DNA from: Enchytraeus crypticus
Taxonomy: Eukaryota; Annelida; Clitellata; Enchytraeida; Enchytraeidae
Reading direction: 5' to 3'
NCBI GenBank assembly: GCA_905160935.1
Contig: CAJHZI010000475.1
Span: 221,001-285,000 of the forward strand
Length of the DNA stretch: 64,000 nucleotides
Shown one piece after another: positions 1 to 64,000 of this stretch (its first letter is position 1; every line of letters starts with the position of its first letter). The translations under genes and the position numbers were made by a program. Under the pieces are notes generated by a model. That model ran no database searches, was not told the DNA's origin, and saw nothing but the letters and a program-made list of their open reading frames with translations.

Positions 1-153
1 CTCGCTCTGGACTCAACTCCAGGACGCTACCGCCACTCCGGCGACAGTGAGGACTTGAACGACGTCATCTCCTCACAGCACGAGATCAATCGGCTGAGTG
101 CAGAGGTGCGCAGGCTGGAGACGGAGCTACGACGCAGTGCTACCACCTCACAG
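1..153 (+). CDS. TRIP11: TRIP11 exon a (partial at window edge)
   Basis: Frame 1 encodes 51 residues ending RRSATTSQ, then CAG|GT at 153/154. The acidic DSED run followed by [19 protein letters not shown] matches the start of the main TRIP11 coiled coil. The exon 3' end and donor are repeated twice downstream with an 86-bp period. Confidence 0.85.
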
Positions 154-3100
154 GTTTTTTCATTATCTTTAACTAGTATAAAGGTTTACTTTACGAGTTC
201 ATTTACTGTAAGCTTCGATGCAGTGCTACCGCCTCACAGGTTTTTTCATTATCTTTAACTAGTATAAGGGTTTACTTTATGAGTTCATTTACTTTAAGCT
301 TCGATGCAGTGCTACCACCTCACAGGTTTTGTTCATTGCGTTTTATTAAAATAATACTAAAATAAGCCTAAGTTATTTACTTGTCCAACGATGATATCAA
401 GGACATCAAGTTATATTTAACTACGCTAAATTTATTGTATCGAGTGGATAGTATTTGAATTTACATTATAACAAATTTTTCGTTTGTTCAAATTCAAATC
501 AATTCTATTGATGCTGTATAAGCTATGTTGAAATTGGTATTTTAATTATTTTAATTTAATTTTAGAACAATAGGATGTATTAAATCAAGCCTACTTTATT
601 GTATTATACTAATCAATCAATCAATACGAATTTGATGTCCGGTTCTTTGCCATAAGGCAATATCAGGGACGTTAAGCAATGTCAGGTACGTCAGGCAATA
701 TCAGGGACGTCAGGCAATGTTAGGGATATTAAGTGTATTTTATAGAATGTAGTGTTTGGAAAATTGCATATCAATACACTGTTCTGCTGTTTTCGTGCAG
801 CAGGGTAATGGAGCATGCGTAGACTCCAGTGTTGAAGGGTTGTCTGTAGCACAGCTAACGTCAGAGATTGAGGTTTGTATCGGAAGGGTTCAGTGCTTGA
901 GCGTTGACGAAAGGTTTAAGAGACCCACAACAGCTCTGATTTGTGGATGGTGTAATTGAGCCATTGTTCTTACAGAGCCGTTCATCCCCCCCCCCAAATG
1001 AACCACTCAAAAATGATTTCTAATGTTTGAATAATCTTCATTCCATTCTTCATTGTAATATGCTGTATGCTTTTAGCGGTACAATATCGTATCACTTCAG
1101 AAGCCTAGAATTGAAAAAAACATTTATTACTTTTATTCTGCTACATTTGTACAGCGTTATATCTGAGTTATCATTTATTTCAATTATTGATCAATACACT
1201 TTGTGCAAAGTGCAATCAGAAGCGTAGTGTACTCAGTATATTTATGCTGGCTGGAGTGTACTCAGTATATTTATGCTGGCTGGAGCCAGTGGCGAAGTTG
1301 GTAAGATACTCGACCGCGGATCAGTATGTGCAGGGTTCAAATCCTGGGCTCGCCCGTCACTGACATCGCTTTCGAGTTAGGAAACTGACGTTAACCTTAG
1401 CTTTACCAGCTTTTAGCTTTTATGTATTTGTGGTGCTATGTATTTATAAGATTATGTATTTGTGACGTTATGTATTCCTGATGTTATGTATTCCTGATGC
1501 TATGTATTTGCGACGTTATGTCGCACACTGTATTATTTATTTCTAATACCATTCCAGGAGCTCAAGCGACAGCTAAGGGACACCGTGGACAGGCACCAAA
1601 ATGAGCTCACCGCGCTGGAACAGGTCCATCGGCAGACGATAGCGAGTCTGAAGAGGAGCCACCGTGAGGCACTGGAAAAGCTTTCCACCCAGCCGCCGCC
1701 ATCCCACACGAGTGAGCAACAACAACAGCAGGAGCTGGTAGCACTGAGACAGAGGTTTAAAGAGCTGGAGGAGCGGAACGCTAAGTTAGAGTTCGACCTG
1801 GAGCACCTGCACGCTGCCGATAGACGCAAGGCAGTCGTGGTGGATGAACTTACGGAAGAGCTTTCCACTTCTAAACACAATACTGCCAGCGTATGTCTCT
1901 TCACTTCTAAACACAACACTGCCAGTGTATGTCTCTTCACTTCTAAACACAACACTGCCAGCGTATGTCTCTTCACTTCTAAACACAACACTGCCAGCGT
2001 ATGTCTCTTCACTTCTAAACACAACACTGCCAGCGTATGTCTCTTCACTTCTAAACACAACACTGCTACCATATGTCTTGTAGCTGTTATGTCTCTAACG
2101 TTCATTTTAGTGGATGAAATTAAAAATAGAAATAGAAACAAAACATAAGAATAAAAAAGAAATAGAAACGAGAAAGAACGGAAATGTCAATGTAATTATA
2201 TTCTTTAAAACGTCGTTGTATGAATCGTTATGACTATGTTTACTGGCATTTATTGCTTTCTACTGCTACCTGTTGCTGTTACAATCAATGATATATGTCA
2301 ATGAATATATGACATTGTATCTTTGGCTTGTTGCTTTTGGGTTGCTGAAGAACAGACCAACTGTGGACTGTACATGTCATAAAATTATTATATTATTATT
2401 ATAATTATTATTATTATACGATGTATAATACAAAATTATAACACATAATTATATAGAATTATTATACCTTTATTATTATTATAAAAGAGACTTTATTTAA
2501 TTAAAAGTTTTTTTTAAAAAAGCGATTAAAATAATTCCTCTGCACTCTGGGAAGCCGCTTTAGCCAAAGTGCCACTGAAGCAGACTTCATTGAATCGCTG
2601 GAGAGCAATAGACAGTCGCTGCCACAGAAAAGATTTTTCGCGCTTATCACCAGTAATGGAGCTGGTCCTCCTGCCTATTTCGTCAATAAAGTCTGATGCG
2701 AGAGAGTTGATGGGCCCCAGGGTCTCAAAGGCAATAGGCATGAAGATATAGTTGCCAGAGATTTCGGCATACTTCAGAGTTTTCCTATTAGCCGCGGCCT
2801 CTGCTGCAGCACCAGCAGCAGCGCAAGAAAGGCCGAGATTGCTTATTGAAAAAGTGTCCGTAACAGTGACGTCCCAGCTAACACACTTCCCCTCTGCCCA
2901 TGGGATTTGAGAGACACCGTCTGGACGTTTACCATCAGTGCGGATCAATCCCAGGGGCTCTTTAATGGCTGGGATATTCGCTCGACTCAGGGCGCGCCAG
3001 ATCAAGTCGTTTATGAACTGAGGTCTGCTGATTCTGCCGGCACTACGCTTGCACGACAGGCCGTGAATGCCTAACGCATTGACTGAGACACCACAAATGC

Positions 3101-6100
3101 AGTTGTGTGGCTCACATAAGGTAGTGCCCAGACGAAGACCGGCCGCGACTCTGACTGCTTCGTCGTCCAGATGGAGGCCGCATGATGAGATTGGTAAAGC
3201 CTTGATCCAGTCTCCACTATGGGGGGCCGACACTGCGAGCAGCCGCGCCTTTTCTATTATTATTATTATATATTATTATATATTATTATATATTATATTA
3301 TATTATATATATTATATTATATTATATTATGGTTATATTATATTATATTATACTACATTATATTATATTATATTATATTATATATATTATATTATATTAT
3401 ATTATACTATGTTATATTATATTATACTATATTATATTATATTATACTATATTATATTATATCTACTGAACATAAACATAAAAACAAGACACTTGGTATA
3501 TTTTTAGATCTCTCAAAAGCATTTGATACTGTTGATCATAACACTCTGCTTCACAAGTTGCATTTTTATGAAATACGTGGTACTGCCTATGATTGGTTTA
3601 ACTCTCATTTATCTCGAAGAAAACAATACACCTTAGTTGGTGACAGCATTTCTAGTGTGTTATCTGTTGGTATCGGTGTTCCTCAAGGTTCGATTTTAGG
3701 ACCTTTACTTTTTACAATCTATATGAATGACATTCATAACCCGTTATGCCTGTTCATTTGGGTCCATAAAACTATATGCTGATGATTCTAATTTGTTTGT
3801 TAAACATAAGTCTATTGATGAATTGTTTATCTCTGCGAATCTAGCTTGCTCTGAAGTAAGTAAATGGCTTATAAGTAACAAACTAACTATAAATTGCTCT
3901 AAGTCTTCATATGTATTGTTCTACCCCACTAAAGACGATGAAGCTCTTATTCAAACTAGCAATTTAACGGTATCCATTGATAATAACTGCATTAATAGAA
4001 CATATGTTGCCAAATTTTTAGGCTTAACATTAGATGAAAATTTGACTTTTGGTGTTAATATGGAATTGAAGTTTATGCCAATACAGCCAAACAGTTGCTT
4101 CAACCCTTACATGTTGCATGTAACCGTATTCTAAGAACTTTACAGAATAAACATAAGTTTCATAATGTTAAACAACTTTATATGAATTATAATGTATTAC
4201 CAATTTTTCAGTTATTCCAACATACTGATAAACTTGTTTTTAAATGTATTAATTTCCCCGATCTGACTATGTCAGTATCCATAAAATGTATTTTTACTGC
4301 TAATCAGATCTCATTTGTTTATAATACAAGGCTCTCGAGACCAATTATTTGTGTTCTAGAACAACTTCAGAATTTTTAAAATCTTATGTCTATAACTTTA
4401 TCAATTCTTGGAACCAAATACCTTCTGATATCTGTAGTTCGAGGTCCCTAGCAGAATTCACTAAACATTACAAATATATATTGTTTGATGGTTTGTAAAT
4501 TACTAAATTTTGGTTTTTTGTGTCAATGTCCAGCTAGAATTGTTGCTTAGCTAAAGTGTGTATTTAAGTTGATTTTGCATTAAACATGACATTAATATAG
4601 TTGTAGACGGTGGTCAGCTAAATAAGATGTGTATCATCTTCCCTGACGGCCGTTGTTCTGGTTTCTTAGATTGTTTGATACCCTGTGTTTCTGGGAATTT
4701 TTTATTTTATTTCTTTTAAATGTTTATTTCTATTTGTATTTGTCAGTGATTTGGTGTTGATACTGAAATAAACACATATCTTTCTCTCTCTATATTGTAT
4801 ATTATATTATATATTACTTCTCTTCAGCACATTTATATTGCAGATTGGTCTGGGTTAATTGATATGTAGTAATGTGTGCTGTGGGGACGTCCCTGACATC
4901 ATCCCTGGATGAGGAAACTGACGTTAAGCCTTTATTTATTATTACTATTAAATATGTATGTAATTATATGAAATTGTAATATATAGTATACATAATATAA
5001 ATATAGTATATATAATATAAATTGGCAATATGCTACTGGACCAGAGCATGAATGTGTTCACATATTCACGTGTATGTAACAGCAATCAGAGCGGCTGCAG
5101 GCTGAGAACAAGCGACTGAGTGCTGAGCTCACTGACTATCAACAGCGCTATCAAGACCTGGAGGAGGCGTTGAAGCAGACTAGAAATTCACTGTCGACCA
5201 ATCAGAGACAAGGAGCCGCTGACGCAAGTTTTGCGGAGTATAGTTACGAAGAGCTGACACGTCTTACTGAGGCTAAACAAGAACAGGTAGTAGTTTAATT
5301 TAGTTGTAGAGGTGCCCGGCACGAAGCACTTTGATTGATTTGAATTATTAGCTTGGTAGTGATTGTTTAATACCTAATGAATTAACAAATTAGTAGCTTA
5401 TTTAATATTTAGTACTAGATGATTTAATATTCAATGGTGTAATTCTGGTTTCGCCCGTCACTGACATCGCTTTCGAGTGAGGAAACTGACGTTAGCATTA
5501 GCTTTACCAGCTTTTAACTATTACTAAAATTATTGCATCTGTTTCTTTTGAGGCTCAATATTTTACTTTTTATCGACTGCTTAGAGATTTACCTGTACGA
5601 TTATTAAGATGGTTGTTAGAGGATTACTAGAATTGAGTGTAGTGTTGGACTGTTGGTTACACGTACTATGGTCTTGAATGACTCTATCTGGTCGCTTGGT
5701 TTGTTGTCCTAGAATCATTGAAGTGGCTATGATGATAAAGTATCAGCTTAGTGTTTTAGATACTTCCATTAATAGTAATAATAATAAGTGCATTTATAAG
5801 GCTCTGCTCTGTGCTAAGTGCTACAGTAGGGCTGACCATGTTGAAAGCCAGCTTCCTTCTTCGTTAGTATATCAGTAATATGGCGAGCCCATGGATTTGA
5901 ACCTCACATCTACTCAGTGCTATACATAATCTGAACTGATTATGCCACTTGCTCAGTCTGGGGGCTTAAGGTGCACAGACAATTGCTCATTTTCTCAATT
6001 GTCTCTGATGTGCCTTCAGGCTGTTAACCTTCAGGCCATTGACCTTCAGGCTGTTAACCTTCAGGCTGTTAACCTTCAGGCTGTTAACCTTCAAGCTGTT

Positions 6101-9100
6101 AACCTTCAGGCTGTTAACCTTGAGGTTGTTTCTTACAAATATTTGTGACCTTCGTTTGGCTGTTCAGATAACAGAACTGCAGAATAAGATAGAGGCCTAT
6201 GAGCAGGAACTGGAGCAGTTTGACCTAATTAAATCTGATTGGCAGACGGAGAAGGATTCCCTAGAAAAAACTTTAATTAGACTTCGCGAACAGTTGAAGG
6301 AGAAAGAAGAAGCGCAGAATGTCATGTTGGCGCGCAAGGTTTGTGCACGGACCCAATCAGCTTGTGCAGTGCTTGCAGTTAATTATCAACTCATTACTTC
6401 ACTGATGCTTGCCACAGTTTATTATATGTTTTCAATATATTAGGCATTTTAGTTTTTATGTTTACATTTATTCGATGAAGTTCACCAATTAACTGAATGT
6501 TAAGTTTTGAGATGCTATATCATATTGTATGTTAATGCTTTTAGTTTGTACAAATGTTCTACTTCTCTAAGAGAGTTTCATTGTTTAAAAAAAGGAGTGA
6601 AATGATTTTGTCTTGCATGTTTGGGTATTACAGCATGCATTGAATCCTATTTTTATTATATCTAATCAGCTTTCTACTGTGATATTATGCAATTTATTTA
6701 TTTAAAACTTGTATTAAAATATTAGTTAAGTAAATTCAAGTCATTTCTCTCTTAGTGCACTGCCTACTGGCAGGTCCATGGTACATAACGCCTCCACTCT
6801 TCTCTGTCTTTCGCCTTCCTCTTCATTTCCACATATGAGTGGGTCTTTAAATCATCTAACATACCTAATCTCGGCCTACCCCTGCCTCTTTTTCCTTCCA
6901 TTCTACCTTCTATGACCTCTTTTAATAGACCTTCCCCCCCTTCGAATGTGTCCTATCCATCTCTTCTTCCTATTTCTTAATACATTTATCAACTGTCTAT
7001 CTGTGCCAACTCTCTTCAGAACTTACTCATTTGTAACCTTTTGAGTCCTGCTAATCCTCTCCACTCTTCTCCAAATCCACATTTCCAATGCCTCCAGCTT
7101 CCTAATATCTTCCTTCCTTAAGGTCTATGTTTCACCTCCGTACAATAGCGTGGTCCAAACCAAAGTTTTCACTATCTTTATCTTTGTGTCTTTCTTTAAA
7201 CTTTTTGTTAATAGTTCTTTTTTACTACCAAAGGCCGCTTTTGCTTGTGCAATCCTACTGCATATTTCTGTCTCACATTTCCCATCATCGGTTATAGTAT
7301 GACCCAAATATTTGAAACTCCTTACCTCTTCCAATTTCGTACCATTGATTGTGATATTAACTTCACCTTTATTATTGGACACTCTCATGACCTTGGTCTT
7401 TTTTATATTAATCTTCATGCCATATCTTAGGGCCGTATCATTATCTCTGCAATCCAATCTCGCTGCCCGCTACCATTACTTGGTCATCTGCAAATCGTAC
7501 ATCTTGTAACAAATTCCCTCCTACTTTAATTCCTTCTTCCAAGTCTTCCATGGCTTCCTCCAGCATTGCCTCAGCGTCAATGTTAAACAGCCGCGGCGAA
7601 ATGCTACAACCTTGTCTTACTCCACGTCCTATTTCACCTTCTTCTGAGTATTCTTGTTGGATTTTGATTACTGCTCTTTGAAATTAAATAAATTAATTTG
7701 ATTACTGCTCTTTGAAATTAAATTAATTAATTTATTGAAGTCATAGAAAGAGTTTTTAAATACATAAGTAAATCGACAAGTAAGCTATAAATAAGCAACA
7801 AAAGTACAAAAATGTTCAAGATTTGCACATTTGTTTTGTTTCTTCTCTGGCTTTCTGTAGATTTTAATTTAGTTAGTTGCGTGATTTTGAGTGTAATATT
7901 TAGTAATTTTTTGTAGCATTGATATAAGTAATATTTAGTAATTTTTTGTAGCATTGATAGAAGTAGGCCTGTAGTATTGAGTGTGAGAGCTGTTTAGCAA
8001 CACTAAGTAAGCTAACGTGTGTGGTAGATTTGTGTCACTGAATTATTTCGAGAAATGTGTGATTTAGATGGACTAAGTTAAGAGATGTCGGTTTGCTTTA
8101 GTAATTGTTTACTATAATAATTCTGTGGTGTTCAAGTAACCATCATAGTAAGCGCAATCCTTAGCGCAATTTAAGTACTGCTATAGTCTACCTGAGATGG
8201 AAATAATGAAATTGAAAAGATGAAATTTACAGACACAAGGAAAATGTACAAAGAGATAAATGAAATAACTAATCGGAAATCTAATTGCTCACATAGTAAA
8301 TGCATCAAGGCTAAGAATGGAGATATTCTCATGACAAAGAAAGGTATACTTGATAGATGGTCAGAGTATATCGATGACCTTTTTAAAGATAATCGAATGG
8401 AGCTTCCAAAAATAACTAAAGAAATAGCAGGTCCTAAAATCTTAGAAGACGAAGTTAGATATGCCATTAGGAAATTAAAAAGAAATAAAGCAAGCGGACC
8501 AGATAACATAACAGAATTATTATATTTACTAATTAATCACTTAACTAGTAATCACTTAATTGAAATTTTGTGTGTGGTTTTCACGATTGCTAATTAAAGT
8601 CTAATAAGGGTAGGATATTGACCCCTCACTCCTCCCATATAACATCCCTGCTTGAGTATATATATTTTTGGCATTCTTATATAAACATTGCAGTTATTTA
8701 TTAAGTTTGGCATGAAAATTTGTGCGTAAATTGATTTACTTATGTTTAGTATACTAAAATAGCAAATATTGCTAGTAATTTCACTCAATCACACTTCCTA
8801 TTTGCTGTAAGTCACAGTGTAGTACAATAAAATGGTTACGTTTAACTTTCACGCTGCTTACTCTAGCTAGTGATTATGTAATTTTTATTCACAGGCTGGT
8901 GGGGGTAGAAATGGTAATAAACAGGCATTTGCAGCTGATAGTAATAGCAAGGTAAAACAATATAATCTCATTATTTAAATCTCATAATTCATCAATCAAT
9001 AAGAATTAACGTCTAATTCCTCGCCATAAGGCAATGTCTGGGACGTCATGTGCTATCTTTATTTAAGTTTGACGTAGCCGGGTTTTAAACTTTTAATTGA

Positions 9101-12100
9101 TATCTCAACTGAAGACATTTTAACATTTTCAAATTGATGTTCTTAAATTCATTATGATAGTAACTATCGTTATGTACCGCTAATGCTAGAGTAAATCCGT
9201 GGCTTCTGATTGAAACGATTCTTTAAAAGTTGAATCGCTGCCTGACGACTCGAGATCATGTGGTCTAAAAGAGCCTCAAAACTGAACTAACTGATTTAGT
9301 TTAGATTGCGGACATCACTTTAAAACTTCTATATGTTATTTTTATAATACTGATTGCAATTCCAATCTTATTATATACCTTTAAATGTTTATTACTAATT
9401 AGTACATTGTGCTGAAATAGGTGTGAAATGTCTTGGTGTTGCTGAACTTCTTTTTGCTCGCTGGCTTGATTTTGTCTCAATAGTGCTTGCTGTTGTCATT
9501 GATGACTGTAGCACTCTAATTGTTATTATTATTATTATTAATCCTGAATTAATTGCTGACGCCACAGGGATTGATGGAGGCAAAGCGACGGGGTAGGCCT
9601 GACAATGAGGAAAATCTCGAGATCCAAGGCACAGATTACTCAGATGACGAGGATGTAGAGAGCACTGCGGCAAGACTGAGCGAGCAAGTGGAAGAGTTGA
9701 TGAGAGAGAGTGGAAGACTGGAGTCAGAGAGAAATCAACTGTTTCTGGAAAAGGTCTGTGTTTAGTTAACTATTTATTCCTTACTCTAGTCACTGGCATG
9801 CTTGGATGACAGTAAACTAGCTATTTTTAAACGAGGTTTTTAAACTAGGTTCTAAATTATAAATTCTAGTAGATCAGGCGGGACTAAACCAGTAGTAGTG
9901 TCTGTTAAACGTCAGACTATGGGTCAGTAAATGCAGGATTCAAATCCAGACCTCACCAGTCTCTGAAACTTGACTCAGACTCTTGACAGAAAACTAATGC
10001 TAAACTTTTCTAACTTTACTAACTGCGCTGATGTAATAGATGTAATACCTCCTGTAATACCTGTCAGTAAGCAGTGCAATAAGAGATAGAGAGAGGGAGA
10101 GATGTAATAGAATGATTCTCACTTTTGTCTGCTGATTTAACTGTTTTCACATTATATGTCGGTGTTTGATGAATTTCTAAATAAACATATGTACTACTAC
10201 TACTAGAATGGACTACCTATGCTACCAGGAATTTAGATCGGGGCTGTCCAAATGTGGCTCCGAAATATAATTGGTATTATCTGCAAGGCGCTGAAAAATC
10301 TTGTATAGATTTTGAAAATAAGAATTGTTGTATGATTTTAAAAAGGTGACAAAGTAGCTGTAGTGCAAGAAAACGAAGGAATAAAAGTGGGATTCGTATT
10401 GCTTGGACTTTGTTGGATTAACATTTTGCTATTCATATAAGCTACTGAGGAAGGCAACGGGAAACCACCTCAAAAGCCATACTTTCCCTAGCTGTGGAAC
10501 ACAAGGTATGGATAAGGCATAAACTTTGTGAAGGGATTAACTTGTTGATCTAAGGAGTGCTCTTATGGAGTGAGAAAACAGACTTTGCATATGAATATGT
10601 ACCTTGAACCTGCCACTTTGGCAGTGCACTGAACAGAGAGAGATGAGCTACCAAGGCAACATATTTCATTGTCATTTTCTGGCTTACAATTCAGGAACAA
10701 CTTAGCAAGGAACTGGAAGAAGAAAGATCTCGGGTCGTGGAACTCGACAAGAGGCTGGCTACAGCCTCACAGGAGAGCCAATCTTTAGCAGAACTTTCTG
10801 CAACCAATCAGAATCTAGCTGCACAGATGAAAGAAAAAGAATCAGAGATTGATACGTTGACGTCTAAACTAATTTCTGCCAAAGAAGACCTGGTCAAAGT
10901 CTCTATGACCTCAAACTCCAGTCTTCCTGGAGAACGTTCCATCAATGAAGATTCCAGCAAGGTTGTGGAGACATCCAGCAACGACACTGTTCTTCAGTTA
11001 GAAAGTCGTATTAAAGAACTGGAGAAAGATTTGGAGGCAGAGGTGGAAGAGAAGAATTCCCTAGAGAGAAGTCTTGAGGAGCTGGATGAACAACATGAGG
11101 CAGCTCTTACTCAGGTCATCAAAGTGCGCTCTGAGATGACCAAGACCTGCGAAGAACTGAAGGTCAAGGTCGTACAGCTCGAGGCAGAACTACAGAAGAG
11201 CTGTGAGAAGTTGACTAGGCTGGAAAAGGACTCAGAAGGTCAAGGTGAACTAGCAAGTAAGATTAAAAATCTCGAGCGGGATATACTTGTAATGAGGCGG
11301 GAAAGAAATGATGCAGTGGAAAGGCTGAACGTAGTGGTGCGGGAAAAGGAAGAGAACGAGAGAAAGTTGACTGCGGGCTCTGCGGAGATGGAGAAACTTA
11401 AAGAGAACCTGAATAAACAGCGAGATCTTTTCAAATCTCAACTGTCGAAATTGGAAATAGAGAATTCGACAAGTAGATCGGAGATGACTCGACTTAAATC
11501 TGAGGCAGAAAAATTGAGGATGAGGATAAAATCATTTGAGGAAAACTCAACTGGACGTGAAGCGTTGCAGGCTGCATCTTTATCGAACGCTACGAAGTCG
11601 AACAACGTTTCTAATGTAGTTGCAGAAACTGGGCAGCGTGTTCCAACAATTAGGCTGGATGCTGAAAGTCTTGAAGCACTGCAGGGAGAGATTGAGAGAT
11701 TAAAGGAAGAAAATAAGGAACTGAGTGAAAGACTGACATCTGTTCAAGCAGAGGCAGAACTGTATGAGGCAGAGACCGATAGGCTCAGTGCCATAGAAGA
11801 GAAATATAACAATCTCGTCAGTGCAAACGAACGACTTTTGAAAGTGGAACAGAATTACAACGAGCTGCTCTTGAAGCGAAGCCGTGCCGAACAGACAAGT
11901 AGAGGTGATGATGAGGTTGATAAGTTGAAAGAAAACCTCGCTCAGATTCAGCAGAAATACGACCAACTTTTAAAATCAAACGAAGCTCAAACTGAAAGAA
12001 AGCACGACGAGTTAGTTCAGTTAAACGAAAGACTTTCGCAGAGCTTGAAAGAGAAAGACTTAGAGATAACTCGGTTGAAATTGGAATCTGACGGCATTAA

Positions 12101-15100
12101 TGGCGTAAACGGAGAAGAATCGAGTGACGCGTTGGCTGGCTCGAGAGGTGGTAAAGATTTGGAGGAGGCGGGGGTGGAAAAGGTTGTCCCGTTGAAGGAC
12201 GGGAAGGACTTTGAGATCTCCAAGAAGTCTGCGGAAGAAGTTTCTCGTTTGAAATCGACAGTGGCGCAGCAGGAGGAGCTCATCTCTGTGCTCAACTCTA
12301 AATACTCGTCCATGCTGAAGCTGCTGGAGGACCGGTCTTTGGATATACATGGTAACACTGTGCTGGTAGATCTGCACAAGCTTGAGTCAGAGACTCTCAA
12401 TCTGCGCAGAGAAAAGGTTTGTAGTCACATTTTGTCCATTTCCGTTTAGTATCTTTTATTTGTTCATCCCAGCACAGATTACACAAACAATAGGAACGTG
12501 CTTGTGGTTAGATAAATTATAAAACAAAAGAGGCTACCATAAAGAGCCATAGCTCTGTGCGGTAATACCTTAATTAGTAACTATAGCAGAGTCTACTTGA
12601 GTCTGAAATACAAAAACCATACAATTTAATATTTTCAAATTAGGAAATTGAAACATTAACAACTTTGTTGTTCTTCTCTTTTTCTTTTCTATGCACCTCT
12701 TTTATTTTTCTGTTCGGATCTGTGGATTGATTCTACGATATAAATACGTGTAGGGCTAATTAACTTACGTTCATGACGACGTTTAGTAATTTATCTAGCT
12801 TCTTGATATTTATCTTTTCTTGTTACAAATTAGTCATTTGTCAATACGTGATAAACCTATGAAATTGATACTGATTTCTTAATCCCAACCCTGGTTGAAC
12901 TGAGATTCAAGGCTTGTATTGCAGGTTTATTCCCTTTGCCTAGTTATTTTTCAAATTGTATTATTGAAGGATGGTCAACTAGATAGGTTACTTGTGACCT
13001 GTTTGACGGCCTTGTTTGTGTACGTCACTGTATATTTAGAGTGTATTGAAATAAACATAGTTTTCTCTAATCTACTCAACAATACTATTGATGGTTCTAT
13101 TTGATTTCGCTACTTTTTAACGTATCTCTAACATATTGCATGTCTTCATAAATTATCTTTTCGCAGTGTGCTATTAACAGCTGGCAATGGTATATTATAT
13201 ATATTATATATAATAATTTTATATGCTCTGATGACGATGAATATTACGTTGCAGACTTTTGTTTCGCAGGAGAACATGATATAAGTGATGAACGAGAAGA
13301 CGCGTGAGGCGAGCGCTCTGAAGAGCGAGGTGCACAAGCTGATGAGCACGGTGTCAGCCAGCAAGGCAGCCCTTAGCAAGCTGCAGACAGACACGAGTCA
13401 GCAGCAGCCGATGAAAGGTGGTGCGAATGAGGACATGAAGCAGGAAGCGGTGAAGCAGCTGTCACAGCTGGTAAGAGATAAGGATCTCGAGATTGAGGCT
13501 CTGACGCAGAAGAACAGCACTCTGCTGCAGGTGGGTGGTGCAGCAACAACAACAAGCTAAAGCTTAGCGTCAGTTTCTTGTCTCTAAAGCTGGTCCAGTC
13601 TGTGACTGGGCGGGCAATGGATTTGAACCTTGCAGATACTAATCCACTGACAATGACCTCTTAGTTACCATAAACATGTGCTCTAAGCTCTGTCATCTAA
13701 AAGGTTCAATTTCTAGTGTAGTAATTTTCAGTCTCCTCTAACGGCACGTGGATTTAGCGGTTGGTCTATTCTTCAGTGATACTGACACAACATTTGAAAA
13801 CAATAAATGTTTAGGCAGTTATAGAATTATTTATTAAGTGGCTGATTGATTTATTGATTATCTGATTGATTGATTGAGTAATTGATTGATTGATTAGCTG
13901 ACTGATTGATTAGCTGACTGATTGATTAGCAGATTGATTGATTGCCTTATTGATTGATTAGCTGATTGATTGATTAGCTGATTGATTGATTGATTGATTG
14001 ATTGATTCAGGTGCTACACGACACGGCCCCGGACACCTCGGTGCTCATTATTGATTGATTGACTGATTTATTGATTAGCTGATTGATTAATTAGCTGATT
14101 GATTGATTGATTGATTGATTCAGGTGCTGCACGACACGGCCCCGGTCACTTCTGTACTCGTTGTTGACTGATTTGCTGATTGATTGAATGATTGATTAGC
14201 TGATTGATTGATTAGCTAATTGATTGATTAGTTGATGAATTGATTGATTGATTCAGGTGCTGCAGGGCTCAGCCCCGGACACTTCAGTGCTCGTGTCAGA
14301 GCGAGACGAGGCGCTACGACAGATCTCTGTGTATCAGAGCGACAGAGAACAATTGATCAATACGCTGAACGCCAAGCACAGCGAGAGCGTGTCCTTCTAC
14401 AATGAGACTGTCAGGCTGTCAACTCTTGTCAGTGAACTGTCAGAGAGATCTGAGCAGCTAGAGAGAAAATACACGTGAGTTGCGAGTGATTTAAGAGTAC
14501 GCCTAAGTAGTGAGTGAATTAAGAGTACGCCTAAGTATTGAGCGATTTAAGAGTAATCTTGAGTAGCGAGTGATTTAAGAGTAAGCTTAGGTGTGGATTG
14601 AGTTAAGAGTGCGCTTAGCAAGAGTGCTCTTAGGTGTGGATTGATTTAAGAGTATGCTTAGGTTTGGATTGATTTAAGAGTAAGCTTAGGTGTGGATTGA
14701 TTTAAGAATGAGCTTAGATGTGGATTGATTTAAGAGTACGCTTAGCTGTGGATTGATTTTTAAGAGTGCTCTTAGGTGTGGATTGATTTAAGAGTATACT
14801 TAGGTTTGGATTGATTTAAGAGTAAGCTTAGGTGTGGATTGATTTAAGAGTAAGCTTAGATGTGGATTGATTTAAGAGTACGCTTAGCTGTGGATTGATT
14901 TTTAAGAGTGCTCTTAGGTGTGGATTGATTTAAGAGTATACTTAGGTTTGGATTGGTTTAAGAGTAAGCTTAGATGTGGATTGATTCAAGAGTAAGCTTA
15001 GGTTTGTATTGATTTAAGAGTAAGCTTAGGTGTGGATTGATTTAAGAGTAAGCTTAGGTCTGGATTTATTTAAGAGTACATTAATTTAAGATTTTAGAAT

Positions 15101-16001
15101 ACATTAATGTGGATTGATTTTAGATTATATTAAGTGTTGATTGATTTAAAGTTACACTAAGTGTAGATTGATTTAGATAACACCTAAATGTGGATTTTTG
15201 TAAGTAATTAACTGTGTGATTACATTTAAATGTCGAGTAATTTATTGTAAAGATTTAATTCAGGAGTAATTTTGCTCTTTGATCAACTCTATCAGTCATT
15301 GAACCAACTAGAATTCAGTTTTTATGATAATTTAATAGTATGTCACTAGTCACTCTAAACACTGAGCTATTAGGACATTCAAGCTTATTTGTATTACTAC
15401 AATTAAGCTTGAATAAGCTTATTTGTAGTACTACAAATAAGTGGCTGGAGCCAGTGGCGAGTCGGTAAGACACTCGACCGCGGATCGGTATGTGCGGGGT
15501 TCAAATTCTGGGCTCTCCCGTGACTGACATCGCTTTCGAGTGAGGGAACTGACGTTAACCTTAGCTTTTTTTACTACATAGGAACCTGACCCAGCAATAC
15601 GAAGAGAAGCAGAAAACTCTTGTTAAGGCTCTCAATGAACTAGCTGCCTATCGTCGCTCTAGCTCCGCCTCTGTAACCATGGCAACGGGCAGTCCAGGAG
15701 CCCCGCCTACTGCAGCATCGTCGACCAAGGGCGGGCAGTCGTGTGTCAATGGAGAACCGGTTAGCGAGGATACAGGATCTCAAGCTGTTAGTAGTGAGGA
15801 GCTGAGACTTCTGACTGTGGAGAAGGTACAGGTTTATGTAGTAACGAGTACAATTGCTGCGTAGTAGTTATTTTCATTTAATATTTAGTATTTAATGGCC
15901 AATAAATAATTGAGTTCAGTTATAGAAAAGTAATTCTATATTTATACATCAATTCAATTTGTAAATGGTCACAACCAATCTCTTATCTCTTTCTCTATCT
16001 A

Positions 16002-16052
<51 letters not shown>

Positions 16053-16521
16053 TCGTAACTTGTAATAACTGTTTTATTTAGGACGCTGCTATATCGGCAC
16101 GTGATCAGTCAATCGCTGAGAGAGATAGGCGACTAGGAGAACTAGAACATGAACTAGTACGCGTCACTGCCTCTCAGCGGCGTGTGGAAGAAGCTCTAGC
16201 CTCTAAAGAGTCTGAACTAGCAGGGGCCAGGAAACAGACTGAGGCTTTATCATTCCAACTGTCTGGACTCAGGAGCGAATCAGAAGAGCTGCGCAAAGAA
16301 CGAGACGAGCTGATTGGTCGATGCGCCAGCATGGAGGCGGAGTTTCGCGAGCTGGTGTCGACCAATAGCAAGCTGCAGGCAGAGGCTGGTGGGCGGGACT
16401 ACGAGCTGTCAATGTTGAGAGACAGGGTGACGAGCATGGGTGACATGCTGCAGAAACGTTCAGCCAATCAGAGTGAGGATAACAGTGGTGGTATGTAAAC
16501 TTGTTGGTTTGTCTCTCTCTT

Positions 16522-16556
<35 letters not shown>

Positions 16557-17947
16557 GTCTCTCACTCTCTTAGTGCACTGCCTATTGACAGGTCCATGGT
16601 ATTTTACTTTGTTTCTCTCTCTGTCTTACTCTCTCTTAGTGCACTGCCTATTGACAGGTCCATGGTGTTTTACTTTGTTTCTCTCTCTGTCTTTCTCTCT
16701 CTTGGTGCACTGCCTATTGGCAGGTCCCTGGTATTTTACTTTGTTTCTCTCTCTGTCTTCTCTCTCTTAGTGCACTGCCTATTGGCAGGTTCATGGTATT
16801 TTACTTTGTTTCTCTCTCTGTGTCTTTCTGTCCTTCTCGTAGTGCACTTCCTATTGGTAGGTCATGGTATATAACGCCTCCACTCTTCTCTCTCTTATTA
16901 GTTGGTATTTATCGGCTAGGAATCAGTTTGACTTTAAAGTCTGTTTCGTCGTTTGAAAGTGATATCAGAGACGTTTGAAACAGAGTATGCAGCATTGTAT
17001 TTTTTTAGAAGCGACCACAGGACACCTTTACGCATGTAACTCTAAGAGAAAGCTGATTTTGAATAGTAAATGCATTATTAAGGTTAACGTAACCCAAATT
17101 GATCAATAGTTTAAAAATGAATTTAACCTGATTATATTTTCTATAATTGTATTATTATTATTTCTATTATTACTTATTGAATTTTATGGATGTAATTAGT
17201 TAATCTAATAAATACGTACTTGTTGAATTATTTACTTGACAAAATGGCGGGAACAGCAAAACGAAAGTAGAAGACAGAATATTGTCGTATTGATTGATTG
17301 ATTTATTGTTTAATTAATATCTACGTGCTCCTCTAGCTGGGAGATGATTGGATGGCTGATGGAGGTATCGCAGTGATTTGTCTATTAATTGAATTGATAT
17401 CTCGTTCGATCGATAGATAAATTGATTGATTGATTGATTGATGGATTGATGGAGTTATGGTAGTGATTTTTCTATTAAGTGAATTGATCTCGATCCATAG
17501 ATAGATTAATTGATTGATTGGTTCATAGATTGATTGAATGATTGATTGATATTTCCAGGCCTGACCTCAGGAGCTGGAGGTGGTGGAGTGGAGATGGAAG
17601 GACTTATGAAAGAGCTGGAAGAGTCCCACAGAAGAGCTCAGGACTTGACTCAAGAGAGAGATCATCTTTCAGCTGCCATGCAGCATCTGCAGGCTGATGC
17701 TTCACGTCTTAATGACGAGGTATTGATTGATTGATTGATTGATTTATTTATTGATTGATTGATTGATTGATTTATTGACTAATTGATAGACTGATTGATT
17801 GATTGATTGATAAGCTGGTGAGACTGAGAGAGAAGGATGATGGACAGAGCAGGGAGTGTAGGAGACAGAGAGAGCAATAGATAGATAGATAGATAGATTG
17901 ATTGATTGATTGATTGACTGCTTGATTGATTGACTGATTGATTGACG

Positions 17948-17981
<34 letters not shown>

Positions 17982-20900
17982 CGGATTGATTGATTGATTG
18001 ACTGATAAGCTGGTGAGACTGAGAGAGAAGGATGATAGACAGACGAGGGAGTGTAGGAGACTGAGAGAGCAATAGATAGATTGATTGATTGACTGATTGA
18101 TTGATTGATTGACTGATAAGCTGGTGAGACTGAGAGAGAAGGATGATCGGCAGACGAGAGAGTGTAGGAGACTGAGGGAACACCTCGTTCAGGTGGAGGA
18201 AGGCTACACTAGGGAGGCACTGGAGGCAGAGGAGAGAGAGAAGCAGCTGAGGAACAGACTGAGCGGCGCCGAGGAGCGGCTCTCCAGCTCCGCGTCGGCT
18301 GTCAGCAGTGTCAGGTAGGCGTGGCAGTGTCAGGTTGGCGTGGCTGTATCAGGTGGGTGTGGCTGTGTCAGGTAGGCGTGGCTGTGTCAGATGGGCGTGG
18401 CTGTGTCAGGTAGGCGTGGCTGTGTCAGGTAGGCATGGCTGTGGTAGGTGGGCGTGGCTGTGTCAGGTAGGCGTGTGTCAGGTAGGCGTAGCTGTGTCAG
18501 GTAGGCGTGGCTGTGTCAGGTAGGCGTTGTGTAGGCTGCATGAAGTCAGGTGAAACTGTTAAGTAAATATAATGCACTGTAGTTTGAATTGTAAAGCTAC
18601 AAGTGTATAGATAACTAATTAGGTATAACCATTAAGTCTCAACTTAAAAGTCTTATTAGTCATTCTGTCGTTTCTTCAATTCCATTTCATTTCTTGTTTT
18701 AGTATCACCTGATTGATTGATTTATTGGTTGATTCATGATTGATTAATCTACTGATTGACTGTTTGATTGATTTATTGATTGATTGATTGACTGATTGAT
18801 TGACTGATTGATTGATTGATTGAGAGAAGAGATGAGTAAGCAGATAGAAAGCCTGCAGGCTCAGCTGCATGTGATGGCAGAACAGAGAGACAATGCTCTG
18901 CTACAACTCTTATCATCTCAATTGATTGATTGATTGATGTAGAGGAGAGATGAGTAAGCAGATAGAAAGCCTGCAGGTTCAGCTTCACGTGATGGCAGAA
19001 CAGAGAGACAATGCTCTGCTACAACTCTCATCATCTCAGGAGACAGTGTCTAACTACGCTGCCTCTCTCGCTAATCTGCAGATGGTTCTAGAACAGTTCC
19101 AATCAGGTTAGAATTCTTAGCGAGCACCCATAAAGTTAACTATTTGATTGTACTGAGTTAATTGATTGATTGTTAAATCATTAATTGTAATCTTGATAGA
19201 TCGTTTGATATTAATTATGGCTACTCTAGAAACAAGAATATTGTGCTCGAAAGTTTTATGCAATTTGAATGTTTTAATGTATTTGTCATATAAATAATAA
19301 TAATAATATTATTATTGTAATATAATAGTAATAATAATAATAATATTGAATAATATTTCTTCTATTTAAACGTTCAACTCCCATATGCTGTTGACAACTT
19401 TCTTTTTGATTGCTGAGAACTAAAAGTTATAGTTTAGTTTGTGTATGATTCATTCTGACAACCCTAGGGTAGAAGGTTTCGTCTTAGTTTGTGTGCTTTA
19501 ATCTGATTGGTTGCTGAATTTAATGTTTTGTTTTAGCTTATATTATCTTTACTTTGATTGGTTGCAGAGTAGAATGTTTTATTTTAGCTTATATTATCTT
19601 GATTCGGATTGGTTGCAGAGAAGAATGTTGTGTTTTAGCTTATATTATCTTGATTCTGATTGGTTGCAGAGAAGAATGTTGTGTTTTAGCTTATATTATC
19701 TTGATTCTGATTGGTTGCAGAGAAGAATCAGCTTCAGTCGGCTGAGTTGGAGCAATGCAAGAGAGAACTGGATAAAGAACACGCCGAGTGTCAGCTGTTG
19801 AGACAGGATATGAAACAACTTCAGGTTCTTATTACCCATTCTTAAGCTCATATACGCGAGCTAACAGTCTTTTATTTAACTTGTCACCTGATTTCTATTC
19901 AAGTAAGTATTTTGTGATATCCCGCATCTTGCGATTAGTCGAATCATTTTATGTTTAAATTTGCAACACATGGCAACACTGGACGACATGAGGCAGCATA
20001 CGTCAATAAAATATGTTCATGCTTGGCAACGTATGACCACACATAGTTGCCAATGGCAACTGCATCAAAGATTTGTTTAGTATACTAATATTGGTCCATT
20101 GATTAATTGATTGACGGACTGCATTAATTGAATTATTGATTGATTGACTGCTTTTATGATTGATTTGTTGATTGATTAATTGATTAATTGATTGATTTAA
20201 TGATGATTGACGGACTGGATTAATTAATTAATTGATTGATGGACTGGATTAATTGATTGATGGATTGATGGACTGGATTAATTGATTGATTGATGGATGG
20301 ATTGATTGATCGAATGATTGATTAAGTAATTGATTGATTGACTGATTGATTGATTGACTGATCGATTGATTGTATGATTGCTTGAAATATTGATTGATTG
20401 ATTGATCGATCGATTGATTGATTGATAGATAGATTGATTGATTGATTGACTCTAGTCTCAGCTGGAGGAGGCTACTGAAGCTCTTAACGCCGCTCACAGG
20501 CTCAGCGCTCAGCTCGACAAGAAGGAGGAGATGGTCGCTGCGATGAAGGAAGAGGGTAAGATATTAGTTGCTGTGTAGAGAAGTGAGATATCTCTCTTAG
20601 TGCACTGCCTACTAGCAGGTCCATGGTATATAACGCCTCCACTCTTCTCTGTCTTTCGCCTTCCTGTTCATTTCCACATATGAGTGGGTCTTTAAATCAT
20701 CTAACATACCTAATCTCGGTCTGCCCCTGCATCTTTTCCCTTCCATTCTCGGCCTGCCCCTGCCTCTTTTTCCTTTCATTCTACCTTTTATGACCTCTTT
20801 TAATAGACTTTCCCCCTTAGAATATGTCCTATCCATCTCTTCTTCCTATTTCTTAATACATTTATCGACTGTCTATCTGTGCCCACTCTCTCCAGGACTT

Positions 20901-22732
20901 CCTCATTTGTAACCTTTTGAGTCCAGCTAATCCTCTCCATTCTTCTCCAAATCCACATTTTCAATGCAAAGTGAGATATACGATTAATCTAAGTAGCGCT
21001 TACCGCTCGTAGATCAAGTGGATTTCTTGTGCTTTTATTATTATATTTTATAGTAATAAAATATTATATATATTATTATATTTTTATATTTTTCTAATTC
21101 TTTTTACATTTTACATACAGTCAAAAAATTCGATTTTTGAAGCATAAAGAAATATTAAATTAAGATTGTTATAGAAGATTTATCAAGATATAGCAATACC
21201 TCGTGTAGGATCGTCATGGATGATGATATCGCTGCATATTTGCCAATTGTATGCACAATGTTTAAAATGTTGTTTATAGGGAAGTACTTGATGCTCGCAA
21301 TACTATGGTCATTAAGCTGGTATCTTGCATTAAATGTACGTGTTGCAAACATTATTAGCCTTGCCGAAGTGATTTATGCATTGTCTGATGACGTAATTTG
21401 TCTGCTATTTTTACTTTTTATTATAATTTTTGTTTTGGATCCAGTGACGCTGAGAGAGGCAGAGTTAGCGCGATGTGAGGATAAGATACGAGAGCTAACG
21501 ACCAGCACCGATGCTAAAGTCGATAAGTTAGTTATTTATCTGATAAAGTATTAATCAATCAATCAATCACTAAACCTATCAGCAGTCACTAACTCTAGTT
21601 GGCTGGAGCCAGTGGCCGAATCGGTAAGATACTCGACAGCGGATCGGTAGGTGCGGGGTTCAAATCCTGGACTCTCCCGTCACTGACATCGCTTTCGAGC
21701 GAGGAAACTGACGTTAACCTAACCTTATTAATGTTTGAATCATTTAAGCTTACTAATCAGTCTTATACTCCAGGTCGTCCATGTTAATTATTATAGTTTA
21801 TCTGTGCTTATATAAATTCAGGCAGTTTACGCTTATATTGTATTGGGCAAAGGCTTAAATGCTTTTTTATAAAATATTATAAACTTATTTTGTTCTGTCT
21901 GCAGGATAATCATAAAGAACCTTCTGCTTATTTTGTTCTGTTTGCAGGATAATCATAAAGAACCTTCTGCTTATTTTGTTCTGTTTGCAGGATAATCATA
22001 AAGAACCTTCTGCTTATTTTGTTCTGTTTGCAGGATAATCATAAAGAACCTTCTGCTTATTTTGTTCTGTTTGCAGGATAATCATAAAGAACCTTCTGCT
22101 TATTTTGTTCTGTTTGCAGGATAATCATAAAGAACCTTCTGCTTATTTTGTTCTGTTTGCAGGATAATCATAAAGAACCTTCTGCTTATTTTGTTCTGTT
22201 TGCAGGATAATCATAAAGAACCTTCTGCTTATTTTGTTCTGTTTGCAGGATAATCATAAAGAACCTTCTGCTTATTTTGTTCTGTTTGCAGGATAATCAT
22301 AAAGAACCTTCTGCTTATTTTGTTCTGTTTGCAGGATAATCATAAAGAACCTTCTGCTTATTTTGTTCTGTTTGCAGGATAATCATAAAGAACCTGCTGC
22401 TGGGCTACTTCAATACTCCTCCAGCCAAACGACCTGAGGCTTTCCAAGTCATAACTCAAGTGCTCAGCTTCAACCACGAGGAGATGAAGCAGGTGGGTCT
22501 ATTTCTGACTTCTTCAGCAGTTACAAATTTTTAGACGGAACATCTGGAATCATGAATCAACTGATCTTTGCTGTTTGATATCTCTAGCGGAGCATGGAAT
22601 GATTTTATTTTATTGAATATAAGCGTCAGCTCCTAGCACTATTATTCCTTACTCTTCCTTACTCTCAATATTCCTTACTCTTGTGTATGTGTATGTGCTA
22701 GTGTGTGTGTACCTATGTATGCGCCGTATATA

Positions 22733-22802
<70 letters not shown>

Positions 22803-22808
22803 GTGTTA

Positions 22809-22853
<45 letters not shown>

Positions 22854-23154
22854 TATTTATGCAATATATATATATGTAATATATTAATATATATATATAT
22901 TATATATATATATATAATAAATAAATAAATACATAAAGGTTTAACGTCCCTGACATCATCCAGGGATGATGTCAGGGACGTCCCCAACAGCACACATCAC
23001 TACAGATTATTTCACCCAGACCAATCTGCGGAAGAAATGTGCTGAGGAGAAGTAAGGTCCTAAACGAAAGCCAGTCCGGTGATCAAAAAATAATCAAGGT
23101 AGATTGATTATGTCTATGGTGGGAAAAGGTAAGTTTAGTTTAATATATATACAG

Positions 23155-23186
<32 letters not shown>

Positions 23187-24377
23187 TGTGTGTGTGTGAC
23201 CTTGTGCATGTATATCTATGCCTATATGTATCAGTGTATGTATCAGTGTATATCTACGTGTATGCTACAGATATCAGAGTCTAGCAGCAGCAGTTCGCAG
23301 GGCTGGTTGAGTTCTATATTTAGACGACGACAGAATTCAGTGTCGTCCAGTGAGTCCGGTAGAAGCACGCCCTCCCACATGGATCAGGTATCAGGCTAAT
23401 AATAACAATAGTAATAATAATAATATGAATAATAATAATAACCTCCGACAATTTCTATAGCGGTGTCATGGCCGGTGTCCAGTCTTCGAGACCGCTTTAC
23501 AGGTTCCTGGCAGGTTATTATTAATCCTTTCAATGGTTAATCATAGCTTTGTTATTGATAGCGTCAATCGGCAGCTAGCTTCGAGACAAGATGAACCTTC
23601 CATGGGCCCAAGGGGATATCCATCATTACTTGATTACTAGTATTGTATGTATTTATTTATACTGTACTTTTTATTTCTAAGTGTATTTAGTATTTTACTT
23701 TTTTATTTATAAGTGTATTTAGTATTTTATATATCTAGAAGTGTATTTAGTATTATATGTATCTATTCTGTTTCCAGTCTTTCTCGGAGCTGTTCGTGAA
23801 CTTTCTAGAACGAGAATCAGCCCGTCCGCTGCCCCAGGCTCGCCTCCCCGCTGAAAGGATGGTCCAGGAGAAACAACAGCAGGTCAAGAAGCCTCCCTTC
23901 AACCCCTTCGCCGTCCCCATGCATTCCACCCCCATGCCTTTCACCTCACTGGCGGGCCCAGGGGGTTATGCTCCCCCCACCTCAGCTCAAAATAATCTCT
24001 CCGTCAATAATTCATCCCGACCTGGCGGCAGTTTTGCGGATGGTGGTGGTGGTAAATCAACTTTTGGGGGCAGTGCAGCATACGGTAGTAACCATGGGAA
24101 TCCGTTGTTTGGGGGCAGTGCGGCGTACGGAAGTGGTCGTCATGGTAATTCTCTGATTGATCAAACTGACCCCTCTAGGTCCCACCCGCTCATGCAGCCC
24201 CCAGCGCTGCACACTCAGATGCTGCCCGTGTTTTCTGCGAGGTCAGAGACGACACCGATAAGTTTTGAATCGGATAAAGGAAGTGCCTCAAGTTCAGGTC
24301 GATCCACTCCTGCATCGAGCGCTTCGATATTGAGGGACGTCCTTGACTCCTCCGCTTTCAAATCTCCAAATAGTTGA
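1..24377 (+). CDS. TRIP11: TRIP11 / GMAP-210 golgin gene (5' part missing), 20 exons
   Basis: This encodes a cis-Golgi golgin, a long coiled-coil tether that in the known family binds curved vesicles through its N-terminus and Arf1-GTP through its C-terminal GRAB domain. Exons: 1-153, 1558-1890, 5083-5286, 6168-6338, 8895-8951, 9568-9753, 10695-12416, 13270-13530, 14257-14474, 15582-15825, 16082-16490, 17559-17719, 18121-18314, 18943-19106, 19721-19824, 20456-20555, 21445-21526, 22378-22492, 23271-23387, 23778-24377. All junction phases agree and give about 1,864 codons. Recognition rests on several blocks matching vertebrate TRIP11: [11 protein letters not shown] near the start, [35 protein letters not shown], the GRAB block (NLLLGYF...HEEMKQ), [10 protein letters not shown] and the tail ILRDVL. 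Roughly 190 N-terminal residues, including any lipid-packing helix, lie upstream of the window. Odd points are an in-frame TAA in the 13270 exon and tandem arrays over many splice sites. Confidence 0.93.
134..335 (+). repeat. 86-bp tandem repeat containing a splice donor (about 2.3 copies)
   Basis: The exon end GCAGTGCTACC(A/G)CCTCACAGGT begins at 134, 220 and 306, an exact 86-bp spacing. Each copy carries the same CAG|GTTTT donor. Only the first is joined to the full exon. Confidence 0.9.
600..730 (-). mobile_element. Retroposon 3' tail with (ATTG)n end
   Basis: Reverse complement shows a CCTGACATTGCC...GAACCGGACATCAAATTC block followed by (ATTG)n. The same block recurs near 9000, 29190, 33665, 38915, 51490 and 63730. 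CAGGGACGTCAGGCAAT-type units are locally repeated at 660-725. The rest of the 154-1277 intron shows no gene. Confidence 0.55.
1278..1420 (+). mobile_element. tRNA-derived SINE (family A)
   Basis: The head GGCTGGAGCCAGTGGCG carries a pol III A box (TGGCGAAGTTGG) and a B box (GGTTCAAATCC). It is followed by GGGCTCGCCCGTCACTGAC and the tail GAAACTGACGTTAACC. At least ten further copies occur in the window. There is no cloverleaf with matching acceptor arms, so this is not a tRNA gene. Confidence 0.85.
1558..1890 (+). CDS. TRIP11: TRIP11 exon b
   Basis: Acceptor CATTCCAG|GAG opens phase 0. The 111 codons are coiled-coil rich ([20 protein letters not shown]) with a Q-rich stretch near the middle. 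The first usable donor is AGC|GTATGT at 1891. Four downstream copies of the same donor stay in frame, so the exon could extend in 12-residue steps. Confidence 0.8.
1867..2076 (+). repeat. 36-bp tandem repeat carrying an in-frame donor (6 copies)
   Basis: The unit ACTTCTAAACACAACACTGC plus CAGCGTATGTCTCTTC repeats with GTATGT at 1891, 1927, 1963, 1999 and 2035; the last copy (2071) is ATATGT. 36 is a multiple of 3 and no stop occurs, so each extra unit would add 12 residues. Confidence 0.93.
2526..3240 (-). mobile_element. Non-LTR retrotransposon ORF2 C-terminal fragment (probable restriction-like endonuclease)
   Basis: A 235-codon open stretch on the - strand begins [18 protein letters not shown]. 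It has a Cys/His cluster (CICG...[11 protein letters not shown], about residues 45-65), then KRPDG and WDVTVTD spaced like a PD-(D/E)xK core (about residues 107-125), and ends with FETLGPIN and [11 protein letters not shown] blocks. This resembles the C-terminal region of widespread invertebrate retroelements with an R2-type endonuclease (inference). No reverse transcriptase precedes it; it is cut by the TAT repeat at 3250. Confidence 0.7.
3250..3465. repeat. (TAT/TATTA)n low-complexity tract
   Basis: About 215 bp of TATTATATTA-type repeat separates two unrelated LINE fragments. Tyr/Ile-rich reading frames across it are artefacts. Confidence 0.9.
3466..4790 (+). mobile_element. CR1/Jockey-like LINE, reverse transcriptase fragment, frameshifted
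   Basis: The translated frame shows the RT motifs [13 protein letters not shown] (about 3505), [13 protein letters not shown] (about 3676) and YADD (3773-3784). There is a frameshift at about 3765 and a further internal deletion near 4070. A third segment to 4379 resembles the C-terminal thumb region. The 3' UTR runs to AATAAA at 4767. The 5' half is missing. It lies in a golgin intron, same strand. Confidence 0.85.
4808..4955 (+). mobile_element. SINE family C (tail shared with family A, TTA-rich end)
   Basis: CAGATTGGTCTGGG and TGTGTGCTGTGGGGACGTCC lead into CCTGACATCATCCCTGGATG and GAGGAAACTGACGTTAAGCC, then (TTA)n. A reverse copy is at 22940-23050; tail-only copies are at 35600 and 38230. 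Confidence 0.7.
5083..5286 (+). CDS. TRIP11: TRIP11 exon c
   Basis: 68 codons, phase 0 to 0, between TAACAG|CAATCAG and GAACAG|GTAGTA. Coiled-coil start ([19 protein letters not shown]) then a Ser/Asn-rich stretch and an [13 protein letters not shown] helix. AATCAG|AGC two codons later is an alternative acceptor. Confidence 0.8.
5449..5520 (+). mobile_element. SINE family A, 3' fragment
   Basis: Only the CGCCCGTCACTGACATCGC part and GAGGAAACTGACGTTAGC tail remain, followed by TTTACCAGCTTTTAAC. Confidence 0.75.
6017..6128 (+). repeat. 15-bp tandem repeat with acceptor-like CTTCAG motif
   Basis: CTGTTAACCTTCAGG repeats about seven times, ending 40 bp before the real acceptor of the next golgin exon (GCTGTTCAG|ATA). 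Each unit ends in a pyrimidine-CAG like a splice acceptor. Confidence 0.85.
6168..6338 (+). CDS. TRIP11: TRIP11 exon d
   Basis: 57 codons, phase 0 to 0, starting [18 protein letters not shown] and ending VMLARK|GTTTGT. Continuous heptad-rich coiled coil typical of golgins. Confidence 0.85.
6746..7690 (-). mobile_element. RTE-like LINE, 3' half, degenerate
   Basis: Read on the - strand: [14 protein letters not shown] near 7600, the catalytic block [12 protein letters not shown] near 7490, then [20 protein letters not shown] (near 7310). The thumb follows to the hairpin CTGCCAGTAGGCAG and GTGCACTAAGAGAG at 6746-6775. Frameshifts and stops break the frame. The tail is (GA)n. At least five more 3' copies of this family are in the window. 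Confidence 0.85.
8205..8535 (+). mobile_element. LINE fragment, linker before the reverse transcriptase
   Basis: An open frame with [24 protein letters not shown] and [13 protein letters not shown], the segment between endonuclease and RT in RTE/Jockey-type ORF2. It is cut off after the PDNI motif. The surrounding 7690-8890 intron is AT-rich with no exon seen. Confidence 0.8.
8895..8951 (+). CDS. TRIP11: TRIP11 exon e (small, Gly/Asn-rich)
   Basis: 19 codons between TTCACAG|GCT and AGCAAG|GTAAAA, phase 0 to 0. The sequence is non-helical ([19 protein letters not shown]). It is included because both splice sites are good and the frame is kept; it may be a cassette exon. Confidence 0.6.
9420..9545 (+). 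mobile_element. LINE 3'-end fragment, (ATT)n tail
   Basis: The block TTTTTGCTCGCTGGCTTGAT, then TCTCAATAGTGCTTG and GTTGTCATTGATGACTGTAG, ends in (TTA)n. Related blocks occur at 34135, 35165 and, reversed, at 51590 and 63405. Confidence 0.65.
9568..9753 (+). CDS. TRIP11: TRIP11 exon f
   Basis: 62 codons, phase 0 to 0, between GCCACAG|GGA and GAAAAG|GTCTGT. An acidic linker ([12 protein letters not shown]) is followed by coiled coil ([20 protein letters not shown]) ending NQLFLEK, like TQLFLEK in vertebrate TRIP11. Confidence 0.82.
10430..10665 (+). mobile_element. SINE sharing the RTE-like LINE tail
   Basis: Starts GAGGAAGGCAACGGGAAACC and continues through GGTATGGATAAGGCATA and GGGATTAACTTGTTGATC. 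It ends TTGAACCTGCCACTTTGGCA followed by GTGCACTGAACAGAGAG. The last about 35 bp match the LINE 3' end with its CTGCC...GGCAG hairpin. Other copies lie at 35630-35860 and 47350-47480. Confidence 0.75.
10695..12416 (+). CDS. TRIP11: TRIP11 exon g (large coiled-coil exon)
   Basis: 574 codons, phase 0 to 0, from TTCAG|GAACAACTT to GAAAAG|GTTTGT. Nearly uninterrupted heptad coiled coil (for example [20 protein letters not shown]), broken by Ser/Asn-rich hinges around residues 70-95, 285-310 and 465-500. It ends LRREK, aligning with MEREK of the vertebrate protein. It supplies about a third of the coding sequence. Confidence 0.93.
12950..13070 (+). mobile_element. CR1-like LINE 3' end
   Basis: GGTCAACTAGATAGGTTACT, TTTGACGGCCTTGTTTGTG and AATAAAC form a 3' UTR block. 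A reverse copy is at 37545-37695 and a diverged version ends the LINE at 4790. Confidence 0.6.
13270..13530 (+). CDS. TRIP11: TRIP11 exon h, with in-frame TAA near its start
   Basis: From TTCGCAG|GAG to CTGCAG|GTGGGT, 87 codons. It holds the conserved VMNEKTRE and [15 protein letters not shown] blocks of TRIP11. Codon 5 (13282-13284) is TAA in the phase set by exon g, aligning with an ordinary residue in the human protein. Skipping the TAA would need both a later exon-g donor (GTTT|GTAGTC at 12421) and the acceptor ATATAAG|TGATG (13286). That joins K-V-L-M-N-E-K in frame, but both sites are weak. Confidence 0.8.
13850..14250 (+). repeat. (ATTG)n tract with two partial copies of exon i
   Basis: TTGATTGATTGATT repeats are interrupted by two exon-like copies beginning ATTCAG|GTGCT at 14011 and 14124. 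Each matches the first about 40 bp of the real exon at 14257 (CACGACACGGCCCCGG versus CAGGGCTCAGCCCCGG). Both lose similarity into ATTG repeat and have no donor. Confidence 0.88.
14257..14474 (+). CDS. TRIP11: TRIP11 exon i
   Basis: Phase 0 to 2, between GATTCAG|GTG and ATACAC|GTGAGT. Encodes [20 protein letters not shown] and on to QLERKYT, matching the ERD/coiled-coil segment after the VLQ block of vertebrate TRIP11. The upstream tract is (TTGA)n rather than a classical pyrimidine run. Confidence 0.88.
14475..15190 (+). repeat. Degenerate 26-35-bp tandem repeat starting at a splice donor
   Basis: Units such as GTGGATTGATTTAAGAGTAA plus GCTTAG repeat about 20 times, beginning right at the exon i donor (GTGAGT; GTGAGTGAATT in the next copy). 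Confidence 0.85.
15443..15568 (+). mobile_element. SINE family A next to a splice acceptor
   Basis: Full-length copy with A box, B box (GGTTCAAATTC) and tail GAGGGAACTGACGTTAACC. It ends CTTAGCTTTTTTTACTACAT, only about 14 bp from the exon j acceptor, so it supplies the pyrimidine tract. Confidence 0.85.
15582..15825 (+). CDS. TRIP11: TRIP11 exon j
   Basis: Phase 2 to 0 between ACATAG|GAACC and GAGAAG|GTACAG. Coiled coil ([20 protein letters not shown]), then a Ser/Gly/Ala/Pro-rich hinge, then [10 protein letters not shown]. Confidence 0.85.
16082..16490 (+). CDS. TRIP11: TRIP11 exon k
   Basis: Phase 0 to 1 between TTTAG|GAC and GTGGTG|GTATGT. 136 codons of coiled coil ([38 protein letters not shown]) ending [12 protein letters not shown] (CT)n tract precedes the acceptor. 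Confidence 0.88.
16510..16890 (-). repeat. Tandem array of RTE-like LINE 3' tails (about 66-bp unit x5)
   Basis: TAGTGCACTGCCTATTGGCA followed by GGTCCATGG and TTTCTCTCTCTGTCTTTC repeats at about 16571, 16637, 16702, 16768 and 16840. It is the reverse complement of the LINE end hairpin plus GA tail, so a retroposon tail was itself amplified. Leu/Ser-rich frames here are artefacts. Confidence 0.8.
17559..17719 (+). CDS. TRIP11: TRIP11 exon l
   Basis: Phase 1 to 0 between TTTCCAG|GCC and GACGAG|GTATTG. Gly-rich start, then coiled coil [20 protein letters not shown] and [12 protein letters not shown], aligning with the QERDQV...LQNEVQRLR region of vertebrate TRIP11. Flanked on both sides by ATTG repeats. 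Confidence 0.88.
17720..18120 (+). repeat. (ATTG)n with two stop-terminated copies of the exon m start
   Basis: GATAAG|CTGGTGAGACTGAGAG occurs at 17815, 18010 and 18121. The first two copies run about 65 bp in the exon frame and then read GAGAGAGCAATAG, a stop, before returning to ATAG/ATTG repeat. Only the third continues into the exon. Confidence 0.9.
18121..18314 (+). CDS. TRIP11: TRIP11 exon m
   Basis: Phase 0 to 2 from GATAAG|CTGGTG to GTGTCAG|GTAGGC. Contains [19 protein letters not shown], one of the most conserved TRIP11 blocks. The acceptor lacks a normal pyrimidine tract and depends on TTGATTGA repeat. Confidence 0.9.
18306..18533 (+). repeat. 19-bp tandem repeat carrying a splice donor (about 12 copies)
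   Basis: GTGTCAGGTAGGCGTGGCT repeats from the exon m end. Most units keep TCAG|GTAGGC or TCAG|GTGGGT. Confidence 0.93.
18825..18920 (+). repeat. Partial duplicate of exon n
   Basis: A 96-bp copy of the start of the 18943 exon, open in the exon frame with mostly silent or conservative differences (LQAQLHVM versus LQVQLHVM). It has an AG before it but runs into ATTG repeat without a donor. Confidence 0.88.
18943..19106 (+). CDS. TRIP11: TRIP11 exon n
   Basis: Phase 2 to 1 from GATGTAG|AGGAGAG to AATCAG|GTTAGA. Encodes [19 protein letters not shown] and [17 protein letters not shown], nearly identical in layout to vertebrate TRIP11 ([16 protein letters not shown]). Confidence 0.92.
19503..19738 (+). 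repeat. 51-bp tandem repeat carrying a splice acceptor (5 copies)
   Basis: GATTGGTTGCAGAGAAGAAT recurs with the acceptor AG ending at 19567, 19618, 19669 and 19720; the oldest copy has CTG instead of CAG. Copies before the last read TTTTAG, a stop, in the exon phase. Confidence 0.92.
19721..19824 (+). CDS. TRIP11: TRIP11 exon o
   Basis: Phase 1 to 0 from GGTTGCAG|AGAAG to CTTCAG|GTTCTT. Encodes [20 protein letters not shown], aligning with the YSAELEKQKQL segment. Confidence 0.9.
20100..20450 (+). repeat. (ATTG)n tract before exon p
   Basis: About 350 bp of TTGATTGATTG with GGACTGGATTAATTGAT sub-units. It ends at the exon p acceptor (GACTCTAG) and serves as its upstream tract. On the other strand it translates to Asn/Gln/Ser runs, which are artefacts. 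Confidence 0.9.
20456..20555 (+). CDS. TRIP11: TRIP11 exon p
   Basis: Phase 0 to 1 from CTCTAG|TCTCAG to GAAGAGG|GTAAGA. Encodes [19 protein letters not shown], matching LDEANAALDSASRLTEQLD of vertebrates. Confidence 0.92.
20595..20970 (-). mobile_element. RTE-like LINE 3' end
   Basis: On the - strand: [20 protein letters not shown] (an internal duplication), [26 protein letters not shown], then the CTGC...GCAG hairpin and CACTAAGAGAG tail. Confidence 0.85.
21445..21526 (+). CDS. TRIP11: TRIP11 exon q
   Basis: Phase 1 to 2 from GATCCAG|TGACG to GTCGATAA|GTTAGT. Encodes [18 protein letters not shown] and ends TDAKVDK, matching the EGKVDK that leads into the vertebrate GRAB domain. Codon AA/G is completed by the next exon. 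Confidence 0.9.
21601..21727 (+). mobile_element. SINE family A
   Basis: GGCTGGAGCCAGTGGCCGAA, B box GGTTCAAATCC and tail GAGGAAACTGACGTTAACC are all present. Confidence 0.85.
21885..22399 (+). repeat. 43-bp tandem repeat carrying the GRAB-exon splice acceptor (12 copies)
   Basis: GTTTGCAG|GATAATCATAAAGAACC recurs with GCAG at 21901, 21944, 21987 and every 43 bp to 22374. The eleven upstream units are almost identical and read on into TTCTGCTTATTTTGTTC; only the last continues into GRAB coding sequence. Using an upstream acceptor would shift the frame (43 is 1 mod 3) and reach TAA in the next unit. Confidence 0.96.
22378..22492 (+). CDS. TRIP11: TRIP11 exon r, GRAB (Arf-binding) domain
   Basis: Phase 2 to 0 from TTTGCAG|GATAATC to ATGAAGCAG|GTGGGT. 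Encodes [20 protein letters not shown] and [11 protein letters not shown], the GRIP-related Arf-binding domain that in known golgins recruits the C-terminus to cis-Golgi membranes through Arf1-GTP. Confidence 0.96.
22733..22930. repeat. (AT)n microsatellite
   Basis: Three long TATATA runs broken by short spacers. All Tyr/Ile frames across it are artefacts. Confidence 0.95.
22940..23055 (-). mobile_element. SINE family C, reverse copy with fold-back
   Basis: Reverse copy of the 4808-4955 element. The tail has become palindromic: GTCCCTGACATCATCC and its complement flank 4 bp, at 22948-22983. Confidence 0.7.
23271..23387 (+). CDS. TRIP11: TRIP11 exon s
   Basis: Phase 0 to 0 from TGCTACAG|ATATC to GGATCAG|GTATCA. 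39 residues, Ser-rich around [13 protein letters not shown], equivalent to the TGWLGGG...NTP linker after GRAB. Confidence 0.88.
23778..24377 (+). CDS. TRIP11: TRIP11 exon t (last, with stop codon)
   Basis: Starts TTTCCAG|TCT; 199 codons then TGA at 24375. Opens [14 protein letters not shown] (vertebrate SFSELFVKFLETES), continues as a Pro/Ser/Gly-rich disordered tail and ends [16 protein letters not shown] (vertebrate VLKDLLKQ). FGGSAAYGS is repeated twice at about 24067 and 24109, an in-frame 45-bp-scale duplication. Confidence 0.95.
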   Translation, partial: SFSELFVNFLERESARPLPQARLPAERMVQEKQQQVKKPPFNPFAVPMHSTPMPFTSLAGPGGYAPPTSAQNNLSVNNSSRPGGSFADGGGGKSTFGGSAAYGSNHGNPLFGGSAAYGSGRHGNSLIDQTDPSRSHPLMQPPALHTQMLPVFSARSETTPISFESDKGSASSSGRSTPASSASILRDVLDSSAFKSPNS

Positions 24378-24890
24378 TTACTGTAATTCATTTCATTATA
24401 TTCTGTTGTATTTAACATTTATAAAGCGTTAACTTAAATGTTTTGTATTGTTGAGACAATTGGTGTCAGGTGCACAAATATATTTATTTCTAATAATTGT
24501 TGTTCTGTCCTTGACAACCAAATGCCACGACCGGCTTGGCTAGACATCTGTGGGTTTGAAGGAATCTTAAGTGACGTGCAGGTTAATGTAGTTTTCTTGT
24601 TAAGTATAGAAAAGTTGAGATTGGACTACCGAGAACTGTTTTTATTTGTGTAAGAGCCGTGTACAAGAAATTCAGAAAAAGTAATGAAACCACTTCTGAA
24701 GCCATTATTTATTTTGAAGAAAGGCATGAATTGTTAGGATTTCTATCATAGAATTATTACCCTGTTCAAATACTTGCAGTTTTTCGCTGGATTTATTCTC
24801 TAAATTCTCGGACTACTGCTGCACTATATGTAAATCTATAAACAGATTTTACCCTCGAAGGCTTGCTGGTCTTGAACCAAATAAAATTAA
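24378..24890 (+). other. TRIP11: Probable TRIP11 3' UTR
   Basis: AT-rich, no coding signal. The first AATAAA is at 24879; another lies at about 25786. The real cleavage site cannot be chosen from sequence. Confidence 0.5.
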
Positions 24891-25219
24891 ATACAATCGT
24901 AAAGACTTGAACGTTCTTTCCAGATACGTAGTAAAGCTCTACAATAATTCTGGACTGAAAGATTTACTCATAATGAACTATGGTATTTTGACTCTATTTC
25001 AGTAAAATTACTTCTCTAGCCTATGCGATCAACACAACAGAGGTGATTTGTTGTGAGAAGTGACTTCTATTTTGTACAATAATTTACTGAACAATTAATA
25101 AATAATAATAATATCAATCAATCAATCAATCAATAAGAATTTAACGAATTTAGAATTAAATAGAATTAGAATTTATTAAAATTTATTATTTATTTAGAAT
25201 TTATTTTAGATTTTAATGT

Positions 25220-25362
25220 TCAACAATATTAATAATTATTAATAATTATTAATAATTATTAATAATTATTAATAATTATTAATAATTATTAATAATTATT
25301 AATAATTATTAATAATTATTAATAATTATTAATAATTATTAATAATTATTAATAATTATTTT
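25220..25362. repeat. 10-bp AATAATTATT array
   Basis: About 14 nearly perfect copies of a self-complementary decamer directly before a retroposon tail. Confidence 0.95.
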
Positions 25363-26526
25363 AATCCTGACCCTGGTTAAACTGGGATTTAAGGGAAGAT
25401 GATGATGATGATGATGATTAATATTTATATTAATAATAACTGTATTCTCAATAATTTACTAATCAAATCTCTCTCATCCAGTTCGCATCATTCCACACCC
25501 GTTGTTAACTATTGTTGTACGTGTATAAGAATTTCCACACTGGATGGGCTCTCATTGTATGATCACTAATACTTAGTATGCTGCATTGATTATTAGTTAA
25601 GTTAGTGAATATGCCTCATATGTTTCTGATCACGCTGCAGTAGGACGTGTATTTCATTGAATTCTGATAGATCGCATTTACTACTTGATTTATTGATTGA
25701 TTGCTTGATGACTTGTTGTCTTGCTGAAGTGCTAGACTGAGGAAGTTAAGCTCCAAACTCTTGTAAATGTTTGAATGCTTTGTTAAATAAACCATATAAA
25801 CTTAAATGGTGGTCTGATACTGGTGTAGCAAAGTGTATAAGCCGTGTATGAATATTCTGCGCAGTACTCGAGACAATTAGTTCTAACTAAAAGCAACTAA
25901 AGAATGTGATGTTGATTTCAGTTTACTTATTTGCAATGTATCATTACTAGATAACTTGCTTTGTTTCCCCTTTCTTTGCCGTATGCTCGTTTACTAAAAT
26001 ATTTAGTGCATACCGTGACAGTTTTATCATAAACATGGGCTAATTATATTTATAAACCTAATAATTTACAGTGTACATCTGATTAACTATCAGAGCATAT
26101 AACTATGGATCATAGACTTGCATCTGTAGGATTAAATCTGAGTAAAATATCCAGTAGAGCCGTCTCTGCTGATGCCTCTGGGTTAGGATTTGTGGTTCGT
26201 AATGAATTAATTAATTGAGCGAGGGATAATAAAGTCATCGCATATCATCGTCGTAGTCTGTGACATAGAAGTAAATAAACTGTTAAACTTATAGTTAAGA
26301 CTGGAACTAAGGATATGACACTGTAGCTTGAATGAAATATACATGTACATGTAGTTAATTATCGTTCCTTCTTAGTTTCTACCGTCATCCGTGACAAATC
26401 AGTGATTAGTCACGTTGTAAAAATGCTCTCAATCAATCAACCTAGCAATCAGTAAGTATATTTCTAAAGAACCGTTCAATGCAAAATGTCACAGAAGTTC
26501 TCTGTCTCTCTTACGCTCTCTCTCTG

Positions 26527-26577
<51 letters not shown>

Positions 26578-27439
26578 TTCTCTCTGTCTGTTTGACTCTA
26601 TCGTTCTCTGGGAAGTGGTTATGGCAAGTTCAAGGTACATATTCCTACTCACACGCTTAATGAGAACACCATTGATCAACAGTTCAATATAAAAAGTCTA
26701 TATAATGATAAACGAGCCCGAGATATAAAATACGAGGCAGCATATATTTCATAAACACTGACAAGTACTTCCATACCTCACTGTTACACTTTGTTGTAAT
26801 ATTGCAATTATACGAACTTCTAAAGCGAACATAAGTTCATAGATTGTGCGAAGTTACTAGTTGATAGATTAAACGAAGCTGATATCAATATACCAGAGCC
26901 TGAGAGAGTTTCAATATAATATATTGCATATATAAAACTGTAACACATTAACGAACCACACAATTAATTCAACACATATAGCATTATGTAAGGCACTGTT
27001 TGTAGAATCCAATAACGGCAGTAACTGAAGGCAGTGAACTCAAGGCGATCAGGCAGTATTGTTCTAGAAGGCAGTGAATTGAGTTCTAGAAGGCAGTGAA
27101 TTGAAAGCTTGGTGAAAATATCTTATATCCATTATCTTAAAGAGAATATTCTTACACAACTTGATAAACATAGTACGTACAGTTAGAATACGAGAAAGGC
27201 ACGTCAAAGCAGAGTTGCAATAAATATTAGCGCATTAAAAGAGTAACATTGTGTAGTATGAATGATCTTTTAAATATCGACATTTTGAAGTCTCCAAGAA
27301 AGCGCTGAAAGTTTGCAATTAATTATCAAACATTTCATGAAATAGCGGATTTTGATTTCATGAAGATCATTTTCTTAAATACCAATGATTTAATGAATGC
27401 GATAATACTATATAGTATATCTAATATCTATAACATATA

Positions 27440-27510
<71 letters not shown>

Positions 27511-27974
27511 GATTCAGAAATGTAATTCACTTCGAATGATGGAAGCATCTTGCGCTTATCGGTGCGTATAGCAGGACTGAGCTACACTAAGCTAGGTCTA
27601 CACTAAGCACCACTCCGAGACGATACTACTATGATTCGAACACGACGCTTTCTGTTTCTGAGACAAATGTTCTAACATCTTGCCCTCTTGCCCATCTAAC
27701 TCCTACATATTCTCCTAAACAAATGAATTCGATTAATGTAGCTTAGAAATGTCTTAAAAAGAAATCTCGGTAGCTGTTAGCATACTATGTCTAATTACAT
27801 AGCAAGAGATCAGCGCATAAAAGAAGGCTTTTAACTACGAAATAACCATGCTTGCTGCATTTGAGAAGAGTCACATTGAATTAAATATTGCTTAGAATCA
27901 AATATAGCAACGTAAGAAGAAGAAAATGCTGCTTCTTTTATACATAGTAGCTTTTATCTACGCTTTGTCTGCAT

Positions 27975-28095
27975 AGTAAAAGCTAAAAGCTAATGTTAAC
28001 GTCAGTTTCCTCACTCGAAAGCGATGTCAGTGACGGGCAAGCCCAGGATTTGATCCCCGCACATATTGATCCGCGTTCGAGTATCATGCCGATGT
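27975..28095 (-). mobile_element. SINE family A, reverse copy
   Basis: Reverse complement shows GATACTCGAACGCGGATCAA, a B box (GGATCAAATCC), GCCCGTCACTGACATCGC and GAGGAAACTGACGTTAAC. Confidence 0.82.
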
Positions 28096-28384
28096 AGTAA
28101 CACATTGTCAGGCAAGTCCCGCGCAAAGATCTAAATTGCGTCAGTTTAAAGTAAACTAAATCTTTCTGTGTCTCACTAAGAAATTTGACGTGCTTGCTGC
28201 CTGTCGCTTCCTATAAGTTCTTCTCTGTAGCCAGTTTGACCTGCAAAACTTCAGGTCATCATCTAACTCTTACTGGATAAAACTTCTGAGAAGTTCTGCC
28301 ATCCCGGCCTACAATCCTTACTGCTTACATCCACCAATAACTTAAAAAAACCAACGTTAAATGCTCATGGTCAACATTGACAAA

Positions 28385-28700
28385 TGATTTGACGCTAATG
28401 ATTATGAAAATGATTTGTAGTTAATGATTATGAAAATGATTTGTAATGAATGATTAAGAAAATGATTCAAAGTTAGTGAATATGAAAATGACTTTTAGTT
28501 ATTGATTATGAAAATGATTTGTAACTAATCATATGAAAATGATTTGTAGCTAATGATTATGAAAATGATTTGTAGTTCACGATTATGAAAATAATTTGTA
28601 GATAATATTTATAAAAATGATTTGTAGTTAATGATTATGAAAAGGATTTATAGTTAGCGCTTATAAAAATGATTAGTAGTTAATGATTATGAAAATTAAA
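28385..28700. repeat. About 24-bp tandem repeat 3' of papilin
   Basis: ATGATTATGAAAATGATTTG plus TAGTTA repeats about 13 times with point changes, just past the papilin stop codon, probably within or near its 3' UTR. Confidence 0.88.
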
Positions 28701-28764
28701 AACCCGTCGAATCATCGATTAAAGTCTTCCACATTCAAATATCTCAAGAGGTATTTGACGTTGA

Positions 28765-28904
28765 TTACGGAAGGTGACCAGCTAGATAGCAGGTTTTGCA
28801 GCAGAAGATGCTGAAGTAGGCGTGACGACATAGCCTGGCCTCTAGAATGAGGTCACAGTTAGCATACCATGGCTTATCCTCGCACATCTCTGGCGCATCC
28901 ACCT
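28765..28904 (-). CDS. PAPLN: Papilin last exon, PLAC domain
   Basis: From ATTGTAG|AGGTGG to TAA. Six Cys in the PLAC pattern: [20 protein letters not shown] and [18 protein letters not shown] ends papilins and several ADAMTS-like proteins. Confidence 0.93.
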
Positions 28905-29698
28905 CTACAATATAAGAAGTGAATATTTGTGCCAATATAAAGGTATTTTAATGATTTTGCAAATTCAACGAATACCAGACAAATCTTGAATTCGCCACCT
29001 CTCAAAGCTAAGAAACTTTATAATTAAAAAAACTATTGTTAAATATTAAGTCAATCGCTAAATTATTTTTAAAATTGATAAGTGATTTGAATTTATTCTT
29101 TTACAATTGTAAAGTGATTGGTTTCTTTAATTCAATAAATCAATCAATCAGCTGGTTAATCGTTCCTAAATCTTTCAATTTATTAGCTACTCTCAATCAA
29201 TCAATAAGAATTTAACGGCCGGTTCCTTGCCATAAGGCAATGTCAGGGAAGTCTCTTGCAGAGTCTACGCCAACAGGCGCTATAGCACCATATGATGACG
29301 ACTGAGTACTTAGTCAGCATAGTCAGCATAATTTATTATCATTTTATAGAAGAATTTAAGAAATTATACTTATCGTAACACTCATGACAACAGCGTGCAC
29401 TCATGGTAAAATACGCTCTATGGCAAAATCCATGACAATAATGAGCACTCACGGTAACATACGCTCTATGGTAACATCCTTGACAACATTGAGCACTCAC
29501 AGTAACATACGCTCTATGGCAAAATCCATGACAATATTGAGCACTCATAGTAACATAAGCTCATACGTAGAAGTTTGTACTACTTTAGATATTAATTTAA
29601 ATGTAATTGTTATTTAGCTCTTGATTACTATTGAACTCTTCCTGTAAAGTAGTCTCGAAGACGAAATTCGGCCATGACATGCTATATAAGTTTTCGTT

Positions 29699-29735
<37 letters not shown>

Positions 29736-32700
29736 GAAAAATCCATGACAATATTGAGCACTCATGATAACATACGCTCTACGGTAACATTCAGATACGA
29801 CGATGCCGTCAGTTTAGTTCCGTCCTCCAACTTCCTTATAACGTCACAGCCGAACTCTCCAGCGTCGTCCCTGATAACATCTCGCACGGTCAGTCGTTCT
29901 CCGGTGTCATCCACGTCGTATCGTTCGTCCTTGAACACCCCGGTCAAGGTCAGGGGCTGACCGTTGTGAGTCCAGTCCAATCTCGCCTCCACACCCGAAG
30001 GACCCTCCACATCACATCTCAGCTCCAGGTCCTCGCCTACAGTGAAGGAATCGTTGCCCGTTGAGTTAGAAGTCAGCGTCGCTGTGAAGTTCTCTAGAGA
30101 AGTTTATAATAGCAACAACAAAATGTTCAACAATTGGATTAAATCGATCTTGATATTAGTTCATAATGAGCGCCAATGGTTAATATAAGAAGTGAATATT
30201 TGTTCCAATATAAAGGTATTTCAATGATTTTGCAAATTCAACGTATATCAGACAAACCTTGAATTCGCCACCTCTCAAAGCTAAGAAAACTTAATATTTT
30301 AACAATAGATTTTTAAAGTGCTAAGTCCATCACTAAATTATTTTCAAAATCGTTGAGTAATTTGAATTTAGTATTTGAAATTGTAAAGTGACCGGGTACT
30401 TTAATTTATTCCCTATTCTTCCAGGCGGTGACCCGGTGATAAATTCATACAACATGAATTAAGTCGTCTGAAATTCATTTAATAAGATCCTGCTTTCAAT
30501 TTTTGGATAAAGAAAATAAAATTTAACTGTAATGCCTAAGTCGTTCGTGATAAGAACTACAACGAGGAAATATTGAAGGAACTATTGTAGATAATACACG
30601 CTACAATGATTTCGACAAAATACTGTACAATGGCATACTCTTAATAGCGTAGGGGTACCGTCATAAAGTTTTAATTGACAGATCCTGAGGTGAATTGAAC
30701 TCTAGTGGGTTCGAATCCCAGCCGCGCTGATCTGACAGTAAAATCTCGGACATTCACTGGACTGGTTTTACGGAAAATGATCTAAATTGCCTAACGGTTT
30801 AAACATGTGGTATTAAAAGTGATAGATATCAACAAATATTTCACTATAATGCGTGTTTACTTTACTTTACTTGTACTCTCTAAAGTCTAAAATACTACTT
30901 TTATTATTAATTAATTTAATAACTATTATTTTATGAAATCTGATGGCTAATGAAGAGATAAATATCCACCTACCTATTACTTTGATGTAGAACCTCTTAG
31001 CTGGTTTACCACCGAACCCATTCGATATCCTGCACTCGTAAACCGACGTGTCCTTGACCTCAGCTCTTCTGATGATGACATCATCGCCGTGAAGGATATG
31101 TTCGTAGTCCTGACGGAAAGGCTGACCATCTCTCCACCACGAGACCGTGGGTTCTGGAACACCTTGCCTGTCGCAGCGTATCGTCACCATCTGACCCACG
31201 AGGTACTCCTCGTGACTGTCCCTGGGTGACGTGAATCTGGCGGGAACTAGTCGGGCAATCAATTAGTTAAGTCATCATCATCGTCATCGTAATCATCGTC
31301 GTCGTCGTCATCATCATCATCATCATCATCATCATCGTCATCATCATCATCATCATCATCATCTTCCCTTAAATCCTAGATAAACCAGGGTCAGGATACG
31401 AATATATAGTTTGTCCATTCTTTTAAGTTTTAAAAGAATGGAACGGTTTTAAACGGTTTTTTATCAATCAGTTAAATAATCAAAAAATAAATTATTTGGC
31501 CGATATATCAAAGAATTAATCAATAAATCAACGATTTAATCAATAACTCAATGATTTAATAAAAAAATCAATGGATTAATAATAAATCAATGAATTAGTC
31601 GATAAGTAATCAATAATTAAATGATTTGGCAAATATGTCAAAGAATTAATCAATAAATCCATGATTTAATCGATAAATCAATGAATTAGTCAATGAACTA
31701 ATCAATAATTAAATTATTTGGCCAATATATCAAAGAATTAATCAGTAAATCAATGATTTAATCAATAACTCAATGATTTAATCAAAAAATCAATGAATTA
31801 AGCAATATTTGAATTAATCAACGGAAGGATGTCAATTGAACCAAATAACGTCAGGTACATTAGAGGAATACACACTTCAGTAATCAACGTGATCAGTAGT
31901 TGAATATTTAAATTAAATTAAATGGATTAATTAAATTGATTGATTCATCTAGGGATAAATTGCTCTAATTTAGAATGATTTTATAGAAAGAAATCAAAGG
32001 CAATATTAATAGCTGTATTTGTTTGCATAGCTAACTGCTGAAAACATGTTCACACGAAACTACATGTTCGCAATTTAATAAATATCTACAAGAAATATAC
32101 ATGTATGTTTACAAGCAATGTAATTTCATTGAATGATAAAAATAAAAAACAGATCTCTACGAGATTAAAAAAGAGATTGAGTAGACCACGAACATTGAAA
32201 GGATGAAGAGTTCGAATAGATTGAGATGTTTATGTAGAAAAATCGAAAAGCTTGAGAAGATGATTTAGCTGATAAATGGATAATGACAATGCATAATTAA
32301 CATGTGTAGGCCTAAATGAAACCATGCATACTGGCATCTATTGATTGATCTTACCATTGACGCTGAAGACGTATGACTGAATTTGATGCCCGTGTCTACA
32401 CGTGTACATGGCAGCGTGTGAGGTGGAGACGTTGATCAGCTCCAGACCCCTGCGAGTGATCCTGAATCCCTCATCCGTGGAGTTACCATCCATCTCCAGG
32501 CTAGAACCATCACAAGTAGACCCTAGCAGACCCTATAGTGGAACTTAGTGGGTCTAGTAGACCCCAGTGGGTCCTAGCAGACTCTATTGGGTCCTAGCAG
32601 ACCCTAGTAGACACCAGTAGACCCTCGTAGACTCTAGTGGGGCTTAGCAGACCCTAGTGGGTCCTATTAGACTCCAGTGGACACTAGTAGACCCTAGTGG

Positions 32701-35700
32701 GCCCTAGTAGACTCCAGTGGACACTAGTAGACTCTCGTGGGTCCTAACAGACCCTAGTGTACACTAGTAGACCCTCTTAGACTCTAGTGGGTCCTAGTAG
32801 TCCCCAGTGGGTCCTAGCAGACTCCAGTGGACACTAGTAGACCCTAGTAGTCCCTAGTAGACCCTAGTGGACCCTAATAGACCCCAGTGAGCCCTATAGT
32901 AGACTCTAGTAGACCCTAGTGGGTCCTAGTAGACCATAGTAGACCCTATAGTAGACCCTAGAGTAGACCCTAGTGGGCCTTAGTAAACCCTAGTAACGTT
33001 TACTTTGCGTTTTACCCTAGCGGGTTTTATTAGACTCTAATAGACATTAGTGGGTCCTAGAGGGCCCTAGTAGACCCTAGTAGTCACTACATAGATAGCT
33101 GTTTATATTATGTTTAGATAGCTAATCAGTGGCATGATGGTTGAGTGACCGCTATCGGATCAGTAGGTTGTACAAGGTTCATTTTCAAGGCTTGGCCGTC
33201 ACTGACTTCCTTTCTAGAAGTGAAACAGACGTTAAGATCCGTTTTTATCTATGCTTGAAATGACCCATAGTGCTCAATATTTTCGTGGACAACAGTAGCT
33301 ATCTAATATTGTTGTTGTTGTTATTTTATCTGCGCAGCCACCAGCAGTTTGAGGTCCTGATTGAGGCTTCAGATCTGGATAAAATTTTCCAAATCCCAAT
33401 AAATTTTCAACCTAAATTTCGTTCCTGGCTCGAATTAGACAGCAAGAAATAAAACACAATATTTTATAAACAGAAAATTGTATAAAATTAACTATTGCAA
33501 CAAACAGAAACTTTAATCTTACTTGTCCTTAAACCAGGTGACGTCATCGTTCCTATGAGAACGAGTTTGACAAGTGGGTAGAATGCTTGACTCACCTTCC
33601 ACTGCAGACACCTGAGGTACCGTGTACAAACCGTAGTTAGGCTGCTCCTCTACAAGCATTAATCAATCAATCAATCAATAAGAATTCAACGTCCGGTTCC
33701 TCGCCATAGGGCAATGTCAGTGACGTCTCTTTATTAAAGATTAGCATTACCAGTAGAGCATGGGCTAGTGACTCTATGCGAAATCCTTAGAATCCTAAAA
33801 TAATTCAGATACATTATTACAGACAATATTTTATTACTTCAGTGTATGGTGGACTAACTTAGTTCTGATAAACGTTTAGAATTTTATTTAAAACCTTGTC
33901 TTATTATCATAACGGTTGTGATTATTCGGAAGGCGAAACGTTATGGATAGAGCTGAGTTTAACGTCAGTTTCCAAACATGAAAGGATAGCAGTGTCGCTG
34001 GAATGATACGAATGAATATTTACGGCCTTTGCTTTCCTATGAGCGGTTCCATAGGCAGTTGAAGACCTATCTTTTCCATTTCTCTTTTCCTTCCAGTGCC
34101 ATGAGCAAGAAACTTGTGCCTAAACCTCCTTTTCTTTAATTCCCCTTACTTTGGACTGATTATCTGGATTTTGGAATTTGCTCCGTTTTTGAACCTTCTT
34201 TATGCTCGCCGGCTTGATTTTGTCTCAATAGTGCTCGGTGTTGTCATTGATGACTCTAATTGTTGTTATATTATATGATCTCATTTGTTCCGCGTTGTTA
34301 CTCTTCCTCAGTGGGATACAAATCCGGCTATTTTGCTATGAGTTTCATAGTTAGTAAAGTAGCAATATTTCGTAAATATACATGAATAAACAGAGCGTTT
34401 AGTTAAACGGAGAACAAAATTAATATCAGTATTTTATGGCGAATAAATAAAGAGTTGGCTGATGTAAGAATTTAGACTAGCCTAATTATTTCTGTCGCTA
34501 CCACTAGATAGAACAATGAATTATTTTAAAATAAGCTGTAAAATCCAAAAATTAATATTCCAATAACTCAAACGCTCTCCATTTCCAAACCAGTTAGAAA
34601 CCAGTATCAGTGTAAGCCCAAGCTGCAGAAAGCAGAACTAACCGGCTTGATCCGGTTGTAAGCAGATTGTACCGCACGAGCCGGCCTGGCAACACTTAGC
34701 GGACCCGTCACAGTCAGAGTCTGAGTTACATTCTCTTGAACATCGTCTTGCTCTTCTCACCAAACGCTTTGCTAAAGTAGGGCAGTGACCGGGTTTTTCT
34801 GCAGCTACATTAAGGAAAAAGTATAATATTTACTCTTTACTTTTTAAATTGAAGCAACAAAGAATTCAATTACCATATAAACACCCTTACAATGAAATTC
34901 ACGTTATTATAAAACACATGGATATCATTAAAAACCGTTGCAAGGTAGTTGAAACCTTGAAGAGAAACGAAAATCTTCTGAACTTGATGTAAGAGAAATC
35001 ATAATAGAACCGCAATATATAATCAACAAATGAAGGTCATAATGGATGTCTTCAAGGCGAACTATGCTAACATTACTTAAGACAACAATGCACAATGCAT
35101 TTCATGGTAACAATGCAATGCATTTGTTACAATGCAATGCATTGTTACAATGGACTGACTGGCCGGATTTTGGAATTGGAAATAAATGCATTGCAGTTAC
35201 TTTGAACTGATTGTCTGGATTTTGGCATTTGCACCGTTTTTGGACCTTCTTTTTGCTCGCCGGCTTGATTATGTCTCAATAGTGCTCGATGTTGCCATTG
35301 ATGACTGTAGTACTCTAATTGTTGTTATGTTATGTTATGTTAAGTTATGTTATGTTATGTTAACAACAGATAACCTGGTGAAAATACGGGATTAATGCAG
35401 ATCATGCCACAAGACTGAGCGGGACAACATTTAGCCACTCCCTCACAGTCAGAGTCGACCCCACATTCTCGAGAGCACCGCCGTGATCGAGCAATGACAT
35501 CTGAGAAACTTTGAGCCTCGGAGGGGCACTGGCCTGCCTTCTCTTCTACAGTTAATTAATTAATGAATTATATTGATATAGCTAATAACAATAATAATAA
35601 AGGTTCAACGTCCCTTTCCTCATCCAGGGATGATGTCAAGGACGTCAACAGAAGGCAGATGAGGAAGGCAACGAGAAACCATCTCAGAAGCCATACTTTT

Positions 35701-36218
35701 CCCAAGCTATAGGCTACATAAGGTATGGATAAGGCATAGACTTTGTGAAGGGATTAACTTGTTGATCTAAGGAGTGCTCTTATAGAGCGAGAAAGCAGAT
35801 TTTGAGTATGAATATGTACCTAGAAAATGCCACTTGGCAGTGCATTGAAGAAGAAGCTTTATGTAGCATTGTAATGAAATAATGAATTAATTATTTATAA
35901 TTACACACTACAGAAGACGGCAATTTAAAATCATCTAACAACAGCATCAGGGACCTATTTAAAAATTAATCACATTTTCACTTGTTTGGTTTTATTTTAT
36001 TAATTTTGAAGATGTCCTGTTACTGTTTATCAACTTAAAATTAATTTGTCACCTTGGAACAGCTACTGGTTTTTTCACGTTTCGAATTATATTAAATGAG
36101 TATAAAAGTTAAATGCATAACATGTGCCTAATTCTATGCAGCAAACAAAATCTTATTTGCTTGCTACCTACAAATCAATGTAGTATGCATAGACAAAGAG
36201 AGAGAGAGAGAGAGAGAG

Positions 36219-36271
<53 letters not shown>

Positions 36272-37073
36272 GAGCGAGAGAGGTAGAGACAGAGAGATAG
36301 AGACATAGAGTCAAAGAGAAGAGAGAGAGAGAAAGTGAGAATGTTGAGTAAACAGATAGAGATCCATAGAGACATACTTAGACGACAGGCAGGCCTAGGT
36401 TCAGGACATGGAAAGGTCTGACATTGGACCTCTTCCACATAGCATTCCATGTGGCTAGGACATTGATGAGACTAAATACAAAGATCAATCAATTAAACAC
36501 ATCAGTTGGTCAGTAAATCATATCAATCAATCAGTCACTTAGATCAATAAATCAATAAATTAACCAATCAGATTACTAAATAAGATCAATCAATCAAACC
36601 GACCTAATCAGTCAATCTGATCAATAATTAATCTGCAAACTGATTAATCAATTATCTCGACTATCTCCATCAATTACCAATCACAAACAGCAATATAAAT
36701 AAACAGATACAACAGAGACATAGACAGATGTCTAACCTCACAAGGGCTGTAACAAGGACACAGATACAGACAGAGATAGAGAGACAGATACGACAGATAC
36801 ATAGACAGATGTCTAACCTCACAAGGACTGTAACAACGACACAGATACAGGCAGAGATAGAGAGAGAGAAACAGATACAACATAGACAGATGTCTAACCT
36901 CACAAGGACTGTAACATTGACAGCGATGACACCCATCAGAACCCTTGACGTAACCGTACGGGCAGCTGAGTCCACACTCCAGGGCAGCACAGTGCCTCGA
37001 GGCAGAGGCTGCGTGTAGACATCATCATCATCATCATCATCGTCATCGTCATCGTCGTCATCATCGTCATCAT

Positions 37074-37134
<61 letters not shown>

Positions 37135-38285
37135 GTTTGAAGAGGGTTGTTGAAGAATTGACCAACCGGTGAATGCAAGTGCTGTAGAAGGCGACTAAAT
37201 CACTAAGATCAATACCAACCTCAGAAAGGGCATTCCGTTGGTGCCTAGGCTCCAGAAATTGCTACAAAAATTTAAACGAATGTAAAAGTCTCAAATAGGG
37301 GATTGGCTGGTGGTGTGGTGTTGGACAGAGAGGATTTGGGACAGTCTATTTGTATCACGACCCTGGTTAAACTAGGATTCAAGAGAGGATGATGATGATG
37401 ATGATGATGGTGATTAAACATACCTTTTGAACAAAGAGCAATGCAGTCGTCATAGCTATGGAAGTTGTTAGCGTTACCATCACAACCTCCATAGTAGAAC
37501 GCTACGCAGTCACTCGCTTCTTGTTTGAAGTGATACCTGAGAGAGAGAAAGAACTATATTTATTTTTTCGAAACACTCAAAATATACAGTGACATGCACA
37601 AACAAGGCCGTCAAAGAGGTCACAAGTAACCTATCTAGTTGACGACCCCTCCATCTTACACATTGACAAGTAACTAGGCGAACGAAATAAACATGCAAAT
37701 TGCATGTTTGCATGATGCAATACAAGTAAAAGAAATTCTAGTAGATAAAGATTGAAATAATAACAACAGGAATTAAAAAGAGAATAACGCCGATACAGAG
37801 AATCACTACAGAGAAACATAGAACTATACAGAAACATACAGTAGCACGTAATTAGTTCAAATTTGAAACTTAATAAAAATTCTACAAATAATTAAACAAG
37901 ATAGCCCAGTATATGATCTCAGTATACCTGATCTCGTAGTCAAAGCACGGCCCCCCAACCACCGGCTCAAAACAATCGAGGGGGTCGTACACCCTGCGTA
38001 CCTGCCCCCCACTCGATATTTCACCGCCCCCGCAGGCGCTGTAGCAGTCTGCAGGCGTAGCAAAGTTGTTACCGTTTCCGTTACAACCTCCGTAGATGAA
38101 GGGCCGACACTCGGAAGAGTCAGGGTCGTAGTGGTAGCGAAGAATCTCAGCAAAGCAGGAGCCACGATTGCGAGGAAGCCCGCAAACAGCTGAGTATAGG
38201 GATAATATATTAATAATAATAATAATAATAAGATAATATAATAATCTCTGACATCATCCTTGGATGAGGAAACAGACGTTAAACC

Positions 38286-38332
<47 letters not shown>

Positions 38333-39747
38333 TATTCTTATTATTATTATACACTGTAGCTACAGCTGAGTATATAGAAAGTGACGTCAGCATCGGACGA
38401 GCCCAGGATTTGAACCCCGCACCTAATGATCCGCGGTCGAGTATCTTACCGCAGTAGATAGCACATTGAAGATAGTGTAATCTGAAGTAGGCCTATGGAA
38501 TATTGAATCAATATTAAAAGTTACTAAACAATGAATCCAAATCAAAAATTTCAAAACGAGACAATTCGTATTATCATAGATAAACAAATCAGTCACTTCG
38601 TATTTATCTACCTTCAGCAGCTGTGGGAGGAGCTACGACTGCGTTCTCTCCTCTCATTGGCTGCTCACAAGTTTGTTGACATTCGCTTAGCGAATAGAAG
38701 TTGTTGGAATTCCCGCCACAGCCGCCGTAAATAAAGTGTCGACACGCCCCCGCTGTGACGTCATAGTACCAACGCCTCTGGTCGGCTGAACAAGGACCTA
38801 CTTCTCTTTCTAGCTTGCATCGAGCCGTGTCTAAAAACAGAAATGTGCTGCAGTAAACATACAAAAATTCAGTAATCTCCATATATACATACAGGAACTG
38901 TAGAAATATAATATAAACGACGTCCCTGACATTGCCTTTTGGAGAGGAACCGGACGTTAAATCGTTGTTTATTTTATTTTATTTATTTATTTATTTATAA
39001 AGCAGTTGGATGGCTGTGTTACTGACACACTTGTCTGAGAAGTAATAGCATACCAGATTGAATGCTAAATGAACTGCCTTTGAAACAAAATTGCGATACA
39101 GAAACTGGCATTAAATCGTATTTAAAATTAATTACATTATTGATTATATTATTGGATGCGAAAGTTGGACGCTAAAAAAGGCGGATAGAAGGAGAATCGA
39201 CGCTTTCGAGCTTTGGTGTTGGAGGCGCGTGTTACGAGTCCCGTGGACGGCTAAAGTTAACAATAGAGATGTGCTAGATCGAATAAAACCAAGTATTTCT
39301 CTTGAAGGGAAGATCACAAAGCAAAGGTTGTCATACTTTGGACATGTCATGCGAGCGAGTTCAATTGAGAAATAAATTATGCTAGGACAGGTCAGTGGAA
39401 AAAGGAGGAAAGGTCGTCAAAGAACGCGTTGGCTTGATACTGTAGAATTTGACCTCAACACCAGCATAGCGGATTTGAGGGAGACAGTAAGAAATCGTGA
39501 TACATGGAGACAGTGTCCAAGAGTCGGCTTCAACTGAATGGACAATCATCACATCATCACATTATTGATATTATATAACTACAATGCTAATACTAGTAGC
39601 AATAATTAGATTGTTATTGTCGTCAATGACAACCACAACCAAAACCAGAATGACTATTAAAATAGGTCCAATAGCGCTTAAATCCATTAACCAAAAAATC
39701 AGTCCGAAGTATTTATTGATTGTTAAAAAACGTAAACTAACTTAACG

Positions 39748-39786
<39 letters not shown>

Positions 39787-39803
39787 CTATAAATATATAT
39801 AGA

Positions 39804-39852
<49 letters not shown>

Positions 39853-39989
39853 TCTATATATACTGTATATATATATATATATTATACATATATATACACG
39901 TATATAGGCCTATATATATATATATTATACATATACATGTATATGCACGTATATAGGCCTATATATATATTATACATATATATATACAC

Positions 39990-40043
<54 letters not shown>

Positions 40044-43000
40044 CATACAATACAATTATAAGCGAAGTTCTACCGGATTCGATGAGAACGGTAGGCCTGA
40101 TAGGTCTGGACTCGGTGGACGATCCCACTGGAACCCGGGACCCTGTAACCGGATGACCGGTGGAGAGCTGGGACGAGCCCCTGGTAGCCTCTGAGCTCCT
40201 CTGCTCTCCACAAGTTTGCTGACACAGCTGCTCTGAGAGGAACCTGTTCCTGTTTCCTTCACAGCCTCCATAGGCGAATCTCTGACAACGACCTTGACCC
40301 TGGTCGTAGTACCAGCGCAGCATAGGCCTCTGACAGGGCCCGGGGTCCTTGGGCTGGTGACAAACATCTGAGAAATAGTAAACAACGATAGATAGTGCGC
40401 TCATGATAACATCTGAAGCCATGGCTGGAACCGGTGTCGAGGCCGGTAAGATACTCGACCGCGGATCAGTATGTTCGAGGTTCAAATCCTGGGCTCGCCC
40501 GTCACTGACGCCGCTTTCGAGTGAGGAAACTGACGTTAACTTTGTACATTTATCTAGTTACTAGTTAAACATAAAATGGAATGTCCTTTGTCTTGTAGAC
40601 ATCCTAGGCACGGTAAGCCACTAAAATGATGCTGTGATAATGCACGACAACACCTAGCTATATATTGGACGGTGTCCTTATATTGTGAGGTTACACTGTA
40701 GGAGGAACTACATCAGATTACAAAGTAAAAAACTGATGAATGGTAACAGAGCGTAGTGATTTGTTAATGGTAATTACAAATTTGTATACTGAATTTCAAA
40801 ATGAGCAAATATCAATATCGCGACGTTATAATGTTATCACTTTGTAATCAATCAGTCAATCATCAAAATCTTCCCATGAATCACAATTCAACAAGGGTTA
40901 AATTCCTTAATTTAAGTAACTTTAATTCCGACTTAAAAATGCTTCGCCATTGTAATATCTTACGATCAATCAATCAAAGAGTGACAAATTTAGAATTCAT
41001 CTTAATTCACATACAAATCCCATACGTCATTTGACCATTGGGTGGAGCCATTGTGATGTCTGTAAGATACTCGACCGCGGATGTGTAAGTGCGGGGTTCA
41101 AATCCTGGGCTCGCCCGTCACTGACAGCGCTTTCGAGCTATTAAAATGACGTTAACTCTGGCTGACTTTATCAGCTTTTTACCATTAGTCGCTGAACCTG
41201 TTAGAAATTAGACCAACGTTTTACAGCTCTAACAAAATTAGAATTAGATTCTCGACGACCGTAACCTGTGCTAGCAGAAGCGACAACGGTCGTACTTGTT
41301 GCCCTCGTTGTTGTTGGTGTTGTTGTTGTTGGAGGGTTACCACATCGTTTCTCGCACTCTTCTTCAGTGGAAAACCTGTTCTCGTTACCATCACATCCAC
41401 CGAACCAGAACCTGGAGCAGGCGCTGATGGAGACGTCGTAGAACCACTGGACGCTATAGTCATCACAGGAGCCTGCGTCCCTGGGTAGGGTGCAGATGTC
41501 TGTCGTCAATCAATCAATCAATCAATCAGTCAGTCAATCAATCAATCAATTAATCAATCGATCGATCGATCGATCAATCAATCAGCCAGAATTATTCTGT
41601 CAGTCATTAAGTCAATCAGTCAAGCGATCAATCAACCAATCAGTCAATCAATCAATCATTCAATCAATCAATCATTCAATTAGTCAATCAATCAATCTAT
41701 CAGTCAATGAATGAGTGAATAAATAAATAAATCTATCAGGCAATCAATAAATCAATAAGTCAGTCAATCAATTAAGCAATCAACCAGTCATATCAATGTT
41801 TCAGCTAATATATTAATTAAGTTAAATTAAACTATTAATCAAGCCTTACCACGAGCCGAACAGCCTTGTCTGAAATTTCGCTGAAAAATTTTCAAAAGCC
41901 AGAACAAATTGGAGTTACTTAAATAGGGACGCTTTACTGTTGTACTGTACATGTAGGTTACTAGTAGGTTACATGTAGGTTTGAGAATAGTTTCTATATT
42001 CATATTATATATGCTCAGAATTACACACCCGTATCACTCGTGGTGTAAACGTATGATTAAAGCACTAATAGTGATTGATAGACGAAACTAGAGGCGTTGG
42101 AAATGTGTTTTTGGAGAAGAATGGAGAAGATTAGCTGGACTCAAAAGGTTACAAATGAGGAAGTTCTGGAGAGAGTTGGTATAGATAGACAGTTGATAAT
42201 TGCATTAAGAAACTGGAAAAAGAGTTGGATATGACACATTCTAATGAGGGAAAGCCTATTAAAAGAGGTCATAGAAGGTAGAATAGAAGGAAAATGAGGC
42301 AGAGGCAGGCCGAGATTAGGTATGTTAGATGATTTAAAGACCCACTCATATGTAAACATGAAGAGGAAAGCTGAGGACAGAGAAGAGTGGAGGCGTTGTA
42401 TACCATGAACCTGCCAGTAGGCAGTGCACTAAGAGAGAGAGAGAGAGATTGCTGGCATCTTACCCACGGGCTGTTTGGCATTGCAGGACTTGCGGCAGGC
42501 GAGCTCAGTATCAAATCTATTTCCATTTCCTTCACATCCACCGTACACAAACTGTTTGCACAGTCCGTCAGAACTGTCGTAGTGCCAGCGCTCAAAGTAA
42601 GCCCTGCATGGGCCTGCGTCCACCGGTTGAGCACACACATCTCCCGCGGCTTCCTTCAACTTCTCGCCGACAGATTTTCCGCAAGCTGCTTTACACAGTT
42701 CTTCCGTCTCGAATCTGTTTCCATTTCCATCGCAACCGCCGTAGACGAATTTTTTGCAGCTGCCCGAAGTTTTGTCGAAGTACCAAGAGATAAAGGCAGC
42801 CTTGCATGGGCCCGTTTCTGGAGCGAGGGTACACACTGCGCATGCGCATCATTAGAAATGGTTTTATTTATTAATAGTTAGAGTTAATGAGCATAGTTAT
42901 TTAATATTATTTTTGGTTAGTAATTATATACAGTTATTTTCTCTATATACTTGAGATTAAAGATACGTGCAGCCCACGATTGGTCTATTCTTCAGCAATT

Positions 43001-43807
43001 CGGGCAAAACACAGATGTCCTATCGATAGTCTATCAGATGTATCTAATAAAATATTCATAAAATAATAAATTAACTTTCCTTGTATTATCACAACGATAC
43101 TAAAACGACTAATACAATGTCAGGGTAAATATCTCTTAAAGTGCCTTTGGGCATAAAACTGTTTTAGCTCACCATTAGCGACGGGTAGAGTGCATCGCTG
43201 TTGACAAGCCTCTAGACTTCTGAAATTGTTCTCGTTGCCAAGACAGCCTCCATATGTGAAAGGTCTGCAGATTTTGTTAGAAGAGTCATAGAACCACCGC
43301 TGATGCTGCCCTCGGCACGGGCCAGGCATGTACGGCTGATTGCACATATCTAGAAGAAATAGTTAGAGTGCTGCCGTCGGTCATGACACTTTTTGTTTGT
43401 CATATCTGTCTTTATACGTGTAAATGTATGCACGTAAAATCTATGGAGAGTCAGCTATGAATGAATGAGTTCAGTTTACAATTCTGAGTGTCATTAATCT
43501 GCCTCAATAACTTTTTTAGGGTTGACGAGTGAAGCGAATAGTGGAAAAACCTGTAAAGCTCAAGTTAGGGGCTGTTTCATCTTTCGAAAGCGACATCGCT
43601 GACGGAAGCAACGGGTCCAGTACAAAAGCTCAGCACCAAAAGATTTGGTACTGAAAAAGAAGTGCTAATGTCTAGAAGGTTTATTAATCAAGAACTTAGT
43701 AAATAAAAGAAAGAACTAACTGATGAACTACAAATGAATGAGGGCACGAAAGAACGAAGGAATTCCATGAATGAATCAATGATTTAGCTAACAAATCAAT
43801 CAATCAG

Positions 43808-43848
<41 letters not shown>

Positions 43849-46800
43849 TAGTGCAGTGTCACACCGGTAGACAATTGTCTGCCACACTCCTGCTCGCATT
43901 GCTCCATCGTGTCAAACTTGTTGTCGTTACCATGACAACCGCCGTAGATAAACTCTTTGCACTGATGCTCTGCGATATTGTAGTAGAACTTCTTCAGCGA
44001 GGCGCGACATCTACCGGTAGATACAGGCAGAAAACAGCGCCCTAATCAATCAATCAATTAATCAATCAATCAATCAATCAATCAACACACATCTGCTGGT
44101 AGATACAGGCAGAATACAGCGCCCTAATCAATCAATCAATCAATCAACACCCATATGCCGGTAGATACAGGTAAAAGACAGAACCCTAATCAATCAATCA
44201 ATCAATCAATCAACAACCATATGCCGGTAGATACAGGTAAAAGACAGAGCCCTAATCAATCAATCAATTAGTTAATTAATCCATCAATCAACAACTATCT
44301 TCCGGTAGAAACAGGTAGAAAACAGGGCCCTTATAAATCAATCAATCAATCGATCAACATTATATCTTAGCTATTAGCTATCTCTATCATAATTCATTTT
44401 GTGTTTATACACGACTACCATACATTATGCATTTTGTGATTTAACAAAAATAAGTAAAGCCGCGCATTTGCGCGATACGACAAGAAACTATTTTATTATT
44501 AACACTGAAGATGCTGGCGAAAATCAATCAATCAATTGCCACCAGTCAATCAATCGATCAAACATGAAATCAATCAATCGATCATACATGCTGAAATATT
44601 CTAATAAATAACTCTCGAATACGGAATCCAGCGCAATACGCACAATTTAGTGAAATAATCATCTATGTCATCTATGTTAACTAATATATTAGCTTTAGTC
44701 AATTATCCAAGTTACCAGTCATGTGAATATCCGAAACTTTACTCTCTGATCGGCTCACCGGGAATCGAACCCACGACCTCAGGAACAGACATTTAAGACT
44801 TCACGACGTTACCTGATGCTCATCACACTAAGCTATTTAGACAATATCCGAAACTTTACTCTCTGATCAGCTCACCTGGGAATCGAATCCACGAACAGAC
44901 ACAGGAACAGACATTTAAGACTTCTCGACGTTAATTGACGCTCTACGCACTGAGCTATTTAGACAATCAATTCTTACTTGTTCCGGCAGGACTGACACAT
45001 CCATGTTTGCACTCCTCTTGGCTGGAGAATCGATTTCCATTTCCGTCACATCCGCCGTACCAGAACCTGGAACAGTCTCCCAGTGTCGTGTCGAAGAACC
45101 ACCTGACCGAGTAGTTAGAGCAGGGACCCGTCTCACTCGCTAGCGAGCACGCAACTGGTGTACGGCCAAGACACAAAATAAAAAACTACTCTTGTTGAAC
45201 TGTAATCTACTATTGTTCAAAATTATTTATATAATTAATACTCTCATACAGTCCGCTGTTCTGTCAAACTGCAGTTCCAAGATAAACATTCCTACTGTAA
45301 CATAGGTTTTGCAGAAATTTTTAATTTTTAACGAGTAAATATATCTAAAAGTAAGATTAATGACCTTTGCTTAATTTTTCATTTATAACCCCTATGACAG
45401 TATATTCTACAATATATTCCACGTACAATTATGTACTCTTCTATATAAGCTCTGTCATTAAACCTGCCTCGTATATTAAATGAAGTAGAAATCGTATATG
45501 AATTTAGTTAGTAGTTTTTAAGTTAATTAACTATAGAGGGACTAATTAATCTTTTAAATTTTGATTTAGTGATTTAAATAATTTTACGCAACATTAATTA
45601 ATTAATCATAAAGAGACTAATTAATCCCCCACATTTGAATTCAGTAATTACTTAACATTAATTAATCATAATCCCACCTCCGGATGCCGAGGGACATCCT
45701 ATTTCATGGGGTCCAGAAGCCTGAGTCACTCCGTCGCTACAGCATCCGAATCCAGAGTCATAGCAACTTGTCCTATGCCTTTGATCCTCTACCGGACATC
45801 CAACAAAGTTAACCCCCTGAGCGGCAGTGGATCCGTCCAAACAACAGCCATAGGGCGAGTCCACACAGCTTCTAGAAGCTTCTGTGGGGGTGTTCGGTTG
45901 TGGGGTTGTGATAGATTGTGTTGTAGTCGCGGTGGTTGTCTTTTGTAGTTCTATTTTAGGGGTGCGAATGGGGGAGGAGGAAATATGGGTGGCTGTGAGG
46001 GTGGTGGACTCGGGGCACCCCTCTTGATGAATTCCTGAAGAAATTGTTACCCCATCCTCACAACAGCCAAATAGCGTGTCATGACAGGATACTGCGTTCA
46101 ATCAATCAATCAATTAATCAATCAACCCATCAATCAATTGATCAGTTAATCAATCAATCTGTCAATAGTCATTCAATCAAACTTTCTTTTAATATTATTT
46201 TTCTTTTAATATTATTTTATGTCATAGAACTAATATTATAAAACTAATTGATCTATAATTAATATTTTAGAGATTCTTTAAGATAAATAGTTTCGAAGAG
46301 CGGTAAGAGTTGGAACGAAATGTTTCTTGAAAACTAAGAGTTTTGTAAATTGACTCTAAAATAAATCAGATAATCTATTTAAAAATCGCTAAATGATTCA
46401 ATCAGCCTATATATATTGAACGGTATATAGAGGTTTCTGGACTTACTCTCGGACTCCAGGACTGGTTGCTCCGTGGAGCATCCTGTCTGCTGAGGTCCCG
46501 TGGCTCTGGACATCCCGTCTGGACAGCATCCATACCGGCTCAGTCCACAGTCTTCCTCATCCTCACTATCTTCCTCGTCAGGCTCCGATGGACCAGGTGT
46601 GACTAGGGTGGGGGTATAGGAGGAAGATGAGGTGTGTTTGGATGAGGTAAACCTACTGGATGTGCTTGGAGTAGAAGTGACCACTAGAGTGGAGGAACCT
46701 TCTGTCACCAGACCACTGGTCATCTTAGGAGTGGCAGGGATAGGGGTGGTCAGTTTAAAGGTCACTGTAGGGGTCATACTAGAGGTCACACTAGGGGTCA

Positions 46801-49800
46801 CACTAGGGGTCACACTAGAGGTCAGATATTTCACTTGAGTTGTGGTTAGTTTAGTAATTGTATTGATCGTGGTGGTGTTCTTAGACAAGCCTTCATCACC
46901 TGAGGCTTCAGAGGCACTATCAAAGTCTTCATCAGGATGAGTGTCATCATAAGTGGTGTCATTATTATGGGTGTCATCATAGTGGGTCTCATCAATGGTG
47001 TCAACAGTGGTGTCATCAGTGATGTCATCAATGGTGTCATAAATGGTGTCACCGTGCTGGGTGTCATTATTCGTGTCATCGTAATGGTTACTCTCGATTG
47101 TAGAGTCTAAATTGTCTTTGAAGCCATCTGGTGTCGGCTCATTGAAATAAATGACATCAGAGTCAACTATAACAGAAAAATAAATTAGTGATTAAATAAG
47201 AGTTGCAAACTACTAAATGGCATTAACAACTAACAAAATGGATATATAACATTCGTTTAAAAATAACAATTTCAAAAACCATTGACGCTGAAGTTTAAGT
47301 ACTATAAACGTTAACTTTCGCACCGTGAGCTATTACACAAAGTATATAATTGTAAAAGGCATAGCCTTCTGTAAATGGATTAACTTGTTAATCTATGGAG
47401 TGCTCCTAATGAAACATGAATGCAGACTCTGAGTATGAATACGTACCTTGGACCTGTCAGTTAGAAGAACACTACAGGGTGAGAGAGAGAGAGAGAGAAA
47501 GATGGGGGAGAATTATCAATAGACTTAAGTTTAAATTACACTGAAATTGCAATAAAATCCTAATTGAGATCCTCACACAGTGGCTGCAGATAGTAATAAG
47601 ATAGCCACCCAATGAGCAAAAGTGCCATACTTTTCTATCAGCACGCAGCCTACATGCCATTAGAACACTTGAACACACAGCCATTAGAACATATCCCACA
47701 TTAATTTACAACTTACACAGTATTTTCTGAAACTTACGTGATACCTATCTGATATCCTATTTTATGGCGATAAATTAATTAAAATTTACACGTAGTTGTG
47801 TTAGTTAGGTTTTTGTGGGTTGTCAACAAGCAATAATTATTGTGCTTTCAGGCCAAGTATTGTTATGTTAAGTTATTCAATACGTTTTCGACACTAAACC
47901 AGCTGGACGGCCAAGTGGATAAGCAGAAGTCAAATGGTTCGAATACCATTTAGAGCGTCTCTGACAGTCCCCTTCTTGTGAGGAAATAGACGCTAAACTG
48001 AGCTCTATAGCTTTGTTTCTTTGCTTGATTTTACTCATATTTCTGGCTAATACGCACCTGTTGACACTTCAACGACATCACAACCTCTGAGCCCCGTCCC
48101 CGCTGCGGGTGTGAGCCCATCGGGGCAGCAGCCGAATTCTGTTTCTAGACAGAGCCCCGGAGGAATGGGGTCGCCACTGGGCAGGCAGCCCCTAGCCTGA
48201 GGACCCAGGGCTGTCTGAAGCCCATCAGGGCAGCATCCGTACGTCGTGTTGGTACAGTCTGCAGTGGTGGCTGTGAAACACATCATACGTGTTAGTTACT
48301 TAGAGTTCCTTATTAGATTTACTTATTTTATTATATACATGTACATGCACATGTGCTAATATATGAACTGTACAATATATGTAGGTGCAATATATGTGCT
48401 GTGTATACATGAATTGTAGGTCTATATAGGATTGTATACAAACGTTTTATATGTGTATGTATTTATATATTTAATATTAATTTTTCTCAAATGTATTTAT
48501 TTATTTATTTACTCATTTACACGGCCATAAACGGTTAGACAGACTACATGGTTCAAATGAGGATAAAGTCAAATGAACACAAACATCGATGAGAAAATGC
48601 ACACAAACATCGATGAACCATAGAACCATATAACGATCATGAAAGAAATCTAACGATCACATTAAATCAATCTCTATAAACCTTTACTTATCTTTATTTT
48701 CGTCAGTGTTCAACAGTTATCTATAAGTATAAGCTACTCAACCTGAGTTGTTGCAGAGTTGTTCGTTGCAGGGCTCAGACTCAGGAGGTCTGGTATCGAG
48801 TCCACACTCGGTCAGATCAACCTCTCTCTTGTTAGACACAGCACTTAGTTAGAGCACACACAGCACTCGCCTAGCTCTTCAACTCCAGAGCACTATCAGC
48901 AGTCAATCATATCATATTTATCAGAGCACACTATCAGCAGTCAATCATATCATAGTTATCAGAGCACTATCAGCAGTCAATCATATCATAGTTATCAGAG
49001 CACTATCAGCAGTCAATCATATCATATTTATCAGAGCACTATCAGCAGTCAATCATATCATATTTATCAGAGCACACTATCAGCAGTCAATCATATCATA
49101 GTTATCAGAGCACTATCAGCAGTCAATCATATCATAGTTATCAGAGCACTATCAGCAGTCAATCATATCATATTTATCAGGCAGTGAGTTGTAATAATAG
49201 TTCATAAATTGTTCATTATTAGTGATTTATTGATTGCAACATTTTTAATGTGTGCGGATGAAATGAATATGTGAGGATGAATTTGAGAGAGGTAGACCAC
49301 AACTGACGGTGCGGTAATTAAGAAGGAAGGAAAAATATGAGATCGACTGTTGATATGGTCTGGGAGAGAAAGGATTGGAGAAGGTCTATTCGTATCCCGA
49401 CCCTAATTTAACTGGGATTCTAGGAAAGATGATGATGATGGTGTTAAATGATAATGATGATTTCATCATCATTGTTATTATTATTATTATTCTTATTATT
49501 ATTATTATTATTATTTTTATTTTTTATATTATTATTATCATTATTATTATTGTTAGTAATGTTATTGTTGTTGATGTTGTTGTTACTGCTACTATTACTG
49601 TTGGTGCTACTGCTACTGCTACTAATTGCAATTAATTATATTTTTTACTATTGCTACAACTACTACCTTGCCAAACAATCCAAGCATCCAGACAGCTGGA
49701 CAGGCACCGTCACAGGTCCTCTCTGTGGTCATCCTCCTCTCTGACTCGCAGTCTTTGTTGGGTCGAATGCTGAGTGAGTCGTTGTTCAGGTGCAGGACAC

Positions 49801-52800
49801 AGTAGACCTTACGATACTGATAGCCCGGGCCACAGCGAGATGAGCACTGTAGCAATAACAGCAATAGCAACAATAACAGCAATAACAGCAATGACAGCAA
49901 TAACAGCAATAACAGCAACAGCAGCAATAACAGCAATAACAATGAACACTGCAGCAATAACAGCAATAACATAATAACAATAACAGCAATAGCAATGGGC
50001 ACTGCATCAATAACAGCAATAACAACTAACGTAAGAACAATAACAGCACTAACAATGAGAATGAGCACTGCAGCAATTACAGCAATAACAAGGCAATGTC
50101 GGGGACGTCAAATAATCGTATATTATCCAAACCTTAGACCACTCAGAGGCGACCCACTGGGGCTTCGTAGTGCACGATGTTGGCGTGGATGTAGGGCAAG
50201 GTTGTTGAGTTGCTGGTCTTTGTTTAAAGATGCAGTTGTTGGCTGGTATGATCTTAAGTCCAGGAGAGGACCTGTTGAAGCAGAAGACGTCCCTCGTAGA
50301 GATCCGATCCTGACAAGGGCGACACTGTCCATCATATAAACGACATTGTGGTGCAGCTGATCTTCATGATTATATCTAGCACTTTCAAGATCGTGCGTTT
50401 AAATTTCAAACTTAGCTTATCAATCCTGCGAGATGATCTACAGAATATATAACTGGCTGGAGCCAGTGGCGATGGCGATAAGATACTCGACTGCGGATCA
50501 GTTTGTGCGGTGTTCAAATCCTGGGCTCGCCCGTCACTGACATCGCTTTCGAGTGAGGAAACTGACATTAACCTTAGCTTTACCAGCTTTGAACAATCGA
50601 GCAATCAATAGTTCTCTTTTATTTTTATTATAAGAGTTCTTGCACATCTCTCATCCATGATTAACGCAAGCTCTATCTTAGAAGAGACCTCAAGACCTGC
50701 CGAGTTTATGTAGACTACTGGGCTTTATGCATTGCTATGATACAGCTATGATACAGCAATTATTACATAGCTATGTAATAGCTATGTAATAGCTGTGTAA
50801 TAGCTGTGTCATAGCTATGATATAGCTAGTGTGTGACATAGCTATGACAGCTATGACATAGTTATGACACAGCTATGACATAGTTATGACATATCTATTA
50901 CACAGCTATGACATAGTTATGACACAGCTATGACATAGTTATGACGTAGGTATTTTAATACAAATAAAATGCAAATAAATACAAATAACGTACAAATACG
51001 TATGCACAAATAAAAACTTAACTACTTTTATAGACCGTGTCTAGCACACATCTAGCCTTTACTAGTGATGCTCTAGAACTAAGCAAGAGATCCGGGTTAG
51101 TCATCTGTCTCGCTTCCTCAAGGGACACCAATCGATCTTAACCTTAGCATTACCGACGCCTTAATATCGTAGGGGTAACGTCATGAAGTTTTAAATCACA
51201 GACCCTGAAGTTAATGGAACCCTCGTGGGTTCGAATCCCAGCCGCGCTGATCTGAGAGTAAAATCTCGGACACAATGGACTGGTTATAAGGAAAATGGAA
51301 TAAATTGCCTAACGGTTTAAGCATGTGGTATTAAAAGTGATAGATATCAACATGGTTGATCATTTCACTAAATGCGTGTTTAGTTTTTAATTTTACCAGG
51401 GACTGAGGCTAATTAATCCTCGAATACACACCTCACTCCAGCTCGACGCAATCCACTCCACTTCCTGTTCCTAAATACAGGTAATCAATCAATAATCAAT
51501 ACGAATTTAACGTCCGGTTCCTCGCCATAAGGCAATGTCAGGAACTTCTCTTGCAGACTCCACACAAAACAGGCGCAACAACACAAATAATAACAACAAC
51601 AGCAATACGATTAGAGTGCTACTGTTATCCATGATAACATTGAGCACTGTGGAGCCAAATTAAAACCGATGAGCGTAGGGAGAGGGGGGGTCCATAAACG
51701 GTGCGAGTCAAAATCCGAGTAATCAGTCCAAGGAAGGGTACTAGCGGAATGGAGATTTACGTGATGGTCTCAGTCTGATAATCTCATAAAAAATAAAATA
51801 AGATAATAAAATGAGATAGTAAAATAAGAAAATCTAAGATACAAATAAGACAGTATAATAAGAAGAAATTTTTAGATAATAAAATTAATAAGATATTAAA
51901 AATAAAATTACATTAAGATTATTATTACAATAAGATATTAAAATACATAGGCGTCGTTATGTTAGTTTCTATCCTTGCATACGCAGCGGCATACGCTGCG
52001 GCATACGTTGCGACACCCGTTGCGGCATACGATGCGGCACGCTTCAGAGCGAATGTTAATCAGAAGTGCAGACGTTGTAAAGCGCGCACGTCAAGTTAGC
52101 CGACACGCTCGTGATGTTTCGATGAGCTCAAATCGTCGAACCAAGTCTGCAGACAATTCAGGCGGAACAGTTAATTTATTGCTTGACCTCAACGTACGGG
52201 AGTCAAGAGAATTACACTACCTCGAGAGGGCCTTGCTTTACGTAAAACAACAGAAACTCGTAAAGTAATCTCGATGACTTGTTCTGTTAAACGACGAAAC
52301 AAACTGAATCTGTTTGTTGTACCAGATCTTCTTAATTGCAAAATAAACAGAAAGTTTAGGCGCCTTAAACAAGGAGAGGAATTAGGTTTAAGGAAAGCCT
52401 TATGTTGCAATTTTCAGGATAAATTTGATTTGGCTACAGAACATTGCACTCTATTGAGGCAGATGGTTGTTAACCTGAACTACGGTCCACTAATTGAAGT
52501 GCCTATTTCCGTGGTTCTGGAAATGTTGAGATGGATTTATCAAAGCAACCCAAATCATAAAATGAAAATAAAAGAAAATCATTGCGATTCTATTCTTACA
52601 AGTACAGAAAAGAAGATAGCTGCAATGCTGATAAAATGAATATATAAATGTTAATGATGTCTAGAAGCGAAATATAAAATGGAAAAGCTCTACTCTGATT
52701 CTATATTCGAATTACAGTTTTAAGGAAATTCAAGTAAGACATGAACTCTAAGCATCACCTATTATTTATTATAACAACAACTCTTGCTCGTGATGCAAGC

Positions 52801-55323
52801 TGTGTAACCATTAGACACTTTAATATTTGTATAAGTGAAATGAGCAACATTTTTCACAAGACTAAATCCGAATTTGATTCTCGACTATCGGCTTCAGCAT
52901 CCGATCTCATGCCAGTGGCGATGTCGGTAAGATATTCGACCACGGATCAGTATATACGGGATTCAATTCCTGGGCTCGCCCGTCATTAACATGGCTTTCG
53001 AGTGAGGAAACTGACGTTAACATTATCTTTACCAGCAGCTTTATATATTAACCAAAAAGCAACTAAGCTTCTCAGATCAGATCACAGAGCTATTAGTCTT
53101 CCAGACTTGGTCAGCTGCGGGGGTTAAGGTTCAAATCTCGATAAACACTTGTTCCTCTACTCGCCAATACAAGCGAATAGAATATATCCAATCCAGATGT
53201 TCAAGAAAAACAAAGCCCGTTAGCACCAGAGGGCGGGGTGGGATAAGACATAACAGATATTATGAGATAGTAGAGATAGGCCTACGCTGAGATAGGCCTT
53301 AGCTGAGATAGGCCTAAGATGAAATAGGCCTAAGCTGAGTTAGGCCTAAGCTGAGATAGGCCTAAGATGAGATAGGCCTACGCTGAGATAGGCCTAATCT
53401 GAGATAGGCCTAAGCTGAGATAGGCCTAAGCTGAAACAGGCCTAAGCTGAAACAGGCCTAAGCTGGGATAGACCTAAGCTGAGATAGGCCTAATCTGAGA
53501 TAAGCCTAAGCTGAGATAAGCCTAAACTGAGATAGGCCTTAGCTGATCGGTTCTAAGAGGTGAATAACTGTACTATAGTACTAAACGTGTATCTCCTAAA
53601 TCTCTGCAAATTATAAAGAAATGAGGAAAGATAGTGCGTTCATTAATAATAAACTAAATAAATATTACATTTAAATTTTAATTTATATCTAAAAATGTCT
53701 ACATATGGTGGAACTTTATACCATCTAGAATTGACTAACAATACTCATTCTTGTATTTATATTCCAAACTCTTATAACAAACATACACATATTATAATTT
53801 CATGTAGAAAAACTATATATATATATATATATAACTCTGCGCGACGTCACTCGGTGGACGCCAGAGCAGCCTCCTCAACCCTCTGCCTCCACTTATCACG
53901 ATCCTGTGCAAAGTCATAAAACATCACCCTGCATAAGACTGAATTTGGTATCTAATTAACTTATATCATTACTATATTGCTTAATTAATGTGTATTTATT
54001 TCCCATTCCTGGTCTCATTTTATTGTTTAGTAGTCTATATTTTAAAGCTTTTCCAATTGGAGTATTTTCATTTAGTCTTAGCATATGGCCTATCCAACTG
54101 TATCTTTTTTCCTTATGATTTGACTCAAAGGAGTCTCTTTTGTTCTTTCGTATATATCTAGATTGCTAACTGTGTATGGATTGTGAATTTTTAGGAGATT
54201 TCTTAGTAATTTTCTATGAAAAACATCTATGTTATTTTCTATGCTTTTTGTTACTAACCATAACTCACTATTATAAACAAATACTGATTTAATATAAGTG
54301 CTAAAGATTTTTATTCTAACTTTAAGATTAATTTTTTTATTTGTTAATTTCAATTTATATTTATTAAATGCCATCATTGTTAATTGTTTCCTATGAATTA
54401 TATCATTTTCTGTATCCAACATACTACCTAAATATTTAGTTTTTCCACTTTACGTCTTCATTGTTATTTGATATTACTATTTTCTCTGTCTTATCTTTAT
54501 TTATTTTTAGATCCCGTCTTATTAATTTACTTTCAACGAATGCTATTAATTTATCGGAATTGTTTGGTCCAATAAGAATTCATCCTATATCATCGGCAAA
54601 TTGTTGATCTATTATTTCTGTATTACTATTTCTATTTCAGTATGTGTGATCATTAAGTTCTTTAGGTACATTCTGTTCTGTTTCTTTTAGCGACATTGCA
54701 AGGTAGAAAGTAAACAGAATTGGACTTAGACAGTCCCCCTGAGGTAATCATGTGCTGGTACTGAATTCTTTACCTTGACAATTATCGTTCAAAACCTTTA
54801 TTTTTACATTTTCTATTAGTATTTTGATTATGTACAATTCATCTTCATCTAGAAACTGCTTTAAATCATCTATTAATAGCTTTCTATTTACGCAGTCAAA
54901 GCCTTACTCATATCTAGAAGTAGTATACTTATGTAGCATTTTGTTCAATTATTGCTTTTTCTATTAATAACTTGTTGAAAAACTTGCTTTCTTTAATAAT
55001 TGTTGAAAAACTACGCGACTACAAAAGTGTTTTGACACCACCATGGAAAGCTAAATAGTTTACTCATGTCTCAGACTATCAGGTGTCGAATTATTCCAGA
55101 CGTGATGATGATGATGATTATGATTATGATGATGAGTGTAAGAATATATTAGACTTACCAGGCACGTCCCGTTAACACAGACATCCAAAGAGTCAGGTGC
55201 GCATGGTGTGCCATCAGCCGCTACTGACTTGTAATACAGGTCTGTTCCAGCAGGTCTACAGTGCAGTGAACATGGGTCCTCGTCTAGAACAAGTAGAACC
55301 TTCTAGAACAGTCTAGATATGAG

Positions 55324-55374
<51 letters not shown>

Positions 55375-55492
55375 AAATAGAGATAGAAAAAGAAAGAAAG
55401 AAAGAAGAAAGAAAGAAAGTAGGTTGTTACAATTTTAATCAAATTGAAGGGAACCTTCAAGTTTTATTTGAACCTCAAGTGCTATAAATTAT

Positions 55493-55538
<46 letters not shown>

Positions 55539-58500
55539 GGACTGCTTACCGGCAGGTTCATGGTATATAACACCTACACTCTTATTTGTCTACAGTTTTC
55601 CTCTGCATGCCTACATGCCAGTCTACATGACAATATTACGAGATAATCTCTCATACCCACGTTACCCGCCTGCCAGACATGAGTGCTGCCGTTGATGATT
55701 TGATCTCCATGTCTCTCCTGACACTGCACAGTCCTGAAGTCTCTGCTGCCTAATGGGCAGTCCTGCGTGCAAACCAATGTTAAAAGAAAAAGTAACACCA
55801 GTCTATACTCTATAGTACACCGAAAAATGCCACGTAGTTTATCGGAAGGGGAGTAAATTGGTAATTGTGGCTTCTGAAGTGGTTTCCTGTTGCCTTTCTG
55901 TGAAAGATAATTACACAATTTCTTTGAATTGGGGTGACAGCTCTTCCAATAGTGTGGATTAGCTCCCCCTGTAGTTCTGCTCCTGTTTATCGGTAGTTAA
56001 GAGATGTAGTCAAGAGACAAAAATGTTAGGAACTCCTGACTTTTATTAATGAATGAAACCATAGTAAATAATAATAGTTGACTTCAGGTCAAAGTTTGTA
56101 TTTTATTCTCAATAAATCATCGTTTATCAAATCTCGCGCACACTCTGATAAAGGCTATAGCGTGGTATCTGCAGACACATTGTTAACCTCTATCTGCGCC
56201 TTATTAACATCGTCATCCATCATTCGATTCGTCTTCGCAGTGACATGAGCAATCTCTTTAACATTTCATCTTCTCATACCCTAGTACTGCATAGCATTCT
56301 TCATCTCTTCATATTAACTTCTCAGACAGATTATAAAAGTAAAAAGCAAACACGCATTATAGTGAACAATCAACTATGTTGATATCTATCACTTTTAAAA
56401 CCACATGTTTAATCCGTTAGGCAATTTATTCCATTTTCCGTGTAACTAGTCCAGTGAAAGTCCGAGATTTTACTCTCAGATCAGCGCGGCCGGGATTCGA
56501 ACCCACGAGGGTTCAATTCACCTCAGGATTTGTCATTTAAAACTTCATGACGTTACCCCTACGCTATTTAGACATTCTATTTTATTTTATATTGTATTTT
56601 ATATACAGTACAGGATCATTGGCTAGTTAGAGCAGTGATTTTGAATATAGGAAATTCCATGACGAATTAATGTGTGGAGAATTTATACAACAGTGCAACA
56701 AATGCGCCCTCTCCAGTCAGCGTCATGATAATGATAATTGTCAGCTAGTCAGGATTTAAGACTAACCTTCCAGCAGTGGCAGCAATCTATGTCTCATTCA
56801 TTGTCGACTAGCCTGCGATTTGAAACTTAGATTTTGAGCCTCAATTCTAAGCCAAAACTTATATCGCCTAGGCTAAACGCTTTGAATTTACTATTGGAGC
56901 AACATGATGTGTTTATCAATATGTCTTATTAGAACATCTTGACCTATTTATCTGTCCTGATCAGTTTTAATTGGATGACGGATAGCGAATCAAACCACGA
57001 ATAATATATAATGATTCGGCTCTTTACAACCCTAGGGCGTTTTACGCACAAGTGGTTAAACGGTATAAGCATCATACATAAAGGTACTTGATCATACCGT
57101 ACATGGTTCACAACTTCATATACAGTTTACCTTTCAAGCAAGACACACCAGGTCACTGACTAAAACGTCATTGTCTGACGTCATGAAACGTCTTAGCACT
57201 GACTAAAACGTTATTGTCATGCAGGTTTTGTGTGCGTGGGGGAAGACGTAGGAGGGAAGATAAACTCTCTATCTCTCTCTCTCTTAGTGCACTGCCTACT
57301 GGCAGGTCCATCGTAAATAACGCCTCCACTCTTCTCTGTCTTCCGCTTTCCTCTTCATGTCCACATATGAGTGGATCTTTAAATCATCTACCATACCTAA
57401 TCTCGGCCTGTCTCTGCCTCTACTTCCTTCCATTCTACCTTTTATGAGCTTTTTTAATAGACTTTCCCCCTCATTTGAGTCTTTTCTATTCGTTTACATT
57501 TTTGTAGCAAACAATATCTGGAGCCTAGGCGCTCTCCAACCGAATGCGTTTTCTGACGTTGATAATTAAACCTACCAATGCTTTTAAAAATTTACATTTA
57601 CATAGTGACAAAGTTGAGTCATTGGTATGGAAAGGAAACAGGGAAACGATACTAAATCATTTCTCAATGAGTAGTCTATAGGCGTTCAACAGACCATCGG
57701 TTAACGTTGAACTTGATGAAGAACTGAAATACGATCTCGCACTTAACTAATCAATCAATCGCCTCAGCCGATTCGACAGATTAAGTAAAACAAACGACTT
57801 TTTTATTGGACGTCTGGTGGTTGAGAATAAACTAAACCAGTGCCTATGAGATGCGGTTAAGCTGTAAATCAAACTGTATCAAACTGTAAACGAGGCCGCA
57901 TCAACTAAATGCATTTAGAAATTGTTTTACGGAAAAGGCGTGGCCGTCTGGTTTCTATAACTGGCTGGAGCCAGTGGCGAAGTCGGTAAGATACTCGACC
58001 GCGGATCAGAATCTGCGGGACTTCAAATCCTGGGCTCGCCCGTCACTGACATCGCTTTCGAGTGAGGAAACTGATGTTAACATTAGCTTTACCAGCTTTA
58101 ACTTCTAACTGCGATTAGATGTAATGCACTAACGGAACATAGGTTCCAGTTTCGAATTAGACTCGCGACAATATCTCTTTTCGTCACAGAATTATAGAAT
58201 TATGAGAAATTTTAACAGTATTTCAGTGAAATTAAGAAATTTTTAATTACGGCCATTTGTGTTTACACATGTTAAATATCGCCAGGCTCCAGCCACATTA
58301 TTTAAAAGTTTGTATTTTATTGAGCATGGTGCTTCATACTAAAGGCTTGTTTTGTAAGCGTAAGTAAATCATAATAAAGGAATAAACCTGTAGATTGCAC
58401 GACAGTATCTTTCGGCTATTTCCACCACACAATTCTGATCCATCCAACCTGAATTCAACAAAAAGGAACATAAATTAAACCGAAATTAATCGTTATATAG

Positions 58501-58898
58501 TTTTTATTGTTATTTGATTGATTTGTTATGTTCTCTAGTGGGACTTACACTTGTTGGCTACGTAGTAGGCCATGGATGATGGATTCAATTTTCGACTCTC
58601 TTACATAGCCATATGACAAAACAGACTTTAAATATTCAAGATGTGTCCCGCTATACACCTATTTTAAATTTAATCATCAGTTCCTAGTTTTTAATCAAGT
58701 GATAAATTGTTTGAAAGACTGTTGGTTGTTTGATGGATTGATTGATTAATTGATTGAATAATTGATTGAGTGATTGATTGATTGATCGAGTACATACCCT
58801 AACAGCAGACATTCTCTGGTAACGTACTTAACCCCTCCCCCACAGGTTCTAGAACATTCTGACTCCTCCTTCCATTCACTCCAGCCTTCCTCTGCATC
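28765..58898 (-). CDS. PAPLN: Papilin gene, - strand, first TSP1 to stop codon (signal-peptide exon not found)
   Basis: This encodes a secreted extracellular-matrix glycoprotein related to the ADAMTS ancillary region. In flies and worms papilin acts in basement-membrane assembly and cell migration (family knowledge). Domain order read from exons: TSP1, Cys-rich module, TSP1 x3 (the last incomplete), six lagrin-like GCCxDG repeats with a Thr/Asp-rich linker, ten Kunitz, antistasin-like, two WAP, three Ig, PLAC. Exon phases agree throughout; from the lagrin-like exons on, nearly all introns are phase 1, as expected for shuffled extracellular modules. Stop TAA is at 28765-28767. Recognition is by this unique order and by the PLAC ending. 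No ADAMTS-type spacer was found between 55159 and 51470. The gene is convergent with TRIP11. Confidence 0.93.
29385..29570 (-). repeat. About 48-bp tandem repeat derived from the Ig3 exon donor (4 copies plus the real site)
   Basis: On the - strand each unit carries a version of CCATAGAGC|GTATGTTAC like the genuine GTAGAGC|GTATGTTATC at 29776, then GTGAGTGCTCAATRTTGTCA. Four units lie at 29385-29570, separated from the real donor by a (TAA)n run at 29700-29733. Confidence 0.9.
29776..30093 (-). CDS. PAPLN: Papilin Ig domain 3
   Basis: Phase 1 to 1. I-set-like: [13 protein letters not shown] (first Cys), [10 protein letters not shown] (core Trp), [12 protein letters not shown] (second Cys; DxGxFxC in place of DxGxYxC). 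One NST and one NFT sequon near the start and NVT near the end. Confidence 0.93.
30636..30865 (+). mobile_element. tRNA-like SINE (family B)
   Basis: A-box-like TAGCGTAGGGG, B box GGTTCGAATCC inside GGGTTCGAATCCCAGCCGCG, then AAATTGCCTAACGGTTTAAA and TATAATGCGTGTTTACTTT. Other copies: 51155, 56335(-), 62105 and 62812(-), plus two tandem diverged copies at 44725-44965(-). Confidence 0.82.
30974..31246 (-). CDS. PAPLN: Papilin Ig domain 2
   Basis: Phase 1 to 1 from GACTAG|TTCCC to [38 protein letters not shown], and [15 protein letters not shown] give a complete I-set Ig with both Cys and Trp. Confidence 0.95.
31262..31375 (-). repeat. (ATC)n tail of a reverse-oriented retroposon 3' end
   Basis: A CATCATCATC tract joins TTAAATCCTAGATAAACCAG GGTCAGG, the complement of the CCTGACCCTGGTTAAACTGG family seen at 25365, 37340 and 49395. 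Confidence 0.75.
31440..31805. repeat. Degenerate (AATCAATGATTTAATC) tandem array
   Basis: About 360 bp of imperfect TCAATAAATCAATGATTTAA units in the Ig1-Ig2 intron. Confidence 0.85.
32355..32500 (-). CDS. PAPLN: Papilin Ig domain 1, second half
   Basis: Phase 2 to 1 from GGTTCTAG|CCTGG to GTCAATG|GTAAGA. Encodes [20 protein letters not shown] then YTCRHG, the strands and second Cys of an Ig fold whose first half is at 33523-33649. Confidence 0.92.
32515..33090 (-). repeat. 10-12-bp CTAG-containing array beside the Ig1b acceptor
   Basis: AGACCCTAGTGGGTCCTAGT-type units repeat about 50 times, starting 15 bp upstream of the Ig1 second-half acceptor. On the transcribed strand every unit has a CTAG like that acceptor. 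Confidence 0.9.
33133..33237 (+). mobile_element. Diverged SINE family A
   Basis: CAGTGGCATGATGG...GGATCAGTAGG, GGCCGTCACTGACTTCC and GAAACAGACGTTAAG tail. Confidence 0.65.
33523..33649 (-). CDS. PAPLN: Papilin linker plus Ig domain 1, first half
   Basis: Phase 1 to 2 from TTGTAG|AGGAG to GACAA|GTAAGA. Linker [20 protein letters not shown], then [20 protein letters not shown] with the first Ig Cys and core Trp. An earlier GTGAGT at 33595 looks like a donor but is read through in frame. Confidence 0.9.
34135..34275 (+). mobile_element. LINE 3'-end block
   Basis: GGACTGATTATCTGGATTTT, GCTCGCCGGCTTGATTTTGT and GTTGTCATTGATGACTCTAA; another copy at 35165-35360 has a (TGTTA)n end. Confidence 0.6.
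34643..34798 (-). CDS. PAPLN: Papilin WAP domain 2
   Basis: Phase 1 to 1 from GCTGCAG|AAAAA to [36 protein letters not shown] and [10 protein letters not shown] give the eight-Cys four-disulfide core. Confidence 0.93.
35375..35545 (-). CDS. PAPLN: Papilin WAP domain 1
   Basis: Phase 1 to 1 from CTGTAG|AAGAG to [41 protein letters not shown] and [10 protein letters not shown]. The donor was chosen over CCC|GTATTT because only it keeps the phase with WAP 2. Confidence 0.92.
35600..35860. mobile_element. Family C tail (-) followed by LINE-tail SINE (+)
   Basis: A reverse ACGTCCCT...CATCCAGGGATGATGTC block abuts a forward SINE copy: GAGGAAGGCAACGAGAAACC to GCCACTTGGCAGTGCATTGA. Confidence 0.7.
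36196..36345. repeat. (GA)n microsatellite
   Basis: About 150 bp of GAGAGA just downstream of the 36378 papilin donor. Confidence 0.95.
36378..36471 (-). CDS. PAPLN: Papilin Cys-rich exon, second antistasin-like segment
   Basis: Phase 0 to 1 from TATTTAG|TCTCATC to [33 protein letters not shown] then [11 protein letters not shown]; five Cys spaced like an antistasin/hirustasin end. It links antistasin to WAP 1. Confidence 0.78.
36729..36900 (-). repeat. 81-bp tandem repeat carrying a splice donor (3 copies)
   Basis: The - strand sequence TTACAGYCCTTGTGAG|GTTAGAC occurs at about 36899, 36819 and 36738, each followed by ATCTGTC and a GT/CT-rich spacer. Only the first is joined to the exon. 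Confidence 0.9.
36899..37008 (-). CDS. PAPLN: Papilin antistasin-like domain
   Basis: Phase 1 to 0 from CACGCAG|CCTCT to [32 protein letters not shown] then CYSPCE matches the antistasin signature C.L.CPyGf....GC..C.C. Confidence 0.9.
37020..37138 (-). repeat. (CAT/CGT)n trinucleotide tract
   Basis: ATCATCATCGTCATCGTC... directly upstream of the antistasin exon acceptor. Likely a retroposon tail like the (GAT)n copies. Confidence 0.9.
37290..37415 (+). mobile_element. Retroposon 3' end with (GAT)n tail
   Basis: GGACAGAGAGGATTTGGGAC, CGACCCTGGTTAAACTAGGA, then AGAGGATGATGATGATG. Sits about 10 bp below the Kunitz 10 donor. Confidence 0.72.
37424..37536 (-). CDS. PAPLN: Papilin Kunitz 10, second half
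   Basis: Phase 2 to 1. [20 protein letters not shown] then [15 protein letters not shown]. The only Kunitz split by an intron here. A (CT)n tract forms its acceptor. Confidence 0.92.
37545..37695 (-). mobile_element. CR1-like LINE 3' end, reverse copy
   Basis: Matches 12950-13070 in reverse: GTCAACTAGATAGGTTACTT and TTTGACGGCCTTGTTTGTG. Confidence 0.6.
37928..38189 (-). CDS. PAPLN: Papilin Kunitz 9 and first half of Kunitz 10
   Basis: Phase 1 to 2 from CTCAG|CTGTT to GATCAG|GTATAC. Kunitz 9: [34 protein letters not shown]1 is Phe. Kunitz 10 opens [17 protein letters not shown]1 also Phe. Confidence 0.93.
38225..38460. mobile_element. Family C tail with (TTA)n (+) and reverse SINE family A fragment
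   Basis: CTGACATCATCCTTGGATGA and GAGGAAACAGACGTTAAACC run into (TTA)n to 38350; then a reverse tRNA-like piece with GGATTTGAACCCCGC and GATCCGCGGTCGAGTATC. Confidence 0.75.
38612..38830 (-). CDS. PAPLN: Papilin Kunitz 8
   Basis: Phase 1 to 1. [20 protein letters not shown] and [24 protein letters not shown]1 is Ser, so trypsin inhibition is unlikely. Ala/Pro-rich linker follows. Confidence 0.94.
39125..39565 (+). mobile_element. RTE-like LINE 3' end, second family
   Basis: Encodes [36 protein letters not shown], then a [15 protein letters not shown] block and [11 protein letters not shown], ending in a CATCACATCATCAC tail. One stop (GAGAAATAA) breaks the frame. Confidence 0.85.
39750..40042. 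repeat. (AT)n microsatellite
   Basis: Almost 300 bp of TATATA with TATACACGTATATAGGCC sub-units, ending 32 bp from the Kunitz 7 donor. Confidence 0.95.
40074..40367 (-). CDS. PAPLN: Papilin Kunitz 7 with Ser/Pro-rich linker
   Basis: Phase 1 to 1. [34 protein letters not shown]1 is Gln. A 40-residue Ser/Thr/Pro linker follows. Confidence 0.94.
40422..40545 (+). mobile_element. SINE family A
   Basis: GGCTGGAACCGGTGTCGAGG, GGTTCAAATCC, CGTCACTGACGCCGC and GAGGAAACTGACGTTAAC. Confidence 0.83.
41040..41182 (+). mobile_element. SINE family A, diverged
   Basis: GGTGGAGCCATTGTGATGTC, GGTTCAAATCC, CGTCACTGACAGCGC and AAAATGACGTTAAC tail. Confidence 0.8.
41266..41499 (-). CDS. PAPLN: Papilin Kunitz 6 with Thr-rich linker
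   Basis: Phase 1 to 1 from CGACAG|ACATC to [45 protein letters not shown]1 is Asp, incompatible with canonical trypsin inhibition. [16 protein letters not shown] linker follows, probably O-glycosylated. Confidence 0.93.
41500..41780. repeat. (AATC)n tract
   Basis: Begins within 10 bp of the Kunitz 6 acceptor and serves as its upstream tract on the - strand ((ATTG)n). Confidence 0.92.
42080..42449 (+). mobile_element. RTE-like LINE 3' end ending 14 bp from a papilin donor
   Basis: Translates to [13 protein letters not shown] thumb sequence, [19 protein letters not shown] and EEWRRCIP, then the CTGCCAGTAGGCAG hairpin and CACTAAGAGAGAGAG. The donor of the Kunitz 4/5 exon is at 42463. Confidence 0.85.
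42464..42835 (-). CDS. PAPLN: Papilin Kunitz 4 and 5 in one exon
   Basis: Phase 1 to 1. Kunitz 4: [34 protein letters not shown]1 Lys. Kunitz 5: [34 protein letters not shown]1 Arg. Both predict trypsin-like targets. Other Kunitz exons carry one domain. Confidence 0.95.
43173..43349 (-). CDS. PAPLN: Papilin Kunitz 3
   Basis: Phase 1 to 1, 177 bp. [34 protein letters not shown]1 Arg. Confidence 0.95.
43865..44041 (-). CDS. PAPLN: Papilin Kunitz 2
   Basis: Phase 1 to 1, 177 bp, from TGATTAG|GGCGC to [45 protein letters not shown]1 Arg. Acceptor tract is (ATTG)n and is repeated upstream. Confidence 0.94.
44011..44335 (-). repeat. About 60-bp tandem repeat carrying the Kunitz 2 acceptor (5 copies)
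   Basis: - strand units (ATTG)n-ATTAG|GGCGCTGT and TCTGCCTGTATCTACCGG occur ending near 44041 (real), 44125, 44188, 44253 and 44330. Upstream copies lose similarity after about 30 exon bases. Confidence 0.92.
44725..44968 (-). mobile_element. Two tandem copies of SINE family B
   Basis: Each has a reverse B box (GGGAATCGAACCCACGA or GGGAATCGAATCCACGA) and ACTTTACTCTCTGATCRGCT; the second ends 10 bp from the Kunitz 1 donor. Confidence 0.75.
44978..45154 (-). CDS. PAPLN: Papilin Kunitz 1
   Basis: Phase 1 to 1, 177 bp. [34 protein letters not shown]1 Ser. First of the ten Kunitz domains. Confidence 0.95.
45678..46091 (-). CDS. PAPLN: Papilin lagrin-like repeats 4-6 with Thr-rich linker
   Basis: Phase 1 to 1 from AACGCAG|TATCC to CCGGAG|GTGGGA. 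Three repeats [48 protein letters not shown], with a Thr/Pro linker after the first. These match the short Cys motif between TSP1 and Kunitz regions in papilins (worm MIG-6 'lagrin'). Confidence 0.92.
46447..47166 (-). CDS. PAPLN: Papilin Asp/Thr-rich linker and lagrin-like repeat 3
   Basis: Phase 1 to 1, 720 bp, from TTATAG|TTGAC to CCGAGA|GTAAGT. About 75 residues of DDT/DTI repeats, then Thr/Ser/Pro mucin-like sequence ([20 protein letters not shown]), an acidic run, and [24 protein letters not shown]. Likely heavily O-glycosylated. Confidence 0.92.
47350..47510 (+). mobile_element. SINE with LINE tail, diverged
   Basis: AGGCATAGCCTTCTGTAAAT, ATTAACTTGTTAATC, TGAATACGTACCTTGGACCT and a GAGAGAGAGAG end. 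Confidence 0.65.
47895..48000 (+). mobile_element. tRNA(Leu/Ser)-like SINE head joined to the family A tail
   Basis: GGACGGCCAAGTGGATAAGC (A box GGCCAAGTGG) and GGTTCGAATAC B box, then CTCTGACAGTCCCC and GTGAGGAAATAGACGCTAAA, the shared tail. Confidence 0.7.
48058..48270 (-). CDS. PAPLN: Papilin lagrin-like repeats 1-2
   Basis: Phase 1 to 1 from TTCACAG|CCACC to [36 protein letters not shown] and [24 protein letters not shown]. Confidence 0.93.
48743..48827 (-). CDS. PAPLN: Papilin TSP1-4, C-terminal half
   Basis: Phase 0 to 1 from CTAACAAG|AGAGAGG to [33 protein letters not shown] then NEQLC is the second half of a TSP1 repeat. The part with CSxxCG is missing; the previous exon ends WMLGLFGK in the right phase, and a 300-bp array lies between. 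Confidence 0.75.
48868..49182 (-). repeat. About 37-40-bp tandem repeat (8 copies)
   Basis: AGAGCACTATCAGCAGTCAA plus TCATATCATATTTATC repeats from 20 bp beyond the TSP1-4 half exon. Confidence 0.93.
49275..49440 (+). mobile_element. LINE 3' end with (GAT)n tail
   Basis: ATCGACTGTTGATATGGTCT, GGAGAAGGTCTATTCGTATC, CCGACCCTAATTTAACTGGG and GATGATGATGATGG. The following 49440-49640 is (ATT)n/(GTTGTT)n. Confidence 0.72.
49667..49846 (-). CDS. PAPLN: Papilin TSP1-3 core and start of TSP1-4
   Basis: Phase 0 to 0 from GCTACAG|TGC to [32 protein letters not shown], then [20 protein letters not shown] completes TSP1-3; [10 protein letters not shown] opens the next repeat. Confidence 0.92.
49855..50092. 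repeat. (CAATAACAG)n array in front of the TSP1-3 acceptor
   Basis: AACAGCAATA units; on the - strand TATTGCTGTTATTGCTG gives repeated pyrimidine-rich CTG runs. The real acceptor TTGCTACAG lies at its end, and CACTGCAGCAATAACAGC-type echoes of the exon edge (GAGCACTGTAGC) recur at 49940, 49998 and 50065. Confidence 0.85.
50133..50324 (-). CDS. PAPLN: Papilin TSP1-2 core and start of TSP1-3
   Basis: Phase 0 to 0 from GATGGACAG|TGT to [55 protein letters not shown], then [10 protein letters not shown]. The first Cys pair is CxxC instead of the usual CxxxC. Confidence 0.85.
50454..50592 (+). mobile_element. SINE family A
   Basis: GGCTGGAGCCAGTGGCGATG, TTCAAATCC, CGTCACTGACATCGC and GAGGAAACTGACATTAACC. 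Confidence 0.85.
50735..50950. repeat. About 11-bp ATAGCTATGAC array
   Basis: TATGACATAGTTATGACACA-type units with palindromic TAGCTA cores. Confidence 0.88.
51155..51400 (+). mobile_element. SINE family B
   Basis: TATCGTAGGGGTAACGTCAT, GGGTTCGAATCCCAGCCGCG and AATGCGTGTTTAGTTTTT. Confidence 0.83.
51432..51470 (-). CDS. PAPLN: Papilin TSP1-2 opening exon
   Basis: 39 bp, phase 0 to 0, from GTATTTAG|GAACAG to [25 protein letters not shown] is the W..W opening of a TSP1, matching [10 protein letters not shown] in the next repeat. Confidence 0.78.
51480..51645 (-). mobile_element. Retroposon tail with (ATTG)n plus LINE 3' block, reverse
   Basis: AATCAATACGAATTTAACGT CCGG, CTCGCCATAAGGCAATGTCA and further TGATAACATTGAGCACTG, complement of the 34135 block. 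Confidence 0.65.
52053..52639 (+). CDS. Two adjacent unrecognised ORFs (52053-52268 and 52274-52639)
   Basis: The first (72 codons, ATG at 52053) is basic ([20 protein letters not shown]) and ends YVKQQKLVK. The second (122 codons, ATG at 52274) starts after 5 bp in another frame: [52 protein letters not shown]. Base composition is more balanced than the AT-rich flanks. They could be one frameshifted gene, part of a mobile element, or chance. No family recognised. A GCGGCATACGCT-type repeat precedes them. Confidence 0.35.
52908..53042 (+). mobile_element. SINE family A
   Basis: GCCAGTGGCGATGTCGGTAA, GATTCAATTCC, GCCCGTCATTAACATGGC, GAGGAAACTGACGTTAAC. Confidence 0.82.
53270..53548. repeat. 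About 16-bp GATAGGCCTAAGCTGA array
   Basis: About 17 copies with a palindromic TAGGCCTA core in the papilin intron between 55159 and 51470. Confidence 0.93.
53820..54930 (-). mobile_element. Degenerate LINE ORF2, RT to 3' end
   Basis: On the - strand an open stretch includes [31 protein letters not shown]. Upstream pieces around 54730 and 54600 resemble QGDCLSP and the catalytic FADD region with stops. The 3' end near 53870 reads [16 protein letters not shown]. Frameshifts throughout. Confidence 0.75.
55159..55283 (-). CDS. PAPLN: Papilin Cys-rich module, second exon
   Basis: Phase 1 to 0 from GTTCTAG|ACGAG to [32 protein letters not shown] and [20 protein letters not shown] match the ADAMTS/papilin module (PCDLHC...GTSC...GVCVSGKC). 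Confidence 0.93.
55325..55580. repeat. (GA)n and (CT)n tracts with a LINE tail
   Basis: GA at 55331-55370, CT at 55499-55534 followed by AGTGGACTGCTTACCGGCAG GTTCATGG, the reverse RTE-like LINE end. Confidence 0.85.
55666..55762 (-). CDS. PAPLN: Papilin Cys-rich module, first exon
   Basis: Phase 0 to 1 from GCACGCAG|GAC to [31 protein letters not shown] and [11 protein letters not shown] match CPPNARSFREEQC...NGRTHQW in vertebrate papilin. Confidence 0.93.
56335..56575 (-). mobile_element. SINE family B, reverse copy
   Basis: AAACACGCATTATAGTG, CGGGATTCGAACCCACGAGG, and CATGACGTTACCCCTACGCT. Confidence 0.83.
57275..57500 (-). mobile_element. RTE-like LINE 3' end
   Basis: CTCTCTTAGTGCACTGCCTA, CTGGCAGGTCCAT and, reversed, the [20 protein letters not shown] block. 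Truncated after about 220 bp. Confidence 0.82.
57962..58104 (+). mobile_element. SINE family A
   Basis: GGCTGGAGCCAGTGGCGAAG, CTTCAAATCC, CGTCACTGACATCGC, GAGGAAACTGATGTTAAC. Confidence 0.85.
58388..58448 (-). CDS. PAPLN: Papilin TSP1-1, second exon
   Basis: Phase 2 to 0 from AATTCAG|GTTGG to [32 protein letters not shown] completes the first TSP1 and joins DCPLG of the Cys-rich module. Confidence 0.9.
58798..58898 (-). CDS. PAPLN: Papilin TSP1-1, first exon (first exon found)
   Basis: Phase 0 to 2 from TATTTCAG|GATGC to [32 protein letters not shown] then [11 protein letters not shown]. It starts with an acceptor, so at least one 5' exon (signal peptide) lies beyond; none could be identified to 64000. 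Confidence 0.9.
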
Positions 58899-60052
58899 CT
58901 GAAATACCATCAATGATGGCATCCAGTACTTTCTTCATGAATTTTTCATGAATCTATTATGCCGGGTTCAGTAAACTAACAATGAATATAAAGATTCTTT
59001 CGAAATTCACTAGCTTACCAAATCGTGTACAGAGTTATATGATGACTGAACAACCACTTAGCAAGACAGTAAAATAAGCTTGCCAAGGGCTGCAACGTTG
59101 CAATGTTGCACTGTCAGTCACTTGTTTCAAACTAGTCTCGATACGAAGCGACGTCATGAGGTAAAGCCATTCAGCTTCTGAACTTGACGTAAATCAAATA
59201 CCACTATGCCCTTCACTCTACAATTAACTAGCGTACACTTAAGATTATTTTATTGTTCATATAAACTAATATAAATCTTATTGATGTTTTAGCAAATCAT
59301 TTAGGCCTATGTAAATGATTTAATGTATTTAATGCTTCAAAATATTAAACTGAGTTTAGAAAATGGTAAATTAGATTGAGGTCAATTTTAATCTTATAAA
59401 ATCATTAGTCTAATGATGTTTTAAAGATGTAATTTGATTTAAATTAGCGTTGTAACGGCAGCTCGAGCGTGTCGAACTGTCATGAATATAGGTTGTGAGC
59501 ATCTGATCTTGTTGTAGACGCATTAGAAGGGTAGAATCAGTCCCAACGTGATTTTCATAAACATTTTAAAAGTCGATTGGTTTATTTAAGAGGCAGCTGT
59601 TTCAATTACGACGCGGACTGGAGTCGATTTCAGGTGGAAATTAGGGCAAACTAATAAAAACAAACAAACCAGCCATTCGCTGATTCCGTCAGTCAAATGA
59701 ATTGAAGAACGTGGCAAATACTATAGCAAAAAGTCACACTAGAGTGTAATACTGATAGATGAGTAGCAGTCCAATGTTTTGTAGGTTAACTGCGCAGTTC
59801 AAAAATATTAAACTTTCTTTAATAACTTTAATAACATGCAAAGATATGTATAATACGTGATCACTTTCAAATCCTAAATTAATCCTGGACCACCTCTGTA
59901 CTCAATGACCTCAATCAGCCATTTACAAGTAAGCCAATTCAACGATATTCAAAACAATAACAAGCAAATAATATTTATAAATGTTATCATCACTCTTTAA
60001 TATTAGAAAATTATGTTAATAATTTAAATTCTTTTTATATATCAAAAGAAGA

Positions 60053-60583
60053 TGTAATAGAACTTTAAAAGAAAAAATGTGGAAAAGATTTACAGCTGAA
60101 AATATTAGAAACTGGGTTGATCAGCTAGATAGATTGATTACTGATTATAATAATACGATTCATAGCACTACAGGCATGACTCCTATTAAATGCAGTAAAT
60201 TAACTAATTTTGAAACGAAACCATTTACTGAAAAGGGTTTAGTAAAACCAAAGTTTAAAGTTGGAGATAAAGTAAGAATTAGCCGAATAAAGGGGGTCTT
60301 CGAAAAAGGGTATCTACCAAATTGGTCTGAAGCTGTTTATGTTATACATGAAGTAAAACGGACAAGTCCTAGAACTTACATTTTAAAAAATATGCTAGGT
60401 GAGGTATTGGAGGGTAGTTTTTAGGAACAAGAATTACAAAAAACTAATCAAGAAATCTTTAGAATAGAGGAAGTACTGAAAAAGAAGAAAATTAATGGTA
60501 TTGAACATGCTTTGGTTAAATGGATGGGCTATAATGCTAAGTTTAATGAGTGGATACCTGTTCAGAATTTAGATAAAGTTTAA
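60053..60583 (+). pseudogene. Polinton-type integrase fragment with chromodomain, broken
   Basis: The frame starts NRTLKEKMWKRFT right after the left TIR, so the catalytic DDE core is deleted. It continues YNNTIHSTTGMTP, KFKVGDKVRISRIKGVFEKG and an LPNWSEAVYVI block, has an in-frame TAG at 60422-60424, and resumes in frame to a C-terminal chromodomain (ALVKWMGYNAKFNEWIP), ending TAA. Typical order for Polinton integrases; non-functional. Confidence 0.85.
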
Positions 60584-60604
60584 TTGGCTGAAAATTAGTA
60601 AAGT

Positions 60605-60690
60605 TTTAGTTATCAACATCAGAAACTTCCTTAGTTATCAACATCAGAAACTTCCTTAGTTATCAACATCAGAAGCTTCTCACATAGTTC
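60605..60690 (+). repeat. 28-bp direct repeat (3 copies)
   Basis: TTAGTTATCAACATCAGAAA plus CTTCC repeats, running into the hairpin arm at 60674. Confidence 0.88.
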
Positions 60691-60770
60691 AGTCATTTAT
60701 TGAGAATGTATCACAAAATATTCAATTCTGTGATACATTCTCAATAAATGACTGAACTATGTGAGAAGCT
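60674..60770. repeat. Perfect inverted repeat, 42-bp arms and 13-bp loop
   Basis: Arms 60674-60715 and 60729-60770 are exact reverse complements (outer end AGCTTCTCACATAGTTCAGT); the loop is AAATATTCAATTC-like. Confidence 0.95.
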
Positions 60771-61022
60771 ACCAGGAAGTAGCAATCTTAATTAAATTAA
60801 CTAAAGCATGTCATCTAATACTATTAGATTTCTGTTAATAAAGTGCTCATTTTCCGACTAATTTTGAGTCGCATTTTGAGTTTTAGAAAATTTGTGAGCA
60901 GCATTTTGAGTTTTAGAAAATTTTTGAGTAAATCGTTGAGCAGGTCTAATGGCTAGAAACTTTAACTTGCGTCGTAGGGTTAATCATTACTCAAGAGTAC
61001 TCGCCATTTATTAACGAAAAGA

Positions 61023-61415
61023 TCATATAAAAGAATTTTCCTGAACAATTGAATTTGAATTTCTAATACCAGCCATGCGTTTAGCAGCACACTCTTTACA
61101 ATTTTTTAAATAGGGTCTTTCCATTTTGTTAATATCCACTAGTTCTTTACAGTTCTTGCACCTTTTCACTCCACCTCTAGAAATTTCATCACAGCACAAG
61201 CACATTTGTTTATATTTCAAAAAGTAGTATACATCTATGGATATAGAAAAGAAGATTGAACAACAGTTGAATGAATCTTTGAGATTATTATAATCATTCT
61301 CTTTGCGATGTTTTCTTTCAATTTTAATTTTATGAGATTTAGAATTGATATGCTTATTCATGTTGTTTTCATTAATAGTTATACCACATTCACATTTTAC
61401 TTTAGTACTCGCCAT
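61023..61415 (-). CDS. Small Cys/His zinc-finger protein of the Polinton-like element
   Basis: 130 codons from ATG at 61413. N-terminal CxC...H...H finger (VKCECGITI...NKHINSKSHK), a Lys-rich stretch, and C-terminal CLCCDE, CKNCKE and CKECAAK knuckles. Function unknown. The ATGGCGAGTACT start region is echoed after the stop (about 61005), suggesting an adjacent truncated paralogue. Confidence 0.65.
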   Translation of the reverse strand: MASTKVKCECGITINENNMNKHINSKSHKIKIERKHRKENDYNNLKDSFNCCSIFFSISIDVYYFLKYKQMCLCCDEISRGGVKRCKNCKELVDINKMERPYLKNCKECAAKRMAGIRNSNSIVQENSFI

Positions 61416-61656
61416 TTATTAGGTAGAATGATATATAAAAAGAATTTAAATTATTAACACAATTTTCTAATATTAAAGAGTGATGATAACATTTATAAAT
61501 ATTATTTGCTTGTTATTATTTTGAATATCGTTGAATTGGCTTACTTGTAAATGGCTGATTGAGGTCATTGAGTACAGAGGTGGTCCAGGATTAATTTAGG
61601 ATATCAAAGTGATCACGTATTGATATACATATCTTTGCATGTTATTATGGGAGTAA

Positions 61657-61794
61657 TATATAATACACTAATACGGCATTACCAATGAACTCAGGGGCCG
61701 AATGAATTTAATGAGGGGGCGAATGTAATGAGACCCGAATGAAATGAATGAGGTCACTGGGGGCATAGGTGGTCCCGTATTAGTGTATTATATA
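61657..61794. mobile_element. MITE-like 138-bp element with 20-bp perfect TIRs
   Basis: TATATAATACACTAATACGG at 61657 is matched by its complement at 61775-61794. Its right part (TGAGGTCACTGGGGGCATAG) resembles the Polinton TIR (TGAGGTCATTGAGTACAGAG), so it may be a relic TIR. Confidence 0.75.
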
Positions 61795-61814
61795 CTATTA
61801 TTATTATTATTATT

Positions 61815-61845
61815 ATTATTATACCTGCCAATAGGCTGTGCACTA

Positions 61846-61876
<31 letters not shown>

Positions 61877-61910
61877 TCGAGAGAGAGAGAGAGCGAGCAA
61901 GAGAAAAAGA
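61815..61910 (+). repeat. RTE-like LINE tail remnant with (GA)n
   Basis: CCTGCCAATAGGCTGTGCAC TAAGAGAGAG leads into 70 bp of GA-rich repeat; only the terminal about 25 bp of the element remain. Confidence 0.8.
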
Positions 61911-62104
61911 AAGTAACTGGATAAGATAGTTTAACTACTTTGAACTAGTTAAAAAAATGCTTAAACAATCATTGCAAATCACAATTTAACACAAAATAAA
62001 TTAGATAAACATATTAAGTTAAATGAATAGTTGAATTTTTCCCAGGAAAATATCGAGGGGTTAATTATATAACACTCAGAATGCAGTACCTAGAACCTAC
62101 GGAA

Positions 62105-62340
62105 TGTCTTAATAGCGTGGGGGTAACGTCATGAAGTTTAAATAAGAGATCATGAGGTGAATAGAACCCTAATGGGTTTGAATCCCAGCCGCGCTGATCT
62201 GAAAGTAAACACTCGGATATTCACTGGACTGGTTATACGAAAAATGGTCTAAATCGTCTAACGGTTTAAATATGTGGTATTAAAAGTGATAGATATCAAC
62301 ATAGTTGATTATTTCACTATAATGCGTGTTTACTTTTTTT
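62105..62340 (+). mobile_element. SINE family B
   Basis: TTAATAGCGTGGGGGTAACG, GGGTTTGAATCCCAGCCGCG, AATGCGTGTTTACTTTTT. Confidence 0.83.
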
Positions 62341-62564
62341 ACGGAACACACTGCATGTAATTACTATCACAGCCCTGCAAAGACTTGTTCCTTGCATGGA
62401 TCCACTCTAAATGGAGTCAGGGCTTTTGACCTGTGAGTCATTAGAACTCTGATGAACGCTTGGTTTAGTGAGTGGAAGAAATGACATTTCTCCTAACATA
62501 GATCCATCATATTGATTGGAGAAACAGAATTCCATAGATCTAGATGAATCGCTCCAGATGATTA

Positions 62565-62573
62565 TAAGAGACC

Positions 62574-62651
<78 letters not shown>

Positions 62652-62695
62652 TATATATATAGAGAGAGAGAAAGAGAGAAAGAGGAGAAATACAA

Positions 62696-62729
<34 letters not shown>

Positions 62730-62735
62730 CCTAAC
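62565..62735. repeat. (GA)n microsatellite
   Basis: About 160 bp of GAGAGA with a TATATATA insert. The Leu/Ser frame opposite is an artefact. Confidence 0.95.
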
Positions 62736-62811
62736 AAACTTTCAAAGATGCCATTAATACAATACTGCCTTTACATTTGTCTCCTCATCTAGTGTTGCTA
62801 CCAAAGTTAAG

Positions 62812-63048
62812 TAAAACACGCGTTATAGTGAAATTATATACATGTACATGTTGATATCTTTTAATATCACATGTTTTAACCTTTAGACAACTTATACCAT
62901 TTTCCGTGCAACCAGTCCAGTGAAAATCCGAGATTTTACTCACAGATCAGCGCGGTGGGGATTTGAATCCACGAAGATTCAATTCATCACAGGATCTGTC
63001 GTTTAACACTTCATGACGTTACCCCTACGCTATTAAGACATTCTAATA
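62812..63048 (-). mobile_element. SINE family B, reverse copy
   Basis: AAACACGCGTTATAGTGAAA, GGGGATTTGAATCCACGAAG, CATGACGTTACCCCTACGCT. It is inverted relative to the 62105 copy, 470 bp away. Confidence 0.82.
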
Positions 63049-63399
63049 TTCAGACTCTATAGATATCAAGCAGAATAAGCCAGGGGATATTGAAGAGATG
63101 TAAAGTCTTCAGGCATAGTTTTTTCTCAGGAGTTTTGTCGGTGGTTGCAGACAACGAAGGCATCGACGTGTTATCATTGCGAAACCTCGCTAACTCATCT
63201 GTTCTCAATTAGTGCATTGAGCCGCTAAAACAGCTCCTTCCAAGTAGGCGCAATAATAAATTCGTTTTTTCTTGATAATCTTTTCTACCTCTAATCGACT
63301 TCCTATCCTTTCTCAATTTTTCGTTCAGATTGCAGGATTAGTCGTTATTTTTTGTTTGTTTAGTCGTTATTCGCTAATGAACGCAACTGCATTTCAGCA

Positions 63400-63810
63400 C
63401 CTAGCATAACATAACAACAGTTAGAGTGCTACAGTCATCAATGACAAAATCGAGCACTATTTATATGTACACAAATTACTGTGTTCTGAACTTCGCAACA
63501 TTCCTTTAGCCCCTAGGCTACATGATAGAGTTTTGAAGAGAAAAACTGTAGGGCGAAAGTTTTTATATTACTGCTTTGTTTTCGGGTGTAGAGTTGTTAT
63601 TTATTTGTAGTGCTTTGGCGCTAGTATTTCATACACCTTACTGATTTATTATGCGCTTTTCTGCTCCTGCATCGCTATGTACAAAACTATCTGTTCACAA
63701 CAACATCAACTACCATTAGAGTTCTACTGTCAGTTAGGAACCGGACGTTAAATTCGTATTGATAGATTGACTGATTGTCTTCAATGACAACATCGAGCAC
63801 TGTGTCTGTT
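63400..63810 (-). mobile_element. LINE 3' block and (ATTG)n-tailed retroposon fragments
   Basis: AACAACAGTTAGAGTGCTAC and GACAAAATCGAGCACT (reverse of the 34135 block), then GGAACCGGACGTTAAATTCG TATTGATAGATTG (forward) and another GACAACATCGAGCACTG. The remaining stretch to 64000 shows no gene. Confidence 0.6.
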
Positions 63811-64000
63811 TTTCATTAACATGAGGTAAACAATGGAAATGTATGGAGGAGTGTACAGCCATTGCTCCTATCTCTTCCATCATCTCACATATGGACTCTT
63901 ATAAACACAATCAACACTGATTCCACCATAGTCCATAGCCCCATTCGTGGTACCATAATCCATGGACCTCTGGATACACTATAATTTATATATATATATA

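Follow-up and report, generated by a model that had tools for sequence, protein, structure and literature searches.

The question raised by this locus is whether the splice junctions of two neighbouring genes, a number of which lie inside tandem arrays whose repeated unit contains the splice site, were placed there by a process directed at exon edges or by the ordinary spread of minisatellites through introns. The window analysed here is the whole stretch of 64,000 nucleotides of Enchytraeus crypticus DNA in which both genes are found. The original prediction for this stretch held that one local duplication process, or selection acting at splice sites, recurs across the two genes. We found that the prediction holds in most of its particulars and that recurrent local duplication is evident, whereas neither the aiming of that process at splice sites nor selection is supported. 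The strand-specific TTGA tract found at acceptors is the sharper and more testable signal, and it is the part of the locus most worth following.

The two genes were modelled from reading frames, GT-AG sites and homology, giving a GRAB-domain golgin of 21 exons on the forward strand and a papilin of 29 exons on the reverse strand, with 97 junctions (40 in the golgin and 57 in the papilin) and 48 complete introns. The 3' part of the golgin occupies positions 1-24377, where the 21 exons are joined in one frame by GT-AG introns. A match to Pfam GRAB was obtained for its C-terminal part (27.7 bits against a cut-off of 26; E 2.3e-6), together with a GRIP match that lay under the Pfam cut-off for GRIP; the protein may be GMAP-210/TRIP11. 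The sole in-frame stop of the model is a TAA (ENMI*VMNEK) near the 5' end of the exon at 13270-13530, which could reflect a polymorphism, an error or the use of another acceptor. No match was obtained when one golgin exon was searched against proteins, full-length golgins perhaps falling outside the length range searched.

The papilin runs from 58898 to 28768 on the reverse strand, with 29 exons placed. TSP1, Ig and PLAC domains were recognised by Pfam in the two pieces tested, the Kunitz domain was assigned through its homology matches, and the WAP domain was assigned by eye. Because the phase is broken at two joins (p5-p6 and p7-p8), exons are probably missing there; exon ends were set at 30974 and 29776, the better donors there bringing the exons back into frame, and from the eighth exon onward the frame stays open for 1670 codons. 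Identity to the matches listed reaches 47% (metagenome proteins; best 120 of 1244 and of 722). Compared piecewise among the 238 proteins listed, the Kunitz part scored highest with Capitella teleta (43%), while its identity to protein P0140 was 47% along a shorter segment; the C-terminal part was likewise closest to Capitella (30%), and the short N-terminal part to Drosophila papilins (49%). Among the best 120 of 1244 and of 722 matches, many of them without a species name, none bore the name Branchiostoma. With candidates limited by length and shared words, these affinities are suggestive of a protostome, perhaps a spiralian, and probably not of amphioxus. One papilin exon also contains coding repeats with 12- and 24-bp units (46760-46824 and 46929-47088; TRF).

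A junction was classed as duplicated when the 30 bp centred on it recurred no more than 700 bp away with at least 24 of 30 positions matching, including 8 or more of 10 on each of the two sides. Of the 97 junctions, eleven passed, comprising five donors (153, 1890, 18314, 29776 and 36899) and six acceptors (14257, 18121, 18943, 19721, 22378 and 44041). The copy joined to the exon body is the first one at donors and the last one at acceptors. It was noted that neighbouring copies in the junction arrays are spaced 15 to 195 bp apart, with a shortest unit of 19 bp.

In the golgin, eight of the nine predicted positions proved to belong to a duplicated junction, all on the forward strand. The first of them, 134, lies in a donor array at 125-337 (86-bp unit, 2.5 copies; found by both TRF and self-match) with the functional donor after 153 and decoys after 239 and 325, and position 1867 marks a donor array at 1866-2078 (36-bp unit, 5.9 copies) with the functional donor after 1890. 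Position 14011 is a copy of the functional acceptor 14257, within three copies of (TTGA)n, CAG and exon start at 13829-14297 that supply a further decoy at 14124. Similarly, 17815/18121 corresponds to the functional acceptor 18121 in an array of three copies of (TTGA)n and exon start at 17722-18176, with decoys at 17815 and 18010. The array predicted at 18306 occupies 18308-18527 and repeats a 19-bp unit, TGTCAG/GTAGGCGTGGC, about 12 times, the functional donor following 18314. Position 18825 is a decoy copy of the exon that starts at the functional acceptor 18943, in a 118-bp duplication at 18805-19038 whose two copies include 96 bp of exon. The acceptor arrays predicted at 19503 and 21885 are those at 19502-19728 (51-bp unit, 4.5 copies; functional acceptor 19721) and at 21884-22401 (43-bp unit, 12 copies, 99% matches; functional acceptor 22378 in the last copy). 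Both the GRAB match and the reading frame cross junction 22378, the last of the 12 near-identical acceptors. The remaining position, 6017, belongs to a 15-bp array at 6013-6130 that stops 37 nt short of acceptor 6168, a junction for which the test above found no copy. An array with a 28-bp unit and about 20 copies (14484-15196) was also seen to start 10 nt into the intron after donor 14474, its first units appearing donor-like by eye.

Among the papilin positions, all on the reverse strand, 36729 and 44011 were borne out. The former lies in a donor array at 36703-36916 (81-bp unit, 2.6 copies; functional donor 36899), and the latter in an acceptor array at 44001-44357, made up of five copies of (TTGA)n followed by AG and some 35-40 bp of exon, with the functional acceptor at 44041. 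Position 29385 held in a modified form: the four 48-bp units at 29371-29562 in the last intron do copy the donor region of 29776, three of them keeping GT, but the array lies 214 bp from that donor and off the junction. Of the three positions that had been offered as possible, 49855 received weak backing, as the functional acceptor 49846 is accompanied by three more partial copies of CAG/TGctca (49840-50091) that match at 17 of 24 positions each and fall under the threshold of the junction test, making it a twelfth case. The array at 32515 is confined to the intron, 15 nt from acceptor 32500. That at 48868 is likewise intron-only and begins 43 nt from acceptor 48843, which is itself uncertain because the phase breaks there.

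TRF returned 132 rows for the window. By its coordinates the minisatellite arrays in the two genes comprise 34 that are intron-only, eight that include exon and intron, and three that are exon-only, which contradicts the expectation that intron-only arrays would be the fewer. Its coordinates miss two junction-spanning arrays that self-match detects (14257 and 44041).

We then compared the placement of arrays with chance; the statistics cover two genes in one window that had been picked as odd-looking, with several thresholds tried and with transposons left in the introns. Recurrence of 30 bp was found at 11.3% of junctions versus 13.6% of those intron positions that lay 40 nt or more from any junction, with 2.4% at exon positions equally far from a junction and 3.9% outside genes. 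The comparison with random exon and intron positions, which had been proposed as a check and was run here within the window, thus gives no excess per base, and its outcome per event depends on the null model. Since a single 12-copy array contributes 500 bases of intron, base density is biased by length, and arrays were therefore also counted as events, each collapsed to one unit. Under uniform placement over the collapsed introns, 11 of the 42 arrays counted by self-match span a junction versus 2.8-4.1 expected (three unit choices; 0 of 4000 simulations, P 0.00075 and P 0.0015). When each array was instead placed within its own collapsed intron, strict spanning was seen in 8 of 64 TRF arrays versus 7.9-8.0 expected, and spanning with 5 nt of slack in 11 versus 9.3 (P 0.29-0.30).

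The disagreement between the two nulls comes from a crowding of arrays in short introns: introns no longer than 700 bp account for 24% of intron bases, yet contain 37 of 79 arrays. Such crowding would follow from transposon insertions that lengthen introns, or from a pull towards exons. Under the own-intron null the golgin showed 7 of 29 arrays strictly spanning versus 4.1 expected (P 0.07) and the papilin 1 of 35 versus 3.8, while collapsed introns of at least 600 bp gave no clear excess (3 of 25 versus 1.8). Except under uniform placement, the rate at which arrays in this window span junctions is close to that expected from array density and short introns, and with both taken into account splice-site targeting is unsupported. 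The apparent concentration of arrays at splice sites may thus largely follow from these two properties. It is fair to regard the overlap of arrays with splice sites as a genome-wide property worth measuring, as had been suggested.

The edges of the arrays behaved differently from strict spanning. An array edge lay within 15 nt of a junction, spanning arrays included, in 24 of 64 cases versus 11.8-11.9 expected in their own collapsed introns (12-nt microsatellite seeds, 0 of 5000 simulations; 30-nt seeds, P 0.0002), and without collapsing the expectation was 2.7 under uniform placement and 5.5 in the own intron. This was seen in the golgin (13 of 29 versus 5.7; P 0.0006) and in the papilin (11 of 35 versus 6.2; P 0.02). 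Arrays containing TTGA accounted for most of it, with 10 of 12 this close to a junction versus 3.8 expected (P 0.0002), as compared with 14 of 52 versus 8.1 for the remainder (P 0.016). The 12 TTGA arrays include one that is antisense at a donor (58722-58786) and one that is mainly the 28-bp repeat at 14484-15196, the removal of which leaves 9 of 11 within 15 nt.

TTGA was surveyed across the 48 complete introns as (TTGA)n runs of at least 11 nt, and 30 sense and four antisense clusters were recorded. In 10 of the 48 introns a sense (TTGA)n cluster ends no more than 20 nt from the acceptor, versus 1.0 expected (0 of 5000 simulations), and no antisense (TTGA)n was found near an acceptor in the same 48 introns. 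At donors there were two sense cases versus 1.0 expected and one antisense case versus 0.15. Intron ends of this kind include attgattgattgattcag, gattgattgattgactctag and gattgattgattgacgacag. On the forward strand, sense tracts at 17509-17550 and 20281-20449 end 8 nt before acceptor 17559 and 6 nt before acceptor 20456, respectively, and on the reverse strand those at 41506-41697 and 46098-46159 each end 6-7 nt before their acceptors (41499 and 46091). Several of the interior sense clusters lie inside decoy acceptor copies.

Two further tracts are directly visible as tails of a dispersed element, which ends in GAACCGGACGTTAAATTCTTATTGATTGATT after a body of the form ...GACATTGCCTTATGGCGAGGAACCGGACGTTAAATTC, most copies carrying a (TTGA)n tail. 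Eight copies were recognised in the window (611-672, 8991-9047, 25116-25146, 29193-29288, 33660-33731, 38909-38973, 51482-51552 and 63736-63776) in a comparison that used the last 140 bp or less. The copies at 33660-33731 and 51482-51552, on the reverse strand, abut acceptors in sense, their tails ending about 12 nt before acceptor 33649 and about 13 nt before acceptor 51470. For the remaining eight TTGA acceptors, the same comparison did not find the element body. In being dispersed, multi-copy and terminated by (TTGA)n, the element resembles retroelements that bear microsatellite 3' tails. A limited literature search on the element returned nothing related. Other repeats noted by eye in the window include a second dispersed family with a tRNA-derived look (GGCTGGAGCCAGTGGCGA...GGGTTCAAATCCTGGGCTCGCCCGTCACTGACATCGC...) at 1279-1400, 15431-15560, 21600-21720, 40420-40540, 50450-50580 and 57960-58100; broken reverse-transcriptase-like coding in a golgin intron at 3480-4370, where one frame has nine stops; and an integrase- and chromodomain-like reading at 60001-60580, a probable retroelement.

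At four acceptors (14257, 18121, 18943 and 44041) the repeated unit itself consists of (TTGA)n followed by AG and some 35-96 bp of exon. Each copied exon piece runs back into the TTGA tract, either directly or through a short stretch such as the ATAG repeats at 18121, an arrangement that fits slippage or template switching entering at the tract. The other junction arrays have no TTGA link. A role for TTGAT as a general branch motif was also considered, since TTGAT (UUGAU) fits the loose branch consensus YURAY. It gained no support, as TTGAT was not enriched before array-less acceptors (2 versus 6.5 expected, among few introns and with an expectation inflated by interior TTGA tracts), and TTGAT thus does not look like the usual branch motif here. 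A limited literature search found nothing relevant on TTGA or tetranucleotide repeats at branch points.

GT or AG is kept in 47 of 51 decoys, and with a scoring matrix built from the golgin and papilin junctions the decoys of most golgin arrays score close to functional sites. Scores of 12.7 to 13.1 were obtained for the 12 acceptors at 21905-22378, and 9 of 11 decoy donors in the 18314 array score at least 9; weaker decoys include those at 1926 and 18825. In the frame test, every decoy tested leads to an early stop in 9 of 12 arrays, which implies that the copy joined to the exon body is the one used there. Both decoys of the array at 125-337 give a premature stop, and all 10 GT-keeping decoys at 18308-18527 give a stop beside the junction. 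The decoys of the array at 1866-2078 are in frame and open, adding 12 amino acids per copy, as are both decoys at 36703-36916, adding 27 per copy, and one of three decoys of acceptor 49846 is in frame. In the two in-frame donor arrays, copy number could alter protein length if later donors were used.

Compared with the decoys' own consensus in seven arrays, GT/AG was changed at 4 of 84 positions and neighbours within 6 nt at 28 of 420 (P 0.63). The dinucleotides thus drift like their neighbours, and selection on decoys was detected in neither direction. A raw contrast of 3.9% versus 14.1%, which would have pointed to conserved decoys, vanished against this consensus and was probably an artefact of the edges of the compared windows passing the breakpoint. 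The copies that have lost their site are the outermost ones in the arrays at 1890 and 19721, as judged by comparing the copies.

From this examination, the account that we favour, and consider probable, has two layers: neutral mirage-type minisatellites, and sense TTGA tracts lying directly before acceptors. In the first layer, slippage or template switching would duplicate short stretches throughout introns, some of which would straddle an exon edge. Copies on the intron side would be nearly neutral, since splicing would use the site attached to the exon and discard the other copies together with the intron, and duplications inside exons would mostly be lost through selection. These two tendencies together would explain why arrays reach and cross exon edges and are rare within exons. 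In the second layer, some TTGA tracts would derive from the 3' tail of the dispersed element, an origin that we infer for the eight TTGA acceptors at which only the tract is recognised. Being half U and lacking AG, such a tract could act as an intron's 3' end. It may also serve as a landing site for slippage, giving rise to the units of (TTGA)n, AG and exon start at the four acceptors. Some considerations weigh against this account: splicing should find it difficult to ignore 12 equal acceptors in succession, and the excess under the uniform null, the edge excess (mild but present in arrays other than TTGA) and the short-intron crowding may leave room for a pull towards exons.

A mutational process aimed at junctions, for instance through R-loops or transcriptional pausing at exon edges, would duplicate more DNA there and could account for the excess under uniform placement (11 of 42 versus 2.8-4.1) and for the array edges found close to junctions in both genes. 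Set against these, strict spanning lies at expectation within the arrays' own introns, the edge excess comes mostly from TTGA arrays, and the longer collapsed introns show no clear excess; aimed mutation is in our judgement unlikely. Selection for repeated splice sites or tandem branch sites, improving splicing efficiency or providing isoforms, would agree with the functional-like scores of decoys in most golgin arrays, with their retention of GT/AG, with the strand-specific and acceptor-bound TTGA, and with the two open donor arrays whose extra copies could encode 12 or 27 residues. It fits poorly with decoy dinucleotides that are kept no better than their neighbours, with the early stops produced by decoys in 9 of 12 arrays and, for branch sites, with the lack of a TTGAT excess before array-less acceptors, and we consider it quite unlikely. 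That some arrays, above all the 12 near-identical 43-bp copies, are errors of assembly or collapse seems very improbable: the accessible text of PMC3087553 does mention a single mirage, in amphioxus BflGb6, that was aberrantly assembled, but many arrays here have diverged copies and differing units at many loci, which do not readily arise from misassembly.

Within the two-layer account, a broader proposal is possible, though doubtful. In this genome about a fifth of introns may have adopted the (TTGA)n tail of a retroelement as their 3' end, in sense only, the tail working as a U-rich, AG-free splice element that also makes exon starts prone to duplication. If true, one mobile element would both build acceptors and breed decoy splice sites. 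The density of arrays in this window also permits a quantitative test of how the spliceosome chooses one site among up to 12 equal ones.

A limited literature search on decoy or repeated splice sites found nothing related. Human boundary variable internal tandem repeats are described, in the accessible text, as minisatellites with 30-bp units on average, some of them located at boundaries, that change intron or exon length (PMC2812944). Those repeats alter exons and can create introns, whereas the body-side copy keeps the frame in the present arrays. Intron gain through AGGT tandem duplication, known in the accessible parts of the sources from the Rogers model (PMC3087553) and a potato RdRp case (PMC4974935), likewise involves a short tandem duplication that bears splice signals, but the introns examined here pre-exist and only their edges are copied. 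An earthworm metallothionein gene has minisatellites in an intron, for which the accessible portion of the source states no placement relative to splice sites.

Read from the DNA of one assembly, the junction arrays are apparently further mirage-type arrays, found outside amphioxus. Mirages were reportedly first described in a 2002 paper on amphioxus Adh. In amphioxus they are minisatellites at 5' and 3' exon-intron boundaries that apparently leave regular splicing unharmed, according to the accessible parts of two reports (PMC3087553, PMC3902484). The present arrays resemble them, as far as those parts describe them, in having tandem units of tens to about 160 bp across the boundary at both donors and acceptors, and in having many decoys that keep AG or GT, here 47 of 51 (PMC3087553, PMC3902484). 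The unit spans the boundary at 11 of 97 junctions, and both boundary types are represented (five donors and six acceptors). The arrays differ from those of amphioxus in apparently belonging to another lineage, in affecting eleven junctions within one window, and in that several of their units carry (TTGA)n. Splice-boundary minisatellites appear to extend beyond amphioxus, here at a density of about one junction in nine.
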